A stretch of 42,034 nucleotides of DNA, from positions 1 through 42,034 of IMG/VR virus record IMGVR_UViG_3300030616_000010; one strand, written 5' to 3'. The stretch comes from a virus. Positions 1 through 42,034 of this stretch are shown here, piece after piece (within the stretch, counting starts at the first letter, position 1; each line of letters starts with the position of its first letter). Both the position numbers and the translations under genes were made by a program. The notes under the pieces are model-generated. The model made no database searches, had not been told where the DNA came from, and saw only the letters and a program-made list of their open reading frames with translations.

Positions 1-27
1 CCCCCCGACCTCCCCGGCTCGAAGAGC
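1..27. repeat. Terminal direct repeat (left copy)
   Basis: The first 27 bases (six C, then GACCTCCCCGGCTCGAAGAGC) are identical to the last 27 (42008-42034). This is the usual sign of a contig that closes on itself, so the unique genome would be about 42,007 bp. The right copy is preceded by three more C, making a C9 run. Whether the overlap is an assembly artefact or a real end cannot be told from the sequence. Confidence 0.85.
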
Positions 28-158
28 TTCGATCCCTTTCGGCCAACAAGGACCCAATCGTCCCGCCCTAACTCCCTTGCTACACGTAGCTTACATCCAC
101 ACATCCGCCCGCCACCCAACCACAGCCAGCCCCAGCCGCAATCTCGCCACCTCCAGCC
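1..158. other. Non-coding end region, candidate cos/packaging zone
   Basis: No convincing gene. With 41878-42034 it forms one gap of about 290 bp on the circle, upstream of the small terminase gene. It holds two near-perfect palindromes: TCGAAG-AG-CTTCGA at 19-32, across the contig joint, and GCTAC-AC-GTAGC at 79-90. In lambda-type phages the cohesive end site lies just before the small terminase gene, so this is where cos would be expected. That role is inferred from position only. Confidence 0.4.
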
Positions 159-1580
159 CTACCCGTCTTGACCGCACTTGACCGCCTCCCGCGCCCGTCG
201 CCACGCCTGCCGCCCCGGCCCCTTCGCCGACTCCATCCACTCCGTCAGCCACCAGTTCCAGCGTGCCGATCGCGTCCGCTTCGCGCCCTCCCTCGCAATC
301 CGCCCCACCTCCCGCATCGCCCGCTCGTACACCTGCCCGAGCCGCCCATCCTCCAGCCCCAGCGTCAGCACGCTCTCCCACATCGACGCGATCGATCCCT
401 TCTCGCGGGCCGCGAACCGCCGCAGCGTCAGCCCCTCCCCGTTGTCCCCGGCCCGCCGCCGGTCCCGCTCCTCGCCTCGCCCGTCCGGGTAGAGCTGCAC
501 GTAGAGCGCCGACGCGAACGCCTGCGGATCGTACACCACCGCCGGCGCCATCCCCCGTCCCCTCGGCGCCAGCTCGCCCCCCTTCATCCCCCGCTCTTCG
601 CCCTGCGAAACCGACCGGCCCGGGGCCTGGCCCCTCGCGGGGTTCGTCCCCGGGCCCGCGTCGGCAATCGTCGGCCGAACGACCCCGACCCGCGGCTGGC
701 TCTGCTCATCGTCCGCGGGCGGGTCCTGTGTCTCGTCCTGGCCGGGGGGCTCTTCTCCTCGGCCGGGCCGCTCTTGCTGTTCGTTCCCTCTGGCCGAATG
801 GCCGTTGCCGCCTGACTCTTCCGTTACCTCTTCCGCTAGCCCGCCGGAGGCGGGCTCTTGCTCTTGCTCTTGTTCTGGCTCTTCCGACCCGGCCCCGGCC
901 CCGACGTCCCCCCCGGATTCACCCACCGGGCCCGCCGCCGGCCGCGACCCCTTTTCCCCCGGCGGCGCTCTTGACCCTTGGGCCTGGCCCTGCCCGTCGC
1001 CGTCTCCCGCCTCCCGCGGGCTCTCGTCGCCACCTGCCGCGCTGTCCTCGTGGCCGCCGCCCCCAGCGCCACGGCTTGGCCCGTCACCGTCCCCAGCGGG
1101 CGTCTGCGGCCCGTTCGGCCGCTCGCCCGCCCTCCAGACCGCCCGCTCCAGGAACGCCACGTCACGGCCGCTGAGCAGCCGCAGGGCTCTCCGGAGCTGC
1201 GGTACGGTCAGGCCCACATCCTCGGCGATTTGTTCCGGGCTCGCCGGCCGCCCGAGGTGGTCGAGGAACGCCCCGCGGGCGGCCCGATCCCGCCCGCGGT
1301 GCACGAGCAGCGTCACGGCGATCCCGACGAGATCGTACCCGCCGGCCCGCCGGATCGCCGCGAACTGCCGCTGAACGAATTCTCCTTGCGGTGAGCTGTC
1401 ATGCCAGAGCCGCAGATACCGCATCCCATAGAGCCCGGCGTAGCGGGCCGCGTCGCTGCCGGCCGGCGTGTGGACGTGGTAGAGCGCTTCCCACCGGGCG
1501 ATCCGCCAGACGCGGACCGTCGCCGGCCGCCTGCCGCCACCCTTTTTCCGCCGCCGGGCTGTCCGTTTCCGTCTGGCCAT
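159..1580 (-). CDS. Winged-helix-like protein with long disordered linker, possible replication or regulatory protein
   Basis: 473 aa, the last gene of the leftward series. Residues 1-25 are very basic (MARRKRTARRRKKGGGRRP). Residues about 65-145 are helical and include an HTH-like stretch (SPEQIAEDVGLTVPQLRRAL), similar in feel to the N-terminal domain of phage replisome organisers. Residues about 150-325 are low-complexity Gly/Glu/Pro/Gln with a run of EQ repeats. The last 110 residues are again folded and rich in Trp, Arg and Glu. DNA binding is likely; a role in replication initiation is a guess from architecture. The start ATG has only a weak upstream GGGACTG. The opposite strand holds several long open frames that are shadows of its GC-rich codons. 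Confidence 0.75.
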   Translation of the reverse strand: MARRKRTARRRKKGGGRRPATVRVWRIARWEALYHVHTPAGSDAARYAGLYGMRYLRLWHDSSPQGEFVQRQFAAIRRAGGYDLVGIAVTLLVHRGRDRAARGAFLDHLGRPASPEQIAEDVGLTVPQLRRALRLLSGRDVAFLERAVWRAGERPNGPQTPAGDGDGPSRGAGGGGHEDSAAGGDESPREAGDGDGQGQAQGSRAPPGEKGSRPAAGPVGESGGDVGAGAGSEEPEQEQEQEPASGGLAEEVTEESGGNGHSARGNEQQERPGRGEEPPGQDETQDPPADDEQSQPRVGVVRPTIADAGPGTNPARGQAPGRSVSQGEERGMKGGELAPRGRGMAPAVVYDPQAFASALYVQLYPDGRGEERDRRRAGDNGEGLTLRRFAAREKGSIASMWESVLTLGLEDGRLGQVYERAMREVGRIAREGAKRTRSARWNWWLTEWMESAKGPGRQAWRRAREAVKCGQDG

Positions 1581-1601
1581 CAGTCCCTATGCCGCCCCAC
1601 G

Positions 1602-1800
1602 TGCCGGCCCGCTGTCGACGCCCGGCGCGTTCCGGAATCCCCACCTTTCGCGGACTCAAGATGGGGCGTTCAGTTCCGTTCCGCGCCCCGACTGCTGCCC
1701 GCGCACCCATCCGGCAAGCCCGATGTTGAGTCCGCGAAACGTCGGGACTCTTCTCCCGCGCCGGGCCTCGCCGGCCGCTCGACCGCACCGCGGCCGGATC
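1602..1800. repeat. Palindromic element B1 (full inverted pair)
   Basis: Left hairpin CCCCACCTT...AAGATGGGG (about 1640-1667) and right hairpin CCCGATGTT...AAACGTCGGG (about 1719-1747) are inverted copies of the same unit, both with the loop core TCCGCGAAA or its complement. GC-rich tails with CTCCCGCGCC and CGACCGCACCGCGGCC follow, as in other B copies. It fills the gap between two genes. Confidence 0.8.
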
Positions 1801-1824
1801 CCGCCGGGACCACCGCCCCCGGCG

Positions 1825-2007
1825 TTACGAGCCGCTCTTGGCGATCCCGGCCCGGATCCACATCGTCTGGAGCGCCGTGATGATCGCGACGGCCAGACCC
1901 CCCAGCTCGATCGTCCCGGCTGCCCAGGCGACGACCGCCGCCAGGATCGCCCCGCAGCCGGTCAGGTACGTTTTCTTTCCCGCGAGGAACTTCCGTATGG
2001 CGTCCAT
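1825..2007 (-). CDS. Small membrane protein, holin-like
   Basis: 60 aa. Begins MDAIRKFLAGKKTYLTGCGA, a basic amphipathic start like many small phage holins, followed by two hydrophobic segments (about residues 15-30 and 33-52) and a basic tail. The ATG at 2007 is preceded by AAAGGA at good spacing; longer in-frame starts exist upstream but would overlap the next gene. It follows another helical protein and a lipoprotein gene, a grouping that suggests a lysis cassette. The family was not recognised with certainty. Confidence 0.6.
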   Translation of the reverse strand: MDAIRKFLAGKKTYLTGCGAILAAVVAWAAGTIELGGLAVAIITALQTMWIRAGIAKSGS

Positions 2008-2104
2008 ATCGAATCCTTTCGCGATGAGCCCGGCGACGAGCCGGGCGGTCTGTTTCCGATCGATCCGCCAGCACATCCGCAGCAGCTCCCAGGCCGTCGC
2101 GGCG

Positions 2105-2443
2105 TTAAAGCCCCACCGCGGCGATGGCGATGGCCAGCAGGACGCGGGCGAGCGCCATGCCCGCCTCCCGCTGCACTCGGATCGCCGCCCGGTTCTCGAC
2201 GTTGAGCTTCTCCCAGCCGGCGAGCATCGCGTCGCGGGCCACGCCCACCAGCTCGCCGTCGTCCATCCGCTCGAAGAGCGCGACCAGCCCCGGCCCCGCG
2301 CCGAGCCGGAGCACGAGCTCGACCCACCCGAGCGTGGCCGAAACGCCCCAGTCCAGGAACACCGGAGCCCATTTCCGCGCGTAGTCCCGCAGCTCTTCCG
2401 GCAGCCGCGCGAGCACGGCGTCAATCGCTTCTTGATCCGCCAT
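2105..2443 (-). CDS. Hypothetical small helical protein
   Basis: 112 aa, starting MADQEAIDAVLARLPEELRD. Mostly helical with a hydrophobic C-terminus (ALARVLLAIAIAAVGL) that could anchor in a membrane. The start is supported by GGAGAAGACC before the ATG. It lies between a small lipoprotein gene upstream and a holin-like gene downstream, so a lysis role is possible. No family recognised. Confidence 0.65.
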   Translation of the reverse strand: MADQEAIDAVLARLPEELRDYARKWAPVFLDWGVSATLGWVELVLRLGAGPGLVALFERMDDGELVGVARDAMLAGWEKLNVENRAAIRVQREAGMALARVLLAIAIAAVGL

Positions 2444-2472
2444 GGTCTTCTCCGTTCGCCCGCTTCGGGCGT

Positions 2473-2727
2473 CTAGTCCTCTTCGGGCGTCTGAGCCCGC
2501 CCGTCGCGCGCGTCCTGGAACAGCCGCCAGGCCTCGGCGTTGCCGGTGAGCGCCTCCGCCATCTGGTTCGCGTCGAGCCCGCCGGTCCGTGCCCGGCGGG
2601 CGCACTCGGCCGACCAGGCCGCCGTCTCGTCGAGCTGGCGGCTGTAGCGTGCGCTGAGCAGCACGCCGGAGCACCCGGCCACGAGCAGGAGCGCCGCCAG
2701 CGCCATCGCCGTCATCCACTTCGTCAT
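2473..2727 (-). CDS. Small lipoprotein
   Basis: 84 aa. The N-terminus is a lipoprotein signal: basic start MTKWM, hydrophobic core ALAALLLVAG and a lipobox ending in Cys19. The remaining 65 residues are hydrophilic and helical with no recognised domain. The start has a strong GGGAGG upstream. In phages such small lipoproteins can be outer-membrane spanins (Rz1-like) or superinfection-exclusion proteins; the closeness to small membrane proteins fits either. No matching inner-membrane spanin was found. Confidence 0.65.
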   Translation of the reverse strand: MTKWMTAMALAALLLVAGCSGVLLSARYSRQLDETAAWSAECARRARTGGLDANQMAEALTGNAEAWRLFQDARDGRAQTPEED

Positions 2728-2811
2728 CTCACACCTCCCGTCCGCCCGCAGGCGGTCCGTCGTATGTCCTGCCGGCCACGCGCCGGCGTCGATCTCTCAT
2801 TTCCCGGGCTG

Positions 2812-2985
2812 GCCCCAGGAGTCATTCGGGCCACCCCCCCGGGCAGCAGCCCGGGGGCGTTCCGACGCTTCGCCGCCCGCGCCCTCTGCACCCACCCCTC
2901 CGCCGCCCGCGCCCTCTTCCAACGCCCGCCCGTTGCATCGGGTGGGGTCGGCTCGCCCGTCGCCTGGGCTCTCTCCCGCTTTCCC
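2812..2985. repeat. Palindromic element C1 (full inverted pair)
   Basis: Left hairpin CCCCGGGC-AGCA-GCCCGGGGG, followed by GCGTT, and right hairpin starting AACGCCCGCCCGTTGCATC are inverted relatives separated by about 65 bases. The right arm is followed by the tail GGCTCGCCCGTCGCC shared with many C copies. It lies between the lipoprotein gene and the radical-SAM gene and extends to the last codons of the latter. Confidence 0.8.
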
Positions 2986-2988
2986 GCT

Positions 2989-3912
2989 TCATCCCACCGC
3001 CTTCCCGTCGACGATCTCGACGCCCTCGTCCCGCAGCACGCGGGCGTAGCTGTCCTTCCACCGCAGGGCCTTCGCCCACGGCGGCGGCCCGCCGACGCCG
3101 GCCGCGAGGCACGTCAGCGACCGCCACAGCAGCCAGATCGCCGCGGGCGTCTGCCCGGCGAGCAGCTCCGCGATCCGCGGGTGGTCCCCGGGCAGTCGCC
3201 ACGCGGTCCGCTTGCGAAGCTGCCGCGCCGCCCCGATCCAGATCGTCCCCGCCTGCTCGGCGAGCTGGTGGTCCACCGGCTCCGGCGGCAACCCCTCCTC
3301 GTTCATCCGCCACGACCCGTCGGCCAGCCACGTCCGCAGCGGCCCCTCGCGGACCAGCGACCACGCCACCGCGACGAGTTCCAGGACGGCCGGCCGTTCG
3401 AGCAGCGGCTCGGCCGCCACGCTGATCGAGAAGCCCGCCTCGCGTGCGATCGTCATCGCCTCGACCCGCTCGGCGAACTCGGGCGCCCCCGGCTCCCAGA
3501 AGTGGAGGAGCGAGCGATCGACGCCGGTGAGGCTGAACCGCCACAGCAGCCGCCGCTCGTACCCGCGGAGCGCCCGGCAGAGGCTCGCCACCGCGGCCGC
3601 GTGGCCCTTCGTCACGGCGATCACCCGGTTGCCGGCCGCGAGCAGCTTGCCCAGGACGGCCCGGCAGGCGGCGAGGTTCCCGGGCGTGATGTCGTGCGCG
3701 GACGGGAACATGACCACGCCGCGCCGCCGCCCGTAGCGTTTTGCCACCGCCTTGCGGTCGATCCGTTCGCGCGTCCACTCCCGCCCGTGCGAGATCCGCC
3801 GGAAGCGGAGCGCCATGTCGCGGGCGTAGCAGTAGAGGCATCCGTGCGCGCAGCCGGTGCAGCAGTTGACGTTCGAGCTCGCCCACTCGCGTGTCCCGGT
3901 CTTCGTTGTCAT
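2989..3912 (-). CDS. Radical-SAM protein of the phage Gp37/Gp68 type
   Basis: 307 aa. Cys21, Cys25 and Cys28 form a CX3CX2C iron-sulfur cluster motif (CAHGCLYCY), preceded by NVNCCTG, as in radical S-adenosylmethionine enzymes. The rest (VMFPSAHDITPGN, RFSLTGVD, GFSISVAAEPLLE, ADGSWRMNEEGLP) follows the pattern I associate with phage Gp37/Gp68-like proteins, distantly like spore photoproduct lyase. The usual protein in this family has a lysine-rich or HxP-type C-terminus; here it ends DSYARVLRDEGVEIVDGKAVG. The start is supported by GGGAGG. The substrate is unknown; DNA or nucleotide modification is only a possibility. Confidence 0.8.
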   Translation of the reverse strand: MTTKTGTREWASSNVNCCTGCAHGCLYCYARDMALRFRRISHGREWTRERIDRKAVAKRYGRRRGVVMFPSAHDITPGNLAACRAVLGKLLAAGNRVIAVTKGHAAAVASLCRALRGYERRLLWRFSLTGVDRSLLHFWEPGAPEFAERVEAMTIAREAGFSISVAAEPLLERPAVLELVAVAWSLVREGPLRTWLADGSWRMNEEGLPPEPVDHQLAEQAGTIWIGAARQLRKRTAWRLPGDHPRIAELLAGQTPAAIWLLWRSLTCLAAGVGGPPPWAKALRWKDSYARVLRDEGVEIVDGKAVG

Positions 3913-3954
3913 CGCGCCGCCTCCCGCGCCGGTTCGTGTGCCAGTCCGGTCGTC

Positions 3955-4180
3955 GCCCCCCGTGCCGACCTGCCGGCCGGCTCCGCGCGGGTGCGGAATC
4001 CCAACGTTTCGTCCGCCTCCGGCGTCCTCAACATCGGGCTTTCCATCCCGTTCGCCGCCCGCGCTCGTTTGAAAAGCCGGATGTTGAGTCCCGAACGCGC
4101 AGCGCTTCGGGACGAAACGTGCGGATTCTTCTCCCGCGCCGGGCGTCTCCGGGCGCCCGCGCCACGTCGCGGCCTCCGTA
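3955..4180. repeat. Palindromic element B2 (full inverted pair with nested palindrome)
   Basis: Left arm GGAATCCCAACGTTTCG...AACATCGGG, right arm CCGGATGTTGAG...AAACGTGCGG. The right arm carries a nested palindrome, TCCCGAACGC-GCA-GCGCTTCGGGA, in its loop; the same nested palindrome returns in copy B14. Confidence 0.8.
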
Positions 4181-4192
4181 TCCTTTCTCCGC

Positions 4193-4408
4193 TCATCGCC
4201 ACCGCCTCCGTCGTCCGCGTCGGTCGCGGGCGTCGAGCAGTTCCGCGGCGACCCACGCCCCGCAGAACAGGAGGACGGCCACGGCGAGCGCCCCGCGGAT
4301 CCACATCCACCGGGCGCCCAGCGCGATCGGCACGGCGGCCGCCGTCCCGGCGATCAGGCCGGCGAGCTGGAGCCCGCCAAGGAAGTCATCCCACTGCCGT
4401 TTCGACAT
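4193..4408 (-). CDS. Small membrane protein with two transmembrane segments
   Basis: 71 aa. Two hydrophobic helices, about residues 15-32 (LAGLIAGTAAAVPIALGA) and 38-57 (IRGALAVAVLLFCGAWVAAE), with a very basic tail DRRGRRRRWR. The start is preceded by GGAGAGACGCC. Size and topology fit a holin or another small phage membrane protein. No specific family recognised. Confidence 0.65.
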   Translation of the reverse strand: MSKRQWDDFLGGLQLAGLIAGTAAAVPIALGARWMWIRGALAVAVLLFCGAWVAAELLDARDRRGRRRRWR

Positions 4409-4426
4409 GGCGTCTCTCCGTGTCGG

Positions 4427-5335
4427 TCAGTCGTCCGCCATGGCCTTTGCCGCCGCCCGGCAGGCCTCGACGGCGTCGAGCGCGGCCAGCAGCCGGCCGC
4501 GGTCCGCGTCCTCGACGACGTCCAGCGCGTCGGGCACGGCCACCGACGCGGCGATCACGCCCACGCAGGCCGTCGCCATCGCCCGGCACTCCGCCCGCTG
4601 GCACTGGTGGGCATCGAGGCACGCCTCCGCGTCGTAGTCCCACGCGCAGCCCCGTCCACACAGCGGGCAGAGGAACCCGCCCGGGATGGGCAGGGGTTCG
4701 GGTGGCGCCCCACCCGCCGACCCGCTGGCGTCGTCCGGAGCGTTCCGGAGTCCCGAGGTTTCGCTCCGCTCAACCTCGGGCTTTTCATCCGTTTCGGCGT
4801 CCCCCGCGTCGGGCGCGATCCCATCCGGAAAGCCCCGGGTTGAGTCTGCGAAACCCGGGGACTCTTGCCCCGGCGCGGGCGTCTCCGGCGGGTCGGCACG
4901 TGGGCCGCCGCGCTGCTCTCCATTCTCCTCGATCACCACGCACGGCAGCGGGTTGCTGAGCAGCCCGTCCTGCTGGAAGAGGAGTCCCCGGTAGACCACC
5001 CGGCGGACGTCCAGCCGCCGCAGCACGGTGTCCAGGTGGTGCTGTGCCCGCCGCTCTTCCCCCCGCCACTGCTCGTACATCTCCAGGGCCGCGAGCAGTT
5101 TCTCATCCGGCACGGCGGCCTCCATGTCCCGGCCGGGGTCGGTCGCGAGCTGCCCGCTGCGGCGGCGGTACATCGTCCACCGCGGATCGCCCGCCGCCCC
5201 GGCGTTGTACGCGACGGGCCGCCCATCCGCGGGCAGCGCCTGGACGAGTTCCGCCTCGTAGACCGCCAGCATGTCCCGCGCGGCCAGCAGCCCCTCGGCG
5301 GCCATGATGAACGATTGCCATTTCCCGTCGGTCAT
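4427..5335 (-). CDS. Hypothetical zinc-binding protein carrying an in-frame B element
   Basis: 302 aa. Residues 1-145 are a helical domain (MTDGKWQSFIMAAEGLLAAR; YEQWRGEERRAQHHLDTVLRRL). Residues about 148-205 are encoded by the palindromic element B3 read in frame (PGQESPGFADSTRGF, later EKPEVERSETSGL), so this part is an insertion and not part of the ancestral fold. It is followed by a Cys cluster, CPLCGRGC...CLDAHQCQRAEC, probably zinc-binding, and a helical end. The start at 5335 overlaps the stop of the gene before it by ATGA, which implies translational coupling. Function unknown. Confidence 0.75.
   Translation of the reverse strand: MTDGKWQSFIMAAEGLLAARDMLAVYEAELVQALPADGRPVAYNAGAAGDPRWTMYRRRSGQLATDPGRDMEAAVPDEKLLAALEMYEQWRGEERRAQHHLDTVLRRLDVRRVVYRGLLFQQDGLLSNPLPCVVIEENGEQRGGPRADPPETPAPGQESPGFADSTRGFPDGIAPDAGDAETDEKPEVERSETSGLRNAPDDASGSAGGAPPEPLPIPGGFLCPLCGRGCAWDYDAEACLDAHQCQRAECRAMATACVGVIAASVAVPDALDVVEDADRGRLLAALDAVEACRAAAKAMADD
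4737..4890. repeat. Palindromic element B3, inside a coding sequence
   Basis: Full inverted pair: GTCCCGAGGTTTCG...CAACCTCGGG on the left and GCCCCGGGTTGAG...AAACCCGGGGAC on the right. It lies wholly within the gene at 4427-5335 and keeps its frame open. The stems differ in sequence from other B copies but pair with compensating changes, which argues that the hairpin itself is conserved. Confidence 0.8.
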
Positions 5336-5529
5336 GTCGATCTCCCTTCGGCCGGGGCCTTGATCCGCCGGAGGCAGCGGATCGGCGTCATGATTCGCTG
5401 TCCGTCCGTGCTCGCCAGCTCGGCCAGGACGTTCCGCTTGGCATGTTTCCCGCGCCAGGTCGCCACGATCCGGCACAGCCGCCCGCGGAGATCCGGCCGG
5501 AGCCGCCCGACGTAGACGTGTGTCCACTC
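5332..5529 (-). CDS. Small hypothetical basic protein
   Basis: 65 aa with a GTG start at 5529, reading VEWTHVYVGRLRPDLRGRLC then RIVATWRGKHAKRNVLAEL. The start was chosen because GGGAG lies 8 bases upstream, the same spacing as in other genes that follow an A element. The frame stays open upstream to 5583, but that part only encodes the A element. The stop overlaps the next start by ATGA. No family recognised; the compact basic sequence could be a small SH3-like fold. Confidence 0.65.
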   Translation of the reverse strand, partial: EWTHVYVGRLRPDLRGRLCRIVATWRGKHAKRNVLAELASTDGQRIMTPIRCLRRIKAPAEGRST

Positions 5530-5542
5530 CACAAGCCGCACT

Positions 5543-5590
5543 CCCAAGAGGCGTCCCGATGTACATCGGGAGCCGCTAAACAATCGCCCG
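5543..5590. repeat. Palindromic element A1
   Basis: Flanks CAAGAGGCG and CCGCTAAACAATCGCCC surround the perfect 18-bp palindrome TCCCGATGTACATCGGGA (5554-5571). It lies directly upstream of the ribosome-binding site of the gene starting at 5529. Confidence 0.85.
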
Positions 5591-5604
5591 AGCCCGCGGC
5601 GCCA

Positions 5605-5735
5605 TTCGCGCCACCCCCCGGGGACGCAGCCCCGGGGCGTTCGTCCGTACGCTGCCCGTGCCCACTCCTAACGCCCGCCGGCTGCGTCCGGCGGGGTTGG
5701 CTCGGCAGGCGCCTGGGCATTCCCCGCGCCCGGGC
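5605..5735. repeat. Palindromic element C2 (full inverted pair)
   Basis: Left hairpin CCCCCGGGG-ACGC-AGCCCCGGGG, right hairpin CGCCGGCTGCGTCCGGCGG, then the C tail GGCTCGGCAGGCGCC. The right arm encodes the last residues (PAEPTPPDAAGGR) of the metallopeptidase gene, whose stop codon lies just beyond the hairpin. Confidence 0.8.
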
Positions 5736-6588
5736 TCGCCGCCCGCGCATGGAGGCCGACCCTCTTCAGGCGAGCCACCGTAAGTTCCGTGGCCGTTTCC
5801 GGGATGCCCTCGAACAGCGGCGCCGCCGGCTTTCCCGCCCCGAGCGGTCCGGTTTCGAGGACGTCGTAGAGTGCCCGGATCTGCGTATCCCACGCCCCCC
5901 AGCGGCCGACGACGGCGGAGAACTCCTCGACATCGTGTTTGCGGATCCGCCAGGCGTACGGCTGCTCGGACCAGCCCGCCTCGAGCGGCTTGAGCTCACC
6001 CCGCCGGCGGAGATAGCGGACGAGCGTCCGGTCGCCCTCGATCCGGTCGGTGATCTCGACGAGGTCCTCGCCGACCGCCTCGGCGAAAACGAGCAGCTTG
6101 TCCGCCCGCACCCACCGCCCGGCGATCGCCGCCGCGCAGTGGGAGAGTTCGTGGTCGATGACCGCGACGGCCTCGCGTTCCGCCTCCGCGGCGAACTCGG
6201 CGTCCGGCTCCCCGCACGGCAGCGGCCACGTCTCCGCGTTCAGCTCGATCACGAAGTCCACGTTTTCCAGGCCGAGCCGCATGAGCAGGTTGCTTTTCCG
6301 CGGCTTCCCGCGCGAGACGAGCCCGTCCGCGTCGGGCTTGAGTCCACCGCGGAAGAGCAGGCAGATTCGCGCCTCGCGGAGGTGCCGGTGGTCCGCGACC
6401 GCGTCGATGAGGTTCTGGGCGATCGCCCGCTCGACGTCGGAGGCGATCCAGAGCCCTTTTCCGGCGGCCTGCACGCCCTCGCGCGCCGGCGCGAGGACGT
6501 TCGGCATCTCCTTCCGCTCGGCGAGCATCTCCGCCACGCCGACCGTCTCGATCCCCGAATCCGTTTCCGTCGCCGTTGCTGTGGTCAT
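5668..6588 (-). CDS. Putative phage metallopeptidase (HExxH)
   Basis: 306 aa. His146-Glu147-Leu-Ser-His150 in VIDHELSHC forms a zinc-dependent HExxH motif, preceded by the strand ENVDFVIELNAETW. This combination is typical of the putative phage metallopeptidase family. The N-terminal 60 residues look like an extra helical part. The substrate is unknown; roles in host takeover or cell-wall passage are speculative. GGAGACCGCAC precedes the ATG, and the start overlaps the stop of the gene before it by ATGA. The C-terminal dozen residues (APAEPTPPDAAGGR) come from element C2, so the original end of the protein was probably replaced. Confidence 0.8.
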   Translation of the reverse strand: MTTATATETDSGIETVGVAEMLAERKEMPNVLAPAREGVQAAGKGLWIASDVERAIAQNLIDAVADHRHLREARICLLFRGGLKPDADGLVSRGKPRKSNLLMRLGLENVDFVIELNAETWPLPCGEPDAEFAAEAEREAVAVIDHELSHCAAAIAGRWVRADKLLVFAEAVGEDLVEITDRIEGDRTLVRYLRRRGELKPLEAGWSEQPYAWRIRKHDVEEFSAVVGRWGAWDTQIRALYDVLETGPLGAGKPAAPLFEGIPETATELTVARLKRVGLHARAASPGAGNAQAPAEPTPPDAAGGR

Positions 6589-6833
6589 GTGCGGTCTCCT
6601 TGAGCAGGGCGATTATCGCCCCGCTGTAGCTTCCGGCATTCCGCCCCCCGCCGGATCACGCGCGGGGCGATGGACCGGCGGGGCGGCAGCCGATGCCGGT
6701 GGCGGACCGCCGTGTAATGCCGCGCGACGAGCGTCCGGCTCATCAGCACGCTCGGCACCCGCCCTGGCGCGTAGTCCGGAGCCCACCACCGCCTGACGGG
6801 CACGCCGAACAGGCTGTCATAACTCACGTACAT
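6585..6833 (-). CDS. Small hypothetical basic protein
   Basis: 82 aa, MYVSYDSLFGVPVRRWWAPD followed by an Arg/His-rich remainder (RHYTAVRHRHRLPPRRSIAP). The ATG has GGGAG 11 bases upstream, and the stop overlaps the next start by ATGA; both support a real gene. It comes directly after an A element. No family recognised. Confidence 0.6.
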   Translation of the reverse strand: MYVSYDSLFGVPVRRWWAPDYAPGRVPSVLMSRTLVARHYTAVRHRHRLPPRRSIAPRVIRRGAECRKLQRGDNRPAQGDRT

Positions 6834-6844
6834 GGCGTCCCAAC

Positions 6845-6890
6845 TCCCAAGAGGCGCGCGTGCCGCGCGCCGTTAAACAATCGCCTAGCC
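6845..6890. repeat. Palindromic element A2
   Basis: CCAAGAGGCGCGCGTGCCGC with the right flank CGTTAAACAATCGCC. It sits between a stop codon (the TAG of the gene ending at 6885 lies in its end) and the ribosome-binding site of the gene starting at 6833. Confidence 0.85.
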
Positions 6891-7292
6891 GTCGCCGTCC
6901 TTATCCGCCCGGACTCCGCTGAGCGCCTGGACCTGCCGGCGGCTCAGCGCGAGCGACTTGAGCAGTTTCGCGTTTCGCCGGTTGACGGCGTCGGCGACCT
7001 GGCGGATGGAATCGAGCGCCTCGTTACAATCGGCGACGAGCCCGTCGACGGCCGCCTCGATCCGCCCGGCGGACTCCGCGAGCGTCGCCAGCGACCGGCT
7101 CAGCGAGCTCCGTTTACCGCCGCCGCCGCGCGGTCCCGTCCTGGGCGGGCCCGCGTACTGTTCCATCTCCGCCCGCCGGGCGGGCACGCCGGTTGTCAGC
7201 GCCTGGTAGTGTGCCGGGCAGAGTCCGCGGCATTTGACCTTCCGCCCGCAGCCGGGCACGTTGCAGGTCCGCTCCGTCGTCGCCTTGCCCAT
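6885..7292 (-). CDS. Zinc-binding protein with coiled-coil tail
   Basis: 135 aa. The N-terminus CNVPGC...KCRGLCPAHY has four metal ligands (three or four Cys plus His), a pattern seen in many short phage proteins that bind zinc. Residues about 60-135 are strongly helical (LATLAESAGRIEAAVDGLVA, IRQVADAVNRRNAKLLKSLA) and could form a coiled coil. The ATG has GGGAG 9 bases upstream, directly after element A3. Likely nucleic-acid binding; no specific role known. Confidence 0.7.
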   Translation of the reverse strand: MGKATTERTCNVPGCGRKVKCRGLCPAHYQALTTGVPARRAEMEQYAGPPRTGPRGGGGKRSSLSRSLATLAESAGRIEAAVDGLVADCNEALDSIRQVADAVNRRNAKLLKSLALSRRQVQALSGVRADKDGDG

Positions 7293-7300
7293 CGTCCCGA

Positions 7301-7346
7301 TCTCCCAAGAGGCCGGCGTACCGCGCGCCGTTAAACAATCGCCCGT
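7301..7346. repeat. Palindromic element A3
   Basis: CCAAGAGGCCGGCGTACCGC with CGCGCCGTTAAACAATCGCCC. A slightly diverged stem. It lies directly upstream of the Shine-Dalgarno sequence of the gene starting at 7292 and holds the stop of the gene before it. Confidence 0.85.
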
Positions 7347-7852
7347 GCCGTCGGCCGCTCATCCGAAAGCCCGATGTTGAGCGCAGCGAAACGTCGGGAC
7401 TCTTCCCCCGCGTCGGCCGTCTCCGGGCGCTCGACCGCACCGCGGCCGCGATCCCGCGGGTCCCCACCGCCCGCTCCCTGCTCCTCCCCCGCCACCCGGT
7501 ACGTCACGTGCCCCTCCGCATCGAGCACGCCGAGCAGTCCGGCCTCGTCGAGTTCCCTGAGTCGCCGCGCGCAGCCGGTCTCTTTTCCGCTGACGAGGTC
7601 GACGCAGCAGACGAGCGGTTCGCGTCCGCGTCCGAGCGTCCCGGCGCGGTCCTCGGCGCCGGGGCAGCTCCCGCCGTAGCGGTCGCGATGCCCGACGAAG
7701 TGCCGGCAGACCAGGCAGCAGTCCGCGGCGGTCTTGAGGAACCGCCGCGCGTAGGGCCCGTTGAGCAGCCGCTGCATGGGCGTCTCGCGTTTGTTTCGTT
7801 CGAGCGCCCGGTGGGTCCGCGGCCGTTTCCATGTACTGGCCGGGCATTTCAT
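7331..7852 (-). CDS. Cys-rich hypothetical protein ending in repeat-encoded sequence
   Basis: 173 aa. Residues about 25-85 hold a Cys/His-rich part (CCLVCRHFVGHRD; GGSCPG; LVCCVDLV; GCARRLRELD) that may bind zinc. Residues 90-128 are a short domain (EAGLLGVLDAEGHVTYRVAG). From about residue 129 on the sequence is encoded by elements B4 and A3 (GEESRRFAALNIGLS, ARAIV), so the tail is acquired. The start overlaps the previous stop by ATGA. No family recognised. Confidence 0.65.
   Translation of the reverse strand: MKCPASTWKRPRTHRALERNKRETPMQRLLNGPYARRFLKTAADCCLVCRHFVGHRDRYGGSCPGAEDRAGTLGRGREPLVCCVDLVSGKETGCARRLRELDEAGLLGVLDAEGHVTYRVAGEEQGAGGGDPRDRGRGAVERPETADAGEESRRFAALNIGLSDERPTARAIV
7352..7465. 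repeat. Palindromic element B4 (single arm plus tail)
   Basis: AAAGCCCGATGTTGAGCGC and GCGAAACGTCGGGACTC make the hairpin. The tail has CTCGACCGCACCGCGGCC and CGATCCCGCGGGTCCCC, as in other B right arms. It is read in frame as the C-terminus of the gene at 7331-7852. Confidence 0.8.
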
Positions 7853-8421
7853 GCGAGTCCCTCCCGGAGGAGCTGTCGCGTAATGGCCGGACGCCGGCCC
7901 CCGTGCCGACCTGTTGGCGCCGTGATCGCGTGCACAGTGGTCGCCGGCGCCGGGACCGCGCCGCCAGCCTGGCCGTCTTCGCCGGAGTCGCGCGTGCCGC
8001 GCGCCGTTAAACCATCGCCCGCGCTCGCGCAGACATCCGAAAAGCCCGATGTTGAGCGCAGCGAAACGTCGGGACTCTTCTCCCGCGCGGGTCGTCTCCG
8101 GGCGCCCGTCCCCACGGCGGCCCCGATCCCGCGGGTCCACACCTCCGCGTCCCCCTCCATCCCCGCCCAGGGCTGCGATCCCGACGTGCGGTTTCCCGTC
8201 ACGATCCGCTCCCCCCCGATCCGCGCGAAGAACCGCCCGATCGCCTCGACGCTGGTGACGCGATCCCGCCCGCACTTGATCGTCTCGAGCCGCACGCCGC
8301 CCTTGCCGTGGATGGCCCACCGCCAGACGGCGGCGGCCGCGGGCCCTTTGCCATCGGCCCGGCGGAGCATCCGCGCCGCCTCGGCGAGCGTGACGAGCTG
8401 TTCGTTCGGGAAGTCGATCAT
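7849..8421 (-). CDS. DUF1580-like protein with in-frame B and A elements
   Basis: 190 aa. Residues 1-80 (MIDFPNEQLVTLAEAARMLR, VWRWAIHGKGGVRLETIKCG, TSVEAIGRFFARI) match what I know as DUF1580, short excisionase-like winged-helix proteins described from planctomycetes; DNA binding is likely. Elements B5 and A4 follow in frame at about residues 94-145 (EKSPDVSLRSTSGF, GDGLTARGTRDS), then 40 residues of unknown origin. The element insertion appears to have extended a protein that is normally about 80-90 residues long. The stop overlaps the next start by ATGA. This gene is the best pointer to the host. Confidence 0.75.
   Translation of the reverse strand: MIDFPNEQLVTLAEAARMLRRADGKGPAAAAVWRWAIHGKGGVRLETIKCGRDRVTSVEAIGRFFARIGGERIVTGNRTSGSQPWAGMEGDAEVWTRGIGAAVGTGARRRPAREKSPDVSLRSTSGFSDVCASAGDGLTARGTRDSGEDGQAGGAVPAPATTVHAITAPTGRHGGRRPAITRQLLREGLA
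7985..8021. repeat. Palindromic element A4, inside a coding sequence
   Basis: GCGCGCGTGCCGCGCGCCG with right flank TTAAACCATCGCCC. Lacks the usual AAGAG start. Read in frame within the DUF1580-like gene as GDGLTARGTR. Confidence 0.85.
8035..8145. repeat. Palindromic element B5, inside a coding sequence
   Basis: AAAGCCCGATGTTGAGCGC and GCGAAACGTCGGGACTC, almost the same hairpin as B4 some 680 bases away, with tail CTCCGGGCGCCCG. Read in frame within the DUF1580-like gene. Confidence 0.85.
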
Positions 8422-8444
8422 CTCACCGGGTCTTCCCTTCCGGG

Positions 8445-8606
8445 CTAGAGCGCCAGGGCACACTGCGGGCAGAGGACCTCCCCGGTGGCCCGATCCCAGC
8501 AGAACCAGCACATCGGGCCCCGATGACAGCGATCGCAATACAAGCTCTCCTCGCCCCGCAGCAGCGGAATTCCGCAGATGCAGCACGTCTCCGGCACCTC
8601 CGCCAT
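8445..8606 (-). CDS. Small zinc-finger protein
   Basis: 53 aa with four CxxC/CxxxC-type pairs: CCICGIP, CDRCHRGPMC, CWFC and CPQC. This implies two bound zinc ions in a ribbon or treble-clef fold. The chosen ATG at 8606 begins right at the first conserved part; the frame is open further upstream but without similar content. A perfect hairpin lies 15 bases before the start. Likely a nucleic-acid- or protein-binding regulator; no family assigned. Confidence 0.65.
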   Translation of the reverse strand: MAEVPETCCICGIPLLRGEESLYCDRCHRGPMCWFCWDRATGEVLCPQCALAL

Positions 8607-8620
8607 CCGGCCCGGGCCCC

Positions 8621-8645
8621 GCGGCGGTGGACCCTCCACCGCCGC
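8621..8645. promoter_or_regulatory. Perfect 11-bp stem hairpin before a zinc-finger gene
   Basis: GCGGCGGTGGA-CCC-TCCACCGCCGC, 25 bases with a 3-base loop, 15 bases upstream of the start at 8606. It has no T-run on either side, so it is not a classical terminator. It may affect translation of the gene or mark the border of the low-complexity tract. Confidence 0.5.
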
Positions 8646-8689
8646 GGTGGCGGAACCGAGGCGAGTTTCGTGTGCTCGTCGGTGAATGC

Positions 8690-9453
8690 CCGGGCCGTCT
8701 TCCGGTCTGCGTGGGCGTGCGTTCACGTCACCCGTTCTCCTGTGCCGTTGCTTTGCACTGCTCCGCATCGCCGTTGCGTCGCACCGCTCTGCCACTGCTC
8801 CGCTACGCGGTACCCAGCTCGGCAGTGCCTTCGCTCAGCACCGCTTCGCCCGGCGCCGCCACTGCCACGCCATGCCTCGCCCGGCCGCCGCTGTGCCGTG
8901 CTCCGCATGGCTTCGCCATCGCCACGCCCTGCCCCGCTTGGCCTTGCCGCCGCTGTGCTTCGCGCTGCACAGCCCCGCAGTGCCGTTGCCATGCACCGCG
9001 TCGCACGGCGTAGCCACTGCCAAGCGCCGCGTCACCTTGCGCTGCCATGCCACTGCCGAGCGCTGCCTCGCTGGGCCGTCGCCCTGCTGTGCTGTGCCTT
9101 GCGGAGCGTTGCCGTACTCAGCGCTGCTCTGCCGCCGCTGTGCTTCGCGCTGCGCGGCCCGGCAGTGCCGTCGCCAGGCTGCGCATCGCCCTTGCCACGC
9201 CAAGCGGAGCAACGCCCAGCTCTGCTCCGCCCTTGCTGTGCCGCGTGGAGCACAGCCCCGCAGTGCCGTTGCCAGGCACTGCCTCGCCCAGCACCGCAGT
9301 GCCGTTGCCGCGCCAGGCAACGCCTCGCCCGGCCCTGCCGCCGCTTCGCTTCGCGGGGCCCTGGCAGCGCAACGCACCGCACAGCCCCCGCGCCGCCCAG
9401 CGGTGCCATGCTCGGCCATGCCGCCGCTCCGCCTGGCTTGGCGTCGCCGCCGC
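8690..9453. repeat. Low-complexity GGCA/TGCC-rich tract without a gene
   Basis: About 760 bases made of degenerate, irregular copies of a short unit (minus strand GGCAACGGCA, GGCGGCAAGGC; plus strand CCGTTGCCA, GCCGCCGCTGTGC). A longer unit with CGCAGTGCCGTTGCC recurs at about 8975, 9265 and 9297. The open frames in it code only for monotonous Ala/Arg/Gly/Cys strings and are not believable genes. The tract follows the conserved gene at 9454-10164. It could be an RNA, a recombination or replication site, or a slippage-driven expansion; nothing in the sequence decides this. Confidence 0.7.
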
Positions 9454-10164
9454 TCAGTCCGTTTCCGCGGCGAGCGGCCTCCAGGTGAACCGCCCCCAGG
9501 AGGCGTTTCGCCACTGGCCGAGTCCGCGTTTGCTGCCGTAGCTGAGCCACTCCTCGACGAGCGGTTCGAGGCGGTCGGGATCGAGGCACTCGACCTCGAA
9601 GCGGATGCGAGTTCCCACGGGCGCCTCTTCGGACCGCGCCAGGCTGACCCGCTCGCCCTGTGCGGTCTGTGCCCGCAGCGGCCGCTGGTTCGTGGTGAGC
9701 TCCGCGCCGTCGGGCAGGAGCAGCGGGATCCGCCGCGGGAAGACGAACACGAGCCCGTCGATCTCCCGCTTGTAGGCCTTGAGTTTCCCGCTGCCGTTGG
9801 CGGCGGCCCGGACGCGGCGGAGCATGCCGCAGGCGTCTTTGAAGAAGCCCTTGATCTGGTAGTCCCAGAGGGCGGGCCGGCCGGCGTCGTCGCGGCTGAA
9901 GACGGTCGTGGCCCGCTGGACTTCCTCGTCCACGTCGGGCAGCGCGTCGATCTCCTCGCCCTGCTTGGCGGCGTCGGGCTGCTTGCTGGCGATGAACTGC
10001 TCGAAGAGTTCCGGGTTGGCCGTGGCCGTCCCGAGCAGCGGCTCCGTGAACTTCAGCTCGATCCGCATCCGGGGCGGGGGGCCCTTGGGTCGGCGTTTCG
10101 GTCGGTCGGCCTGTTTCGGCTGCGGCGGTTTCGCCGCCCGTGTCGGTGTCGCCGTCGGTGTCAT
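9454..10164 (-). CDS. Conserved phage protein of unknown function
   Basis: 236 aa. Start set at MTPTATPTRAAK because AGGAC lies just upstream; residues 1-30 are basic and disordered. The core (MRIELKFTEPLLGTATANPE; TVFSRDDAGRPALWDYQIKG; FFKDACGMLRRVR; KAYKREIDGLVFVFPRRIPL; RPLRAQTAQGERVSLARSEE; RGLGQWRNASWGRFTW) is a pattern I have met in unannotated proteins of many phages, with the RG(L/I)GQWRN ending being the most typical. The role is unknown. An RNA-recognition-like (Cas7-like) fold has crossed my mind because of the GLGQWR glycine loop, but this is untested. The early-region position suggests DNA or RNA metabolism. Confidence 0.7.
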   Translation of the reverse strand: MTPTATPTRAAKPPQPKQADRPKRRPKGPPPRMRIELKFTEPLLGTATANPELFEQFIASKQPDAAKQGEEIDALPDVDEEVQRATTVFSRDDAGRPALWDYQIKGFFKDACGMLRRVRAAANGSGKLKAYKREIDGLVFVFPRRIPLLLPDGAELTTNQRPLRAQTAQGERVSLARSEEAPVGTRIRFEVECLDPDRLEPLVEEWLSYGSKRGLGQWRNASWGRFTWRPLAAETD

Positions 10165-10358
10165 GGGAGTCCTCTCTGCGGCCGTCCGCATCGCGGCGCG
10201 GCCAGGTGTGATGTGGGCGGAGATGTGCGTGCCCGTCCATGGGAGTCCTCGATATCGTTCCGTCTGTCGCGGGCGGCCGGCGGCTCGCCGCCGCCGTCCG
10301 TCCGATGCCCCCGCCGGCCGTGTCCGCCCGGCGGGAGCGCCGCATCAGGGAGATTGCT

Positions 10359-10670
10359 CTAGCCGGCGGTTATCACGGCAGCACACTCGCCGGTTGTGCC
10401 TGGAATCGAAGAGGCGCGCGTGCCGCGCGCCGTTAAACCATCGCCCGTGCCGCAGCCCGATTCCGCGGCGGGGGCCCGCTCGATCAGCTCGGCGGCCAGC
10501 TCGTCGAGCCGGCCTGCGTTGGCGAGCCGGCGGATCCGCTCGCGTCTCGCGAGGACGTTCGCGCGATGCCGCCGCATGGCGAGGCGGAAGAAGCCAAGCG
10601 CCCGCGTGACGTGGCCGGGGTCGGTCCCCTCGCGCCGGTCCGCGATCATGGCTCGTTCCGAAGTCTTCAT
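10359..10670 (-). CDS. Hypothetical helical protein with repeat-encoded tail
   Basis: 103 aa. The first 70 residues are basic and helical (RALGFFRLAMRRHRANVLAR, LANAGRLDELAAELIERAP). The tail from about residue 74 (GDGLTARGTRAS and beyond) is encoded by element A5. The start overlaps the stop of the methylase gene by ATGA, so the two are probably coupled. No family recognised. Confidence 0.6.
   Translation of the reverse strand: MKTSERAMIADRREGTDPGHVTRALGFFRLAMRRHRANVLARRERIRRLANAGRLDELAAELIERAPAAESGCGTGDGLTARGTRASSIPGTTGECAAVITAG
10407..10448. repeat. Palindromic element A5, inside a coding sequence
   Basis: AAGAGGCGCGCGTGCCGCGC with the right flank CGTTAAACCATCGCCC. Read in frame as GDGLTARGTRAS at the C-terminus of the gene at 10359-10670. 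Confidence 0.85.
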
Positions 10671-11800
10671 CCGGTGATCTCCATCACCGCCCGCACGAAG
10701 AGGGCGGCGAGTTGGGGCACGATGGCGTTTCCGTAGCCGCGGAGGCGGCCGACGCGGTTAGCTCTCGCTGCACGGATCGCCACTCTTCGTGGCCGGGGCT
10801 CGCCTCGTCCCAGGTCTCGGGGAATCCCATGAGCCAGCGGGAATGCGCCGGGTTGAGCGCGCCGGTATCGGCCGTCGGAACAGGGAACGAGGAGGCAGTC
10901 ACCCCACGGACTTGCCTGGACAGGGCTTCGTAGTCGTCGCGGCTGTTCCGCTGCTGGCGCTCCTGTGCCCGCGGCGTCGCCCAGCCCGCCAGCGCGGCCT
11001 GTTCGTCCAGCGTGTACATCTTCCGCCCCCGCTTCTCCGCATCGGCCGGTCCCTTGAAGTCCCCGACCTGGGGCGTTGTCCACCCCGCGAGCAGCCCCAT
11101 CGTCGCGTTCATGTTCCGGTTGTTGCCCGGCCGGTGGCTGTCCGCGAAGCTCAGTCCCGTCGGCATCGGCCAGCCCGCCATCAATGCCGCATCGTCCAGC
11201 CGGTGCATGTGTTTCGGATTGGCTTTGGGGTTCGCGCCTCCGGTTGGCGTCTTCGGCGTCGGCCACCCAGAACAGCCGCTGCCGGATGTGCGGCGCCCCG
11301 ACGCTGTGTGCGCCCAGAACCGCAAACCGGACGGCGTAGCCGAGGGTCGCCAGGTCTCCCTGTACTCGATCGACCCACCGAGGCGTGTAAGTGAATCCGC
11401 GTGTGCGAGACAGTCGTTTCGCGAGCTTGTTCGCCTTAGCGAAATCGCCGTCTTGAACCGCGACAACGAAAGCAGCCTCAAGCTGAGTACCGACAACTTC
11501 TGCGGACGCGACCTGCTCACCGAAAACGACCGGGGGGCGAGCAGCCTCGATGAGTCGCTTCCAGGCGGGCCAAAGATGTCGAGCGTCATCTGTACCGCGG
11601 CGCTTGCCGGCCTGGCTGAACGGCTGGCAGGGGCAGCTTCCCGTCCAGACGGGCCGGTCGTCGGGCCAGCCGGCGAGTTGAATCGCGAGCGGCCAGCCAC
11701 CGATGCCCGCGAAGAAGTGGCAGTGGACGAAGCCGGCGAGGTCGGCGGGGCCGATGTCTCGGATGTCCCGCCGATCGATCCACGCCGCGCGAGTTCGCAT
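10667..11800 (-). CDS. DNA (cytosine-5) methyltransferase, possibly N-terminally truncated
   Basis: 377 aa. Motif I FAGIGGW, motif IV with the catalytic Cys in GSCPCQPFSQAGKRRG, the ENV-like position FGEQVAS, motif VIII IRQRLFWVAD and motif X GYGNAIVPQLA are all in one frame. It would methylate phage DNA, most likely against host restriction. The start at 11800 has GGAG 8 bases upstream. The codons just upstream in another frame (YLNDSDAFCGDWLCELA, about 11790-11838) look like the normal N-terminus of this family, so a single-base frame change probably cut the protein there. Within the variable region another frame also codes for family-like sequence (see findings). It overlaps the next gene by ATGA. 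Confidence 0.8.
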   Translation of the reverse strand: MRTRAAWIDRRDIRDIGPADLAGFVHCHFFAGIGGWPLAIQLAGWPDDRPVWTGSCPCQPFSQAGKRRGTDDARHLWPAWKRLIEAARPPVVFGEQVASAEVVGTQLEAAFVVAVQDGDFAKANKLAKRLSRTRGFTYTPRWVDRVQGDLATLGYAVRFAVLGAHSVGAPHIRQRLFWVADAEDANRRREPQSQSETHAPAGRCGIDGGLADADGTELRGQPPAGQQPEHERDDGAARGVDNAPGRGLQGTGRCGEAGAEDVHAGRTGRAGGLGDAAGTGAPAAEQPRRLRSPVQASPWGDCLLVPCSDGRYRRAQPGAFPLAHGIPRDLGRGEPRPRRVAIRAARANRVGRLRGYGNAIVPQLAALFVRAVMEITG

Positions 11801-11884
11801 AGCCAGTCTCCGCAGAACGCGTCGCTGTCGTTGAGGTAGACTCCGCCGGTCCCGGAGCGTGTATCCGCCCGCCGGCCCGCCGGC

Positions 11885-11950
11885 CCGGTCGTCGCGTGTT
11901 CGGAATCCCGACCTTTCGCGGACTCAAGATCGGGCTTTTCGGACGGGCAC
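11885..11950. repeat. Palindromic element B6 (left arm only)
   Basis: GGAATCCCGACCTTTCGCGG and ACTCAAGATCGGGCTTTTCG form the hairpin, close to the sequence of B9 and the left arm of B1. It lies upstream of the cytosine methylase, next to its displaced N-terminal codons. Confidence 0.85.
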
Positions 11951-11967
11951 GGGCGGCGAGCCGTTTG

Positions 11968-12020
11968 GGAACGCCCCGGGGCTGCGTCCCCGGGGGTCGG
12001 CTCGGCGGTCGCCGTGGGCA
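11968..12020. repeat. Palindromic element C3 (single arm)
   Basis: AACGCCCCGGGGCTGCGTC followed by CCCGGGGGTCGGCTCGGC. It follows B6 directly, giving a B-C composite as at 15.7 kb. Confidence 0.85.
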
Positions 12021-12032
12021 TCCCCGAGGTCC

Positions 12033-12389
12033 TCACCGCCTCGCTCCTTCCGCCGCCCGGGCGCGATCGACCATCCGTCCGTGTTCCCGCTGCGCCTCGG
12101 CCCGCGTGGCGGACCAGGCCTCCAGACCGACGAGTTTCGCCGGCCCGTCGAGCACTCTCGTCCGGTAGAGCAGGACCCGCCCGCCGGCGGCCAACGCCGG
12201 CCGCCGCCCGCAGAACGCGGTGACGACGAGGAGGTCCCCGCTCTCCGTCCAGTCGACGGTAAGCTCCCGCGCCCCGACGCGGCGGATCCACGCCGCCCAC
12301 TCCCACGGCTCGCAGGGGACCGGCAGCCCGCTTTCGAGCCGGTAGCAGCGTCCGCCGTCCGCCCGCGTTTCCGATCCGCGGCGTGTCAT
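12033..12389 (-). CDS. Hypothetical small protein
   Basis: 118 aa, starting MTRRGSETRADGGRCYRLES. The middle part is beta-rich (ELTVDWTESGDLLVVTAFCG, GGRVLLYRTRVLDGPAKLVG) and the C-terminus is helical and charged. The start overlaps the previous stop by ATGA. Upstream GGGAGG at 7 bases supports it. No family recognised. Confidence 0.65.
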   Translation of the reverse strand: MTRRGSETRADGGRCYRLESGLPVPCEPWEWAAWIRRVGARELTVDWTESGDLLVVTAFCGRRPALAAGGRVLLYRTRVLDGPAKLVGLEAWSATRAEAQREHGRMVDRARAAEGARR

Positions 12390-12820
12390 GCCGAGCCTCC
12401 CGCGGCCAGGCGGCCGCGTTCCGAAGAGGCGCGCGTGCCGCGCGCCGTTAACCGATCGCCCGCGCCGGCGGGGGCGATCTGCATCCGCCCCCGCCGGGCG
12501 GCGGCGTCCAGCCGTTGCGTCGCCGCCCGATCGTTCGCGATCCGCACGAGCCGCGTGACGTACGCCTTGACGGCGACCGCGTCGCGGTCGGCTATTCGCG
12601 TGAGTCGTGCGGCGTCGGCGAGGATGGCGGCCGCGGCCTGGTCGGCCCGCCGGATCCCTTTTCCCGCCCGGCCGCCGGTGTAGGCCGGCGCGAGCGTCTC
12701 GACGATCAGCCGGTCGAGGCGGTCCTGCTTGGCCAGTGCCCGCGAGCCCGCGCAGCCCTGCAGCCAGGCCAGCTCGCTCTTGCTCCATCCCCGCTGGTGG
12801 TAGGGCCCCGAAGTGGTCAT
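12386..12820 (-). CDS. Hypothetical helical protein with repeat-encoded tail
   Basis: 144 aa, starting MTTSGPYHQRGWSKSELAWL. The rest is helical and rich in Ala and Arg (AKQDRLDRLIVETLAPAYTG, LADAARLTRIADRDAVAVKA). Residues from about 118 (GDRLTARGTRASSERG) come from element A6. It is the first gene after the 1-kb non-coding stretch and so the first of the leftward early series. Function unknown; nucleic-acid binding is possible. Confidence 0.65.
   Translation of the reverse strand: MTTSGPYHQRGWSKSELAWLQGCAGSRALAKQDRLDRLIVETLAPAYTGGRAGKGIRRADQAAAAILADAARLTRIADRDAVAVKAYVTRLVRIANDRAATQRLDAAARRGRMQIAPAGAGDRLTARGTRASSERGRLAAGGSA
12421..12465. repeat. Palindromic element A6, inside a coding sequence
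   Basis: GAAGAGGCGCGCGTGCCGCG with the right flank CCGTTAACCGATCGCCC. Read in frame as the C-terminus of the gene at 12386-12820. Confidence 0.85.
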
Positions 12821-13667
12821 CGCCCGGCCCTCCGCGGACACCCCACATCCGTGTGGGGTGACCGCTTTTGAAGGCCGGGCCCGTCCGTGGCCCGTGGGGT
12901 GACCGCCGGGGCACTTCACACAGCCCGCAGGCGGGGGGAGAATGGGGTTGTGGAGATCGCACGCGACAGCCCGGCACGACCGCCCCGCCCGCCGGCCGGC
13001 CGGGTGAGCAATCCCATGATCCCAGTCCGCTGTCCACGGACCGCGCCAGGGACTCACCCGGCCGGCTCTCTGTCGGGCCGGAGGCATCACACCAAGCCGG
13101 CCCCGCTCGGTGGGGGGTATTTCCGTGTGCCGAACGGCCCGGCCGGCGGGGCGGCGGGCATGGGAGTCCCAGACGCGGGCTCGGCACCAGGGGAAGGCTG
13201 CCAACCCATTCCCGCGCCTACGCCGCCCGTCGCATCCCGCCAGCCGTGCGCCGAAGAAAGCTCGCTGGTCTTCCCCGCGGGCGACCGGCAGGAGCGGGCG
13301 ACCGCTATGGCCGCGAGCCCCGCTCCCGCCGCGGTGTGGCCGCCGTCTACGGCCCACCTGCCCGGACCGGCGCCCGGTCGGGCCTCGCCGCCGCAGGCGG
13401 AGGGAGACCTGCGGCGCTGGCGGGCCCTTGCGGGGGGGTGCCGGTCGCCCGGCAGCGGCCGGAGCGCCTGTATCGCTCCCGCCGCCCGGGACTCTATGAG
13501 GAAGTGCGGCGCGGGCCCGGACAGGGGGGCCGGGCCCGCCACCGCGGTGGGCCGTCGCGGGCGGGGGGGGACCCGCGGTAGGCCCTACGTCGCTCTCGGA
13601 GGAAGAAGAAGGGGGACAGCTCAGCGGGCAGGGCGAGGGGTTTTCCGAGTCCGCCGGGCTCGCCCCG
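12821..13667. other. Non-coding region of about 850 bp with inverted and direct repeats
   Basis: No believable gene on either strand; the open frames are low-complexity Gly/Arg/Pro. Structures: hairpin CACCCCAC-ATCCGT-GTGGGGTG (12839-12860); direct repeat GTGGGGTGACCGC at 12853-12865 and 12894-12906; and a 14-bp perfect inverted repeat GCCGGCCGGGTGAG at 12995-13008 and 13053-13066 with a smaller stem (GTCC...GGAC) in between. It lies between the regulator switch and the first early gene, where a leftward promoter, an operator, a small RNA or a replication origin could be expected. No clear -35/-10 pair was found. Confidence 0.5.
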
Positions 13668-13890
13668 GGCGACATTCGGGCCGACCCCCCGGGCAGCAGC
13701 CCGGGGGCGTTCATGTGCCCGCCACCCATGCCCTCTGGAAACAGCCCTCTGCCGCCCGCGCTTTCTGGAAACACCCCTCGGCCAACCGCTCGCTCTCCCA
13801 ACGCCCCGGGGCTGCTGCCCCGGGGGTCGGCTCGCCCGTCGCCTTGGCTCTGCCCCGGCTCGGCTCGCCCGTCGCCTTGGCTCTGCCCCG
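13668..13890. repeat. Palindromic element C4 (full inverted pair) with tandem tail
   Basis: Left hairpin CCCCCCGGGC-AGCA-GCCCGGGGG and right hairpin CGCCCCGGGGCTGCTGCCCC flank about 100 bases. The tail TCGGCTCGCCCGTCGCCTTG is present twice with a 33-bp period (13827 and 13860), ending next to the stop of the HTH gene. Confidence 0.85.
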
Positions 13891-13896
13891 CCCGGT

Positions 13897-14130
13897 TCAT
13901 ACCGCCGTCTCCTGCCGGGGCGTCTCTGCCGGCCAGCACTCGGCCGGGTCGACGTCGAGCGCCTCGGCCAGTTCCGTCACACCGCGGACGCCCGCCTGCT
14001 TGCCCGAGAGAATCTGCGAGACGCTCCCGGTGGACAGATCGGCCCGCGTGGCGAGCTTGCGGACCGACCAGCCCTTGATCCGCCTGGCTCGTCTGAGGGG
14101 CTCCGGATTGAACGGAACTTCGCTTGCCAT
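13897..14130 (-). CDS. XRE-family HTH regulator
   Basis: 77 aa. A Cro/CI-type helix-turn-helix spans about residues 10-65: LRRARRIKGWSVRKLATRAD then LSTGSVSQILSGKQAGV, ending LAEALDVDPAE. It is transcribed leftward from a strong sigma70-type promoter just upstream and is divergent from the regulator at 14261. Its position at the head of the early side suggests that it controls the switch between two gene programmes. The start ATG is preceded by GCGGAG at 9 bases. Confidence 0.85.
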   Translation of the reverse strand: MASEVPFNPEPLRRARRIKGWSVRKLATRADLSTGSVSQILSGKQAGVRGVTELAEALDVDPAECWPAETPRQETAV

Positions 14131-14148
14131 AGTTCCAACTCCGCTTCC

Positions 14149-14177
14149 GTTATAGGCAAGCCGCCTTGTCCCGTCAA
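14149..14177 (-). promoter_or_regulatory. Sigma70-type promoter for the leftward HTH gene
   Basis: On the minus strand, -35 TTGACG (14177-14172) and -10 TATAAC (14154-14149) are separated by 17 bases, close to the consensus. The start codon of the HTH gene lies about 20 bases beyond the -10 box. It is the best promoter seen in the window and lies in a local AT-rich patch. Confidence 0.75.
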
Positions 14178-14180
14178 GGC

Positions 14181-14210
14181 CCTTTGTTCATTTTTTTTCA
14201 CTTTCGTTCA
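14181..14210. promoter_or_regulatory. Three phased 10-bp repeats, candidate operator
   Basis: Three tandem 10-base blocks, each ending in TTCA on the plus strand: CCTTTGTTCA, then a T8 block, then CTTTCGTTCA. The spacing is one helical turn, so a protein could bind all three on one face. They begin just upstream of the -35 box of the leftward promoter and lie upstream of the rightward gene. They are candidate binding sites for one of the two HTH proteins. Confidence 0.5.
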
Positions 14211-14260
14211 GCGGCGGGGGAAGGGGCGGTAAGATTCACCGGAGCGGGGCTGGGACGTGC

Positions 14261-14681
14261 ATGTTGAACTTCGGAACGAAGATCAAGAAACTCAAACCGG
14301 CGGGCGCGGGAGGCTACAAGCTCATCGCCGGCGCAGCCGGGTGTTCGACCGAAAACCTTCGGAAGATCGCCGATCACGGACGGGAGCCCGGCGTTCGCCT
14401 GGCTCTGGGAATCGCCAGGGCACTTCGGCGTCAGCCTGGACTGGCTCGCGGACGATGCGGCGGACTTCCCGCCGCAGCCGAGCGCCGAGAACCGCGGCCT
14501 GGATCTGATCCGCCAGGCGCTGGAGTCCAAGGGGCTGCTCGGCGAGCTGTCCGACGCCGAGCGGGAGCTGGTCTCGTTGTGGCGGGGTCTGGACGAGCTG
14601 ACCCGCCGGCTCTACTCGATCAGCTCCGCCGCCGTACATCCGAGCGCCCGCGCGATCGCCCGGACGCTGCTGACCAGGTGA
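14261..14681 (+). pseudogene. HTH repressor-like gene with a frameshift (only plus-strand gene)
   Basis: The first about 55 codons (MLNFGTKIKKLK; YKLIAGAAGCSTENLRKIAD; VRLALGIARAL) form an HTH domain. The natural continuation GVSLDWLADDAADFPPQP and a helical C-terminus (LIRQALESKGLLGELSDAER then ELVSLWRGLDELTRRLYSI) is in a frame shifted by one base at about 14424-14427 (GCACTTCGGCGTC), and stops at 14679-14681. Together they would make about 140 aa, the size of short CI-like phage repressors. The shift may be a real inactivating mutation, a sequencing error or, less likely, programmed. A weak -10 TAAGAT lies at 14230-14235. Its 3' end overlaps the end of the opposing HTH gene by 70 bases. 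Confidence 0.65.
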
Positions 14682-14809
14682 TCGCTTTGCTGTCCGCGCT
14701 CGATCCGTGCGATCGCGGGCTGAAGCATCCCCGCCCGCTCGGCCAGTTCGGCCTGCGAGAGTTTCAGCTCCGTCCGCCGCCGCCGGATGTTTTCCGCAAT
14801 CGTTGGCAC
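14612..14809 (-). CDS. Small XRE-family HTH protein (Cro-like)
   Basis: 65 aa, almost all one HTH domain: RTELKLSQAELAERAGMLQP then AIARIERGQQ, ending ARALGCTAAELIE. GTG start at 14809. It is convergent with the plus-strand repressor-like gene and overlaps it by 70 bases, so the two transcripts would be antisense to each other at their ends. It is likely a DNA-binding regulator. Confidence 0.8.
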   Translation of the reverse strand: MPTIAENIRRRRTELKLSQAELAERAGMLQPAIARIERGQQSDHLVSSVRAIARALGCTAAELIE

Positions 14810-14878
14810 CGTCCCGGCTTTCTGTCCTCGTCCTGCCCCATCGCAGGCCCGGGCGGTTGCGCCCCGCAGGGCGCTCCC

Positions 14879-14894
14879 GTGCGGGTCCGGTCAG
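14879..14894. repeat. Short direct repeat at a gene end
   Basis: GTGCGGGTCCGGTCAG, identical to 15281-15296. Both copies lie at the 3' end of minus-strand genes, after GC-rich self-complementary sequence. They may be part of terminators or remnants of a duplication. Confidence 0.5.
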
Positions 14895-15200
14895 TTACTC
14901 GGTTACTTCGTCCGCATACTTCGCGAGGTCGTCCGGCAGGTCGATCTCATTGAGCAGGAGCCACCGCGCGGCCTCCTCGGGCGAGACCCACTCCACGTGG
15001 TCCCGCGAGCCCTGCCATTGACTGCTGTGGTGGACGTAGTAGCGCCCCTTGCGGGATCGGTAGAGCCTCTGCCAGCCCCACTGGCTGCCTGAGGACCGAC
15101 CGATTTTGTTGTGCCCGTCCCAGTCGCGGGCCTCGTCCCATTCTGCGGTCGCGTTGTCCGTGTCGATGATCGTGCCGTCGTCCATCCTGTAGCGTCCCAT
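14895..15200 (-). CDS. Conserved hypothetical protein
   Basis: 101 aa. Sequence MGRYRMDDGTIIDTDNATAE, WDEARDWDGHNKIGR, LYRSRKGRYYVHHSSQWQGS, VEWVSPEEAARWLLLNEIDL is of a type I recognise from small uncharacterised proteins of phages and plasmids; no function is known. AGGAG lies 8-9 bases before the ATG. The stop is followed directly by the short direct repeat with GTGCGGGTCCGGTCAG on the plus strand. Confidence 0.7.
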   Translation of the reverse strand: MGRYRMDDGTIIDTDNATAEWDEARDWDGHNKIGRSSGSQWGWQRLYRSRKGRYYVHHSSQWQGSRDHVEWVSPEEAARWLLLNEIDLPDDLAKYADEVTE

Positions 15201-15280
15201 GATTACACTCCTGCCCAGTGGGCATTCGTTGGGGCCCGGCGAGTCCAGGCCCGGGCGCCGGGGGCCGCGCGGCCCCGAGC

Positions 15281-15296
15281 GTGCGGGTCCGGTCAG
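15281..15296. repeat. Short direct repeat at a gene end (second copy)
   Basis: GTGCGGGTCCGGTCAG, next to the stop of the gene at 15293-15541 and preceded by the hairpin GGGGCC-GCGC-GGCCCC, which could stop transcription although no U-run follows. Confidence 0.5.
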
Positions 15297-15541
15297 GCCA
15301 GCCCTGCCCGCTTGGCCTCGGTCCGGTCGATCGCGTACACGGCACCCTCGGCGACGACGGCGACAAAGCCGGCGCCGACTTGGCGCGTGGCCTGCGGAAA
15401 CTCTGCCTCATCGGCTGCGCTCCACGGCCGCGCGTTATGCACGGTCAGGCCGCGGGGATAGTCCTCAATCTCCTGGCCGGTGCCGGCGTGAATACGAGTC
15501 GCGAAAGTCACGGTGAGTTCTGTGTTCTGTCCTGCCGCCAT
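15293..15541 (-). CDS. Small hypothetical protein
   Basis: 82 aa from the ATG at 15541, chosen because AGGGAG lies 8 bases upstream. Sequence MAAGQNTELTVTFATRIHAG, ARPWSAADEAEFPQATRQVG, VAVVAEGAVYAIDRTEAK suggests a small beta-rich fold. No family recognised. Confidence 0.6.
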   Translation of the reverse strand: MAAGQNTELTVTFATRIHAGTGQEIEDYPRGLTVHNARPWSAADEAEFPQATRQVGAGFVAVVAEGAVYAIDRTEAKRAGLA

Positions 15542-15657
15542 CGTCTTGCTCCCTGTTCTGGTTGTTTCCGTGTCCTTCATCCTGCCCCAATTATACCGCC
15601 GACGTTATAAATGTCAAGGGGGAATCCGGGAAAGTTTCCGTTGTTTTTCGGGAGGCC

Positions 15658-15752
15658 CCCACGTGCCGGCCGGCCGGCCGGCTCATCGCGTGTGCGGAAT
15701 CCCACCGATTCGCGGACTCATCAGTGGGCTTTCCACCCCGCTCGCCGCCCAC
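15658..15752. repeat. Palindromic element B7 (left arm)
   Basis: CGGAATCCCACCGATTCGCG then GACTCATCAGTGGGCTTTCC. The stem is different from most B copies (CCCACcGAT/ATCaGTGGG) and shared with B15, showing sub-families with co-varying stems. Confidence 0.85.
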
Positions 15753-15764
15753 GCCCTCTTCCAA

Positions 15765-15825
15765 CGCCGCGGGGCTGTCCCGATGTACATCGGGAGGGGG
15801 TCGGCTCGGCGGTCGCCCGGGCTCT
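15765..15825. repeat. Palindromic element C5 with swapped loop
   Basis: A C-type arm (AACGCCGCGGGGCTG ... GGGGGTCGGCTCGGC) whose loop holds the 18-bp perfect palindrome TCCCGATGTACATCGGGA (15778-15795), the same as in A1 and A7. Confidence 0.85.
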
Positions 15826-15873
15826 CTCGGCGTCCCCCCGTCCCGTCCTGCGAAGCGTCCCCGCGAAGCAGGA

Positions 15874-18429
15874 TTACGAGTTGAAGATCTCGTGGATTTC
15901 CGGCCCGACGTACCGGATGCAGCCGGCCGAGTCAACCTGCACCCGCCGGACGACGAAGACCATCTCCATCGCGGCCGTGTAGACGATCCGGCAGCACATC
16001 CAGAACTCGACCCCGTCGTCGTCATCCCAGTCCGACCGCGTCCACGTGTCCGCGTAGACCGTCTCGTCACCGTCGCCCGGCGCCGAGGCCGGGTCGAGCG
16101 TGAGCGGGTCCGCGTACGTCCCGCCGTGGATCACGTCCACCAGCACGCCCTCATCCGTCCCGAACGGCTGGTAGGCGACCACGTCGCCCTTCAGCGCCTG
16201 GACGAAGTCGGTGCTGCGGCCCGTGGGCGTCACCGCGTAGAGCGTCAGGTCCGTGTCGGTGTCCACTTCGCCGCCCGCGTCGTTGCACGGGTGGGCGGTG
16301 ACGCTGTTTCCGCTCTCCCAATCCTCCGTGAGGATCGCGAACCGCACCCACCGCCCGTCGACGCTGGGGTGTTCGGCGACCCGAGCGGGCATCCCATCGG
16401 CCGGCGCGAGCCCCCCGCCCTGCGCCCCGCCACCCCAACGCCCCGGGGCTGCTGCCCCGGGGGTCGGCCGCCCGGCGCCTTGGCGTCGTCCGGCCTCGAT
16501 CCCCACCGCGTCGAGCTCCCCGAAATCGGTCCGCCAGGTCGTGGTGAGCCGCTCGAAGTCGTACTCCACGCTCGTCACGAGCGCCCCGATCGAGTACCGC
16601 GTCCGCCCGACCTGGAGCTCGTCGAGCAGCGCCCCGAGCGGGGCCGGCTTGGCCCGGACGACCGGCTCCCGATACGCGATGGCCCGCCGCTTTCGTCCGT
16701 ACCACGCGGCCGCGAGCCGCAGCACGCTCCGCAGGCGGTCCACGTCGTTACGGATGACCATCGTGTTCGGCGCGATGGCCCAGCGCCCATCCGTTTTGAG
16801 GTCGAGGATCGTCCCGACCGCGACAGCGTGGACCTGGGCGTCCGGCACGTCGAGCACCAGTTCCCGCGGCACGTCGTTTCCGTCGCGGGCCGGCAGGTCC
16901 CGCGCGACGCGGAGCCGCACGTCGGTCTCCCACGCGACGGTCGCGTACGTCGTCCGCCAGTCCCGATCCGGCGGGAAGACGCTGTCGGTCGCGTTGCCAA
17001 AGTCCTGCTCCGCGAATCGGTAGTTGTCCGCGACGCTGATCCGCACGCCGAACGTCCCCGGCAGGACGTGCAGGTGGGCCGGCGGCGTGGGGAACTCCGC
17101 GAGCGGGTCGCTCTCCGGCCGGTCGATGAACTCGTAGCGGTAGGCCTTGCCATCCTCCGTCTGCGTCGCCGTCCGCGTCACCGCGAACGGGGCGAGGTAC
17201 TCCCGCTCGGCGGCCGTCCGCTTGTTGGTCTCCACGGGCTGGCCGCTGGAGTAGTCCACGCCGGCCAGCAGCGGCAGCTCGGCGAGCGGCCCCTTGCCGG
17301 GCGTGAACATCTTCCCCGCCTTGAATTTCATCTCGCCGTTGTCCCCGAACGCCGGCACGATCGTCGTGAATTCCGCGTCCCGGCACGAGAAGCGGGAGTA
17401 CACGTCGCGGTACTTTTCCGACCGCCGGGCCGCGTCGTTGAGCACGGCGTCCCCGAGATCGATCGAGTTGTATTCCGCCTGGAGGTCCTCGCTCCAGGCC
17501 CCCGTGAGCGACTTGCGGAGATTGAGCGTGTCGCAGACCACCACGTGCCCGCCGCGGACGACGATCCGGTCGTAGCGGTCGCCGCTCTCCGATCGCACGG
17601 CGGTCTCGCTGCCGTCGATCGCCGCGTGGCGGATCGTCTCGCTGTTGCCCTCGAGCCCGCAGGCGCCGGCCTCGGCCGCCGACAGCACGCTGCGGACCGC
17701 GACGGTCAGCTCGTTTTTCCGGAAATCCACGAACCACGCCGCCCCCCGCCGGCGGTCGATGACCATGCGGAGCGCCGCGTGGAGCGTCCGCGGGCACGGC
17801 CAGTTCTCCGCGACCTCCGCGAGGTTGGCGACCTGCCCGGCGAGCCGCAGCCCCAGCGCCGGCGGCCCGAAGCGGACGACGAAGTACTCGGCCACGTCGG
17901 CCGCCGTCCAGAGCTTCCCGTCGCGGCTGAACACGTAGGTCCCGCCGATTTTCCGCTTGGAGCGGTTGCCCGTGAGCCCGCCGCCGCCGCGTCGCGGCCC
18001 GTTGAACGCGAGCCGGCGTTCGATGAGGTCGGCGCCGCCGGCCAGCTCGACGTAGCTCCCGGTGATGTGCGTGCGGGCGAGGAGGTGTTCGATCCCGCAG
18101 GCGGTGAGGTCCTGGTCGCCGCTTGTGATCGCGGCGTTGTGCGGCGTATCGGTCTGCCCGGTGACCACGCCGAGCCAGAGCGTTTCCTCGCTCTCGCGGC
18201 GGAGGACCCGGATGAAGCGGTTTCGGAGCCCGTCCTCGTACGGCCCGAGATCGGCCGTGGCCCCGCCGCGTGTGAGGGTCCCGTACTCGACGCGGAACTG
18301 GGCCGTGGGGATCGCGGGCGCCACCGCGGCGACGGCCCGGACGCAGTAGACGTCGTCGAGCGTCTGCCAGGCCGCGCCCCAGCGGCGTCGCGTCTGCACG
18401 ATCGGCTGTTTCGGCTCGTAATCGGTCAT
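15874..18429 (-). CDS. Tail hub / large distal tail protein with in-frame C element
   Basis: 851 aa, MTDYEPKQPIVQTRRRWGAA. Length, beta-rich content and the position after tape measure and distal tail genes suggest a central tail hub or baseplate protein; no family could be assigned with certainty. Residues about 645-668 (GRPTPGAAAPGRWGGGAQ) are encoded by element C6 in frame, between the domain ending LTTTWRTDFGELDAVGIEAG and a C-terminal domain (RWVRFAILTEDWESGNSVTA to the end) that would face outward. The start has AGGACCAGAA upstream. The long open frame on the opposite strand is a shadow. Confidence 0.7.
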   Translation of the reverse strand: MTDYEPKQPIVQTRRRWGAAWQTLDDVYCVRAVAAVAPAIPTAQFRVEYGTLTRGGATADLGPYEDGLRNRFIRVLRRESEETLWLGVVTGQTDTPHNAAITSGDQDLTACGIEHLLARTHITGSYVELAGGADLIERRLAFNGPRRGGGGLTGNRSKRKIGGTYVFSRDGKLWTAADVAEYFVVRFGPPALGLRLAGQVANLAEVAENWPCPRTLHAALRMVIDRRRGAAWFVDFRKNELTVAVRSVLSAAEAGACGLEGNSETIRHAAIDGSETAVRSESGDRYDRIVVRGGHVVVCDTLNLRKSLTGAWSEDLQAEYNSIDLGDAVLNDAARRSEKYRDVYSRFSCRDAEFTTIVPAFGDNGEMKFKAGKMFTPGKGPLAELPLLAGVDYSSGQPVETNKRTAAEREYLAPFAVTRTATQTEDGKAYRYEFIDRPESDPLAEFPTPPAHLHVLPGTFGVRISVADNYRFAEQDFGNATDSVFPPDRDWRTTYATVAWETDVRLRVARDLPARDGNDVPRELVLDVPDAQVHAVAVGTILDLKTDGRWAIAPNTMVIRNDVDRLRSVLRLAAAWYGRKRRAIAYREPVVRAKPAPLGALLDELQVGRTRYSIGALVTSVEYDFERLTTTWRTDFGELDAVGIEAGRRQGAGRPTPGAAAPGRWGGGAQGGGLAPADGMPARVAEHPSVDGRWVRFAILTEDWESGNSVTAHPCNDAGGEVDTDTDLTLYAVTPTGRSTDFVQALKGDVVAYQPFGTDEGVLVDVIHGGTYADPLTLDPASAPGDGDETVYADTWTRSDWDDDDGVEFWMCCRIVYTAAMEMVFVVRRVQVDSAGCIRYVGPEIHEIFNS
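16430..16495. repeat. Palindromic element C6, inside a coding sequence
   Basis: AACGCCCCGGGGCTGCTGCC then CCGGGGGTCGGCCGCCCGGCG. Read in frame within the tail hub gene as a Gly/Pro/Ala-rich linker between two domains. Confidence 0.85.
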
Positions 18430-18444
18430 TTCTGGTCCTGCCCC

Positions 18445-18650
18445 CCGCGCCGGCCTCCTGCCGCCGCCCGGTGCGTTCCGGAATCCCCACCTTTCGCTCC
18501 GCTCAAGGTCGGGCTTTCAATTCCGTCCCGCGCCCGCGCTCGTTTGAAAGCCCGGGGATGAGTCCGCGAATCCCCGGGATTCTTCTCCCGGCTCGGACGT
18601 CTCCGGGCGCTCGTACCCACGGCGGCCGCGATCCCGCGGGTCCCCTCCCC
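18445..18650. repeat. Palindromic element B8 (full inverted pair)
   Basis: Left arm GGAATCCCCACCTTTCGCTC...CAAGGTCGGGCTTTC; right arm AAAGCCCGGGGATGAG...GAATCCCCGGGATTC; tail with CTCCGGGCGCTCGTACCC and GCGATCCCGCGGGTCCCC. It fills the gap between the two genes. Confidence 0.85.
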
Positions 18651-18660
18651 TCCCCGCTCA

Positions 18661-19899
18661 TCACACGCTCGCCAGGTCCCCGGTCTGGATCCGCGCCGGC
18701 CCGTCGCCGGTCTGCTTGAAGACGATCGGGTTCGAGATCGTCACCGCGTTGTTCGGGTCGTGCAGCTCGCCGCTCCCGTAGACCGTGAGCGTCGCGATCG
18801 TCACGCCCCGCGTGTTGTTTTCCGCCGAGACCCGCGCGTCGGGCCCGATGTTCGCGGCGGTGACGGTATCGTTGCAGTCCAGATAGCTCGTCCCGCCATC
18901 GGACCAGTCGTGCAGCGCCTCGATATTCCCTTCCGTTTGCGTGTAGTTGCTCCCGCTGCCGGAGCGTTTGACCGTCCCGGCCGCGGAGCCCATGGTGATC
19001 GTCCCGCCGGTCTGGTTGATGTCGGGCGCGTCGGCCCCGTTGACCTGCGTGACGGACGGCCCGATCTCGATCGTCCCGCCGGAGACGTTGAACGTGGTGC
19101 ACTCGGCCGCCCCGTCCCCGGCGAGCGACGCGAACGCCATCGTGCAGGCCGTGGAGTCCGGCGTGAAGTTCAGCTCCACATTGTCCAGCCCCTTGATGTT
19201 GAGCGGCCAGGAGCCGCTCCCGCCGCCGGACCCGCAGTGCGTGACGTTGATCTCGTCGGCGTTGTCCACGTCGAGGAACCACGTCCCGGTCCCCGCGAAC
19301 GCGACCTCCTTGGGCGCGGCGTTTCCCACGTCGATCTGGAGGAATCGGCTGGCGGACCCGCCGTTCATCGCGCATCCGGCCTCGACGGTGAAGCTGTTGA
19401 GCGCGTTCCCGGTGGCGTCCACCCCGTACATCGTCCCGGTGGCGTCGGCCGGGATGATGACGTCGTCGCCCGCGGCCGGCGCCGCCCCGGTGGACCAGTT
19501 GAGCACGCTGGACCAGTGCCCGGGCCCGTCGACCGCGGTGCTGCTGGCATCGGTGAGCGTTTGCGTATCGGCCACGCCGCCATCGACCGCGGCGGCCGTG
19601 ACGTAGAACGGCGTGCCGGCCGTATCGGCGGTGATCGTGACGTGCGTCGTGTCGTCCGTCGTGGTGACTTCGTTCCAGGGCGCGTACCCGGCCGTCTTGG
19701 CGGCCGCGGCGGCCGCGTGGAGTCCGGCCGTGACGTTCGCGACGGTCGCGGCCGTGGCCGTGAACGAGATCGTGTAGACGTCGCCCGCGGAGTTTTCCAG
19801 CTTGAGCGTGAAGACGTCGCCCACTTCCACGTTCGCGGGCGTCTCCGTATTGACCTGCGCCACTCGCCGCGCCCGGCCCTGGTAGATGTTCGTCGCCAT
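18661..19899 (-). CDS. Beta-rich tail-associated protein
   Basis: 412 aa from the ATG at 19899 (GGAG 6-9 bases upstream). The N-terminus MATNIYQGRARRVAQVNTET and VGDVFTLKLENSAGDVYTIS is followed by a long Thr/Ser/Gly/Asp-rich part with repeated short strands (TFNVSGGTIEIGPSVTQVNG; INQTGGTITMGSAAGTVKRS), typical of beta-solenoid or fibre-like virion proteins. It lies between the distal tail protein and the hub. Probably a tail fibre, tail decoration or adhesin. The exact fold is not certain. Confidence 0.65.
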   Translation of the reverse strand: MATNIYQGRARRVAQVNTETPANVEVGDVFTLKLENSAGDVYTISFTATAATVANVTAGLHAAAAAAKTAGYAPWNEVTTTDDTTHVTITADTAGTPFYVTAAAVDGGVADTQTLTDASSTAVDGPGHWSSVLNWSTGAAPAAGDDVIIPADATGTMYGVDATGNALNSFTVEAGCAMNGGSASRFLQIDVGNAAPKEVAFAGTGTWFLDVDNADEINVTHCGSGGGSGSWPLNIKGLDNVELNFTPDSTACTMAFASLAGDGAAECTTFNVSGGTIEIGPSVTQVNGADAPDINQTGGTITMGSAAGTVKRSGSGSNYTQTEGNIEALHDWSDGGTSYLDCNDTVTAANIGPDARVSAENNTRGVTIATLTVYGSGELHDPNNAVTISNPIVFKQTGDGPARIQTGDLASV

Positions 19900-19924
19900 C
19901 GCTCCGCTCTCCTGCAAGAGCCGG

Positions 19925-20060
19925 GCAAGCCCGGCATGCCATCCGCGCTACCCCCCGGGGATGCAACCCCGGGGCGTTCACTCCTTCCGGCGCCCGCGCC
20001 GTCTTCCAACGCCCGCCCGTTGCATCGGGCGGGGTTGGCACGGCAGGCGCCGGCGGCCCG
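19925..20060. repeat. Palindromic element C7 (full inverted pair)
   Basis: Left hairpin ACCCCCCGGGGATGC-AACCCCGGGG, right hairpin CGCCCGTTGCATCGGGCGG, then GGCACGGCAGGCGCC. Both arms are inverted relatives. Confidence 0.85.
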
Positions 20061-20066
20061 CTCCCC

Positions 20067-20438
20067 TCACTCCGTCGCCCTGACCACCCACTGCCCGATA
20101 ACCAGGCTCTTGGCCGCCCCCTCGTGGATCACGTTCCGCACTTCCACCGGCGTATACGCCAGGACCTGGACGTTCGCGTGCGCGATCCCGAACGCGTCGT
20201 CCACAGTAACGAGCGTCCCGAGCAGCGCCTGGCAGCTCGCGATCGCCGCGTCGCTGGCCGCGGCATCGTTGTGGATCGAGTAGCTCACGAGCGGTACCTC
20301 GGGCGCCTTCTCGCCGAGATGCCGCGTGGGCGTCCCATCCTCTCCGGCCCGATCGAGCGACTCGACCCGCACGCCCGGCGGTACCGGCCGCCCGTCGAGC
20401 ACATCGAACTGGATCCCGCCGACGCGGTTGGCGGCCAT
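20067..20438 (-). CDS. Small distal tail protein (putative)
   Basis: 123 aa, MAANRVGGIQFDVLDGRPVP. Short mixed alpha/beta protein without recognised domain. Its start overlaps the stop of the tape-measure gene as TGATG, so it is coupled to tail production. The place right after the tape measure suggests a distal tail or baseplate component. Confidence 0.65.
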   Translation of the reverse strand: MAANRVGGIQFDVLDGRPVPPGVRVESLDRAGEDGTPTRHLGEKAPEVPLVSYSIHNDAAASDAAIASCQALLGTLVTVDDAFGIAHANVQVLAYTPVEVRNVIHEGAAKSLVIGQWVVRATE

Positions 20439-21832
20439 CAGTCACCCCCCTCGACGTGGACGTTCCGTCGCGTCGTCTGCGCGTTGAGCGCGCGGATGAG
20501 CGCATAGATTGCCGCGACGAGCCGGTCCTTTCCGCCGCTCGCCCCGGCCGCCAGGTCCATTGCCTTGTCCATCGTCGGAGATTGCGCCCAGGCCTCGGCC
20601 GCGGACCGGAAGCCGGGGAACTCGCCCCACGACTCGATCCCGTAGGCCGCGAACCGCCGGAAGATGTTGCCGCCGCCGCCGCGGACCCGCCCGGCGATAT
20701 TCGCGAAAGCGGCGTCCATAATGAGATCCGCCCGGCCGCCGGCGGTCTCGCCCATTCGTTGGGCCTGCCGTTTCCGTTCGGCCTCGCGGAGCTCGGGAAC
20801 GCTCTGGGCGAGTTGGACCTTCCGCGCGAGCAGGTCCCCGCGTCCGGTGGCGGCCCCGGCCGCCTCGATCTGCTCCTGGTACTGCCGGAAGAGCTCCCAG
20901 TTCCGCGACAGCGTGATATACCCGGCCCTCGCCCGCTGTTCCGGCATGAATCGCCGGAGCTGCCGTTCGGAGAGTTGGCGGCGCATGAGGGTTTCCATCT
21001 TGCCGGCGAACCCGGCCCCCTCGACGCCGCCCTTGCCGAGCGATTCGGCGAGCCGCATCATCCGCGTGCGAGCCATCTGGATCGGCATCGTCCCGCCGAG
21101 CACGCCGACGCCGGCGAGCGTCTCCGGCAGCGTCCCGCCGATCTGGGCCATGGAGGGCGCGGGGATCTGGGCCGCCTCGCCCATCTCGCGCATGCCGAGC
21201 CCGCTGACCGGCGCGGCTCCCGCGATGAGTTGGTTGAAGATCCGCCGGATCGCATCCTTGGGCAGGCCGAACCCCTGCTGGAGCCGCCGCGCCCCGGTGA
21301 TGAGTTCCCCGGGCCCCTCGGGCGTCCCGGTGATCCGGAAGAGGTCCTTGACCGTGGGCGCGAGTCCGAGCTGCCCGGCGCTCTTGAGCTGGAAGGCGAT
21401 ATCGGCCGCCGGCCCGAGGGCCATGCCGGCCCCGCGTCCGCGGACGCCCGCGATCCCCTTGGCCATCTTCACGAGCCGGTTCATTTCCGCCGGCGACTCC
21501 GCGACCTGGCTGAGCCGGCGGAGTGCGGGCTCGGCCTCCATGATCCGCTCGCCCCGCTGGCGTCGGAACGCGGCGTCGGCCTCGGCCAGCCGCTTGATTC
21601 CCGCCGTGACGGCCGCGACGGCCGCGCCGACGGAGGCGTACTGGAGGACCATCCCCTTGAGTTCCCCCGTGACGGCCCCGAGCGCCTGTTTTTGCTTACG
21701 CCCGCCGCGTGCGACCGCGTTGGCGTTCCGCATGGCCTGGAGCTCGACCTTTTTCTGGGCGTCGGAGAGCGCGAGGAAGGCCCGGACCGCTCCGGCCTCT
21801 TTCCCGTCGAGTGTCAGGACCACATCGGCCAT
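20438..21832 (-). CDS. Tape measure protein
   Basis: 464 aa. Helical, Ala/Gly/Arg-rich with a hydrophobic segment near residues 60-80 (MVLQYASVGAAVAAVTAGIK), which is typical of tape measure proteins that fix tail length and pass into the host membrane. It follows the frameshifting chaperone genes, exactly where a tape measure is expected. By the usual about 0.15 nm per residue, the tail would be short, near 70 nm. The start has GGGAG 6 bases upstream. Confidence 0.75.
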   Translation of the reverse strand: MADVVLTLDGKEAGAVRAFLALSDAQKKVELQAMRNANAVARGGRKQKQALGAVTGELKGMVLQYASVGAAVAAVTAGIKRLAEADAAFRRQRGERIMEAEPALRRLSQVAESPAEMNRLVKMAKGIAGVRGRGAGMALGPAADIAFQLKSAGQLGLAPTVKDLFRITGTPEGPGELITGARRLQQGFGLPKDAIRRIFNQLIAGAAPVSGLGMREMGEAAQIPAPSMAQIGGTLPETLAGVGVLGGTMPIQMARTRMMRLAESLGKGGVEGAGFAGKMETLMRRQLSERQLRRFMPEQRARAGYITLSRNWELFRQYQEQIEAAGAATGRGDLLARKVQLAQSVPELREAERKRQAQRMGETAGGRADLIMDAAFANIAGRVRGGGGNIFRRFAAYGIESWGEFPGFRSAAEAWAQSPTMDKAMDLAAGASGGKDRLVAAIYALIRALNAQTTRRNVHVEGGD

Positions 21833-21857
21833 ATCGCTCTCCCGCGTACTGCGTCGC

Positions 21858-21945
21858 GGCCCGCGTGCCGGCCCGCCGGCCGGCCCCGGGCGTCTCCGGA
21901 GTCCCGAGGTTTCGCGGACTCAACCTCGGGCTTTTCGGCCGTTCA
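21858..21945. repeat. Palindromic element B9 (left arm)
   Basis: GGAGTCCCGAGGTTTCGCGG then ACTCAACCTCGGGCTTTTC. It lies between the end of the tail chaperone extension (stop at 21943-21945) and the tape measure gene's neighbourhood. Confidence 0.85.
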
Positions 21946-22149
21946 CGTTCTCACGGCGGCCCGCCGCGCGAGGCCTCGCAGTCCGCCGGCGAGGCCGGCG
22001 AGTGCCGCGAGGACCTCCGCGTGCCGCCGTTCGTCATCATCCTGCTCTCGGCAGAGCATCTCGACCTCCGCCCGGCTGGGCGCGTGGCTCTTCATCACGC
22101 CGGCCCGCCAGAGCCGGTAGGTTTCCCATTCTCTGGACCGTTTTTTTTT
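21943..22149 (-). CDS. Tail assembly chaperone, -1 frameshift extension (gpT-like part)
   Basis: About 68 codons in the -1 frame relative to the upstream gene, read after slippage on the A9 run at 22141-22149. Sequence SREWETYRLWRAGVMKSHAP, EVEMLCREQDDDERRHAEVL is charged and helical and has no start of its own in a good context. Joined to the preceding gene it would make a protein of about 344 aa, as with lambda gpG and gpGT, which bind the tape measure during tail assembly. Confidence 0.75.
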   Translation of the reverse strand, partial: KKKRSREWETYRLWRAGVMKSHAPSRAEVEMLCREQDDDERRHAEVLAALAGLAGGLRGLARRAAVRT

Positions 22150-22976
22150 CCGTCGCCGGCGGCGGCCTGGCAGAGCGCGACGAACCGATCGACGTCCGCG
22201 ATCGCACGGACGCACGCCCGGAGGCACTCGCTCTCGAGCGCCCCGATGGCGAGCAGCTCGCGCACCCCCACGCGGTAGTTGACGCCGAGCGCCGCCGCCA
22301 CCACCTCGATCGCCCGCCCCTCGGTGACTCCGGAGCCGCCCTCTTGAAAGCCCGATGTTGAGTCCCGGAGGGCCGAAACGTCGGGATTCTTCTCCCGGTC
22401 CGCCCCCGACCCCGGCTCTTCTTCTTCCCCCACCGCCGCCCCCACATACGCCGCGAACAGCTCCCCGGTGGCGTCCCACAGTTCCTGGTAATCCGCCCGC
22501 ACCCGTTGCGTGGCCGCGCCCGTCTGCGGATCGAGCCCGTACGCCAGCGGCAGGTTGGTCCCCTCGGGGAACAGCCGGACGCACGGCAGATGCCACTCGT
22601 TCCCATCGGCGAGCCGCACATCCCGCCCGCTGACGCGTTCCGTCCTGGCCAGCTCTTCCGGCGTGGGCCGATCGCCCACGTAGTACCCGATCCAGTATTC
22701 CGAACGCCCGCCGGCTGCGTCCGGCGGGGTCGGCTCGGCGGTCGCCTCGGCTATCTCCGCGTTCCCCGCGCGGAACCACTCCTGCTCATCCGGCGCGAAC
22801 CGCAGCCGTGCCCGCGGCCCCTGGTCCGCGGCGAGCAGGACTCCGCCGCTGCCACCGGGCCCGTTGCCGACCGGCCCGGCGCGGACGCCGCAGCGGAGGA
22901 TCTTTGCGAGCCCCGTGTCGCGGAGGACCTCTGCCGAGGCCGCCCCCGCGTTCGGGATGAAGTACAGGAACTGCAT
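22095..22976 (-). CDS. Tail assembly chaperone, zero-frame product (gpG-like), with two in-frame elements
   Basis: 293 aa, MQFLYFIPNAGAASAEVLRD. It lies between tail tube and tape measure genes. Residues about 74-90 (PTPPDAAGGR) come from element C8 and about 187-211 (EKNPDVSALRDSTSGF) from element B10, both in frame. Near the end, GGA AAA AAA AAC forms an A9 slippery run (22141-22149), and a long open -1 extension follows. The zero frame ends about 18 codons later. The start has GGAGAAGAAA before the ATG. gpG-like proteins are usually about 140 aa; the elements and a different N-terminal domain explain part of the extra length. Confidence 0.7.
   Translation of the reverse strand: MQFLYFIPNAGAASAEVLRDTGLAKILRCGVRAGPVGNGPGGSGGVLLAADQGPRARLRFAPDEQEWFRAGNAEIAEATAEPTPPDAAGGRSEYWIGYYVGDRPTPEELARTERVSGRDVRLADGNEWHLPCVRLFPEGTNLPLAYGLDPQTGAATQRVRADYQELWDATGELFAAYVGAAVGEEEEPGSGADREKNPDVSALRDSTSGFQEGGSGVTEGRAIEVVAAALGVNYRVGVRELLAIGALESECLRACVRAIADVDRFVALCQAAAGDGKKNGPENGKPTGSGGPA
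22141..22149 (-). promoter_or_regulatory. A9 slippery sequence for -1 ribosomal frameshifting
   Basis: Nine A in a row on the coding strand, read as GGA-AAA-AAA-AAC in the zero frame. A long homopurine run at the end of the first of two overlapping tail genes between tail tube and tape measure is the classical place for programmed -1 frameshifting in siphoviruses. Confidence 0.75.
22344..22415. repeat. Palindromic element B10, inside a coding sequence
   Basis: GAAAGCCCGATGTTGAGTCC ... CGAAACGTCGGGATTC with CTTCTCCCGG. Read in frame in the tail chaperone gene. Confidence 0.85.
22705..22755. repeat. Palindromic element C8, inside a coding sequence
   Basis: AACGCCCGCCGGCTGCGTCC then GGCGGGGTCGGCTCGGC, close to the right arm of C2. 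Read in frame as PTPPDAAGGR in the tail chaperone gene. Confidence 0.85.
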
Positions 22977-22994
22977 TTTCTTCTCCGCGTTCCG

Positions 22995-23095
22995 GCTCGC
23001 GTGCCGACCCGCCGGCCGACTCCGGGCGTGTCCGGAATCCCGACGTTTCTCCCGAAGCGATCCGCGTTCGGGCTCAACATCGGGCGTTTTCCAAT
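22995..23095. repeat. Palindromic element B11 (left arm, nested loop)
   Basis: CGGAATCCCGACGTTTCTCC ... GGGCTCAACATCGGGCG, with a nested inverted repeat CCCGAA...TTCGGG in its loop. It directly precedes the end of the tail tube gene. Confidence 0.85.
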
Positions 23096-24003
23096 CACGT
23101 GAACGTGGCGTTCGTCGCCACGACCAGGATCGCCGCCACGCCGTCGTAGACGGGCGTGATGACGATCTCGCTGCTGAGTTCTTCGCCCGCGTCGCCGCCG
23201 TGGCTGTCGATCGAAATCTGCCCGTCGTCGATCGTGAACGACACGTGCTCCGCCGTGTCCTTGGCGACGCGAGTCCCGGCCTCCGTGCATTTCTGGAAGA
23301 CGATCACGCTATCGGTCGCCCCTTGTGCCGTCCCGCCGATCCCGAACGTGCTGAGCGCATCGACCTCCGGGCTGCGGAGTCGGATCGTGGGGTTCCGGGC
23401 GATGATGTAGGCCTTGATCGGCCAGACCTGCCCGCGGACGGCGATGACCCGCTCGGTGATCCCGAAATCGACCTCGACGCTCTCGCAGTGGATCTCGGTC
23501 CCGTTCAGTTTCACGGGCCCGAGCGTGAACAGCTCGGTCGGATCGCCGCTGGCGGGCATGGCCTGGTTGGCCGTGACGGTGATCGGCTCGGTCTCCCCAT
23601 CGGCCGAGAGCGCGAACGCGTCGAGGCTGAAGGTCGCGATGCCGCCCTGATCGCACCGCATGGAGCGGGGGATGAGCTGCCCGGCGGCCATGGACGCCTT
23701 GAGGTGCTTGGACGCCGCGTAGGCCTCCATCGTCGCGCCCCAGGCGTTTTTCTGGAAGTACGCGTCGAACGTGGTCAGCGCGCAGCCGGCGATCCCCGCC
23801 GAGCCGACGAGGCTGAGCTGCCCGGTGGTGAACGACACGACGGAGCGGATCTCCTGCGTGGAGATCCACGCGGGATCGACGTCCCCGGCCCGCCGGAGGA
23901 TGTGGGCCACGCCGGGGCTGACCGCCAGGCTCTCCAGCCCGGCGATGGACACGCTGGGCGTGCCGCAGTTGATGAGTCCGATTTTGCCTCGTTCGTTCGC
24001 CAT
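23095..24003 (-). CDS. Major tail tube protein (putative)
   Basis: 302 aa, MANERGKIGLINCGTPSVSI. Beta-rich throughout with alternating hydrophobic residues (SFTTGQLSLVGSAGIAGCAL; FTIDDGQISIDSH; EIVITPVYDGVAAILVVATN). Its place before the frameshifting chaperone and tape measure genes is that of the major tail protein. No family signature was certain by eye. The ATG has GGGAG 7 bases upstream, directly after element A7. Confidence 0.7.
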   Translation of the reverse strand: MANERGKIGLINCGTPSVSIAGLESLAVSPGVAHILRRAGDVDPAWISTQEIRSVVSFTTGQLSLVGSAGIAGCALTTFDAYFQKNAWGATMEAYAASKHLKASMAAGQLIPRSMRCDQGGIATFSLDAFALSADGETEPITVTANQAMPASGDPTELFTLGPVKLNGTEIHCESVEVDFGITERVIAVRGQVWPIKAYIIARNPTIRLRSPEVDALSTFGIGGTAQGATDSVIVFQKCTEAGTRVAKDTAEHVSFTIDDGQISIDSHGGDAGEELSSEIVITPVYDGVAAILVVATNATFT

Positions 24004-24009
24004 GGGATG

Positions 24010-24060
24010 TCTCCCGAAGTCGTCCCGATGTACATCGGGACGCCGTTAACCCATCACCCT
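24010..24060. repeat. Palindromic element A7
   Basis: Carries the 18-bp perfect palindrome TCCCGATGTACATCGGGA (24023-24040) between degenerate A flanks (GAAGTCG, CGCCGTTAACCCATC). It lies directly upstream of the ribosome-binding site of the tail tube gene. Confidence 0.85.
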
Positions 24061-24067
24061 CGCCCGC

Positions 24068-24180
24068 GCCCATATCCGGAAAGCCCGATGTTGAGTCCCG
24101 ATGCGCAAGCGATCGGGACGAAACGTCGGGATTCTTCTCCCGCGCCGCGCCGGCCGGGCGCCCGACCGCACCGCGGCCGC
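24068..24180. repeat. Palindromic element B12 (right arm, nested loop)
   Basis: AAAGCCCGATGTTGAG ... GAAACGTCGGGATTC with the nested palindrome TCCCGAT-GCGCAAGCG-ATCGGGA in its loop, followed by the B tail CCCGACCGCACCGCGGCC. Confidence 0.85.
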
Positions 24181-24209
24181 CATCCCGCTCTGTCTCCACC
24201 GACCCGCCA

Positions 24210-24710
24210 TCACGTTCCGATCCTCTTCCGTTTCCGCCTGCGCTTGAGATCGTTGAGCGTCCGCACAACCCGCCGGTGCATCGCCCGCGCGATCAGCGCC
24301 AGGTCCCGGCCGTCGGTCATCTTGATTTCCGCCATCATATCCGGCTGCCCGGCGGCGGCCGCCGCCGCGGGCGACCGGAGGTAGCGAGGCCCTTTCATCC
24401 GTGCGATCGCCCGGTTGTGTTTCCGCGACGCCGTGATCGTCACGGCCCGCAGAAGTTGGCGTCTCATCTGCCCGGACCACACGAGCGGATCGAACCGGCC
24501 CTTCCGCACTTTCGCCCGGATGTAGCGGAACTTCCGCTTGGCGTAGCCGTAGCGGGCTCCGGCACCGCGTTTGAAGTGTCCGCGGAGCACCTTCCGATGC
24601 CAGACCCGCGCCGCGAACCGCAGGCCGGCCGAGACGGCCTTCCAGACGGCCGTTTTCGGCGCGTCCAGCATCGCGGGGTACTCGATTGTCGTGGTGAGTT
24701 TCCAGGCCAT
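24210..24710 (-). CDS. Minor tail / tail completion protein (putative)
   Basis: 166 aa, MAWKLTTTIEYPAMLDAPKT. Very basic with a central conserved-looking part (RVWHRKVLRGHFKRGAGARY; RFDPLVWSGQMRRQLLRAVT). The pattern of an Arg/Lys-rich N-terminal half with PLVWSGQMR resembles neck and tail completion proteins of the HK97-gp10/gpZ kind. The start overlaps the previous stop as TGATG. It precedes the tail tube gene, consistent with the role. Confidence 0.65.
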   Translation of the reverse strand: MAWKLTTTIEYPAMLDAPKTAVWKAVSAGLRFAARVWHRKVLRGHFKRGAGARYGYAKRKFRYIRAKVRKGRFDPLVWSGQMRRQLLRAVTITASRKHNRAIARMKGPRYLRSPAAAAAAGQPDMMAEIKMTDGRDLALIARAMHRRVVRTLNDLKRRRKRKRIGT

Positions 24711-25390
24711 CACTCACCCCACTCCAGGTCGACCGCGGCCAGGACCGTATCCAGCCCGCCGGCCGCGATCTCGGCGGCGCTGAGTCGCCCGGGCGTACGG
24801 CTGAGCCGGTAGTTTCGGATCTCGGGGATCCCGTCCGCGGCCTCGAGCGCCGCCATGATCGTCCCGATCGAGTTGACGAACTGGACGATGGCGTCCCGCG
24901 TATCGAGCCCGGCATCGTCCGGGTCGGTCAGGTGTTCGAGGACGAGCCGGACGGTCCCGCCGCGGACGTAGCCCGCGCGGGTGTAGACGAGTCGGGCGTG
25001 GTCGTCCTCGCCGAACCGGACGACGACGATCGGCCGGATCGCCTCGCGAGCCGCCAGGTAGGCCTCCTTGCTCTGGCCGTCGGCCCGGTCGGCGTCCGCG
25101 TGGTGGACGTAGAAGATGTGGTTCCGTGCCCCGGCCGCGTCGCTCTCGCCGCACCACGTCTGGAAGGCGTCCAGCTCGGCCAGCGCCTGTCCGAACTCGA
25201 CGAGCGGCAGCGAGTAGATGCCGGTCGGGGTGACGCGGAGTTGGCGGACAGCGGCCCCGGCGTATTGGTGGACGGGCAGCGCCCGGTCGGCCGCCTCGAA
25301 CGTCTGCGCGGACGGGTCGGGGAGGATCCCCCGCCAGGGGCATCCCGGCGCTACTGCCGATCGTCGTTTCCGTGCGGTGTCGATCGCCAT
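24710..25390 (-). CDS. Adaptor-like neck protein, paralogue of the gene at 28981-29511
   Basis: 226 aa. From residue about 55 it aligns along its length with the 176-aa protein at 28981-29511: shared AL(A/T)ELDAFQ-like, HHADADRADG / HHEDADRAAG, EAIRPIVVV / EALRPLVVL, RGGTVRLVLEHLTDPDD / RGTVRCVFEDLADPDD and LDTRDAIVQFVN / LDTRNSIVRLAN. The N-terminal 50 residues are specific to this copy. Likely a tail terminator or neck component. The start has only a weak GGGA upstream, following element A8. Confidence 0.7.
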   Translation of the reverse strand: MAIDTARKRRSAVAPGCPWRGILPDPSAQTFEAADRALPVHQYAGAAVRQLRVTPTGIYSLPLVEFGQALAELDAFQTWCGESDAAGARNHIFYVHHADADRADGQSKEAYLAAREAIRPIVVVRFGEDDHARLVYTRAGYVRGGTVRLVLEHLTDPDDAGLDTRDAIVQFVNSIGTIMAALEAADGIPEIRNYRLSRTPGRLSAAEIAAGGLDTVLAAVDLEWGE

Positions 25391-25397
25391 CACGCAT

Positions 25398-25441
25398 CCC
25401 AAGAGGCGCGCGTGCCGCGCGCCGTTAAACCATCGCCCGAG
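25398..25441. repeat. Palindromic element A8
   Basis: CCAAGAGGCGCGCGTGCCGC with right flank CGTTAAACCATCGCCC. It lies directly upstream of the gene starting at 25390. Confidence 0.85.
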
Positions 25442-25447
25442 CCGGGG

Positions 25448-25555
25448 CCCGCATCCGGAACGCCCGAGGATGAGTCCCCGAATCCTCGGGATTCTTCTCC
25501 CGGTCGGGACGTCGCCGGCCGCCCGCGCCACGTCGCGGCCGCGGCGCCATTCTTT
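25448..25555. repeat. Palindromic element B13 (right arm)
   Basis: GAACGCCCGAGGATGAGTCC then CCGAATCCTCGGGATTC, with tail CCGGCCGCCCGCGCCACG. The stem bases (CCCGAGGAT/ATCCTCGGG) differ from B12 but still pair. Confidence 0.85.
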
Positions 25556-25571
25556 CTCCCACGACACCGCA

Positions 25572-27944
25572 TCACGCCCCGCTCCCCATCTCCCCCCGAG
25601 TGAACGTCGTCCCGTCGTCGGCCGCTTCCGCCTCGTGGTCCACCGTCTCTCCGTCATCGGCGAACAGCCGGTACTTCTCCTCCGCCTGCGTGCTCTTGTT
25701 CCGCCAGGCCTTGTAGACGTAGCCGATTTTCGCCGCCAGCGAGGCGGTCGCGGGCGGCACTCCCTGCCCCGGTTCCGCGTGCGTGTCCGTCTCCAGCACG
25801 TCCTTGACCTGGGCGTTGACATAGGCGGCCCACGCCGAGTTCCACGGGACGGCCGAGAGATGATTGCCGGTCCCGCCGGCTTCCGTGAGCCCCGCCCCCG
25901 CCTCCCCGATCTCCGCGGTGTCGGTCAGGATCGCCGCCACGTCCGTCCCCGTCTCCGTCCGCGTGATCGTCCCGCTCGTCGTGCTGTAGAGCGTGTTGGC
26001 CACGCGGATGGTGGAGCTATCGTTGTGTAGGTCGTGATTGCTCCCGCCGCCCCGCACGCGGACGGCACAGCCGCTCAGCGTGATAATAGCCCCGGCGTTT
26101 GCGCGCACGCCGTAGAGCGTCCCGCCGGACTGGTCGCCGTAGCCCGTGATGAGACAGTTGGCCATGTGCAGTTCCGTCTGGCTGCTATGGCCTTCCACAA
26201 CACCCGAGGTGGGGTCCATTTCGGTGCTGCGCACCAGGCAGTTTTCGCACAGCACCTTCACCTCATACTCGCTACCGTTCGTGATGTAGAGCGCCCTTGC
26301 GGCCAGCGAGATAAGGCACCGTCGGAACACGAGGTCAGCGGCAGAGAGCACCGTGGTGATCCCGTCAGTCGGCCCGTCGATGACGCAATCCTCGAACACG
26401 GCACTGGTGACCGTGGTCACGCCTGTCGTGATGGCGACCGAATCCGCGCCGCCGTAGATCCGGCAGCCCTTGACGTATACCCTCGCCGCCGCGGCGGTCG
26501 GGATCGCGTACAGGCCGAAGCCGGCGGCGCTATTGGAGACGGTCAGGTCTTCCAGATGGAGATCGTCCACCATCTTGATAACGCCGTTGGACGCCATCGT
26601 CCCCGTGATGCTGGTCAGCCCCCAGCCCCGGCCGCGGATTGTGGTGGCCGTATCCGGGTCGAGCCGCGTCCCCTCCTGAGCGAACGTGCCCGGCCCAACC
26701 TCGATGGTGTCGCCGCTGCTGCTGTTCGTGATGGCCTGGGCGATCGTCGCCAGTGCCGTACCCCACGACAGCCCGTCGGCCGCGTCATCCCCGCCATCGG
26801 CGACGTACCACGTGTGCCCGTCCGACGTCACGTCAACTCTCGGCACACCATCCGTGTAGGGCGTCCCGCACGCCGTCCCGAGCCATTGCGTCACGTTCGC
26901 CGCCGTGACGGTGATGTTCACCGTGGTCCCGTCGGAGTTATCCGTCACGTGGGTCGTGTCGCCGGTCAGCGTGATCGTGCCCGCCGTGCACGTGTTGTCG
27001 ATCGTGAGGATCGCCCCTCGCGCCAGCGAGATCGAGCACGAGCCGCCGTCCATGCCCGACACCGTCAGCGTGCCCGAGAGGTTCTCGATGTCACAGACCG
27101 TGGGCGCCTGGAGCGTCAGCGTGCAGGCCAGCGAACTGCCGAACACGCAGTCCTGGAAGACCGCATAGCCGCCGTCGCGGACCGAACACGCCCCCTCGAC
27201 TCGGCAGTCCTTGACCCAGCCCTGAATATCCGTGTGCTCGTATATGAAGCACTCGAAGTAGGCCGTCTGGTCCCCGATGCCCGCCGCGTTGCCCCCCGCG
27301 CCCGTAACGACGAGCCGCGAGAAGCTGGTGTCCTGCGTGCTCTGCCCGTTGAGGTCCACGATGTCCCCGACGTCGATGTGTCCCCGCCCGATGAACGCGT
27401 AGTGCTCCATCGCGGCCGCGAGCGTCTGCGTGCCGCGGATACTGATCGTCTCCAGGCCGAGCGCGTCCGCGATCGTCTTGCCGTTGGCGATCGTCGTGGT
27501 CGGGTACTGCGCGCTGCCGTACGGGTATGCCGTGCTGTTCGTCCCGTCGGAATCCACGTACACGATCCCGCTCTCGAACAGGAGCTTGGCGTCCACGATG
27601 GCCTCGTGCGCGCCGTCGAGGTCCACGTGGACAGGCACGTCCAGGAAGGCCCCGTTGTCGTGCGTGACGAGCAGCTCGACATAGTCCGCGCCCGCCGCGA
27701 ACGCGGCATCCGCGAAATCGATCTGCCAGTAGCCCGTGGTCCCGAACGGTTTCGCCGTCCCATCCGCCCACGTCCCGAGCGTCCCGGCCGTGATCGTCGC
27801 ATCGGCGACGGCCGCGACAGCGCCTTCGCGGATGTAGCTGAACGTGAAGTTGGCCTGGTCTTCGGTGACGTAGGGTCCGCCGCTGGCCGCATCCTGGAGG
27901 TAGAGCACCAGGCTCTTGCTCGTCGATCCGCGCTGGACGTACAT
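25572..27944 (-). CDS. Large beta-helix (pectate-lyase-like) virion protein
   Basis: 790 aa from the ATG at 27944, which overlaps the previous stop as TGATG. An N-terminal domain (residues about 1-120; MYVQRGSTSKSLVLYLQDAA) precedes two stretches of right-handed beta-helix: about 130-340 (VYVDSDGTNSTAYPYGSAQY) and 385-680 (WYVADGGDDAADGLSWGTAL, then ATTIRGRGWGLTSITGT). The phrase Y-V-[AD]-DG...DGLSWGTA is the usual entry to beta-helices of tail spikes and polysaccharide-active proteins. The C-terminal 110 residues are helical. It may bind or cut surface glycan. A place in the neck/tail-completion region and not at the tail end is unusual. Confidence 0.75.
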   Translation of the reverse strand: MYVQRGSTSKSLVLYLQDAASGGPYVTEDQANFTFSYIREGAVAAVADATITAGTLGTWADGTAKPFGTTGYWQIDFADAAFAAGADYVELLVTHDNGAFLDVPVHVDLDGAHEAIVDAKLLFESGIVYVDSDGTNSTAYPYGSAQYPTTTIANGKTIADALGLETISIRGTQTLAAAMEHYAFIGRGHIDVGDIVDLNGQSTQDTSFSRLVVTGAGGNAAGIGDQTAYFECFIYEHTDIQGWVKDCRVEGACSVRDGGYAVFQDCVFGSSLACTLTLQAPTVCDIENLSGTLTVSGMDGGSCSISLARGAILTIDNTCTAGTITLTGDTTHVTDNSDGTTVNITVTAANVTQWLGTACGTPYTDGVPRVDVTSDGHTWYVADGGDDAADGLSWGTALATIAQAITNSSSGDTIEVGPGTFAQEGTRLDPDTATTIRGRGWGLTSITGTMASNGVIKMVDDLHLEDLTVSNSAAGFGLYAIPTAAAARVYVKGCRIYGGADSVAITTGVTTVTSAVFEDCVIDGPTDGITTVLSAADLVFRRCLISLAARALYITNGSEYEVKVLCENCLVRSTEMDPTSGVVEGHSSQTELHMANCLITGYGDQSGGTLYGVRANAGAIITLSGCAVRVRGGGSNHDLHNDSSTIRVANTLYSTTSGTITRTETGTDVAAILTDTAEIGEAGAGLTEAGGTGNHLSAVPWNSAWAAYVNAQVKDVLETDTHAEPGQGVPPATASLAAKIGYVYKAWRNKSTQAEEKYRLFADDGETVDHEAEAADDGTTFTRGEMGSGA

Positions 27945-28981
27945 CAGCATGGCCTCCCGATTCGCGGCAGGATCGAATTGGGCACGCCGGAGCAGACGCG
28001 GAGCGTGTTGCCGCCGCCGAGGTCCACTTCCCGGCGGAAGCCGGCAGCGCCCAGGATCAGCTCGAACAGCCCGTTGGCGATGTCTTTGTATCCGGCCTCA
28101 CCGCTCGTGATCCGGGTGGTCGCGCCCTTATCCTCGTGCAGGAGCGTTCCGGCCGTGGCCGACCCGTTGCCCAGAATCGCGTTGAACAGATCCACTCCCG
28201 TGCCGTTCACGTCGAGCCCGACGCCCGTGTTGTTCGTGAGCCGGCAGAACGCCACGAGATCGAGGCTCCCGCCGAGGTCCATCCCCACGGCGCCGCTGCC
28301 GTCGCCGACGCAGAGCAGCAGCGACGCGACGGTCCCGACCGAGACGTAGTTGTCGTTCGTGTTGTTCCACGCCGCGCAGAGGGCGGCCTCGTCGTACTGG
28401 TTCAGGAGGATCCCGTACACGCCGTTATCGTACGCCAGGCAGCCCACGAACCGCCCGCCGTAGGCGGTCCGGTTGAAGGCGCTCCCGCTGCTGTGCCCGT
28501 AGGACCGGCAGAGCGCCAGGACGGCGTGCCGGAGGTAGCCCGAGCCCCCGATCCCATTGCCCCCGGAGTCGTGCAGGTCCACGCGTTGGAACCGCCAGAA
28601 GTCGGCGTTGCCGGTGACGTCGATCACGTCGCCGGTCGAGCCGGTCAGTTCCAGGTTCTCGACCGCCCAGTGGTCCATCGCGTTGATCGCCAGGCAGTGG
28701 GCCGCGGCGTCGTTCCCGTCGATCTTCCACGGCGTCCCGTCCTCGCTCCCATCGGCCGCGCAGCCGATGACCCGGATGGGGCTGCCGGCGGAGCCGGAGT
28801 GCTGGTCGATGTCGATCGTCCCGGTGAGCGTGACATCGTTCCGCCCGTAGAGGATCTCATCGGCCGCGACGGTATCGAGCCCGGTCTGGAGCCCCGCCTC
28901 GCCCTGCCAGGCGTTCTCCCACGACGTCCCGTTGTTGAGGCCCGTGGCGAGCGTCCCGTCGACGTAGTAGGGCCCGGCCAT
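27944..28981 (-). CDS. Second beta-helix virion protein
   Basis: 345 aa. Begins MAGPYYVDGTLATGLNNGTS then WENAWQGEAGLQTG, the typical start of a right-handed beta-helix, followed by rungs such as HWAVENLELTGSTGDVIDVT and RFQRVDLHDSGGNGIGGSG. Its start overlaps the preceding stop as TGATG and its stop overlaps the next start the same way, so it forms a tight unit with its neighbours. Likely a spike or capsid/neck fibre that touches glycan. Confidence 0.75.
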   Translation of the reverse strand: MAGPYYVDGTLATGLNNGTSWENAWQGEAGLQTGLDTVAADEILYGRNDVTLTGTIDIDQHSGSAGSPIRVIGCAADGSEDGTPWKIDGNDAAAHCLAINAMDHWAVENLELTGSTGDVIDVTGNADFWRFQRVDLHDSGGNGIGGSGYLRHAVLALCRSYGHSSGSAFNRTAYGGRFVGCLAYDNGVYGILLNQYDEAALCAAWNNTNDNYVSVGTVASLLLCVGDGSGAVGMDLGGSLDLVAFCRLTNNTGVGLDVNGTGVDLFNAILGNGSATAGTLLHEDKGATTRITSGEAGYKDIANGLFELILGAAGFRREVDLGGGNTLRVCSGVPNSILPRIGRPC

Positions 28982-29511
28982 CAGATTCCCACCTCCAGCT
29001 CGACGGCCACGCGGACGCAATCGACCTCGCCGCGGCCGATCTCCGTGGCGGCCATCCGTCCGGGTTCGGTGACTCGGCGGTGCTGTTGGATTTCCGGGCG
29101 GTCCTCGGCGGATTCGAGTTCTTCGACGATCGCCCCGACGTGGTTCGCCAGGCGGACGATCGAGTTTCGCGTATCGAGGTCGAGGTCGTCCGGGTCGGCC
29201 AGGTCCTCGAACACGCACCGGACGGTCCCGCGTCCGGTATAGCCGCGTCGCGCGAGCCGCAGTCCGGCCGCGTGGTCGTGCGGGAGCGTCAGGACCACGA
29301 GCGGCCGCAGCGCTTCGCGGCCCGCGAGGTACTCCGCGTCGCTCTCGCCGGCGGCCCTATCGGCATCTTCGTGGTGGGCGAGGAAGATATGCTCGGCCGC
29401 CGCGGCGGCATCGGCCGCCCCGGCCCACGCCTGGAACGCCGTCAGCTCCGCCAGCGCGTCCGCCAGCTCTTGCATCGGCAGCCCGTACTGTCCCGTTCCC
29501 GCGATCGCCAT
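28981..29511 (-). CDS. Adaptor-like neck protein, paralogue of the gene at 24710-25390
   Basis: 176 aa, MAIAGTGQYGLPMQELADAL. Shares several blocks with the other copy (see that entry), including HHEDADRAAG and TVRCVFEDLADPDD. It comes after the FII-like attachment gene and could be the original neck/tail-terminator gene, with the other copy arising by duplication together with a beta-helix gene. The end overlaps the next start as TGATG. Confidence 0.7.
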   Translation of the reverse strand: MAIAGTGQYGLPMQELADALAELTAFQAWAGAADAAAAAEHIFLAHHEDADRAAGESDAEYLAGREALRPLVVLTLPHDHAAGLRLARRGYTGRGTVRCVFEDLADPDDLDLDTRNSIVRLANHVGAIVEELESAEDRPEIQQHRRVTEPGRMAATEIGRGEVDCVRVAVELEVGI

Positions 29512-29544
29512 CGTCTCACTCAGTTTCCGCCGAGGCCCTCTTCA

Positions 29545-29635
29545 AACGCCCCGGGGCTGTACTACTCTGCGAAGCAGCGCTTCGCTGCGAAGCACGAGCT
29601 GCCCCGGGGGTCGGCCGCCCGTCGTCTGGGCTCTC
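29545..29635. repeat. Palindromic element C9 with nested palindrome
   Basis: AACGCCCCGGGGCTG ... GCTGCCCCGGGGGTCGGC. The loop holds CTTCGCAGCG-type nested palindrome: GCGAAGCAGCGCTTCGCTGC (about 29576-29600). The same nested sequence is found in C11. Confidence 0.85.
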
Positions 29636-29641
29636 CCGGCC

Positions 29642-30025
29642 CTAGTCCTCGCCGATCCGCACATCCTCGGCCTCGATCTTCCGCCCGCCGACCTGCCGCC
29701 GGCAGCGGAGCACGGCATAGACGCCGGCCCGCAACCCGGTGATTTCCATCACGCCCCACTGCTCGCCGCCGCGTGTGAACGTATCGCCGCGTCCGGGTTC
29801 GGTGATGCCGTTCTCGTCATCCGTCCGGATCAGCACGGTCGCCTCGCGTGCATCGTGGGCGCTGTCCTCATCCAGCCGGACGGTCAGCTCGCCGGGCCCG
29901 TCATCGAACAGCGCCGCGATCGTGGTTTCCTCGCCACCGGCGGGCGTGTAGGCGATCTCCTCGCCCGCCTCGTCGGTATCGAGCACGGCGGCCAGGTCCG
30001 CCAGCATGTCCGTCCAGAGCGTCAT
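29642..30025 (-). CDS. Head-tail attachment protein (lambda gpFII-like)
   Basis: 127 aa, MTLWTDMLADLAAVLDTDEA. It has the pattern of short neck proteins of the FII/attachment type: helical start, then beta strands (AREATVLIRTDDENGITEPG; GDTFTRGGEQWGVMEITGLR; VYAVLRCRRQ). The phrase ITEPGRGDTFTRGGEQWGV resembles the usual ...P.RGD.....G..W.V pattern. It would join the filled head to the tail. The start overlaps the previous stop by ATGA. Confidence 0.7.
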   Translation of the reverse strand: MTLWTDMLADLAAVLDTDEAGEEIAYTPAGGEETTIAALFDDGPGELTVRLDEDSAHDAREATVLIRTDDENGITEPGRGDTFTRGGEQWGVMEITGLRAGVYAVLRCRRQVGGRKIEAEDVRIGED

Positions 30026-30213
30026 CCGTCCGCCGTCTCCGCCATGATCCGTTCGAGCACCGCCTCGACGTCCCGGCGGTTTCCCGCGAGGAACTGCGCG
30101 TACGTGGCGTGTTCCGGGTCGCCCTTGTGGAGTCGCCGGAGGACCTCCCCGACCGCGATCCCGCGGGCCTCCGCGAACTCCTCGATCAACTGGCACCATG
30201 CCAGGTCGCTCAT
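30022..30213 (-). CDS. Small hypothetical head/neck-region protein
   Basis: 63 aa, MSDLAWCQLIEEFAEARGIA then KGDPEHATYAQFLAGNRRDV. Short helical protein between a membrane protein gene and the FII-like gene. The ATG has GGGAGG upstream. In lambda-like phages a small FI-like DNA-packaging protein may occupy this position, but no similarity is evident. Confidence 0.6.
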   Translation of the reverse strand: MSDLAWCQLIEEFAEARGIAVGEVLRRLHKGDPEHATYAQFLAGNRRDVEAVLERIMAETADG

Positions 30214-30224
30214 CACCACCTCCC

Positions 30225-30290
30225 GAACGCCCCGGGGCTGCCGCCCCGGGGGTTGGCTCGCCCGTCGCCGTGGCTCTGCCCCTGCCCGCT
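30225..30290. repeat. Palindromic element C10 (single arm)
   Basis: AACGCCCCGGGGCTGCCGCC then CCGGGGGTTGGCTCGCCCG with GTCGCCGTGGCTCTGCCCC. Confidence 0.85.
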
Positions 30291-30295
30291 CATCC

Positions 30296-30514
30296 TCACA
30301 GCCCTCCGAGGAGCTTGGCGACGGTCAGCCCCGTCGCCCCGGTGGCGAGACCAACGCCGATGGCGATGCCGACGAAGAAAGCCCGCCATCGCCTGAGTTT
30401 CTGGGCGGGCGGGCAGTTTTCGGAGTATCGAGGCAGCGCCTTTTCCAGGACGCGCCGGATCGCCTGGTCGAAGTGAAGCTCGATCCATTCCCGATCGCTC
30501 TCGGACAGCGCCAT
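30296..30514 (-). CDS. Small membrane-anchored protein
   Basis: 72 aa from the ATG at 30514, MALSESDREWIELHFDQAIR. A charged helical N-terminus (residues 1-45) is followed by one hydrophobic segment, FFVGIAIGVGLATGATGLTV, near the C-terminus. This is the layout of XhlA-type hemolysin/holin helpers or other small membrane proteins; it is unusual between capsid and neck genes. Confidence in the exact start is low because only GGTGAT lies upstream. Confidence 0.55.
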   Translation of the reverse strand: MALSESDREWIELHFDQAIRRVLEKALPRYSENCPPAQKLRRWRAFFVGIAIGVGLATGATGLTVAKLLGGL

Positions 30515-30604
30515 GGCATCACCGTATAGGTCGCCGGGCCGGGCGAGGAGGACTCCCTTCCGCACTCGCGCCGGCCCGACGGTGGACCATCGACCACGCG
30601 CGTC

Positions 30605-30700
30605 CGCTCTTCAACGCCCCGGGGCTGTACTACTCTGCGAAGCAGCGCTTCGCTGCGAAGCACGAGCCGCCCCGGGGGTTGGCCCGGCAGTCGCCGTGGC
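30605..30700. repeat. Palindromic element C11 with nested palindrome
   Basis: Almost a copy of C9: AACGCCCCGGGGCTGTACTA, nested GCGAAGCAGCGCTTCGCTGC, then GCCGCCCCGGGGGTTGGCC. Two copies 1 kb apart share the same nested insertion. Confidence 0.85.
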
Positions 30701-30726
30701 TCTATCCCGCTTGCCCGCCCGGCGGG

Positions 30727-31698
30727 TCAGCCGTCCGTCGAGATCGTGGTCCAGAAGACGCCCGCATCGCCCTGGAGGATTTCATCGGTGGACGCCCGCA
30801 CGCGGACCACGTCGGCCCGCACCGTGTCGTCGCGGTACGTCTCGACGGTCGGCATCTCGGGCGAGTCCTTCGTCCACAGGACGGTTCGGCCCGCGCAGCC
30901 GGTGTCGATCCCGACGCCGTCGCTCGGCGCGATGTAGCCGAGCCCGGCCGTGTTCGTCGGCCAGATATTGCTCATCGACTCGGCGACGCCCTCTTCCTTC
31001 GTGTCGTAGTGCGTCTGGCCGATGAGGATCTGTTTGATCCCCATCGCCGACGCGATCGCGGACCGCATCTTCTCCTCGTCCGCGACGCGGAGATCGACGT
31101 ACTTGATCCGGTCGAGAATCTTCGTGGCGTTGTTGAGGTACTGCCAGTCCACGTTGTTGACGACGAGCGTGAGCTGGTCCTTCCGGATGCCGCTGGCCTG
31201 GAGGATGACCAGCGCCGCGTTGTCCACGTCGGTGACGGGCGTGGCGGTCGCGATCGTCGCCCATGCCGTGGCCGCCGCGGTCGCCGAGAACGTGGTCTCG
31301 TTCGTCAGCAGCGCCGCGACGCGGCGTTCGTGGTTGAGCCGCGCGAGGACCCCGAGCTGGCGGGTGGCCATGGCCTCGTAGTCGAAGAAGTCCTCGTAGT
31401 GGTTCTCGTCGAAGTCGTCCAGGACGTGCTCGTTGCCGTGGTCCTCGCACGTGAACGTGGCCGGCTCGGTCTGCAGGTCGATCCGGTTGTACGCCCCGTT
31501 CGGCGCCCGGTCGTCGCTGACCGGCTTCTTCCACCACTCGCGGGGGAAGACCGGGTACTGCGCGGTCTTCCTCTTCGTGCGGAAGATCGGCATGACGATG
31601 AGGCCGATCATGCTGTCCGTGTACTGCGTGACGTCGACCTCCGTCATCTGGGCCTGGAGGTCCTGCCGCCAGGTCCCGCTTGCGGGCGTGATAGCCAT
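30727..31698 (-). CDS. Major capsid protein (lambda gpE-type)
   Basis: 323 aa, MAITPASGTWRQDLQAQMTE. Length and several landmarks (MPIFRTKRKTAQYPVFPREW; RIDLQTEPATFTCEDHGNEH; DNAALVILQASGIRKDQLTL; QILIGQTHYDTKEEG; PSDGVGIDTGCAGRTVLWTK) fit the gpE-like capsid proteins that form HK97-fold shells. It follows the decoration and protease genes as in lambda. The start has GGAGACCGCAAA upstream. Confidence 0.85.
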   Translation of the reverse strand: MAITPASGTWRQDLQAQMTEVDVTQYTDSMIGLIVMPIFRTKRKTAQYPVFPREWWKKPVSDDRAPNGAYNRIDLQTEPATFTCEDHGNEHVLDDFDENHYEDFFDYEAMATRQLGVLARLNHERRVAALLTNETTFSATAAATAWATIATATPVTDVDNAALVILQASGIRKDQLTLVVNNVDWQYLNNATKILDRIKYVDLRVADEEKMRSAIASAMGIKQILIGQTHYDTKEEGVAESMSNIWPTNTAGLGYIAPSDGVGIDTGCAGRTVLWTKDSPEMPTVETYRDDTVRADVVRVRASTDEILQGDAGVFWTTISTDG

Positions 31699-31791
31699 TT
31701 TGCGGTCTCCTTACCGTGTGCTGTTCGTCATTGGTTCAGGCCCGCCGCGGCGCATCTCCGTATGCCGCCGCGGGGCCGTTGTCGTCGCGTG

Positions 31792-32010
31792 TCATCTCAT
31801 CGCTCGGGCGCCGCACTCCTGCCACCACTGCTGCCAGGCCGCGTAGCTCCGCGGCAGCTCGCCCGCCAGGAGGCTGGCCGCCTCCCCGCAGCTCATGCCG
31901 CCCTCCTGGAGCTCGCGGATCGCCGCCCGGAACGTTTCGGCCGTCCCGTCGTCTCCCCTCCGCGGCGCGCTGCGCTTCGGCGCCGCCATCTTCTTCTTCG
32001 CTCTCGCCAT
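31792..32010 (-). CDS. Small basic protein
   Basis: 72 aa, MARAKKKMAAPKRSAPRRGD then ETFRAAIRELQEGGMSCGEA, ending AAWQQWWQECGARAMR. A basic, disordered N-terminus and a short helical C-terminus. The ATG has GGGAG 7 bases upstream, directly after element A9. It lies between the decoration and capsid genes. Function unknown. Confidence 0.6.
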   Translation of the reverse strand: MARAKKKMAAPKRSAPRRGDDGTAETFRAAIRELQEGGMSCGEAASLLAGELPRSYAAWQQWWQECGARAMR

Positions 32011-32019
32011 CGTCTCACT

Positions 32020-32085
32020 CCCAAGAGGCGGTCGTCCCGACCGCCGTTTAACGGCGTGCGGCACGCGCGTCTCTTCTCCCGGCTG
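32020..32085. repeat. Palindromic element A9, two copies head to head
   Basis: CAAGAGGCGGTCGTCCCGAC then CGCCGTTTAACGGCG then GTGCGGCACGCGCGTCTCTT. The right part is an inverted A copy (complement AAGAGACGCGCGTGCCGC), so two A elements share the central TTTAA segment. The outer copy abuts the ribosome-binding site of the gene starting at 32010. Confidence 0.8.
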
Positions 32086-32094
32086 ACCGGGTCC

Positions 32095-32165
32095 GGCACG
32101 CCATCCGGGCCAACGCCCGGGGGTTGCACCCCCCGGGGTCGGTCACCCGGCGTCTTGGCGATCTC
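32095..32165. repeat. Palindromic element C12 (single, diverged arm)
   Basis: CAACGCCCGGGGGTTGCACC then CCCCGGGGTCGGTCACCCGGC. Stem diverged but still self-complementary. Confidence 0.8.
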
Positions 32166-32169
32166 CCGC

Positions 32170-33210
32170 TCAGACGTCCCGCGGGCAGACCGCGTGGACG
32201 TAGTCCACCAGGAGCGTCTCGGCGTTGGCATCGCCGGCCTTGACGCTCATCGCGACGTGCATCTCCGCCAGTCCGGCGATCGTGAGCGTGACGGCCGTAT
32301 CGGCCACGCCGTTCACGTACGGCGTGACGTTCGCCGTGACGCCGTCGTTGTAGTCGTAGAGGAACGCCAGCCGCGTCCACTCTCCGTCGGTGAAGTCCCC
32401 GACGTCCGTGTTCGTGGACTGCACCGCGGCGTTGGAGGCCTCGAACTGCCAGACCGTTCCCCCGTCCACTTTGAAGAAGCCCGCGCCGTCATAGCTGGCC
32501 GCCGGCCCGGCGTCGGCGTCCTGGAGCATGTCCACCGTGACGAGGTCCGTCAGGCCGACCCAGATCCCCGCGTCGTCGTCGTTCGCCTCGGTCAGCTTCA
32601 GGCGGATCTCGAAGAAGAGGTTCCGGTCCGTGTCGAACAGGAAGCACTCCGGCACGGACGCGACAGTGGTCGCGTCGTTGTCGTCGCCGTCGCTGACGAT
32701 CTGGAGGATTCCGCCGGCCGCGTCGATGAGGGCCTGCGTCCCGCCGGCGTCCTCGGCGACCACCCACCGGCCCACCGTCGCGGTGTTGTCGAACTGGATG
32801 AAGTCGTCGAAGTACTCGAAGACCGAGTAGTGGCCCGACTGGAAGTCGTTCCCGCCGCGGGGTCCCCAGACGATGCACGGGATCTTCCCGCCGTCGGCCG
32901 TGGACGCCAGCAGCGCGATGCCGAGCTGTTTTCCGACCGCGCTGGCCGAGATCTTCCCGTCGGTGTCCGCATAGATCGCGGCCCCGGCGGCGATCACGCC
33001 GCTGGCGGTGAGCTTGCGGACGTTCCCGTTCATGCAGTGGCAGGCGACCGCGGTCGCGATGGCGACGGCCTGCGTGGTGATGCCGATCGGCTCATCGCCG
33101 CTGTCGGCGTAGACGGCGGTCGTGCCGGACAGCTTGACCAGGCGGTCGGCCGCCAGCGCCTCGCCGCTCATCAGCGTGAACGGCCCGCTATTGCTCCATC
33201 CAAGTGTCAT
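32170..33210 (-). CDS. Capsid decoration protein (gpD-like) fused to a lectin-like domain
   Basis: 346 aa. Residues 1-110 (MTLGWSNSGPFTLMSGEALA; RLVKLSGTTAVYADSGDEPI; ASGVIAAGAAIYADTDGKIS) match the short beta-tulip decoration proteins (DUF2190/gpD-like). Residues about 120-346 look like a concanavalin/LamG jelly-roll (FEYFDDFIQFDNTATVGRWV; NLFFEIRLKLTEANDDDAGI; EWTRLAFLYDYNDGVTANVT). The gpD-like part would sit on the capsid shell and display the sugar-binding domain. The start has GAGGAG 9 bases upstream. Fusion is inferred by reading, not by structure. Confidence 0.75.
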   Translation of the reverse strand: MTLGWSNSGPFTLMSGEALAADRLVKLSGTTAVYADSGDEPIGITTQAVAIATAVACHCMNGNVRKLTASGVIAAGAAIYADTDGKISASAVGKQLGIALLASTADGGKIPCIVWGPRGGNDFQSGHYSVFEYFDDFIQFDNTATVGRWVVAEDAGGTQALIDAAGGILQIVSDGDDNDATTVASVPECFLFDTDRNLFFEIRLKLTEANDDDAGIWVGLTDLVTVDMLQDADAGPAASYDGAGFFKVDGGTVWQFEASNAAVQSTNTDVGDFTDGEWTRLAFLYDYNDGVTANVTPYVNGVADTAVTLTIAGLAEMHVAMSVKAGDANAETLLVDYVHAVCPRDV

Positions 33211-33267
33211 GGCGTTTTCTCCTCGGGCCCGGACCGGCCGGCCCGCGCCTCAGTCTGAGTTCCACTT

Positions 33268-33385
33268 CCGTTCCGCAAAGCCCGATGTTTCGTCCCGAAC
33301 GCGCAGCGCTTCGGGACGAAACGTCAAGATTCTTGTCCCGCTCTGACCCGGCAGGCCGCCCGACCGCACCGCGGCCCTCGCGCCG
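33268..33385. repeat. Palindromic element B14 (right arm, nested palindrome)
   Basis: AAGCCCGATGTTTCG ... CGAAACGTCAAGATTC. The loop is a near-perfect nested palindrome, TTCGTCCCGAA-CGCGCAGCGC-TTCGGGACGAA. The tail is CCCGACCGCACCGCGGCCC. Confidence 0.85.
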
Positions 33386-33397
33386 TTCTTCCCTTCG

Positions 33398-33946
33398 TCA
33401 CCGCCCTCCGCTGAGCACGGGCCGGGTGGCCTTCCAGGCGTCGTGCGCCAGCGGCAGCTCGTGCGCCGCCCGGCGGAAGGCCCGGGCCTCCGTCCAGCCG
33501 TCGAGCGTCTTGAGCCCGGCCACTCGCCGGTCGTACGTCTCGGCCTTGCCGTCATCGGCCGGCGGCTTGGCCGGGTCCGCGAAGTCCGTCTCGGCCGTCC
33601 CGCCGTCGACGGCCGGCTCCTCTTCGGCGTCCGACGGATCGAGCGCCCGCGGCTTGACGCCGCCCTTGGCTACGCTTTCGAGCCGGTCGTTCGCCTCGTC
33701 GCGTTCCTTTTCCACGGCCGTCAGCCGGACGCGGATCGAATCGAACGCACGCGCCTTGGCCTCGGTCAGCGTGTCGCCCTCGCGCGTGGCGAGCTGGAGG
33801 ACCTCCGGGAAGTCGCCCAGCGCATCTCCGATCGCGGCGATCCGCTGGCGTTCGGCCTCCGTCGCCTTGTCGGCGGCGGCCTTCCGCTCGGCCTCCAGGT
33901 CGATCTCGTTCTGCCGGTCCGTCTTGTCGATCGCGTCGTCGCTCAT
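33398..33946 (-). CDS. Nested scaffold protein gene (lambda Nu3-like)
   Basis: 182 aa, in the same frame as the C-terminal part of the protease gene, starting at MSDDAIDKTDRQNEIDLEAE. The ATG has AAAGGAAAT upstream at a good distance, so a separate product is likely. The sequence is highly charged and helical, with the coiled-coil-like part ERKAAADKATEAERQRIAAI, typical of scaffolding. In lambda the Nu3 scaffold is encoded in this way within gene C. Inferred, but consistent in every detail. Confidence 0.65.
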   Translation of the reverse strand: MSDDAIDKTDRQNEIDLEAERKAAADKATEAERQRIAAIGDALGDFPEVLQLATREGDTLTEAKARAFDSIRVRLTAVEKERDEANDRLESVAKGGVKPRALDPSDAEEEPAVDGGTAETDFADPAKPPADDGKAETYDRRVAGLKTLDGWTEARAFRRAAHELPLAHDAWKATRPVLSGGR

Positions 33947-34876
33947 GGGATTTCCTTTCGTTCGGGCGGCCGGCGTGGCCGCGATGATTCGAGGTGCGGG
34001 CGTCGCCGCGGCGAGCGCCTGGCGGAACGTCTTGATCCCGTCGATGAGTCCCCGCTCGCGGGCCTCCGCGGGCAGGAAGCTCTCCCCCGTGGCCGCCTCC
34101 ACCAGGCGGTCCGCGTCGATGCCGCGTCCCCGCCGGACGGCGGCGAGGAACTCCTGGAAGTGGAAGTCCACGCGTCGGCGGAGCGGTTCGAGCTGCTCGT
34201 CGCTGATCGGGATCCCCGGCTCGCCAGCGCCCTTATGCGGTCCGCTGCGGATGATGTGCAGCCGCAGGCCGAGGTTTTCCGCTCGGCGGGAGCTGTCCAG
34301 GACGACCGCGTACACGCCGATCGACCCGACGACCGCGTCGCGGGAGGCGTAGAACCGCAGCGCCTGGCTGCCGAGGTAGTACGCCGCCGAGCAGGCCATC
34401 CCGTCGGCGTAGGCGATGACGGGTTTCCGATCGCCCGCGGCGTGGATCTCGTCGGCCAGGTCGGCCAGCCCGTCGACGGTCCCGCCGGGGCTCTCGATCC
34501 GCAGGAGGACACGTCCGACCGCCTCGTCGGCCATGGCGGCTTCGAGCTGCTCGCGGATCCGCTCGACGGAGGTCCCGCGCGGCTGGCTGACGCGGTTGAC
34601 CTGGCGGGAGTACTTGGCGATCACGCCCGAGATCGGGATGATCTCCGTGTTGCCGATCCGTTCGCTGTCCGGGTGGCTGGCTCGCTGATCGCGGGCCGCG
34701 ACGATCGCCTCGACGTCCGCGGCCGGCAGCGCCGTTCCGGAGATGTGCCGCTCGACGATCGCGGCGAGCTGCTGGAGCACGCCCGGTTCGAGCGCCCACG
34801 CGGTCTGCTGGACATAGTCGAGGATCGCCGAGATCGGCCCGCCGCCGGCGTTTGTGTCGTCGTCCGTCACCGTCAC
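33398..34876 (-). CDS. Prohead protease (S49/SppA-like, gpC-type) with C-terminal scaffold
   Basis: 492 aa with a GTG start at 34876. The S49 peptidase domain covers residues about 75-320: RIGNTEIIPISGVIAKYSRQ, VLLRIESPGGTVDGLADLAD, and the likely catalytic Ser in YADGMACSAAYYLGSQALRF, then GSIGVYAVVLD. The C-terminal part includes the scaffold. It cleaves head proteins during prohead maturation. The start overlaps the stop of a short displaced frame (GTGA), suggesting that a coding sequence precedes it (see the entry at 34873-35003). Confidence 0.85.
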   Translation of the reverse strand: MTVTDDDTNAGGGPISAILDYVQQTAWALEPGVLQQLAAIVERHISGTALPAADVEAIVAARDQRASHPDSERIGNTEIIPISGVIAKYSRQVNRVSQPRGTSVERIREQLEAAMADEAVGRVLLRIESPGGTVDGLADLADEIHAAGDRKPVIAYADGMACSAAYYLGSQALRFYASRDAVVGSIGVYAVVLDSSRRAENLGLRLHIIRSGPHKGAGEPGIPISDEQLEPLRRRVDFHFQEFLAAVRRGRGIDADRLVEAATGESFLPAEARERGLIDGIKTFRQALAAATPAPRIIAATPAARTKGNPMSDDAIDKTDRQNEIDLEAERKAAADKATEAERQRIAAIGDALGDFPEVLQLATREGDTLTEAKARAFDSIRVRLTAVEKERDEANDRLESVAKGGVKPRALDPSDAEEEPAVDGGTAETDFADPAKPPADDGKAETYDRRVAGLKTLDGWTEARAFRRAAHELPLAHDAWKATRPVLSGGR

Positions 34877-35003
34877 GCCTCCACTCCGGGCAGTCCCACC
34901 GCGTACATCACGGGCGGCCAGCCCGCCGCCGCGGGTTTCAGCAGTCCGCTCAGCGGCTCGATCGTCTCGATCTCCGCGCCGCCCGCGCTCGCCCGCGCGC
35001 CCG
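34873..35003 (-). pseudogene. Displaced portal C-terminus or tiny coding sequence
   Basis: After the portal stop, one frame continues with ARASAGGAEIETIEPLSG then LLKPAAAGWPPVMYAVGLPG VEA and ends in a TGA overlapping the GTG of the protease gene. There is no own start with a ribosome-binding site. It looks like the true end of the portal (or a linker peptide), put out of frame by insertion of element C13. It may still be translated by coupling. Confidence 0.45.
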
Positions 35004-35068
35004 TCAACGCCCCGGGGTTGTATCCCCGGGGGTCGGCGTTTCGGCGCCTTGGCTCTCCCGGGGAATCA
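35003..35068. repeat. Palindromic element C13 at the end of the portal gene
   Basis: CAACGCCCCGGGGTTGTATC then CCCGGGGGTCGGCGTTTCGG. It supplies the last portal residues (TPTPGDTTPGR) and the stop codon. Confidence 0.8.
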
Positions 35069-36584
35069 GCCCGCGCTGTCTCTGTTCGTTCAGTTCCCAC
35101 TTTCGCTCATCCCAGACTTCCTCCGGGTCGCGTCCGTGCTCCCGGATGCACTCGCTCTCGGTCTTGACGCCGTTCTTGAGGTCCGTCTCGTCGGCCTTCG
35201 CCTGCTTGTAGGGATCCACGGACCACCACCGCCCCGGCTGCCAGGCGGCCCGGTAGATGTTCTCGGCCGGCGGTAGCTCGCGTGCGGCCACAGCCCGCAC
35301 GATTAAGCGCCGCACGATCGGCACGGCGATCCGCGAGATCGTGAACCGCTGCTCCCGCCGGAATGCCCGGTGGGCCTCGAGCAGGGCCGCCCGCGCGGAC
35401 GAGTAGTTCGTCTTGGAGAAGTCAAGCAGGACGAGTTCCAAGGGCATCGACCCGGCGGCCCCCACGATCCGCGCGCACGTGACCAGGTACGGCTCGAACT
35501 GGTGCGTCGGCCGCGTGGGCGCGACGAAGTCGAGCTCCTCGCCGGGCACGCCGTCGTAGACCATTCCGGGCTCGTGGCGGAGGAGCTTCGTGAACGTGGT
35601 GTCGCTGTCGGGCGTGGCGTTCGGGTCGGTCTGGACCTCCGTCCCTGGCAGGGCGTCCGTGAGGGACGGATCGCGTTTGAGGAACCACGCCCAGTCCGCC
35701 TGCATCTGGGCGGCGAGCGTTTCCGCGTCGATGTAGGCGTCCAGCTTGTCGATCAGCCCCATTGTGGAGGTCAGCATCGGAAGCCCGCGGGACTGCCCGA
35801 ACCGCGTCCGGTTCGCCGGCAGGATAGCGTCGGCCGCGTCGATCCGCTCGGCATTGGCCCTGCCGGTCCAGCCGAGCCGGTTGTGCCGCTTGGCCTTGGC
35901 GACGTGGTAGGCGATGACATCGCCGCGGGCGTTGGTCTCGACGCCGTGGCTGATCCGCTCCCGGCGGGCCGCGTCGATGTCACGCGGCGTGACGAGCCAT
36001 TCCCCTTCGTAGGCCTGGACTCGCCCGTCGTCCGTGAACGCCAGCAGGACGTCGCCGTCCACCCATACGGCCCGCAGCGCGAGCCGCAGCCCCTCCTGGA
36101 AGTCGATCCCGCCGAGGAACAGCCCTTGCATCCGGTCCGTGACCAGGGCATTGACCTCCCGGTCGAGCCCTTCGTCGCCAGTATTCGCCCGCCAGCCGAG
36201 CCCGTCCCCGAGGACGTTGTCAATCGCCCGCTCGACGATCCCGTGGTAAAGCGGCGTGTTCCGGTCGTGCTCTCGGGAGAGCTCGCGGAGTTCCCAGAGC
36301 GTCCGCGGGTCGGCCTGCTCGTTGGCGGTTCCCCCGCGGCCGGGCCCGCGGCGGTGCGTCCGGAGATCGTTGACCACGTCGTAGCCGCCGGCGAGGATGG
36401 CCGTTTGGAGGCGGGCGTGCTGCCGCATGAGTCCGCGTCGGGGGCTGATCGCCCGAACGACCGCGTCGGCCGCCCGTCCGATCGGTCCGGGTCGGGCCTT
36501 CTGGGCGAGTTTGTTGCCCCGTCCCGCGCGGAGCGCGGCATCGACGGCCCGGCCGGCGAACGTGCTGGCGGGTCGGGCGCTCAT
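35004..36584 (-). CDS. Portal protein (lambda gpB family)
   Basis: 526 aa. Landmarks include DLRTHRRGPGRGGTANEQAD, WRANTGDEGLDREVNALVTD, GDVLLAFTDDGRVQAYEGEW, ANRTRFGQSRGLPMLTSTMG and NYSSARAALLEAHRAFRREQ, which fit gpB-like portals (SPP1/lambda group). It forms the dodecameric ring through which DNA enters. Its start overlaps the gpW-like stop by ATGA. The final dozen residues are encoded by element C13, so the natural tail is probably missing. Confidence 0.9.
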   Translation of the reverse strand: MSARPASTFAGRAVDAALRAGRGNKLAQKARPGPIGRAADAVVRAISPRRGLMRQHARLQTAILAGGYDVVNDLRTHRRGPGRGGTANEQADPRTLWELRELSREHDRNTPLYHGIVERAIDNVLGDGLGWRANTGDEGLDREVNALVTDRMQGLFLGGIDFQEGLRLALRAVWVDGDVLLAFTDDGRVQAYEGEWLVTPRDIDAARRERISHGVETNARGDVIAYHVAKAKRHNRLGWTGRANAERIDAADAILPANRTRFGQSRGLPMLTSTMGLIDKLDAYIDAETLAAQMQADWAWFLKRDPSLTDALPGTEVQTDPNATPDSDTTFTKLLRHEPGMVYDGVPGEELDFVAPTRPTHQFEPYLVTCARIVGAAGSMPLELVLLDFSKTNYSSARAALLEAHRAFRREQRFTISRIAVPIVRRLIVRAVAARELPPAENIYRAAWQPGRWWSVDPYKQAKADETDLKNGVKTESECIREHGRDPEEVWDERKWELNEQRQRGLIPRESQGAETPTPGDTTPGR

Positions 36585-36802
36585 GCCGGCCTCCGGCGGA
36601 CATCGCCGAGCAGCACTTGCGTCCCGCGTGCGGCGAGGTTGACTTCCCGCTGGAGATCGCGTCGGAGGCTACGGAGGTCCTGCAGGCTCATCCGGCGGAC
36701 GGAGACGCCCCCCTGGGAGTATTCCTGGACGGGCCGCCCGGCGAGCAGAGCGGCGATCGCGTCGTTGACCGCGTCGAGCAGCGTCGAGGCGTCCGTTGCC
36801 AT
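36581..36802 (-). CDS. Head-tail joining protein (gpW-like)
   Basis: 73 aa, MATDASTLLDAVNDAIAALL followed by a short beta hairpin (QEYSQGGVSVRRMSLQDLRS) and a helix (LRRDLQREVNLAARG). This helix-hairpin-helix order is typical of lambda gpW, which closes the packaged head. It lies between large terminase and portal genes, as gpW does. Confidence 0.85.
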   Translation of the reverse strand: MATDASTLLDAVNDAIAALLAGRPVQEYSQGGVSVRRMSLQDLRSLRRDLQREVNLAARGTQVLLGDVRRRPA

Positions 36803-36912
36803 GCGGGCTCGGTCCTGTCATCCCGACGGTCCGATGTCCCGGCCGGCCCGTCCATGGGCCTGCCTGTCGCGTTCATTCTCCCGCGCCGCTCCCCGTCCCC
36901 GCCAGCGCGCGG

Positions 36913-36928
36913 AGTACAGCCCTGTACT
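36913..36928. promoter_or_regulatory. Perfect 7-2-7 palindrome, candidate operator
   Basis: AGTACAG-CC-CTGTACT. It is the most AT-rich patch of this gap and its symmetry suits a dimeric regulator. It lies about 110 bases upstream of the gpW-like gene. Not similar to elements A, B or C. Confidence 0.4.
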
Positions 36929-36984
36929 GTTTCCCGGCACCCCCGATCCGGCGCGATCCGCGCCCCCCGCGCCCACCCGCCGCT

Positions 36985-37175
36985 CGTCTCATCGCGTGTG
37001 CGGAATCCCACCGATTCGCCCCGAATCGCTGCGCGATCGGGACTCATCAGTGGGCTTTTCACCCCGTTCACCTCCCGCACATCCGGAAAGCCCGAGGTTG
37101 AATCCGCGAAACCTCGGGATTCCCCTCCCAGCTCGCACGTCTCCGGCCGCTCGACCCCACCGCGGCCCCGACTCC
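36985..37175. repeat. Palindromic element B15 (full inverted pair)
   Basis: Left arm GGAATCCCACCGATTCG ... ACTCATCAGTGGGC with an extra nested stem CCCGAATC...GATCGGG; right arm AAAGCCCGAGGTTGAATCC ... GAAACCTCGGGATTC; tail CTCGACCCCACCGCGGCC. The two arms have different stem sequences, each self-complementary. Confidence 0.85.
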
Positions 37176-37183
37176 GCGCGGAC

Positions 37184-37558
37184 CTACCGCCGCCCGTTTC
37201 CCCGTGCCCGCGCCGCCGCCACCTGGGAATCCGTCGCCCGGTTGAAGAGCTTGTACGTGTGCTGCCGTTTGCCGCGGCAGCGGACGCACCGCTCGACGAG
37301 CGGCGGATCGCAATCCAGGAGGATGAGCGTCCGCTGGACTCGCAGATCGGCCCCGCAGCGTTTGCATCGCGTTCGCCCCGGCTCGTACTCGATCGGCCCG
37401 AACAGGGCCGTCACGAGCCGGCGGACCAGCTCGGCCTTGCGACCCTTCGTGATCTGCCCTTGCTCCGCCAGTCGCCGGCGGAGCTCCGCCAGGGGCATCC
37501 GTCCGATGTCTTCCGCCGTCGGCTGTCCGGCCGCCGTCGCTCGCGTTCCATCGCTCAT
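37184..37558 (-). CDS. SAP-like / zinc-ribbon protein
   Basis: 124 aa, MSDGTRATAAGQPTAEDIGR. Residues about 20-50 (MPLAELRRRLAEQGQITKGR, KAELVRRLVTAL) fit the SAP helix-extended-helix motif, which binds DNA. Residues about 62-97 contain two Cys pairs (CKRCGADL ... CVRCRGK) of a zinc ribbon. The start at 37558 has GGAG 6 bases upstream, right after element A10; the frame is open further upstream but that part only reads through elements. It lies between the terminase and the head module. A role in packaging or DNA end handling is possible. Confidence 0.7.
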   Translation of the reverse strand: MSDGTRATAAGQPTAEDIGRMPLAELRRRLAEQGQITKGRKAELVRRLVTALFGPIEYEPGRTRCKRCGADLRVQRTLILLDCDPPLVERCVRCRGKRQHTYKLFNRATDSQVAAARARGNGRR

Positions 37559-37561
37559 GTC

Positions 37562-37612
37562 GCTCTCCAAGAGGCGTCCCGACGAACATCGGGAGGCCGT
37601 TAACTCATCGCC
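37562..37612. repeat. Palindromic element A10
   Basis: CCAAGAGGCG-TCCCGACGAACATCGGGA-GGCCGTTAACTCATCGCCC; the inner palindrome is a slightly decayed version of that in A1, A7 and C5. It abuts the ribosome-binding site of the SAP-like gene. Confidence 0.85.
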
Positions 37613-37629
37613 CGCGCCCGCGGCCGCTC

Positions 37630-37685
37630 TCAACGCCCGCCCGTTGCATCGGGCGGGGTTGGCCGCCCGTCGCCTTGGTTCTGTC
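37630..37685. repeat. Palindromic element C14, at a gene end
   Basis: CAACGCCCGCCCGTTGCATC then GGGCGGGGTTGGCCGCCCG. It encodes the last residues (GRPTPPDATGGR) of the 98-aa gene. Confidence 0.85.
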
Positions 37686-37926
37686 CCTCTTCCATCCCGA
37701 CCGGCGTCTCTCCCCCCCCCCCCCCCGCCCGCTCGATCACCCGCCGCGTCATCCAGACGGTCATCGCCACCGCCGCCCGTTCGCCGGCCCATCCGGCGGC
37801 CTTCGGCGTCCTGTACCGCCCGGGCCCGACCGCCACGATCCGCCCGCCGGGGTCGCTGAACGCCCACCGATAGAGCCCGTTCCACCGGCCCGCCGCGTCC
37901 TTGTCCCGCATGACCGCGATGCTCAT
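37630..37926 (-). CDS. Small hypothetical protein with a G15 run
   Basis: 98 aa, MSIAVMRDKDAAGRWNGLYR then RWAFSDPGGRIVAVGPGRYR, then a helical part. The start overlaps the terminase stop by ATGA. A run of 15 G (coding strand; 37712-37726 as C on the plus strand) is read as five Gly. The last residues come from element C14. A -1 change at the G run would carry the frame without stop through C14 and A10 into the SAP-like gene. Function unknown. Confidence 0.65.
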   Translation of the reverse strand: MSIAVMRDKDAAGRWNGLYRWAFSDPGGRIVAVGPGRYRTPKAAGWAGERAAVAMTVWMTRRVIERAGGGGGETPVGMEEGQNQGDGRPTPPDATGGR

Positions 37927-39947
37927 CGCTTGTACCGCTCCATCACCCCCCGCCGTCCCCCGACCGCCTGCGCGGTCCGCGCGGCCGCCGCCTTATGCGG
38001 GTCCAGGTACGCCGCCGCCGCCAGGGCGAGGTAGCTCGCGTCCCACAGGTGGTTTGCTTTGCGGCCTTCCCGCGGGACCCAGTAGCGCCGCATCTCGACG
38101 CGGCCGGCCTTGTTTCGTTTCCGCTGGACGCGGAGTTCCTCGCTCGTGAGCTGGTGGATCGTCCGCTCGGCCGTGTCGGCCGGGAGGTGGACGTAGCCGC
38201 TGCCGACCTGGGGCGTGCTGAGCAGGCGGGCGAGCCAGCTCTTGCACCGGAAGCTGTTCACCCGCCAGAAGACCAACCCCGCCTTGCGGAGCAGCCGTTT
38301 CCGCGTCGCCGACCGCGACGATTCGAGCCGCGAGCTCCGCATGACCGCGTCGGTCGCCCTCGCCCGCGGGTCCCCGGCGGCAGGCCAGCACGCGGGCCGC
38401 CGCATCTGCCCGCAGAACTGGATCACTTCCCCCGCCCGGTACTGCGTGTCGATCAGCGCGAGCTGGACGCCGAGCGTCGGCTCGCCGGCCCCCCCGGCCC
38501 GCCGCCACCGCCGCGTCAGGGCGGCCTCGATCGGCGCGAAGTCGATCGGCGCGGCGCTGTCCGCTCCCACCACGCGGCTGTCCACTTTCTCCGCCGCCAG
38601 CAGCCACGCCTCGTATCCCATCCCCCAGCCCCAGACCGCGAGCCAGAAATGGTCGATTTGGACATCGATCCCCGCCGTGATGAGCACCACGCCGGCCGGC
38701 ACGCCGACCCGCCCGTCCTCGACCCGTTCGGGGATGGCCGACGCCGCCCGCTCGTCCACGGCCCACGTCTCGACGTGATCGGCCAGCCGCCGCGCCTCGA
38801 CCGCCGCCTCGGCCTCCTGCCAGATCAGCCCCAGCTCGCTGTTGAAGAAATCGATCAACGGCCCCATGTCGCCCGTTTCCCGCTGCTGCCGCGCGAACGC
38901 CCACTTCGCCGCCAGTTTGGAGGCGGTGGACCACGCCGGGTGGAGCATGAGCGCGGAGACGTGGTAACTCCGGTGGTCCGTTTCCGGCGGCTCGCCGACG
39001 AGCTGCCCGTCGGCGTCGACCTCGCACCCGTGCGGTGCCCACCGCCCGGCCTGGACGGCCGCCCACCGCTGCCGCTCGGTCCACGCGGCCCCGCACCGCG
39101 GGCAGACGTAGCGGGCGTGCCCGCCGGCCTTGTACTCGTCGGGCTCGAGCAGCCGCCCGTCGGCGCCCTTGTCGAGCTCGACGTGGTTCCACGTCAGGAC
39201 GTGCGACTCCCCGCAGAGCGGGCAGCGGGCCCACCACTCGCGGCGATCGCCCTGGCGGAACAGCACGTGGATCCGCCCGTACTGGTCTGTCGGCGTGCTG
39301 CCGGCGAGGCGTTTGGGGAACGCGAACGTCCGCTGCCGTTTCTCCGCCAGGCTGACCGGGTCGCCCTCGCGGCCCACGCGTTCGGGGAACTTGTCCACCT
39401 CGTCCAGGAAGACCACGCGGACCGCCACGTCGCCCAGCGCGGCCGCGCTGTCCGCCCAGGCCAGGTACAAAAACATCCGATCCAGCTCGGTTTCCATGCC
39501 CCCGCGGAGTCTCTTGGCGTCGCCGCCGATGTGGCGGAGCAGTGCGGGCGAGCGCTCAAACATCCCCCGCAGCCGGCCGATCCGCCGCCGCGTGTCGCGT
39601 TCCGTCGGCATGACGAAGATCGTCGGGCTCGGCCACTCGCAGACGAGCCAGCCCACCGCGTTGTTCCACAGCTCGCTCACACCGCTCTGGCTGCATTTCT
39701 GGAACGTCACCGCCTCGATCGTCCGGTCCGCGATCGCCTCGGCCGGCTCGCGGAGGAACGGGACGATGTCCCACCGGAACGGCCCCTCGACGGCGGACGT
39801 TTTGGCATCGAGCACCCGCTCGCTCTCCGCCCAATCGATCAGCGAGCGCCGCTCCCGCGGCCGCAGCGCCGCGACCTCCGCATCCAGCGCCGGCAGTCCC
39901 GCGTACCGCCCGCCCGCCCGCCTCGCGATCTCAGCCGTCTCCGCCAT
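37923..39947 (-). CDS. terL: Terminase large subunit (gpA-type)
   Basis: 674 aa from the ATG at 39947 (a longer frame to 39983 would overlap the methylase more). The deviant Walker A TFQKCSQSGVSE is at about residues 81-92 and Walker B VVFLDEVD at about 178-185; a zinc-ribbon-like insert (CPLCGESH ... CPRCG) follows near 260-310; the nuclease domain has TAGIDVQIDHFWLAVWGWG. All fit the lambda gpA family, which cuts at cos and packages DNA by ATP hydrolysis. Its end overlaps the next start by ATGA. This gpA type implies a cos-like, not headful, start, though not with certainty. Confidence 0.9.
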   Translation of the reverse strand: MAETAEIARRAGGRYAGLPALDAEVAALRPRERRSLIDWAESERVLDAKTSAVEGPFRWDIVPFLREPAEAIADRTIEAVTFQKCSQSGVSELWNNAVGWLVCEWPSPTIFVMPTERDTRRRIGRLRGMFERSPALLRHIGGDAKRLRGGMETELDRMFLYLAWADSAAALGDVAVRVVFLDEVDKFPERVGREGDPVSLAEKRQRTFAFPKRLAGSTPTDQYGRIHVLFRQGDRREWWARCPLCGESHVLTWNHVELDKGADGRLLEPDEYKAGGHARYVCPRCGAAWTERQRWAAVQAGRWAPHGCEVDADGQLVGEPPETDHRSYHVSALMLHPAWSTASKLAAKWAFARQQRETGDMGPLIDFFNSELGLIWQEAEAAVEARRLADHVETWAVDERAASAIPERVEDGRVGVPAGVVLITAGIDVQIDHFWLAVWGWGMGYEAWLLAAEKVDSRVVGADSAAPIDFAPIEAALTRRWRRAGGAGEPTLGVQLALIDTQYRAGEVIQFCGQMRRPACWPAAGDPRARATDAVMRSSRLESSRSATRKRLLRKAGLVFWRVNSFRCKSWLARLLSTPQVGSGYVHLPADTAERTIHQLTSEELRVQRKRNKAGRVEMRRYWVPREGRKANHLWDASYLALAAAAYLDPHKAAAARTAQAVGGRRGVMERYKR

Positions 39948-40854
39948 CGCTCCCGCTTTCCGCCGCCGCGTAGAGCGGCTCATCCCGCCGCCGGCACCGC
40001 CGCAGCGCCTCCGGGTTCCGCCACACGCTCTCCGTCCGGGCCTGTTTCCGCAGCGCCGCCCCCGCGCCCAGGATCCCCGTCGCCCGCGTCCGCGCCGCCG
40101 CGTAACAGGCCGTCTCGAAGTCCCGCCGCTCCCAGCCCGCCTCCGCCAGCGGCCGGTAGACCTCGTGCGCGTATCCGCTCAGCACGACCGCCCCGCGGTA
40201 GGCCAGGAGCCGCTCGACGAACTCCGCGTGGTCCGCCTCCGTCATCTCGTGCGCGTACCCGCCCGCCCGCCGCGTCGCGTGCACGTACGGCGGGTCGCAA
40301 TACGCCAGGTAGCCCGGCCCGTCGTACCGCTTCAGGATCGTCCGGAAGTCCGCGTTCTCGATCTGCACGCGGACCAGCCGCGCGTGGATCGCCGGCAGCC
40401 CCCGCAGGCACGAAAGCCACTGCGACGCCGTCCCCGCCATCCCTGCCCTGGACCTTTCCACAGCGGAGCCCCAGCCCGCCCCGAAGCACCCGCCGAACGA
40501 CTGCCGCGCCACGACGAACCACAGCGCAGCCCGGCGGACCGGATCGGCCTCCGCCTCCCAGCTCGCCCGGGCCTCGTTCCACAGCTCCCGCGAATATGGA
40601 TGGGCCTCGACCAGCCGCCGGAACGCCTTGAACTGGCCGGGATCGCACAGGACGCGGAAGAAGCCCGCCAGCCCCCCGTCCCGGTCGTTCCACGTCTCGA
40701 CCTTCGCCGGCCGCTTGGCAAGCAGCACGGACGCCCCGCCCCCGAACGGCTCGACGTACTCCCGGTGCGGCGGCAGCAGCGGCACGATTCGCGCGGTCAT
40801 CTTCCCCTTCCCGCCGAACCACCAAACCGGACTTCTCAGCCGCTCTGCCGCCAT
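39931..40854 (-). CDS. DNA adenine-N6 methyltransferase (Dam/D12 class)
   Basis: 307 aa. Motif I in WWFGGKGKMTARIVPLLPPH (FxGGK plus the E-P-F-GG of VEPFGGGASVLLAKRP), and the catalytic DPPY motif in YLAYCDPPYVHATRRAGG. These are the SAM- and target-binding motifs of Dam-type enzymes. It would methylate phage DNA at an adenine site, probably against restriction. Its position between the two terminase genes, with a gap of only 3 bases on one side and a short overlap on the other, means it is co-produced with packaging enzymes. Confidence 0.9.
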   Translation of the reverse strand: MAAERLRSPVWWFGGKGKMTARIVPLLPPHREYVEPFGGGASVLLAKRPAKVETWNDRDGGLAGFFRVLCDPGQFKAFRRLVEAHPYSRELWNEARASWEAEADPVRRAALWFVVARQSFGGCFGAGWGSAVERSRAGMAGTASQWLSCLRGLPAIHARLVRVQIENADFRTILKRYDGPGYLAYCDPPYVHATRRAGGYAHEMTEADHAEFVERLLAYRGAVVLSGYAHEVYRPLAEAGWERRDFETACYAAARTRATGILGAGAALRKQARTESVWRNPEALRRCRRRDEPLYAAAESGSDGGDG

Positions 40855-40857
40855 CGG

Positions 40858-41877
40858 TCATCGCCCCTCATCATCCGCCTCTCCGTCCGTCGCCGCGTTC
40901 TCGATCTCCCCGCCGCTCGCCTCGTCGCCCGGCGGCGACCCGTCCCGCTGTCCGAGGATCATCGCCAGCAGCCGCTCGAACAGCCCCGCGGCCGCCGGCG
41001 GCAGCTCCAGCCACTCGGGGACCGACATCTGGCCGCGGAGCAGCGTCTCGACCTCCAGCTCGATCCGCTCCGCCATCGCGGCCGGCGGGAGCCCCTGGAG
41101 GTCCCGCATGAGCGACTCGGGTTTGTTTTCCGCCCACGCCTTCAGCCGGGCCGCCCGCATCACGAGTCCGGCGACGACGCGGTCCCGTTCGAGCATCTCT
41201 CCCCGCCGCGCCGCGTTTTCGAGCCGGAGCCGTTCGAGCCGCTCGCGGCTGAGATCGTGTTCCGTCGCCGCCCGGTCCCCGCCGGTCGGCTCCGCCCCGG
41301 CCGCCGCGAGCTGCCGCGCCCGCCACTCGATCAGCCGCGGCAGGTGGTACGTGCGGTCTCCGTTCTGCGGCGCCCCGGCCGTGGCCCACGCGTGGATCGT
41401 CTGCCGCGTAACGCCGAGCGCCTCCGCCGCCTGGCTGACCCGCAGGGCGGAGAAGTTGACCGGCGGCCGGTCGTCCATCTCCCGCCCGAGCCGGCTGAGG
41501 ATCTCCCGCGCCGCGCCGACCTTGCCCTCCTGCGCCTGCTCGGCCAGGCCGGCGTAGACTCGCCGGAGGAACTCGACCCGCCCCTGCCGCCGCGCGTCGG
41601 CCAGCTCCGGGTCGTCCCGGAGGACCGCCCGGAACTGCTCGACGCTCATCTCCAGCGACGCCGCCGCCTCCTCGATCGGCGCTCCCGCCGTGGCCCGTCC
41701 GACGTTGTAGACCAGCCGGCCCCGCTCCCACGCCCGCCGGAACGTCACCCGCTTTGCCATCAGCCTCCCGAGCCCGGCCCGACCGACGCCCGTGCAGGCC
41801 TCGTCCGCCTCGGCCACCGACAGTCCGCGAGCTGCCAGTTGCCGCAGCCGCCTCGCGCTGACCCGCCCTCTCCGCAT
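40858..41877 (-). CDS. terS: Terminase small subunit-like protein
   Basis: 339 aa from the ATG at 41877 (a GTG directly before is possible). It has two predicted DNA-binding parts: an N-terminal helical domain with HTH-like stretches (LSVAEADEACTGVGRAGLGR; APIEEAAASLEMSVEQFRAV) and a central winged-helix (LRVSQAAEALGVTRQTIHAW, then HLPRLIEWRARQL) as in Nu1. The C-terminal half is helical (ERLERLRLENAARRGEMLER) with an acidic tail. Placement before the large terminase and next to the putative cos region fits. Longer than lambda Nu1 (181 aa). Confidence 0.8.
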   Translation of the reverse strand: MRRGRVSARRLRQLAARGLSVAEADEACTGVGRAGLGRLMAKRVTFRRAWERGRLVYNVGRATAGAPIEEAAASLEMSVEQFRAVLRDDPELADARRQGRVEFLRRVYAGLAEQAQEGKVGAAREILSRLGREMDDRPPVNFSALRVSQAAEALGVTRQTIHAWATAGAPQNGDRTYHLPRLIEWRARQLAAAGAEPTGGDRAATEHDLSRERLERLRLENAARRGEMLERDRVVAGLVMRAARLKAWAENKPESLMRDLQGLPPAAMAERIELEVETLLRGQMSVPEWLELPPAAAGLFERLLAMILGQRDGSPPGDEASGGEIENAATDGEADDEGR

Positions 41878-42007
41878 CACCCACCATCACCCAACCTATC
41901 CCAATCGTATGTTCGCATATCACCATATCTCCCGCCGCCCTCACCACTTACAGCCCCACCCAATTCCCAACGTAAGTAAACCTCCAAAACCCAAAACACA
42001 AACGCCC
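41878..42007. other. Upstream region of the terminase operon, candidate promoter/cos
   Basis: No gene. On the plus strand it is rich in C and A; on the minus strand G/T-rich with several TTTGGGTTTTGG-like repeats. A small inverted repeat TATG-TTCG-CATA lies at about 41909-41920. Together with 1-158 it is the largest gene-free stretch upstream of the packaging genes. A leftward promoter is expected here, but no clear -35/-10 pair was found. Confidence 0.4.
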
Positions 42008-42034
42008 CCCCCCGACCTCCCCGGCTCGAAGAGC
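42008..42034. repeat. Terminal direct repeat (right copy)
   Basis: Identical to positions 1-27. See the left copy. Confidence 0.85.

Follow-up and report, generated by a model that had tools for sequence, protein, structure and literature searches.

Three families of short palindromic elements in a tailed phage genome, with copies translated in frame in unrelated genes

The DNA analysed here (the window) is a complete virus record of 42,034 bases from an uncultured tailed phage with 72% GC. We consider it probable that short, non-autonomous palindromic elements of three families, REP/BIME- or RPE-like in character, have colonised this genome and that their in-frame copies have been tolerated. 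Searches with nhmmer, using profiles built from the copies (cut-off E<=0.01), recover 49 of them: 18 in family A, 20 in B and 11 in C, labels that differ from those in an earlier note on this DNA. Twenty dinucleotide shuffles of the window gave 0, 2 and 0 matches in total. The modules are GC-rich and ~35-130 nt long; together the elements span 3,505 bases, ~8% of the window, and a copy occurs roughly every 0.86 kb.

Every module forms a hairpin whose feet are conserved. The stem sequence differs between copies, and pairing is kept by compensating changes. Family A has the layout AACG-hairpin-GGGGTCGGC; family B reads AAAGCCC-stem-TGAG..GCGAA-stem-GGGAYTC and has two alternative 3' tails; family C is a hairpin followed by GTTAAACNATCGCCCG. 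In the family A stem, 92.6% of cells are paired, changes on both sides occur (n=21), and covariation is 0.42, compared with 0.11 when shuffled and at most 0.21 when slid. Over the 11 family B arm pairs listed, 86 of 88 pair cells are standard, with several pair types at five positions. In some elements, the loop encloses a second, nested hairpin, for example TCCCGATGTACATCGGGA or a longer form. In the mRNA orientation, single elements fold modestly better than shuffles, and no more than that. At 13810-13890, the outer tail of A7 stands in tandem (33-nt unit, 2.4 copies), a possible trace of module growth.

The minus strand carries nearly all genes of the window. Matches to PHROGs identify large and small terminase subunits, portal, head maturation protease, major head protein and head closure. 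Among Pfam families, there are matches to a phage metallopeptidase (PF18894), a radical SAM protein and a DUF1580 protein (7849-8421, minus strand; PF07618, E 5e-10). The DUF1580 family is associated with planctomycetes. The terminase is only ~25-31% identical to its best matches in viral and phage collections. The gene set is our own, built from open reading frames and third-position GC (GC3), and is not an annotation. Two other features of the window may be recorded here. ARAGORN reports a tRNA-Tyr with the unusual anticodon ATA in a lower-GC stretch at 14094-14185 (minus strand), which may be a pseudo-tRNA or an attachment-site remnant. Positions 8771-9328 hold at least seven degenerate direct repeats of ~79 nt with a GC..TGCC pattern, a 31-nt sub-spacing and a weak coding signal; they form a further repeat family, unrelated to A, B or C.

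Many copies of the elements are paired in two-module units with their 5' ends inward: A-/A+, B-/B+, B-/A+, or C followed by A+ or B+. In A and B units, the modules lie 21-88 bases apart, and the sequence between them usually includes a common core similar to CGCCGCCCGCGCYCTCTTCC. The composites are internally inverted, and the outer tails of their left and right modules differ. Such an inverted two-module layout with a spacer is that of BIMEs and REP dimers (PMC3733652). A typical intergenic unit, B11(-)/B12(+), fills the gene junction at 18449-18647. Further units located by nhmmer are A10(-)/A11(+) at the junction 19921-20053, B19(-)/B20(+) at 36986-37186, the mixed composite B10(-)/A8(+) at 15652-15829, in which the A8 loop holds TCCCGATGTACATCGGGA, and the mixed C7/B16 unit at the junction 24018-24197 (plus strand).

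Where do the elements lie relative to genes? In the late region, 19 of 24 copies are intergenic, though intergenic DNA makes up 12% of that region (binomial 1e-13); these figures depend on our gene set. In-gene copies are hence a minority, and the emphasis that the earlier note placed on them has to be shifted to the intergenic majority. Element sequence accounts for ~47% of late intergenic bases. Perhaps, then, the hairpins work as signals in RNA or DNA at gene junctions, serving mRNA processing or stability, termination or protein binding, and the in-gene copies are incidental? This regulatory role is the main rival to colonisation, and intergenic position could equally reflect it. Most non-overlapping late junctions are occupied, directly after stop codons and before starts, and compensation conserves the stems. 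However, the elements use both strands and occur as inverted pairs, while nearly all late genes run one way. Intrinsic terminators were rejected, as hairpin plus T-run sites number 8 against 7.8 expected from shuffles, and a search of Rfam gave no family above threshold for the elements. Nor was a comparable repeat family found in a homologous phage, G010 (43 kb, 57% GC; L103/L104), which has terminase, portal, protease, head and tail genes in common with the window. We regard a signalling origin as unlikely and continue with colonisation by mobile elements as the preferred reading.

The clearest in-gene copies lie in a 293-aa gene (22095-22976, minus strand; GC3 frame) that follows the putative major tail gene and is, by gene order, a candidate tail assembly chaperone. 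Two copies are internal to it, both on the plus strand. A12 (22703-22759; nhmmer, translation) is read as EIAEATAEPTPPDAAGGR, and B14 (22343-22406; nhmmer, linker-length comparison) is read in the gene frame as ADREKNPDVSALRDSTSGF / REKNPDVSALRDSTSGF. Homologues were found in a 46-kb phage, G001 (L093/L102), at 35% identity and in G010 at 23%. The first linker, between the conserved D..W and P.PE.L motifs, has 36 residues in the window versus 22 and 23 in the relatives; the homologues are thus 13-14 residues shorter here, and the excess is the peptide of the A12 hairpin core. The second linker, from a conserved helix to AL..NYR, has 50 residues in the window versus 36 in G001 and 20 in G010. 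Subtracting the 21 codons of B14 leaves ~29 residues. In G001, this same linker contains a translated palindrome, GCCCTTGACAGTGAGTCTCAAGGGC, of ~8-9 codons, read as ALDSESQGQ, without which 27-28 residues remain. Because the G001 palindrome is translated where the window has B14, unrelated palindromes occupy one linker in two phages. This suggests that the second linker (window 22343-22406; L102 3499-3523) is a generally tolerant site. AlphaFold2 of the 293-aa protein with three sequences gave only a low-confidence model (mean pLDDT 39).

At the level of sequence comparison, A12 and B14 add segments that homologues in two further phage lineages lack; the comparison covers these two copies, at 23-35% identity. 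The earlier note had described the elements as inserted in frame inside genes, a description at odds with any conservation of the segments in homologues. In the 293-aa protein, the homologues lack both segments, and the description holds for A12 and B14. It does not extend to A9 (16436-16492, plus strand; nhmmer, translation), which is internal to an 851-aa tail protein gene (15874-18429, minus strand) and read as GRRQGAGRPTPGAAAPGR. That protein is hub-like by position and 33% identical to an ORF of G001; a direct search of phages and IMG/VR gave no homologue, and the only one is that of G001. Since the linker of the G001 homologue is similar in length, A9 is translated but not demonstrated as an insertion. 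The remaining in-gene copies had no homologue suitable for such a comparison. The names "tail hub" and "tail chaperone" given earlier to these proteins fit their positions, and the identities are taken from gene order only.

Further copies were re-read in the gene frame, and the claim that elements are translated in protein genes was borne out in several of them. The 302-aa protein gene (4427-5335, minus strand), whose translation has a Cys-rich C-terminal part (CPLC...C) and which matched nothing in family searches, contains the inverted composite B5(-)/B6(+) in the order B6-spacer-B5 (4705-4929). The composite is internal and read through entirely, giving ~75 aa, and the same GC3 frame runs on both sides of it. 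In the DUF1580 protein, C4 and B8 (7979-8143, plus strand; nhmmer, translation) are read through as GDGLTARGTRD and EKSPDVSLRSTSGF. For the C3 and B7 pair (7301-7466, plus strand), a Cys-rich protein ending at 7331 has B7 and a portion of C3 as its tail. Three A copies on the plus strand lie at C-termini: A4 (5670-5726) in the PF18894 metallopeptidase, A17 (35005-35061) in the portal protein, which ends PTPGDTTPGR* and whose C-terminus differs in relatives, and A18 (37631-37687) in a 98-aa gene (37630-37926), which ends PTPPDATGGR*. Two C copies belong to short, less certain ORFs. C5 (10406-10455, plus strand), near the end of a 103-aa ORF (10359-10670), gives GDGLTARGTRASS / GDGLTARGTRAS in a frame supported by GC3; C6 (12419-12470, plus strand), near the end of an ORF ending at 12386, gives GDRLTARGTRASS / GDRLTARGTRAS.

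All five in-gene A copies (A4, A9, A12, A17 and A18) are read in one common frame, PTPxxxxxGR. The recurring peptides noted earlier in unrelated proteins are thus seen again, this one being common to five unrelated genes. In A4, A17 and A18, the protein ends R-stop, the stop codon lying in the foot of the element. Three of the C copies also have a frame in common. Given three nearly equally open frames, our arithmetic puts the chance of five of five A copies falling in one frame at ~0.012. On this basis the choice of frame may be selected, but the numbers are small. That the frames are free of stops, a point made in the earlier note, is uninformative: random 60-nt pieces of the window are open in 4.9 of 6 frames, as expected because the window has 72% GC.

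Could the translated segments be ordinary functional parts of proteins that merely resemble each other? They are in frame, and the genes that hold them have an intact coding signature. However, the same DNA also lies between genes and in both orientations, the peptide is common to unrelated proteins, and the homologues of the 293-aa protein are without the segment. We therefore consider this explanation very improbable, and the colonisation reading remains the one that we favour.

The distribution of the elements elsewhere bears on where they came from. The G001 palindrome has the form GCCCTTGAC-N7-GTCAAGGGC (25 nt, ~10 copies in L094-L096, e.g. L095 12716-12740) and is unrelated in sequence to A, B or C. 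At least two of its copies lie just upstream of start codons, and it is either REP-like or operator-like. Because G010 has no such family and G001 has a different one, the A, B and C elements appear to be lineage-specific. A profile search of 102 other loci gave no match to A or B, the C and B cores had no match in IMG/VR, and blastn of a tail region against phages also had none. A search of plasmids with the elements gave weak actinobacterial matches only. The nested hairpin GTCCCGATGTACATCGGGA also occurs in two other viral contigs, there without A, B or C flanks. A viral contig, L098, holds four TCCCGAT/ATCGGGA-type hairpins with varying loops (1630-1647, 3215-3231, 3741-3758 and 4021-4038), at least two of which are embedded in longer, imperfect palindromes that have repeats resembling AGGCTTCAGGCC.

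Perhaps the elements originate as repeats in the host chromosome and entered the phage by recombination, without any spread within it? The phage encodes a DUF1580 protein, of a family tied to planctomycetes. Planctomycetes and Verrucomicrobia have REP-like repeats (PMC3733652). However, the C core gave only six scattered, chance-like single matches in 84,980 species genomes, and spread in place is a simpler account than nearly 50 recombinations into junctions. Such an origin seems to us improbable, somewhat more so than a signalling role and far less so than a chance resemblance of protein parts.

How, then, might colonisation have proceeded? As no other carrier of A or B was found, we infer both the spread and the source of the elements. 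Neither movement, nor a target duplication, nor an empty DNA site was seen, and the anatomy fits non-autonomous palindromic elements that would be moved in trans. Copies would have spread through a hairpin-recognising activity supplied in trans, by a host transposase or by recombination; a RAYT-type (Y1 HUH) transposase (PF01797) is absent from the 42 kb record. Insertions inside genes would mostly have been purged, and the surviving in-gene copies would be those in flexible linkers or at C-termini, in a frame that gives a neutral Pro/Gly/Ala peptide and not an Arg-rich one.

A stronger form of this idea is that self-spreading elements resident in the phage repeatedly supply ready-made neutral peptides (PTPPDAAGGR, EKSPDVSLRSTSGF, GDGLTARGTRAS), in preferred frames, to virion and assembly proteins at their linkers and C-termini, with unrelated palindromes of related phages using the same protein sites. 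We offer this tentatively, as a possibility less probable than not. The occurrence of the elements in virion proteins was put too strongly in the earlier note and comes down to the portal C-terminus and the internal copy A9, itself only a possible insertion; the tail-assembly protein may not be part of the virion.

In-frame palindromic repeats are an established phenomenon in bacteria. In Rickettsia, RPEs lie within ORFs (PMC2229807, PMC10969869). REPs occur in the ORFs of many species, including dimers encoding 20-30 residues; their ends often supply a stop codon, and in recB the REPs of two species are found at approximately the same position (PMC3733652). The comparison with Rickettsia drawn in the earlier note is apt as an analogy, but in-frame palindromic repeats are not confined to that genus and are listed for further bacteria, the verrucomicrobium O. 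terrae among them (PMC3733652). For phages, we found no precedent of translated palindromic repeats in the part of the open-access literature that our search covered. Almost 50 copies in a 42 kb phage, some in structural or assembly genes, provide a sharp test of element spread and of tolerant protein sites. Phages would appear as possible vehicles by which REP-like elements pass from host to host, and the linker shared by two phages offers a case in which convergent tolerance of palindromic inserts can be tested directly.

Four known systems invite comparison. ERIC, YPAL and other bacterial MITEs are likewise non-autonomous repeats that are occasionally translated (PMC2229807); MITEs are marked by terminal inverted repeats and target site duplication. 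The composites here are internally inverted and have unlike outer tails. The palindromes of G001 are likewise dispersed, and one of them is translated within the corresponding linker of a homologous protein, but the family differs in sequence, copy number (~10) and length (25 nt), and its members could also be operators. Like REP, BIME and REPIN sequences (PMC3733652), the elements are short palindromes whose stems vary with compensation. They lie mostly between genes that run the same way, often form inverted dimers (20-100 bp spacers), including mixed (hybrid) ones, provide stop codons at their ends and have some copies in ORFs. They are also high-copy and mainly intergenic, as REPs are. They differ in that three families share one 42 kb phage and the modules are larger, with nested hairpins. 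A GTAG tag lies near 4 of 49 copies, below background; a CGTC tag lies near most copies, but its background in this GC-rich window is 88%, so that there is no enrichment. The feet are instead AACG, AAAGCC and GTTAAAC. Without GTAG/CGTC enrichment and with no RAYT in the record, the elements are not formal REPs. The likeness to RPEs is an analogy of behaviour, and we claim no membership by sequence. As in RPEs, palindromic repeats are fused in frame in unrelated genes, with conserved peptides, as tolerated inserts; RPEs are 105-146 bp long and belong to bacterial chromosomes, whereas here the carrier is a phage and the ~35-130 nt GC-rich modules are mostly intergenic (PMC2229807, PMC10969869).
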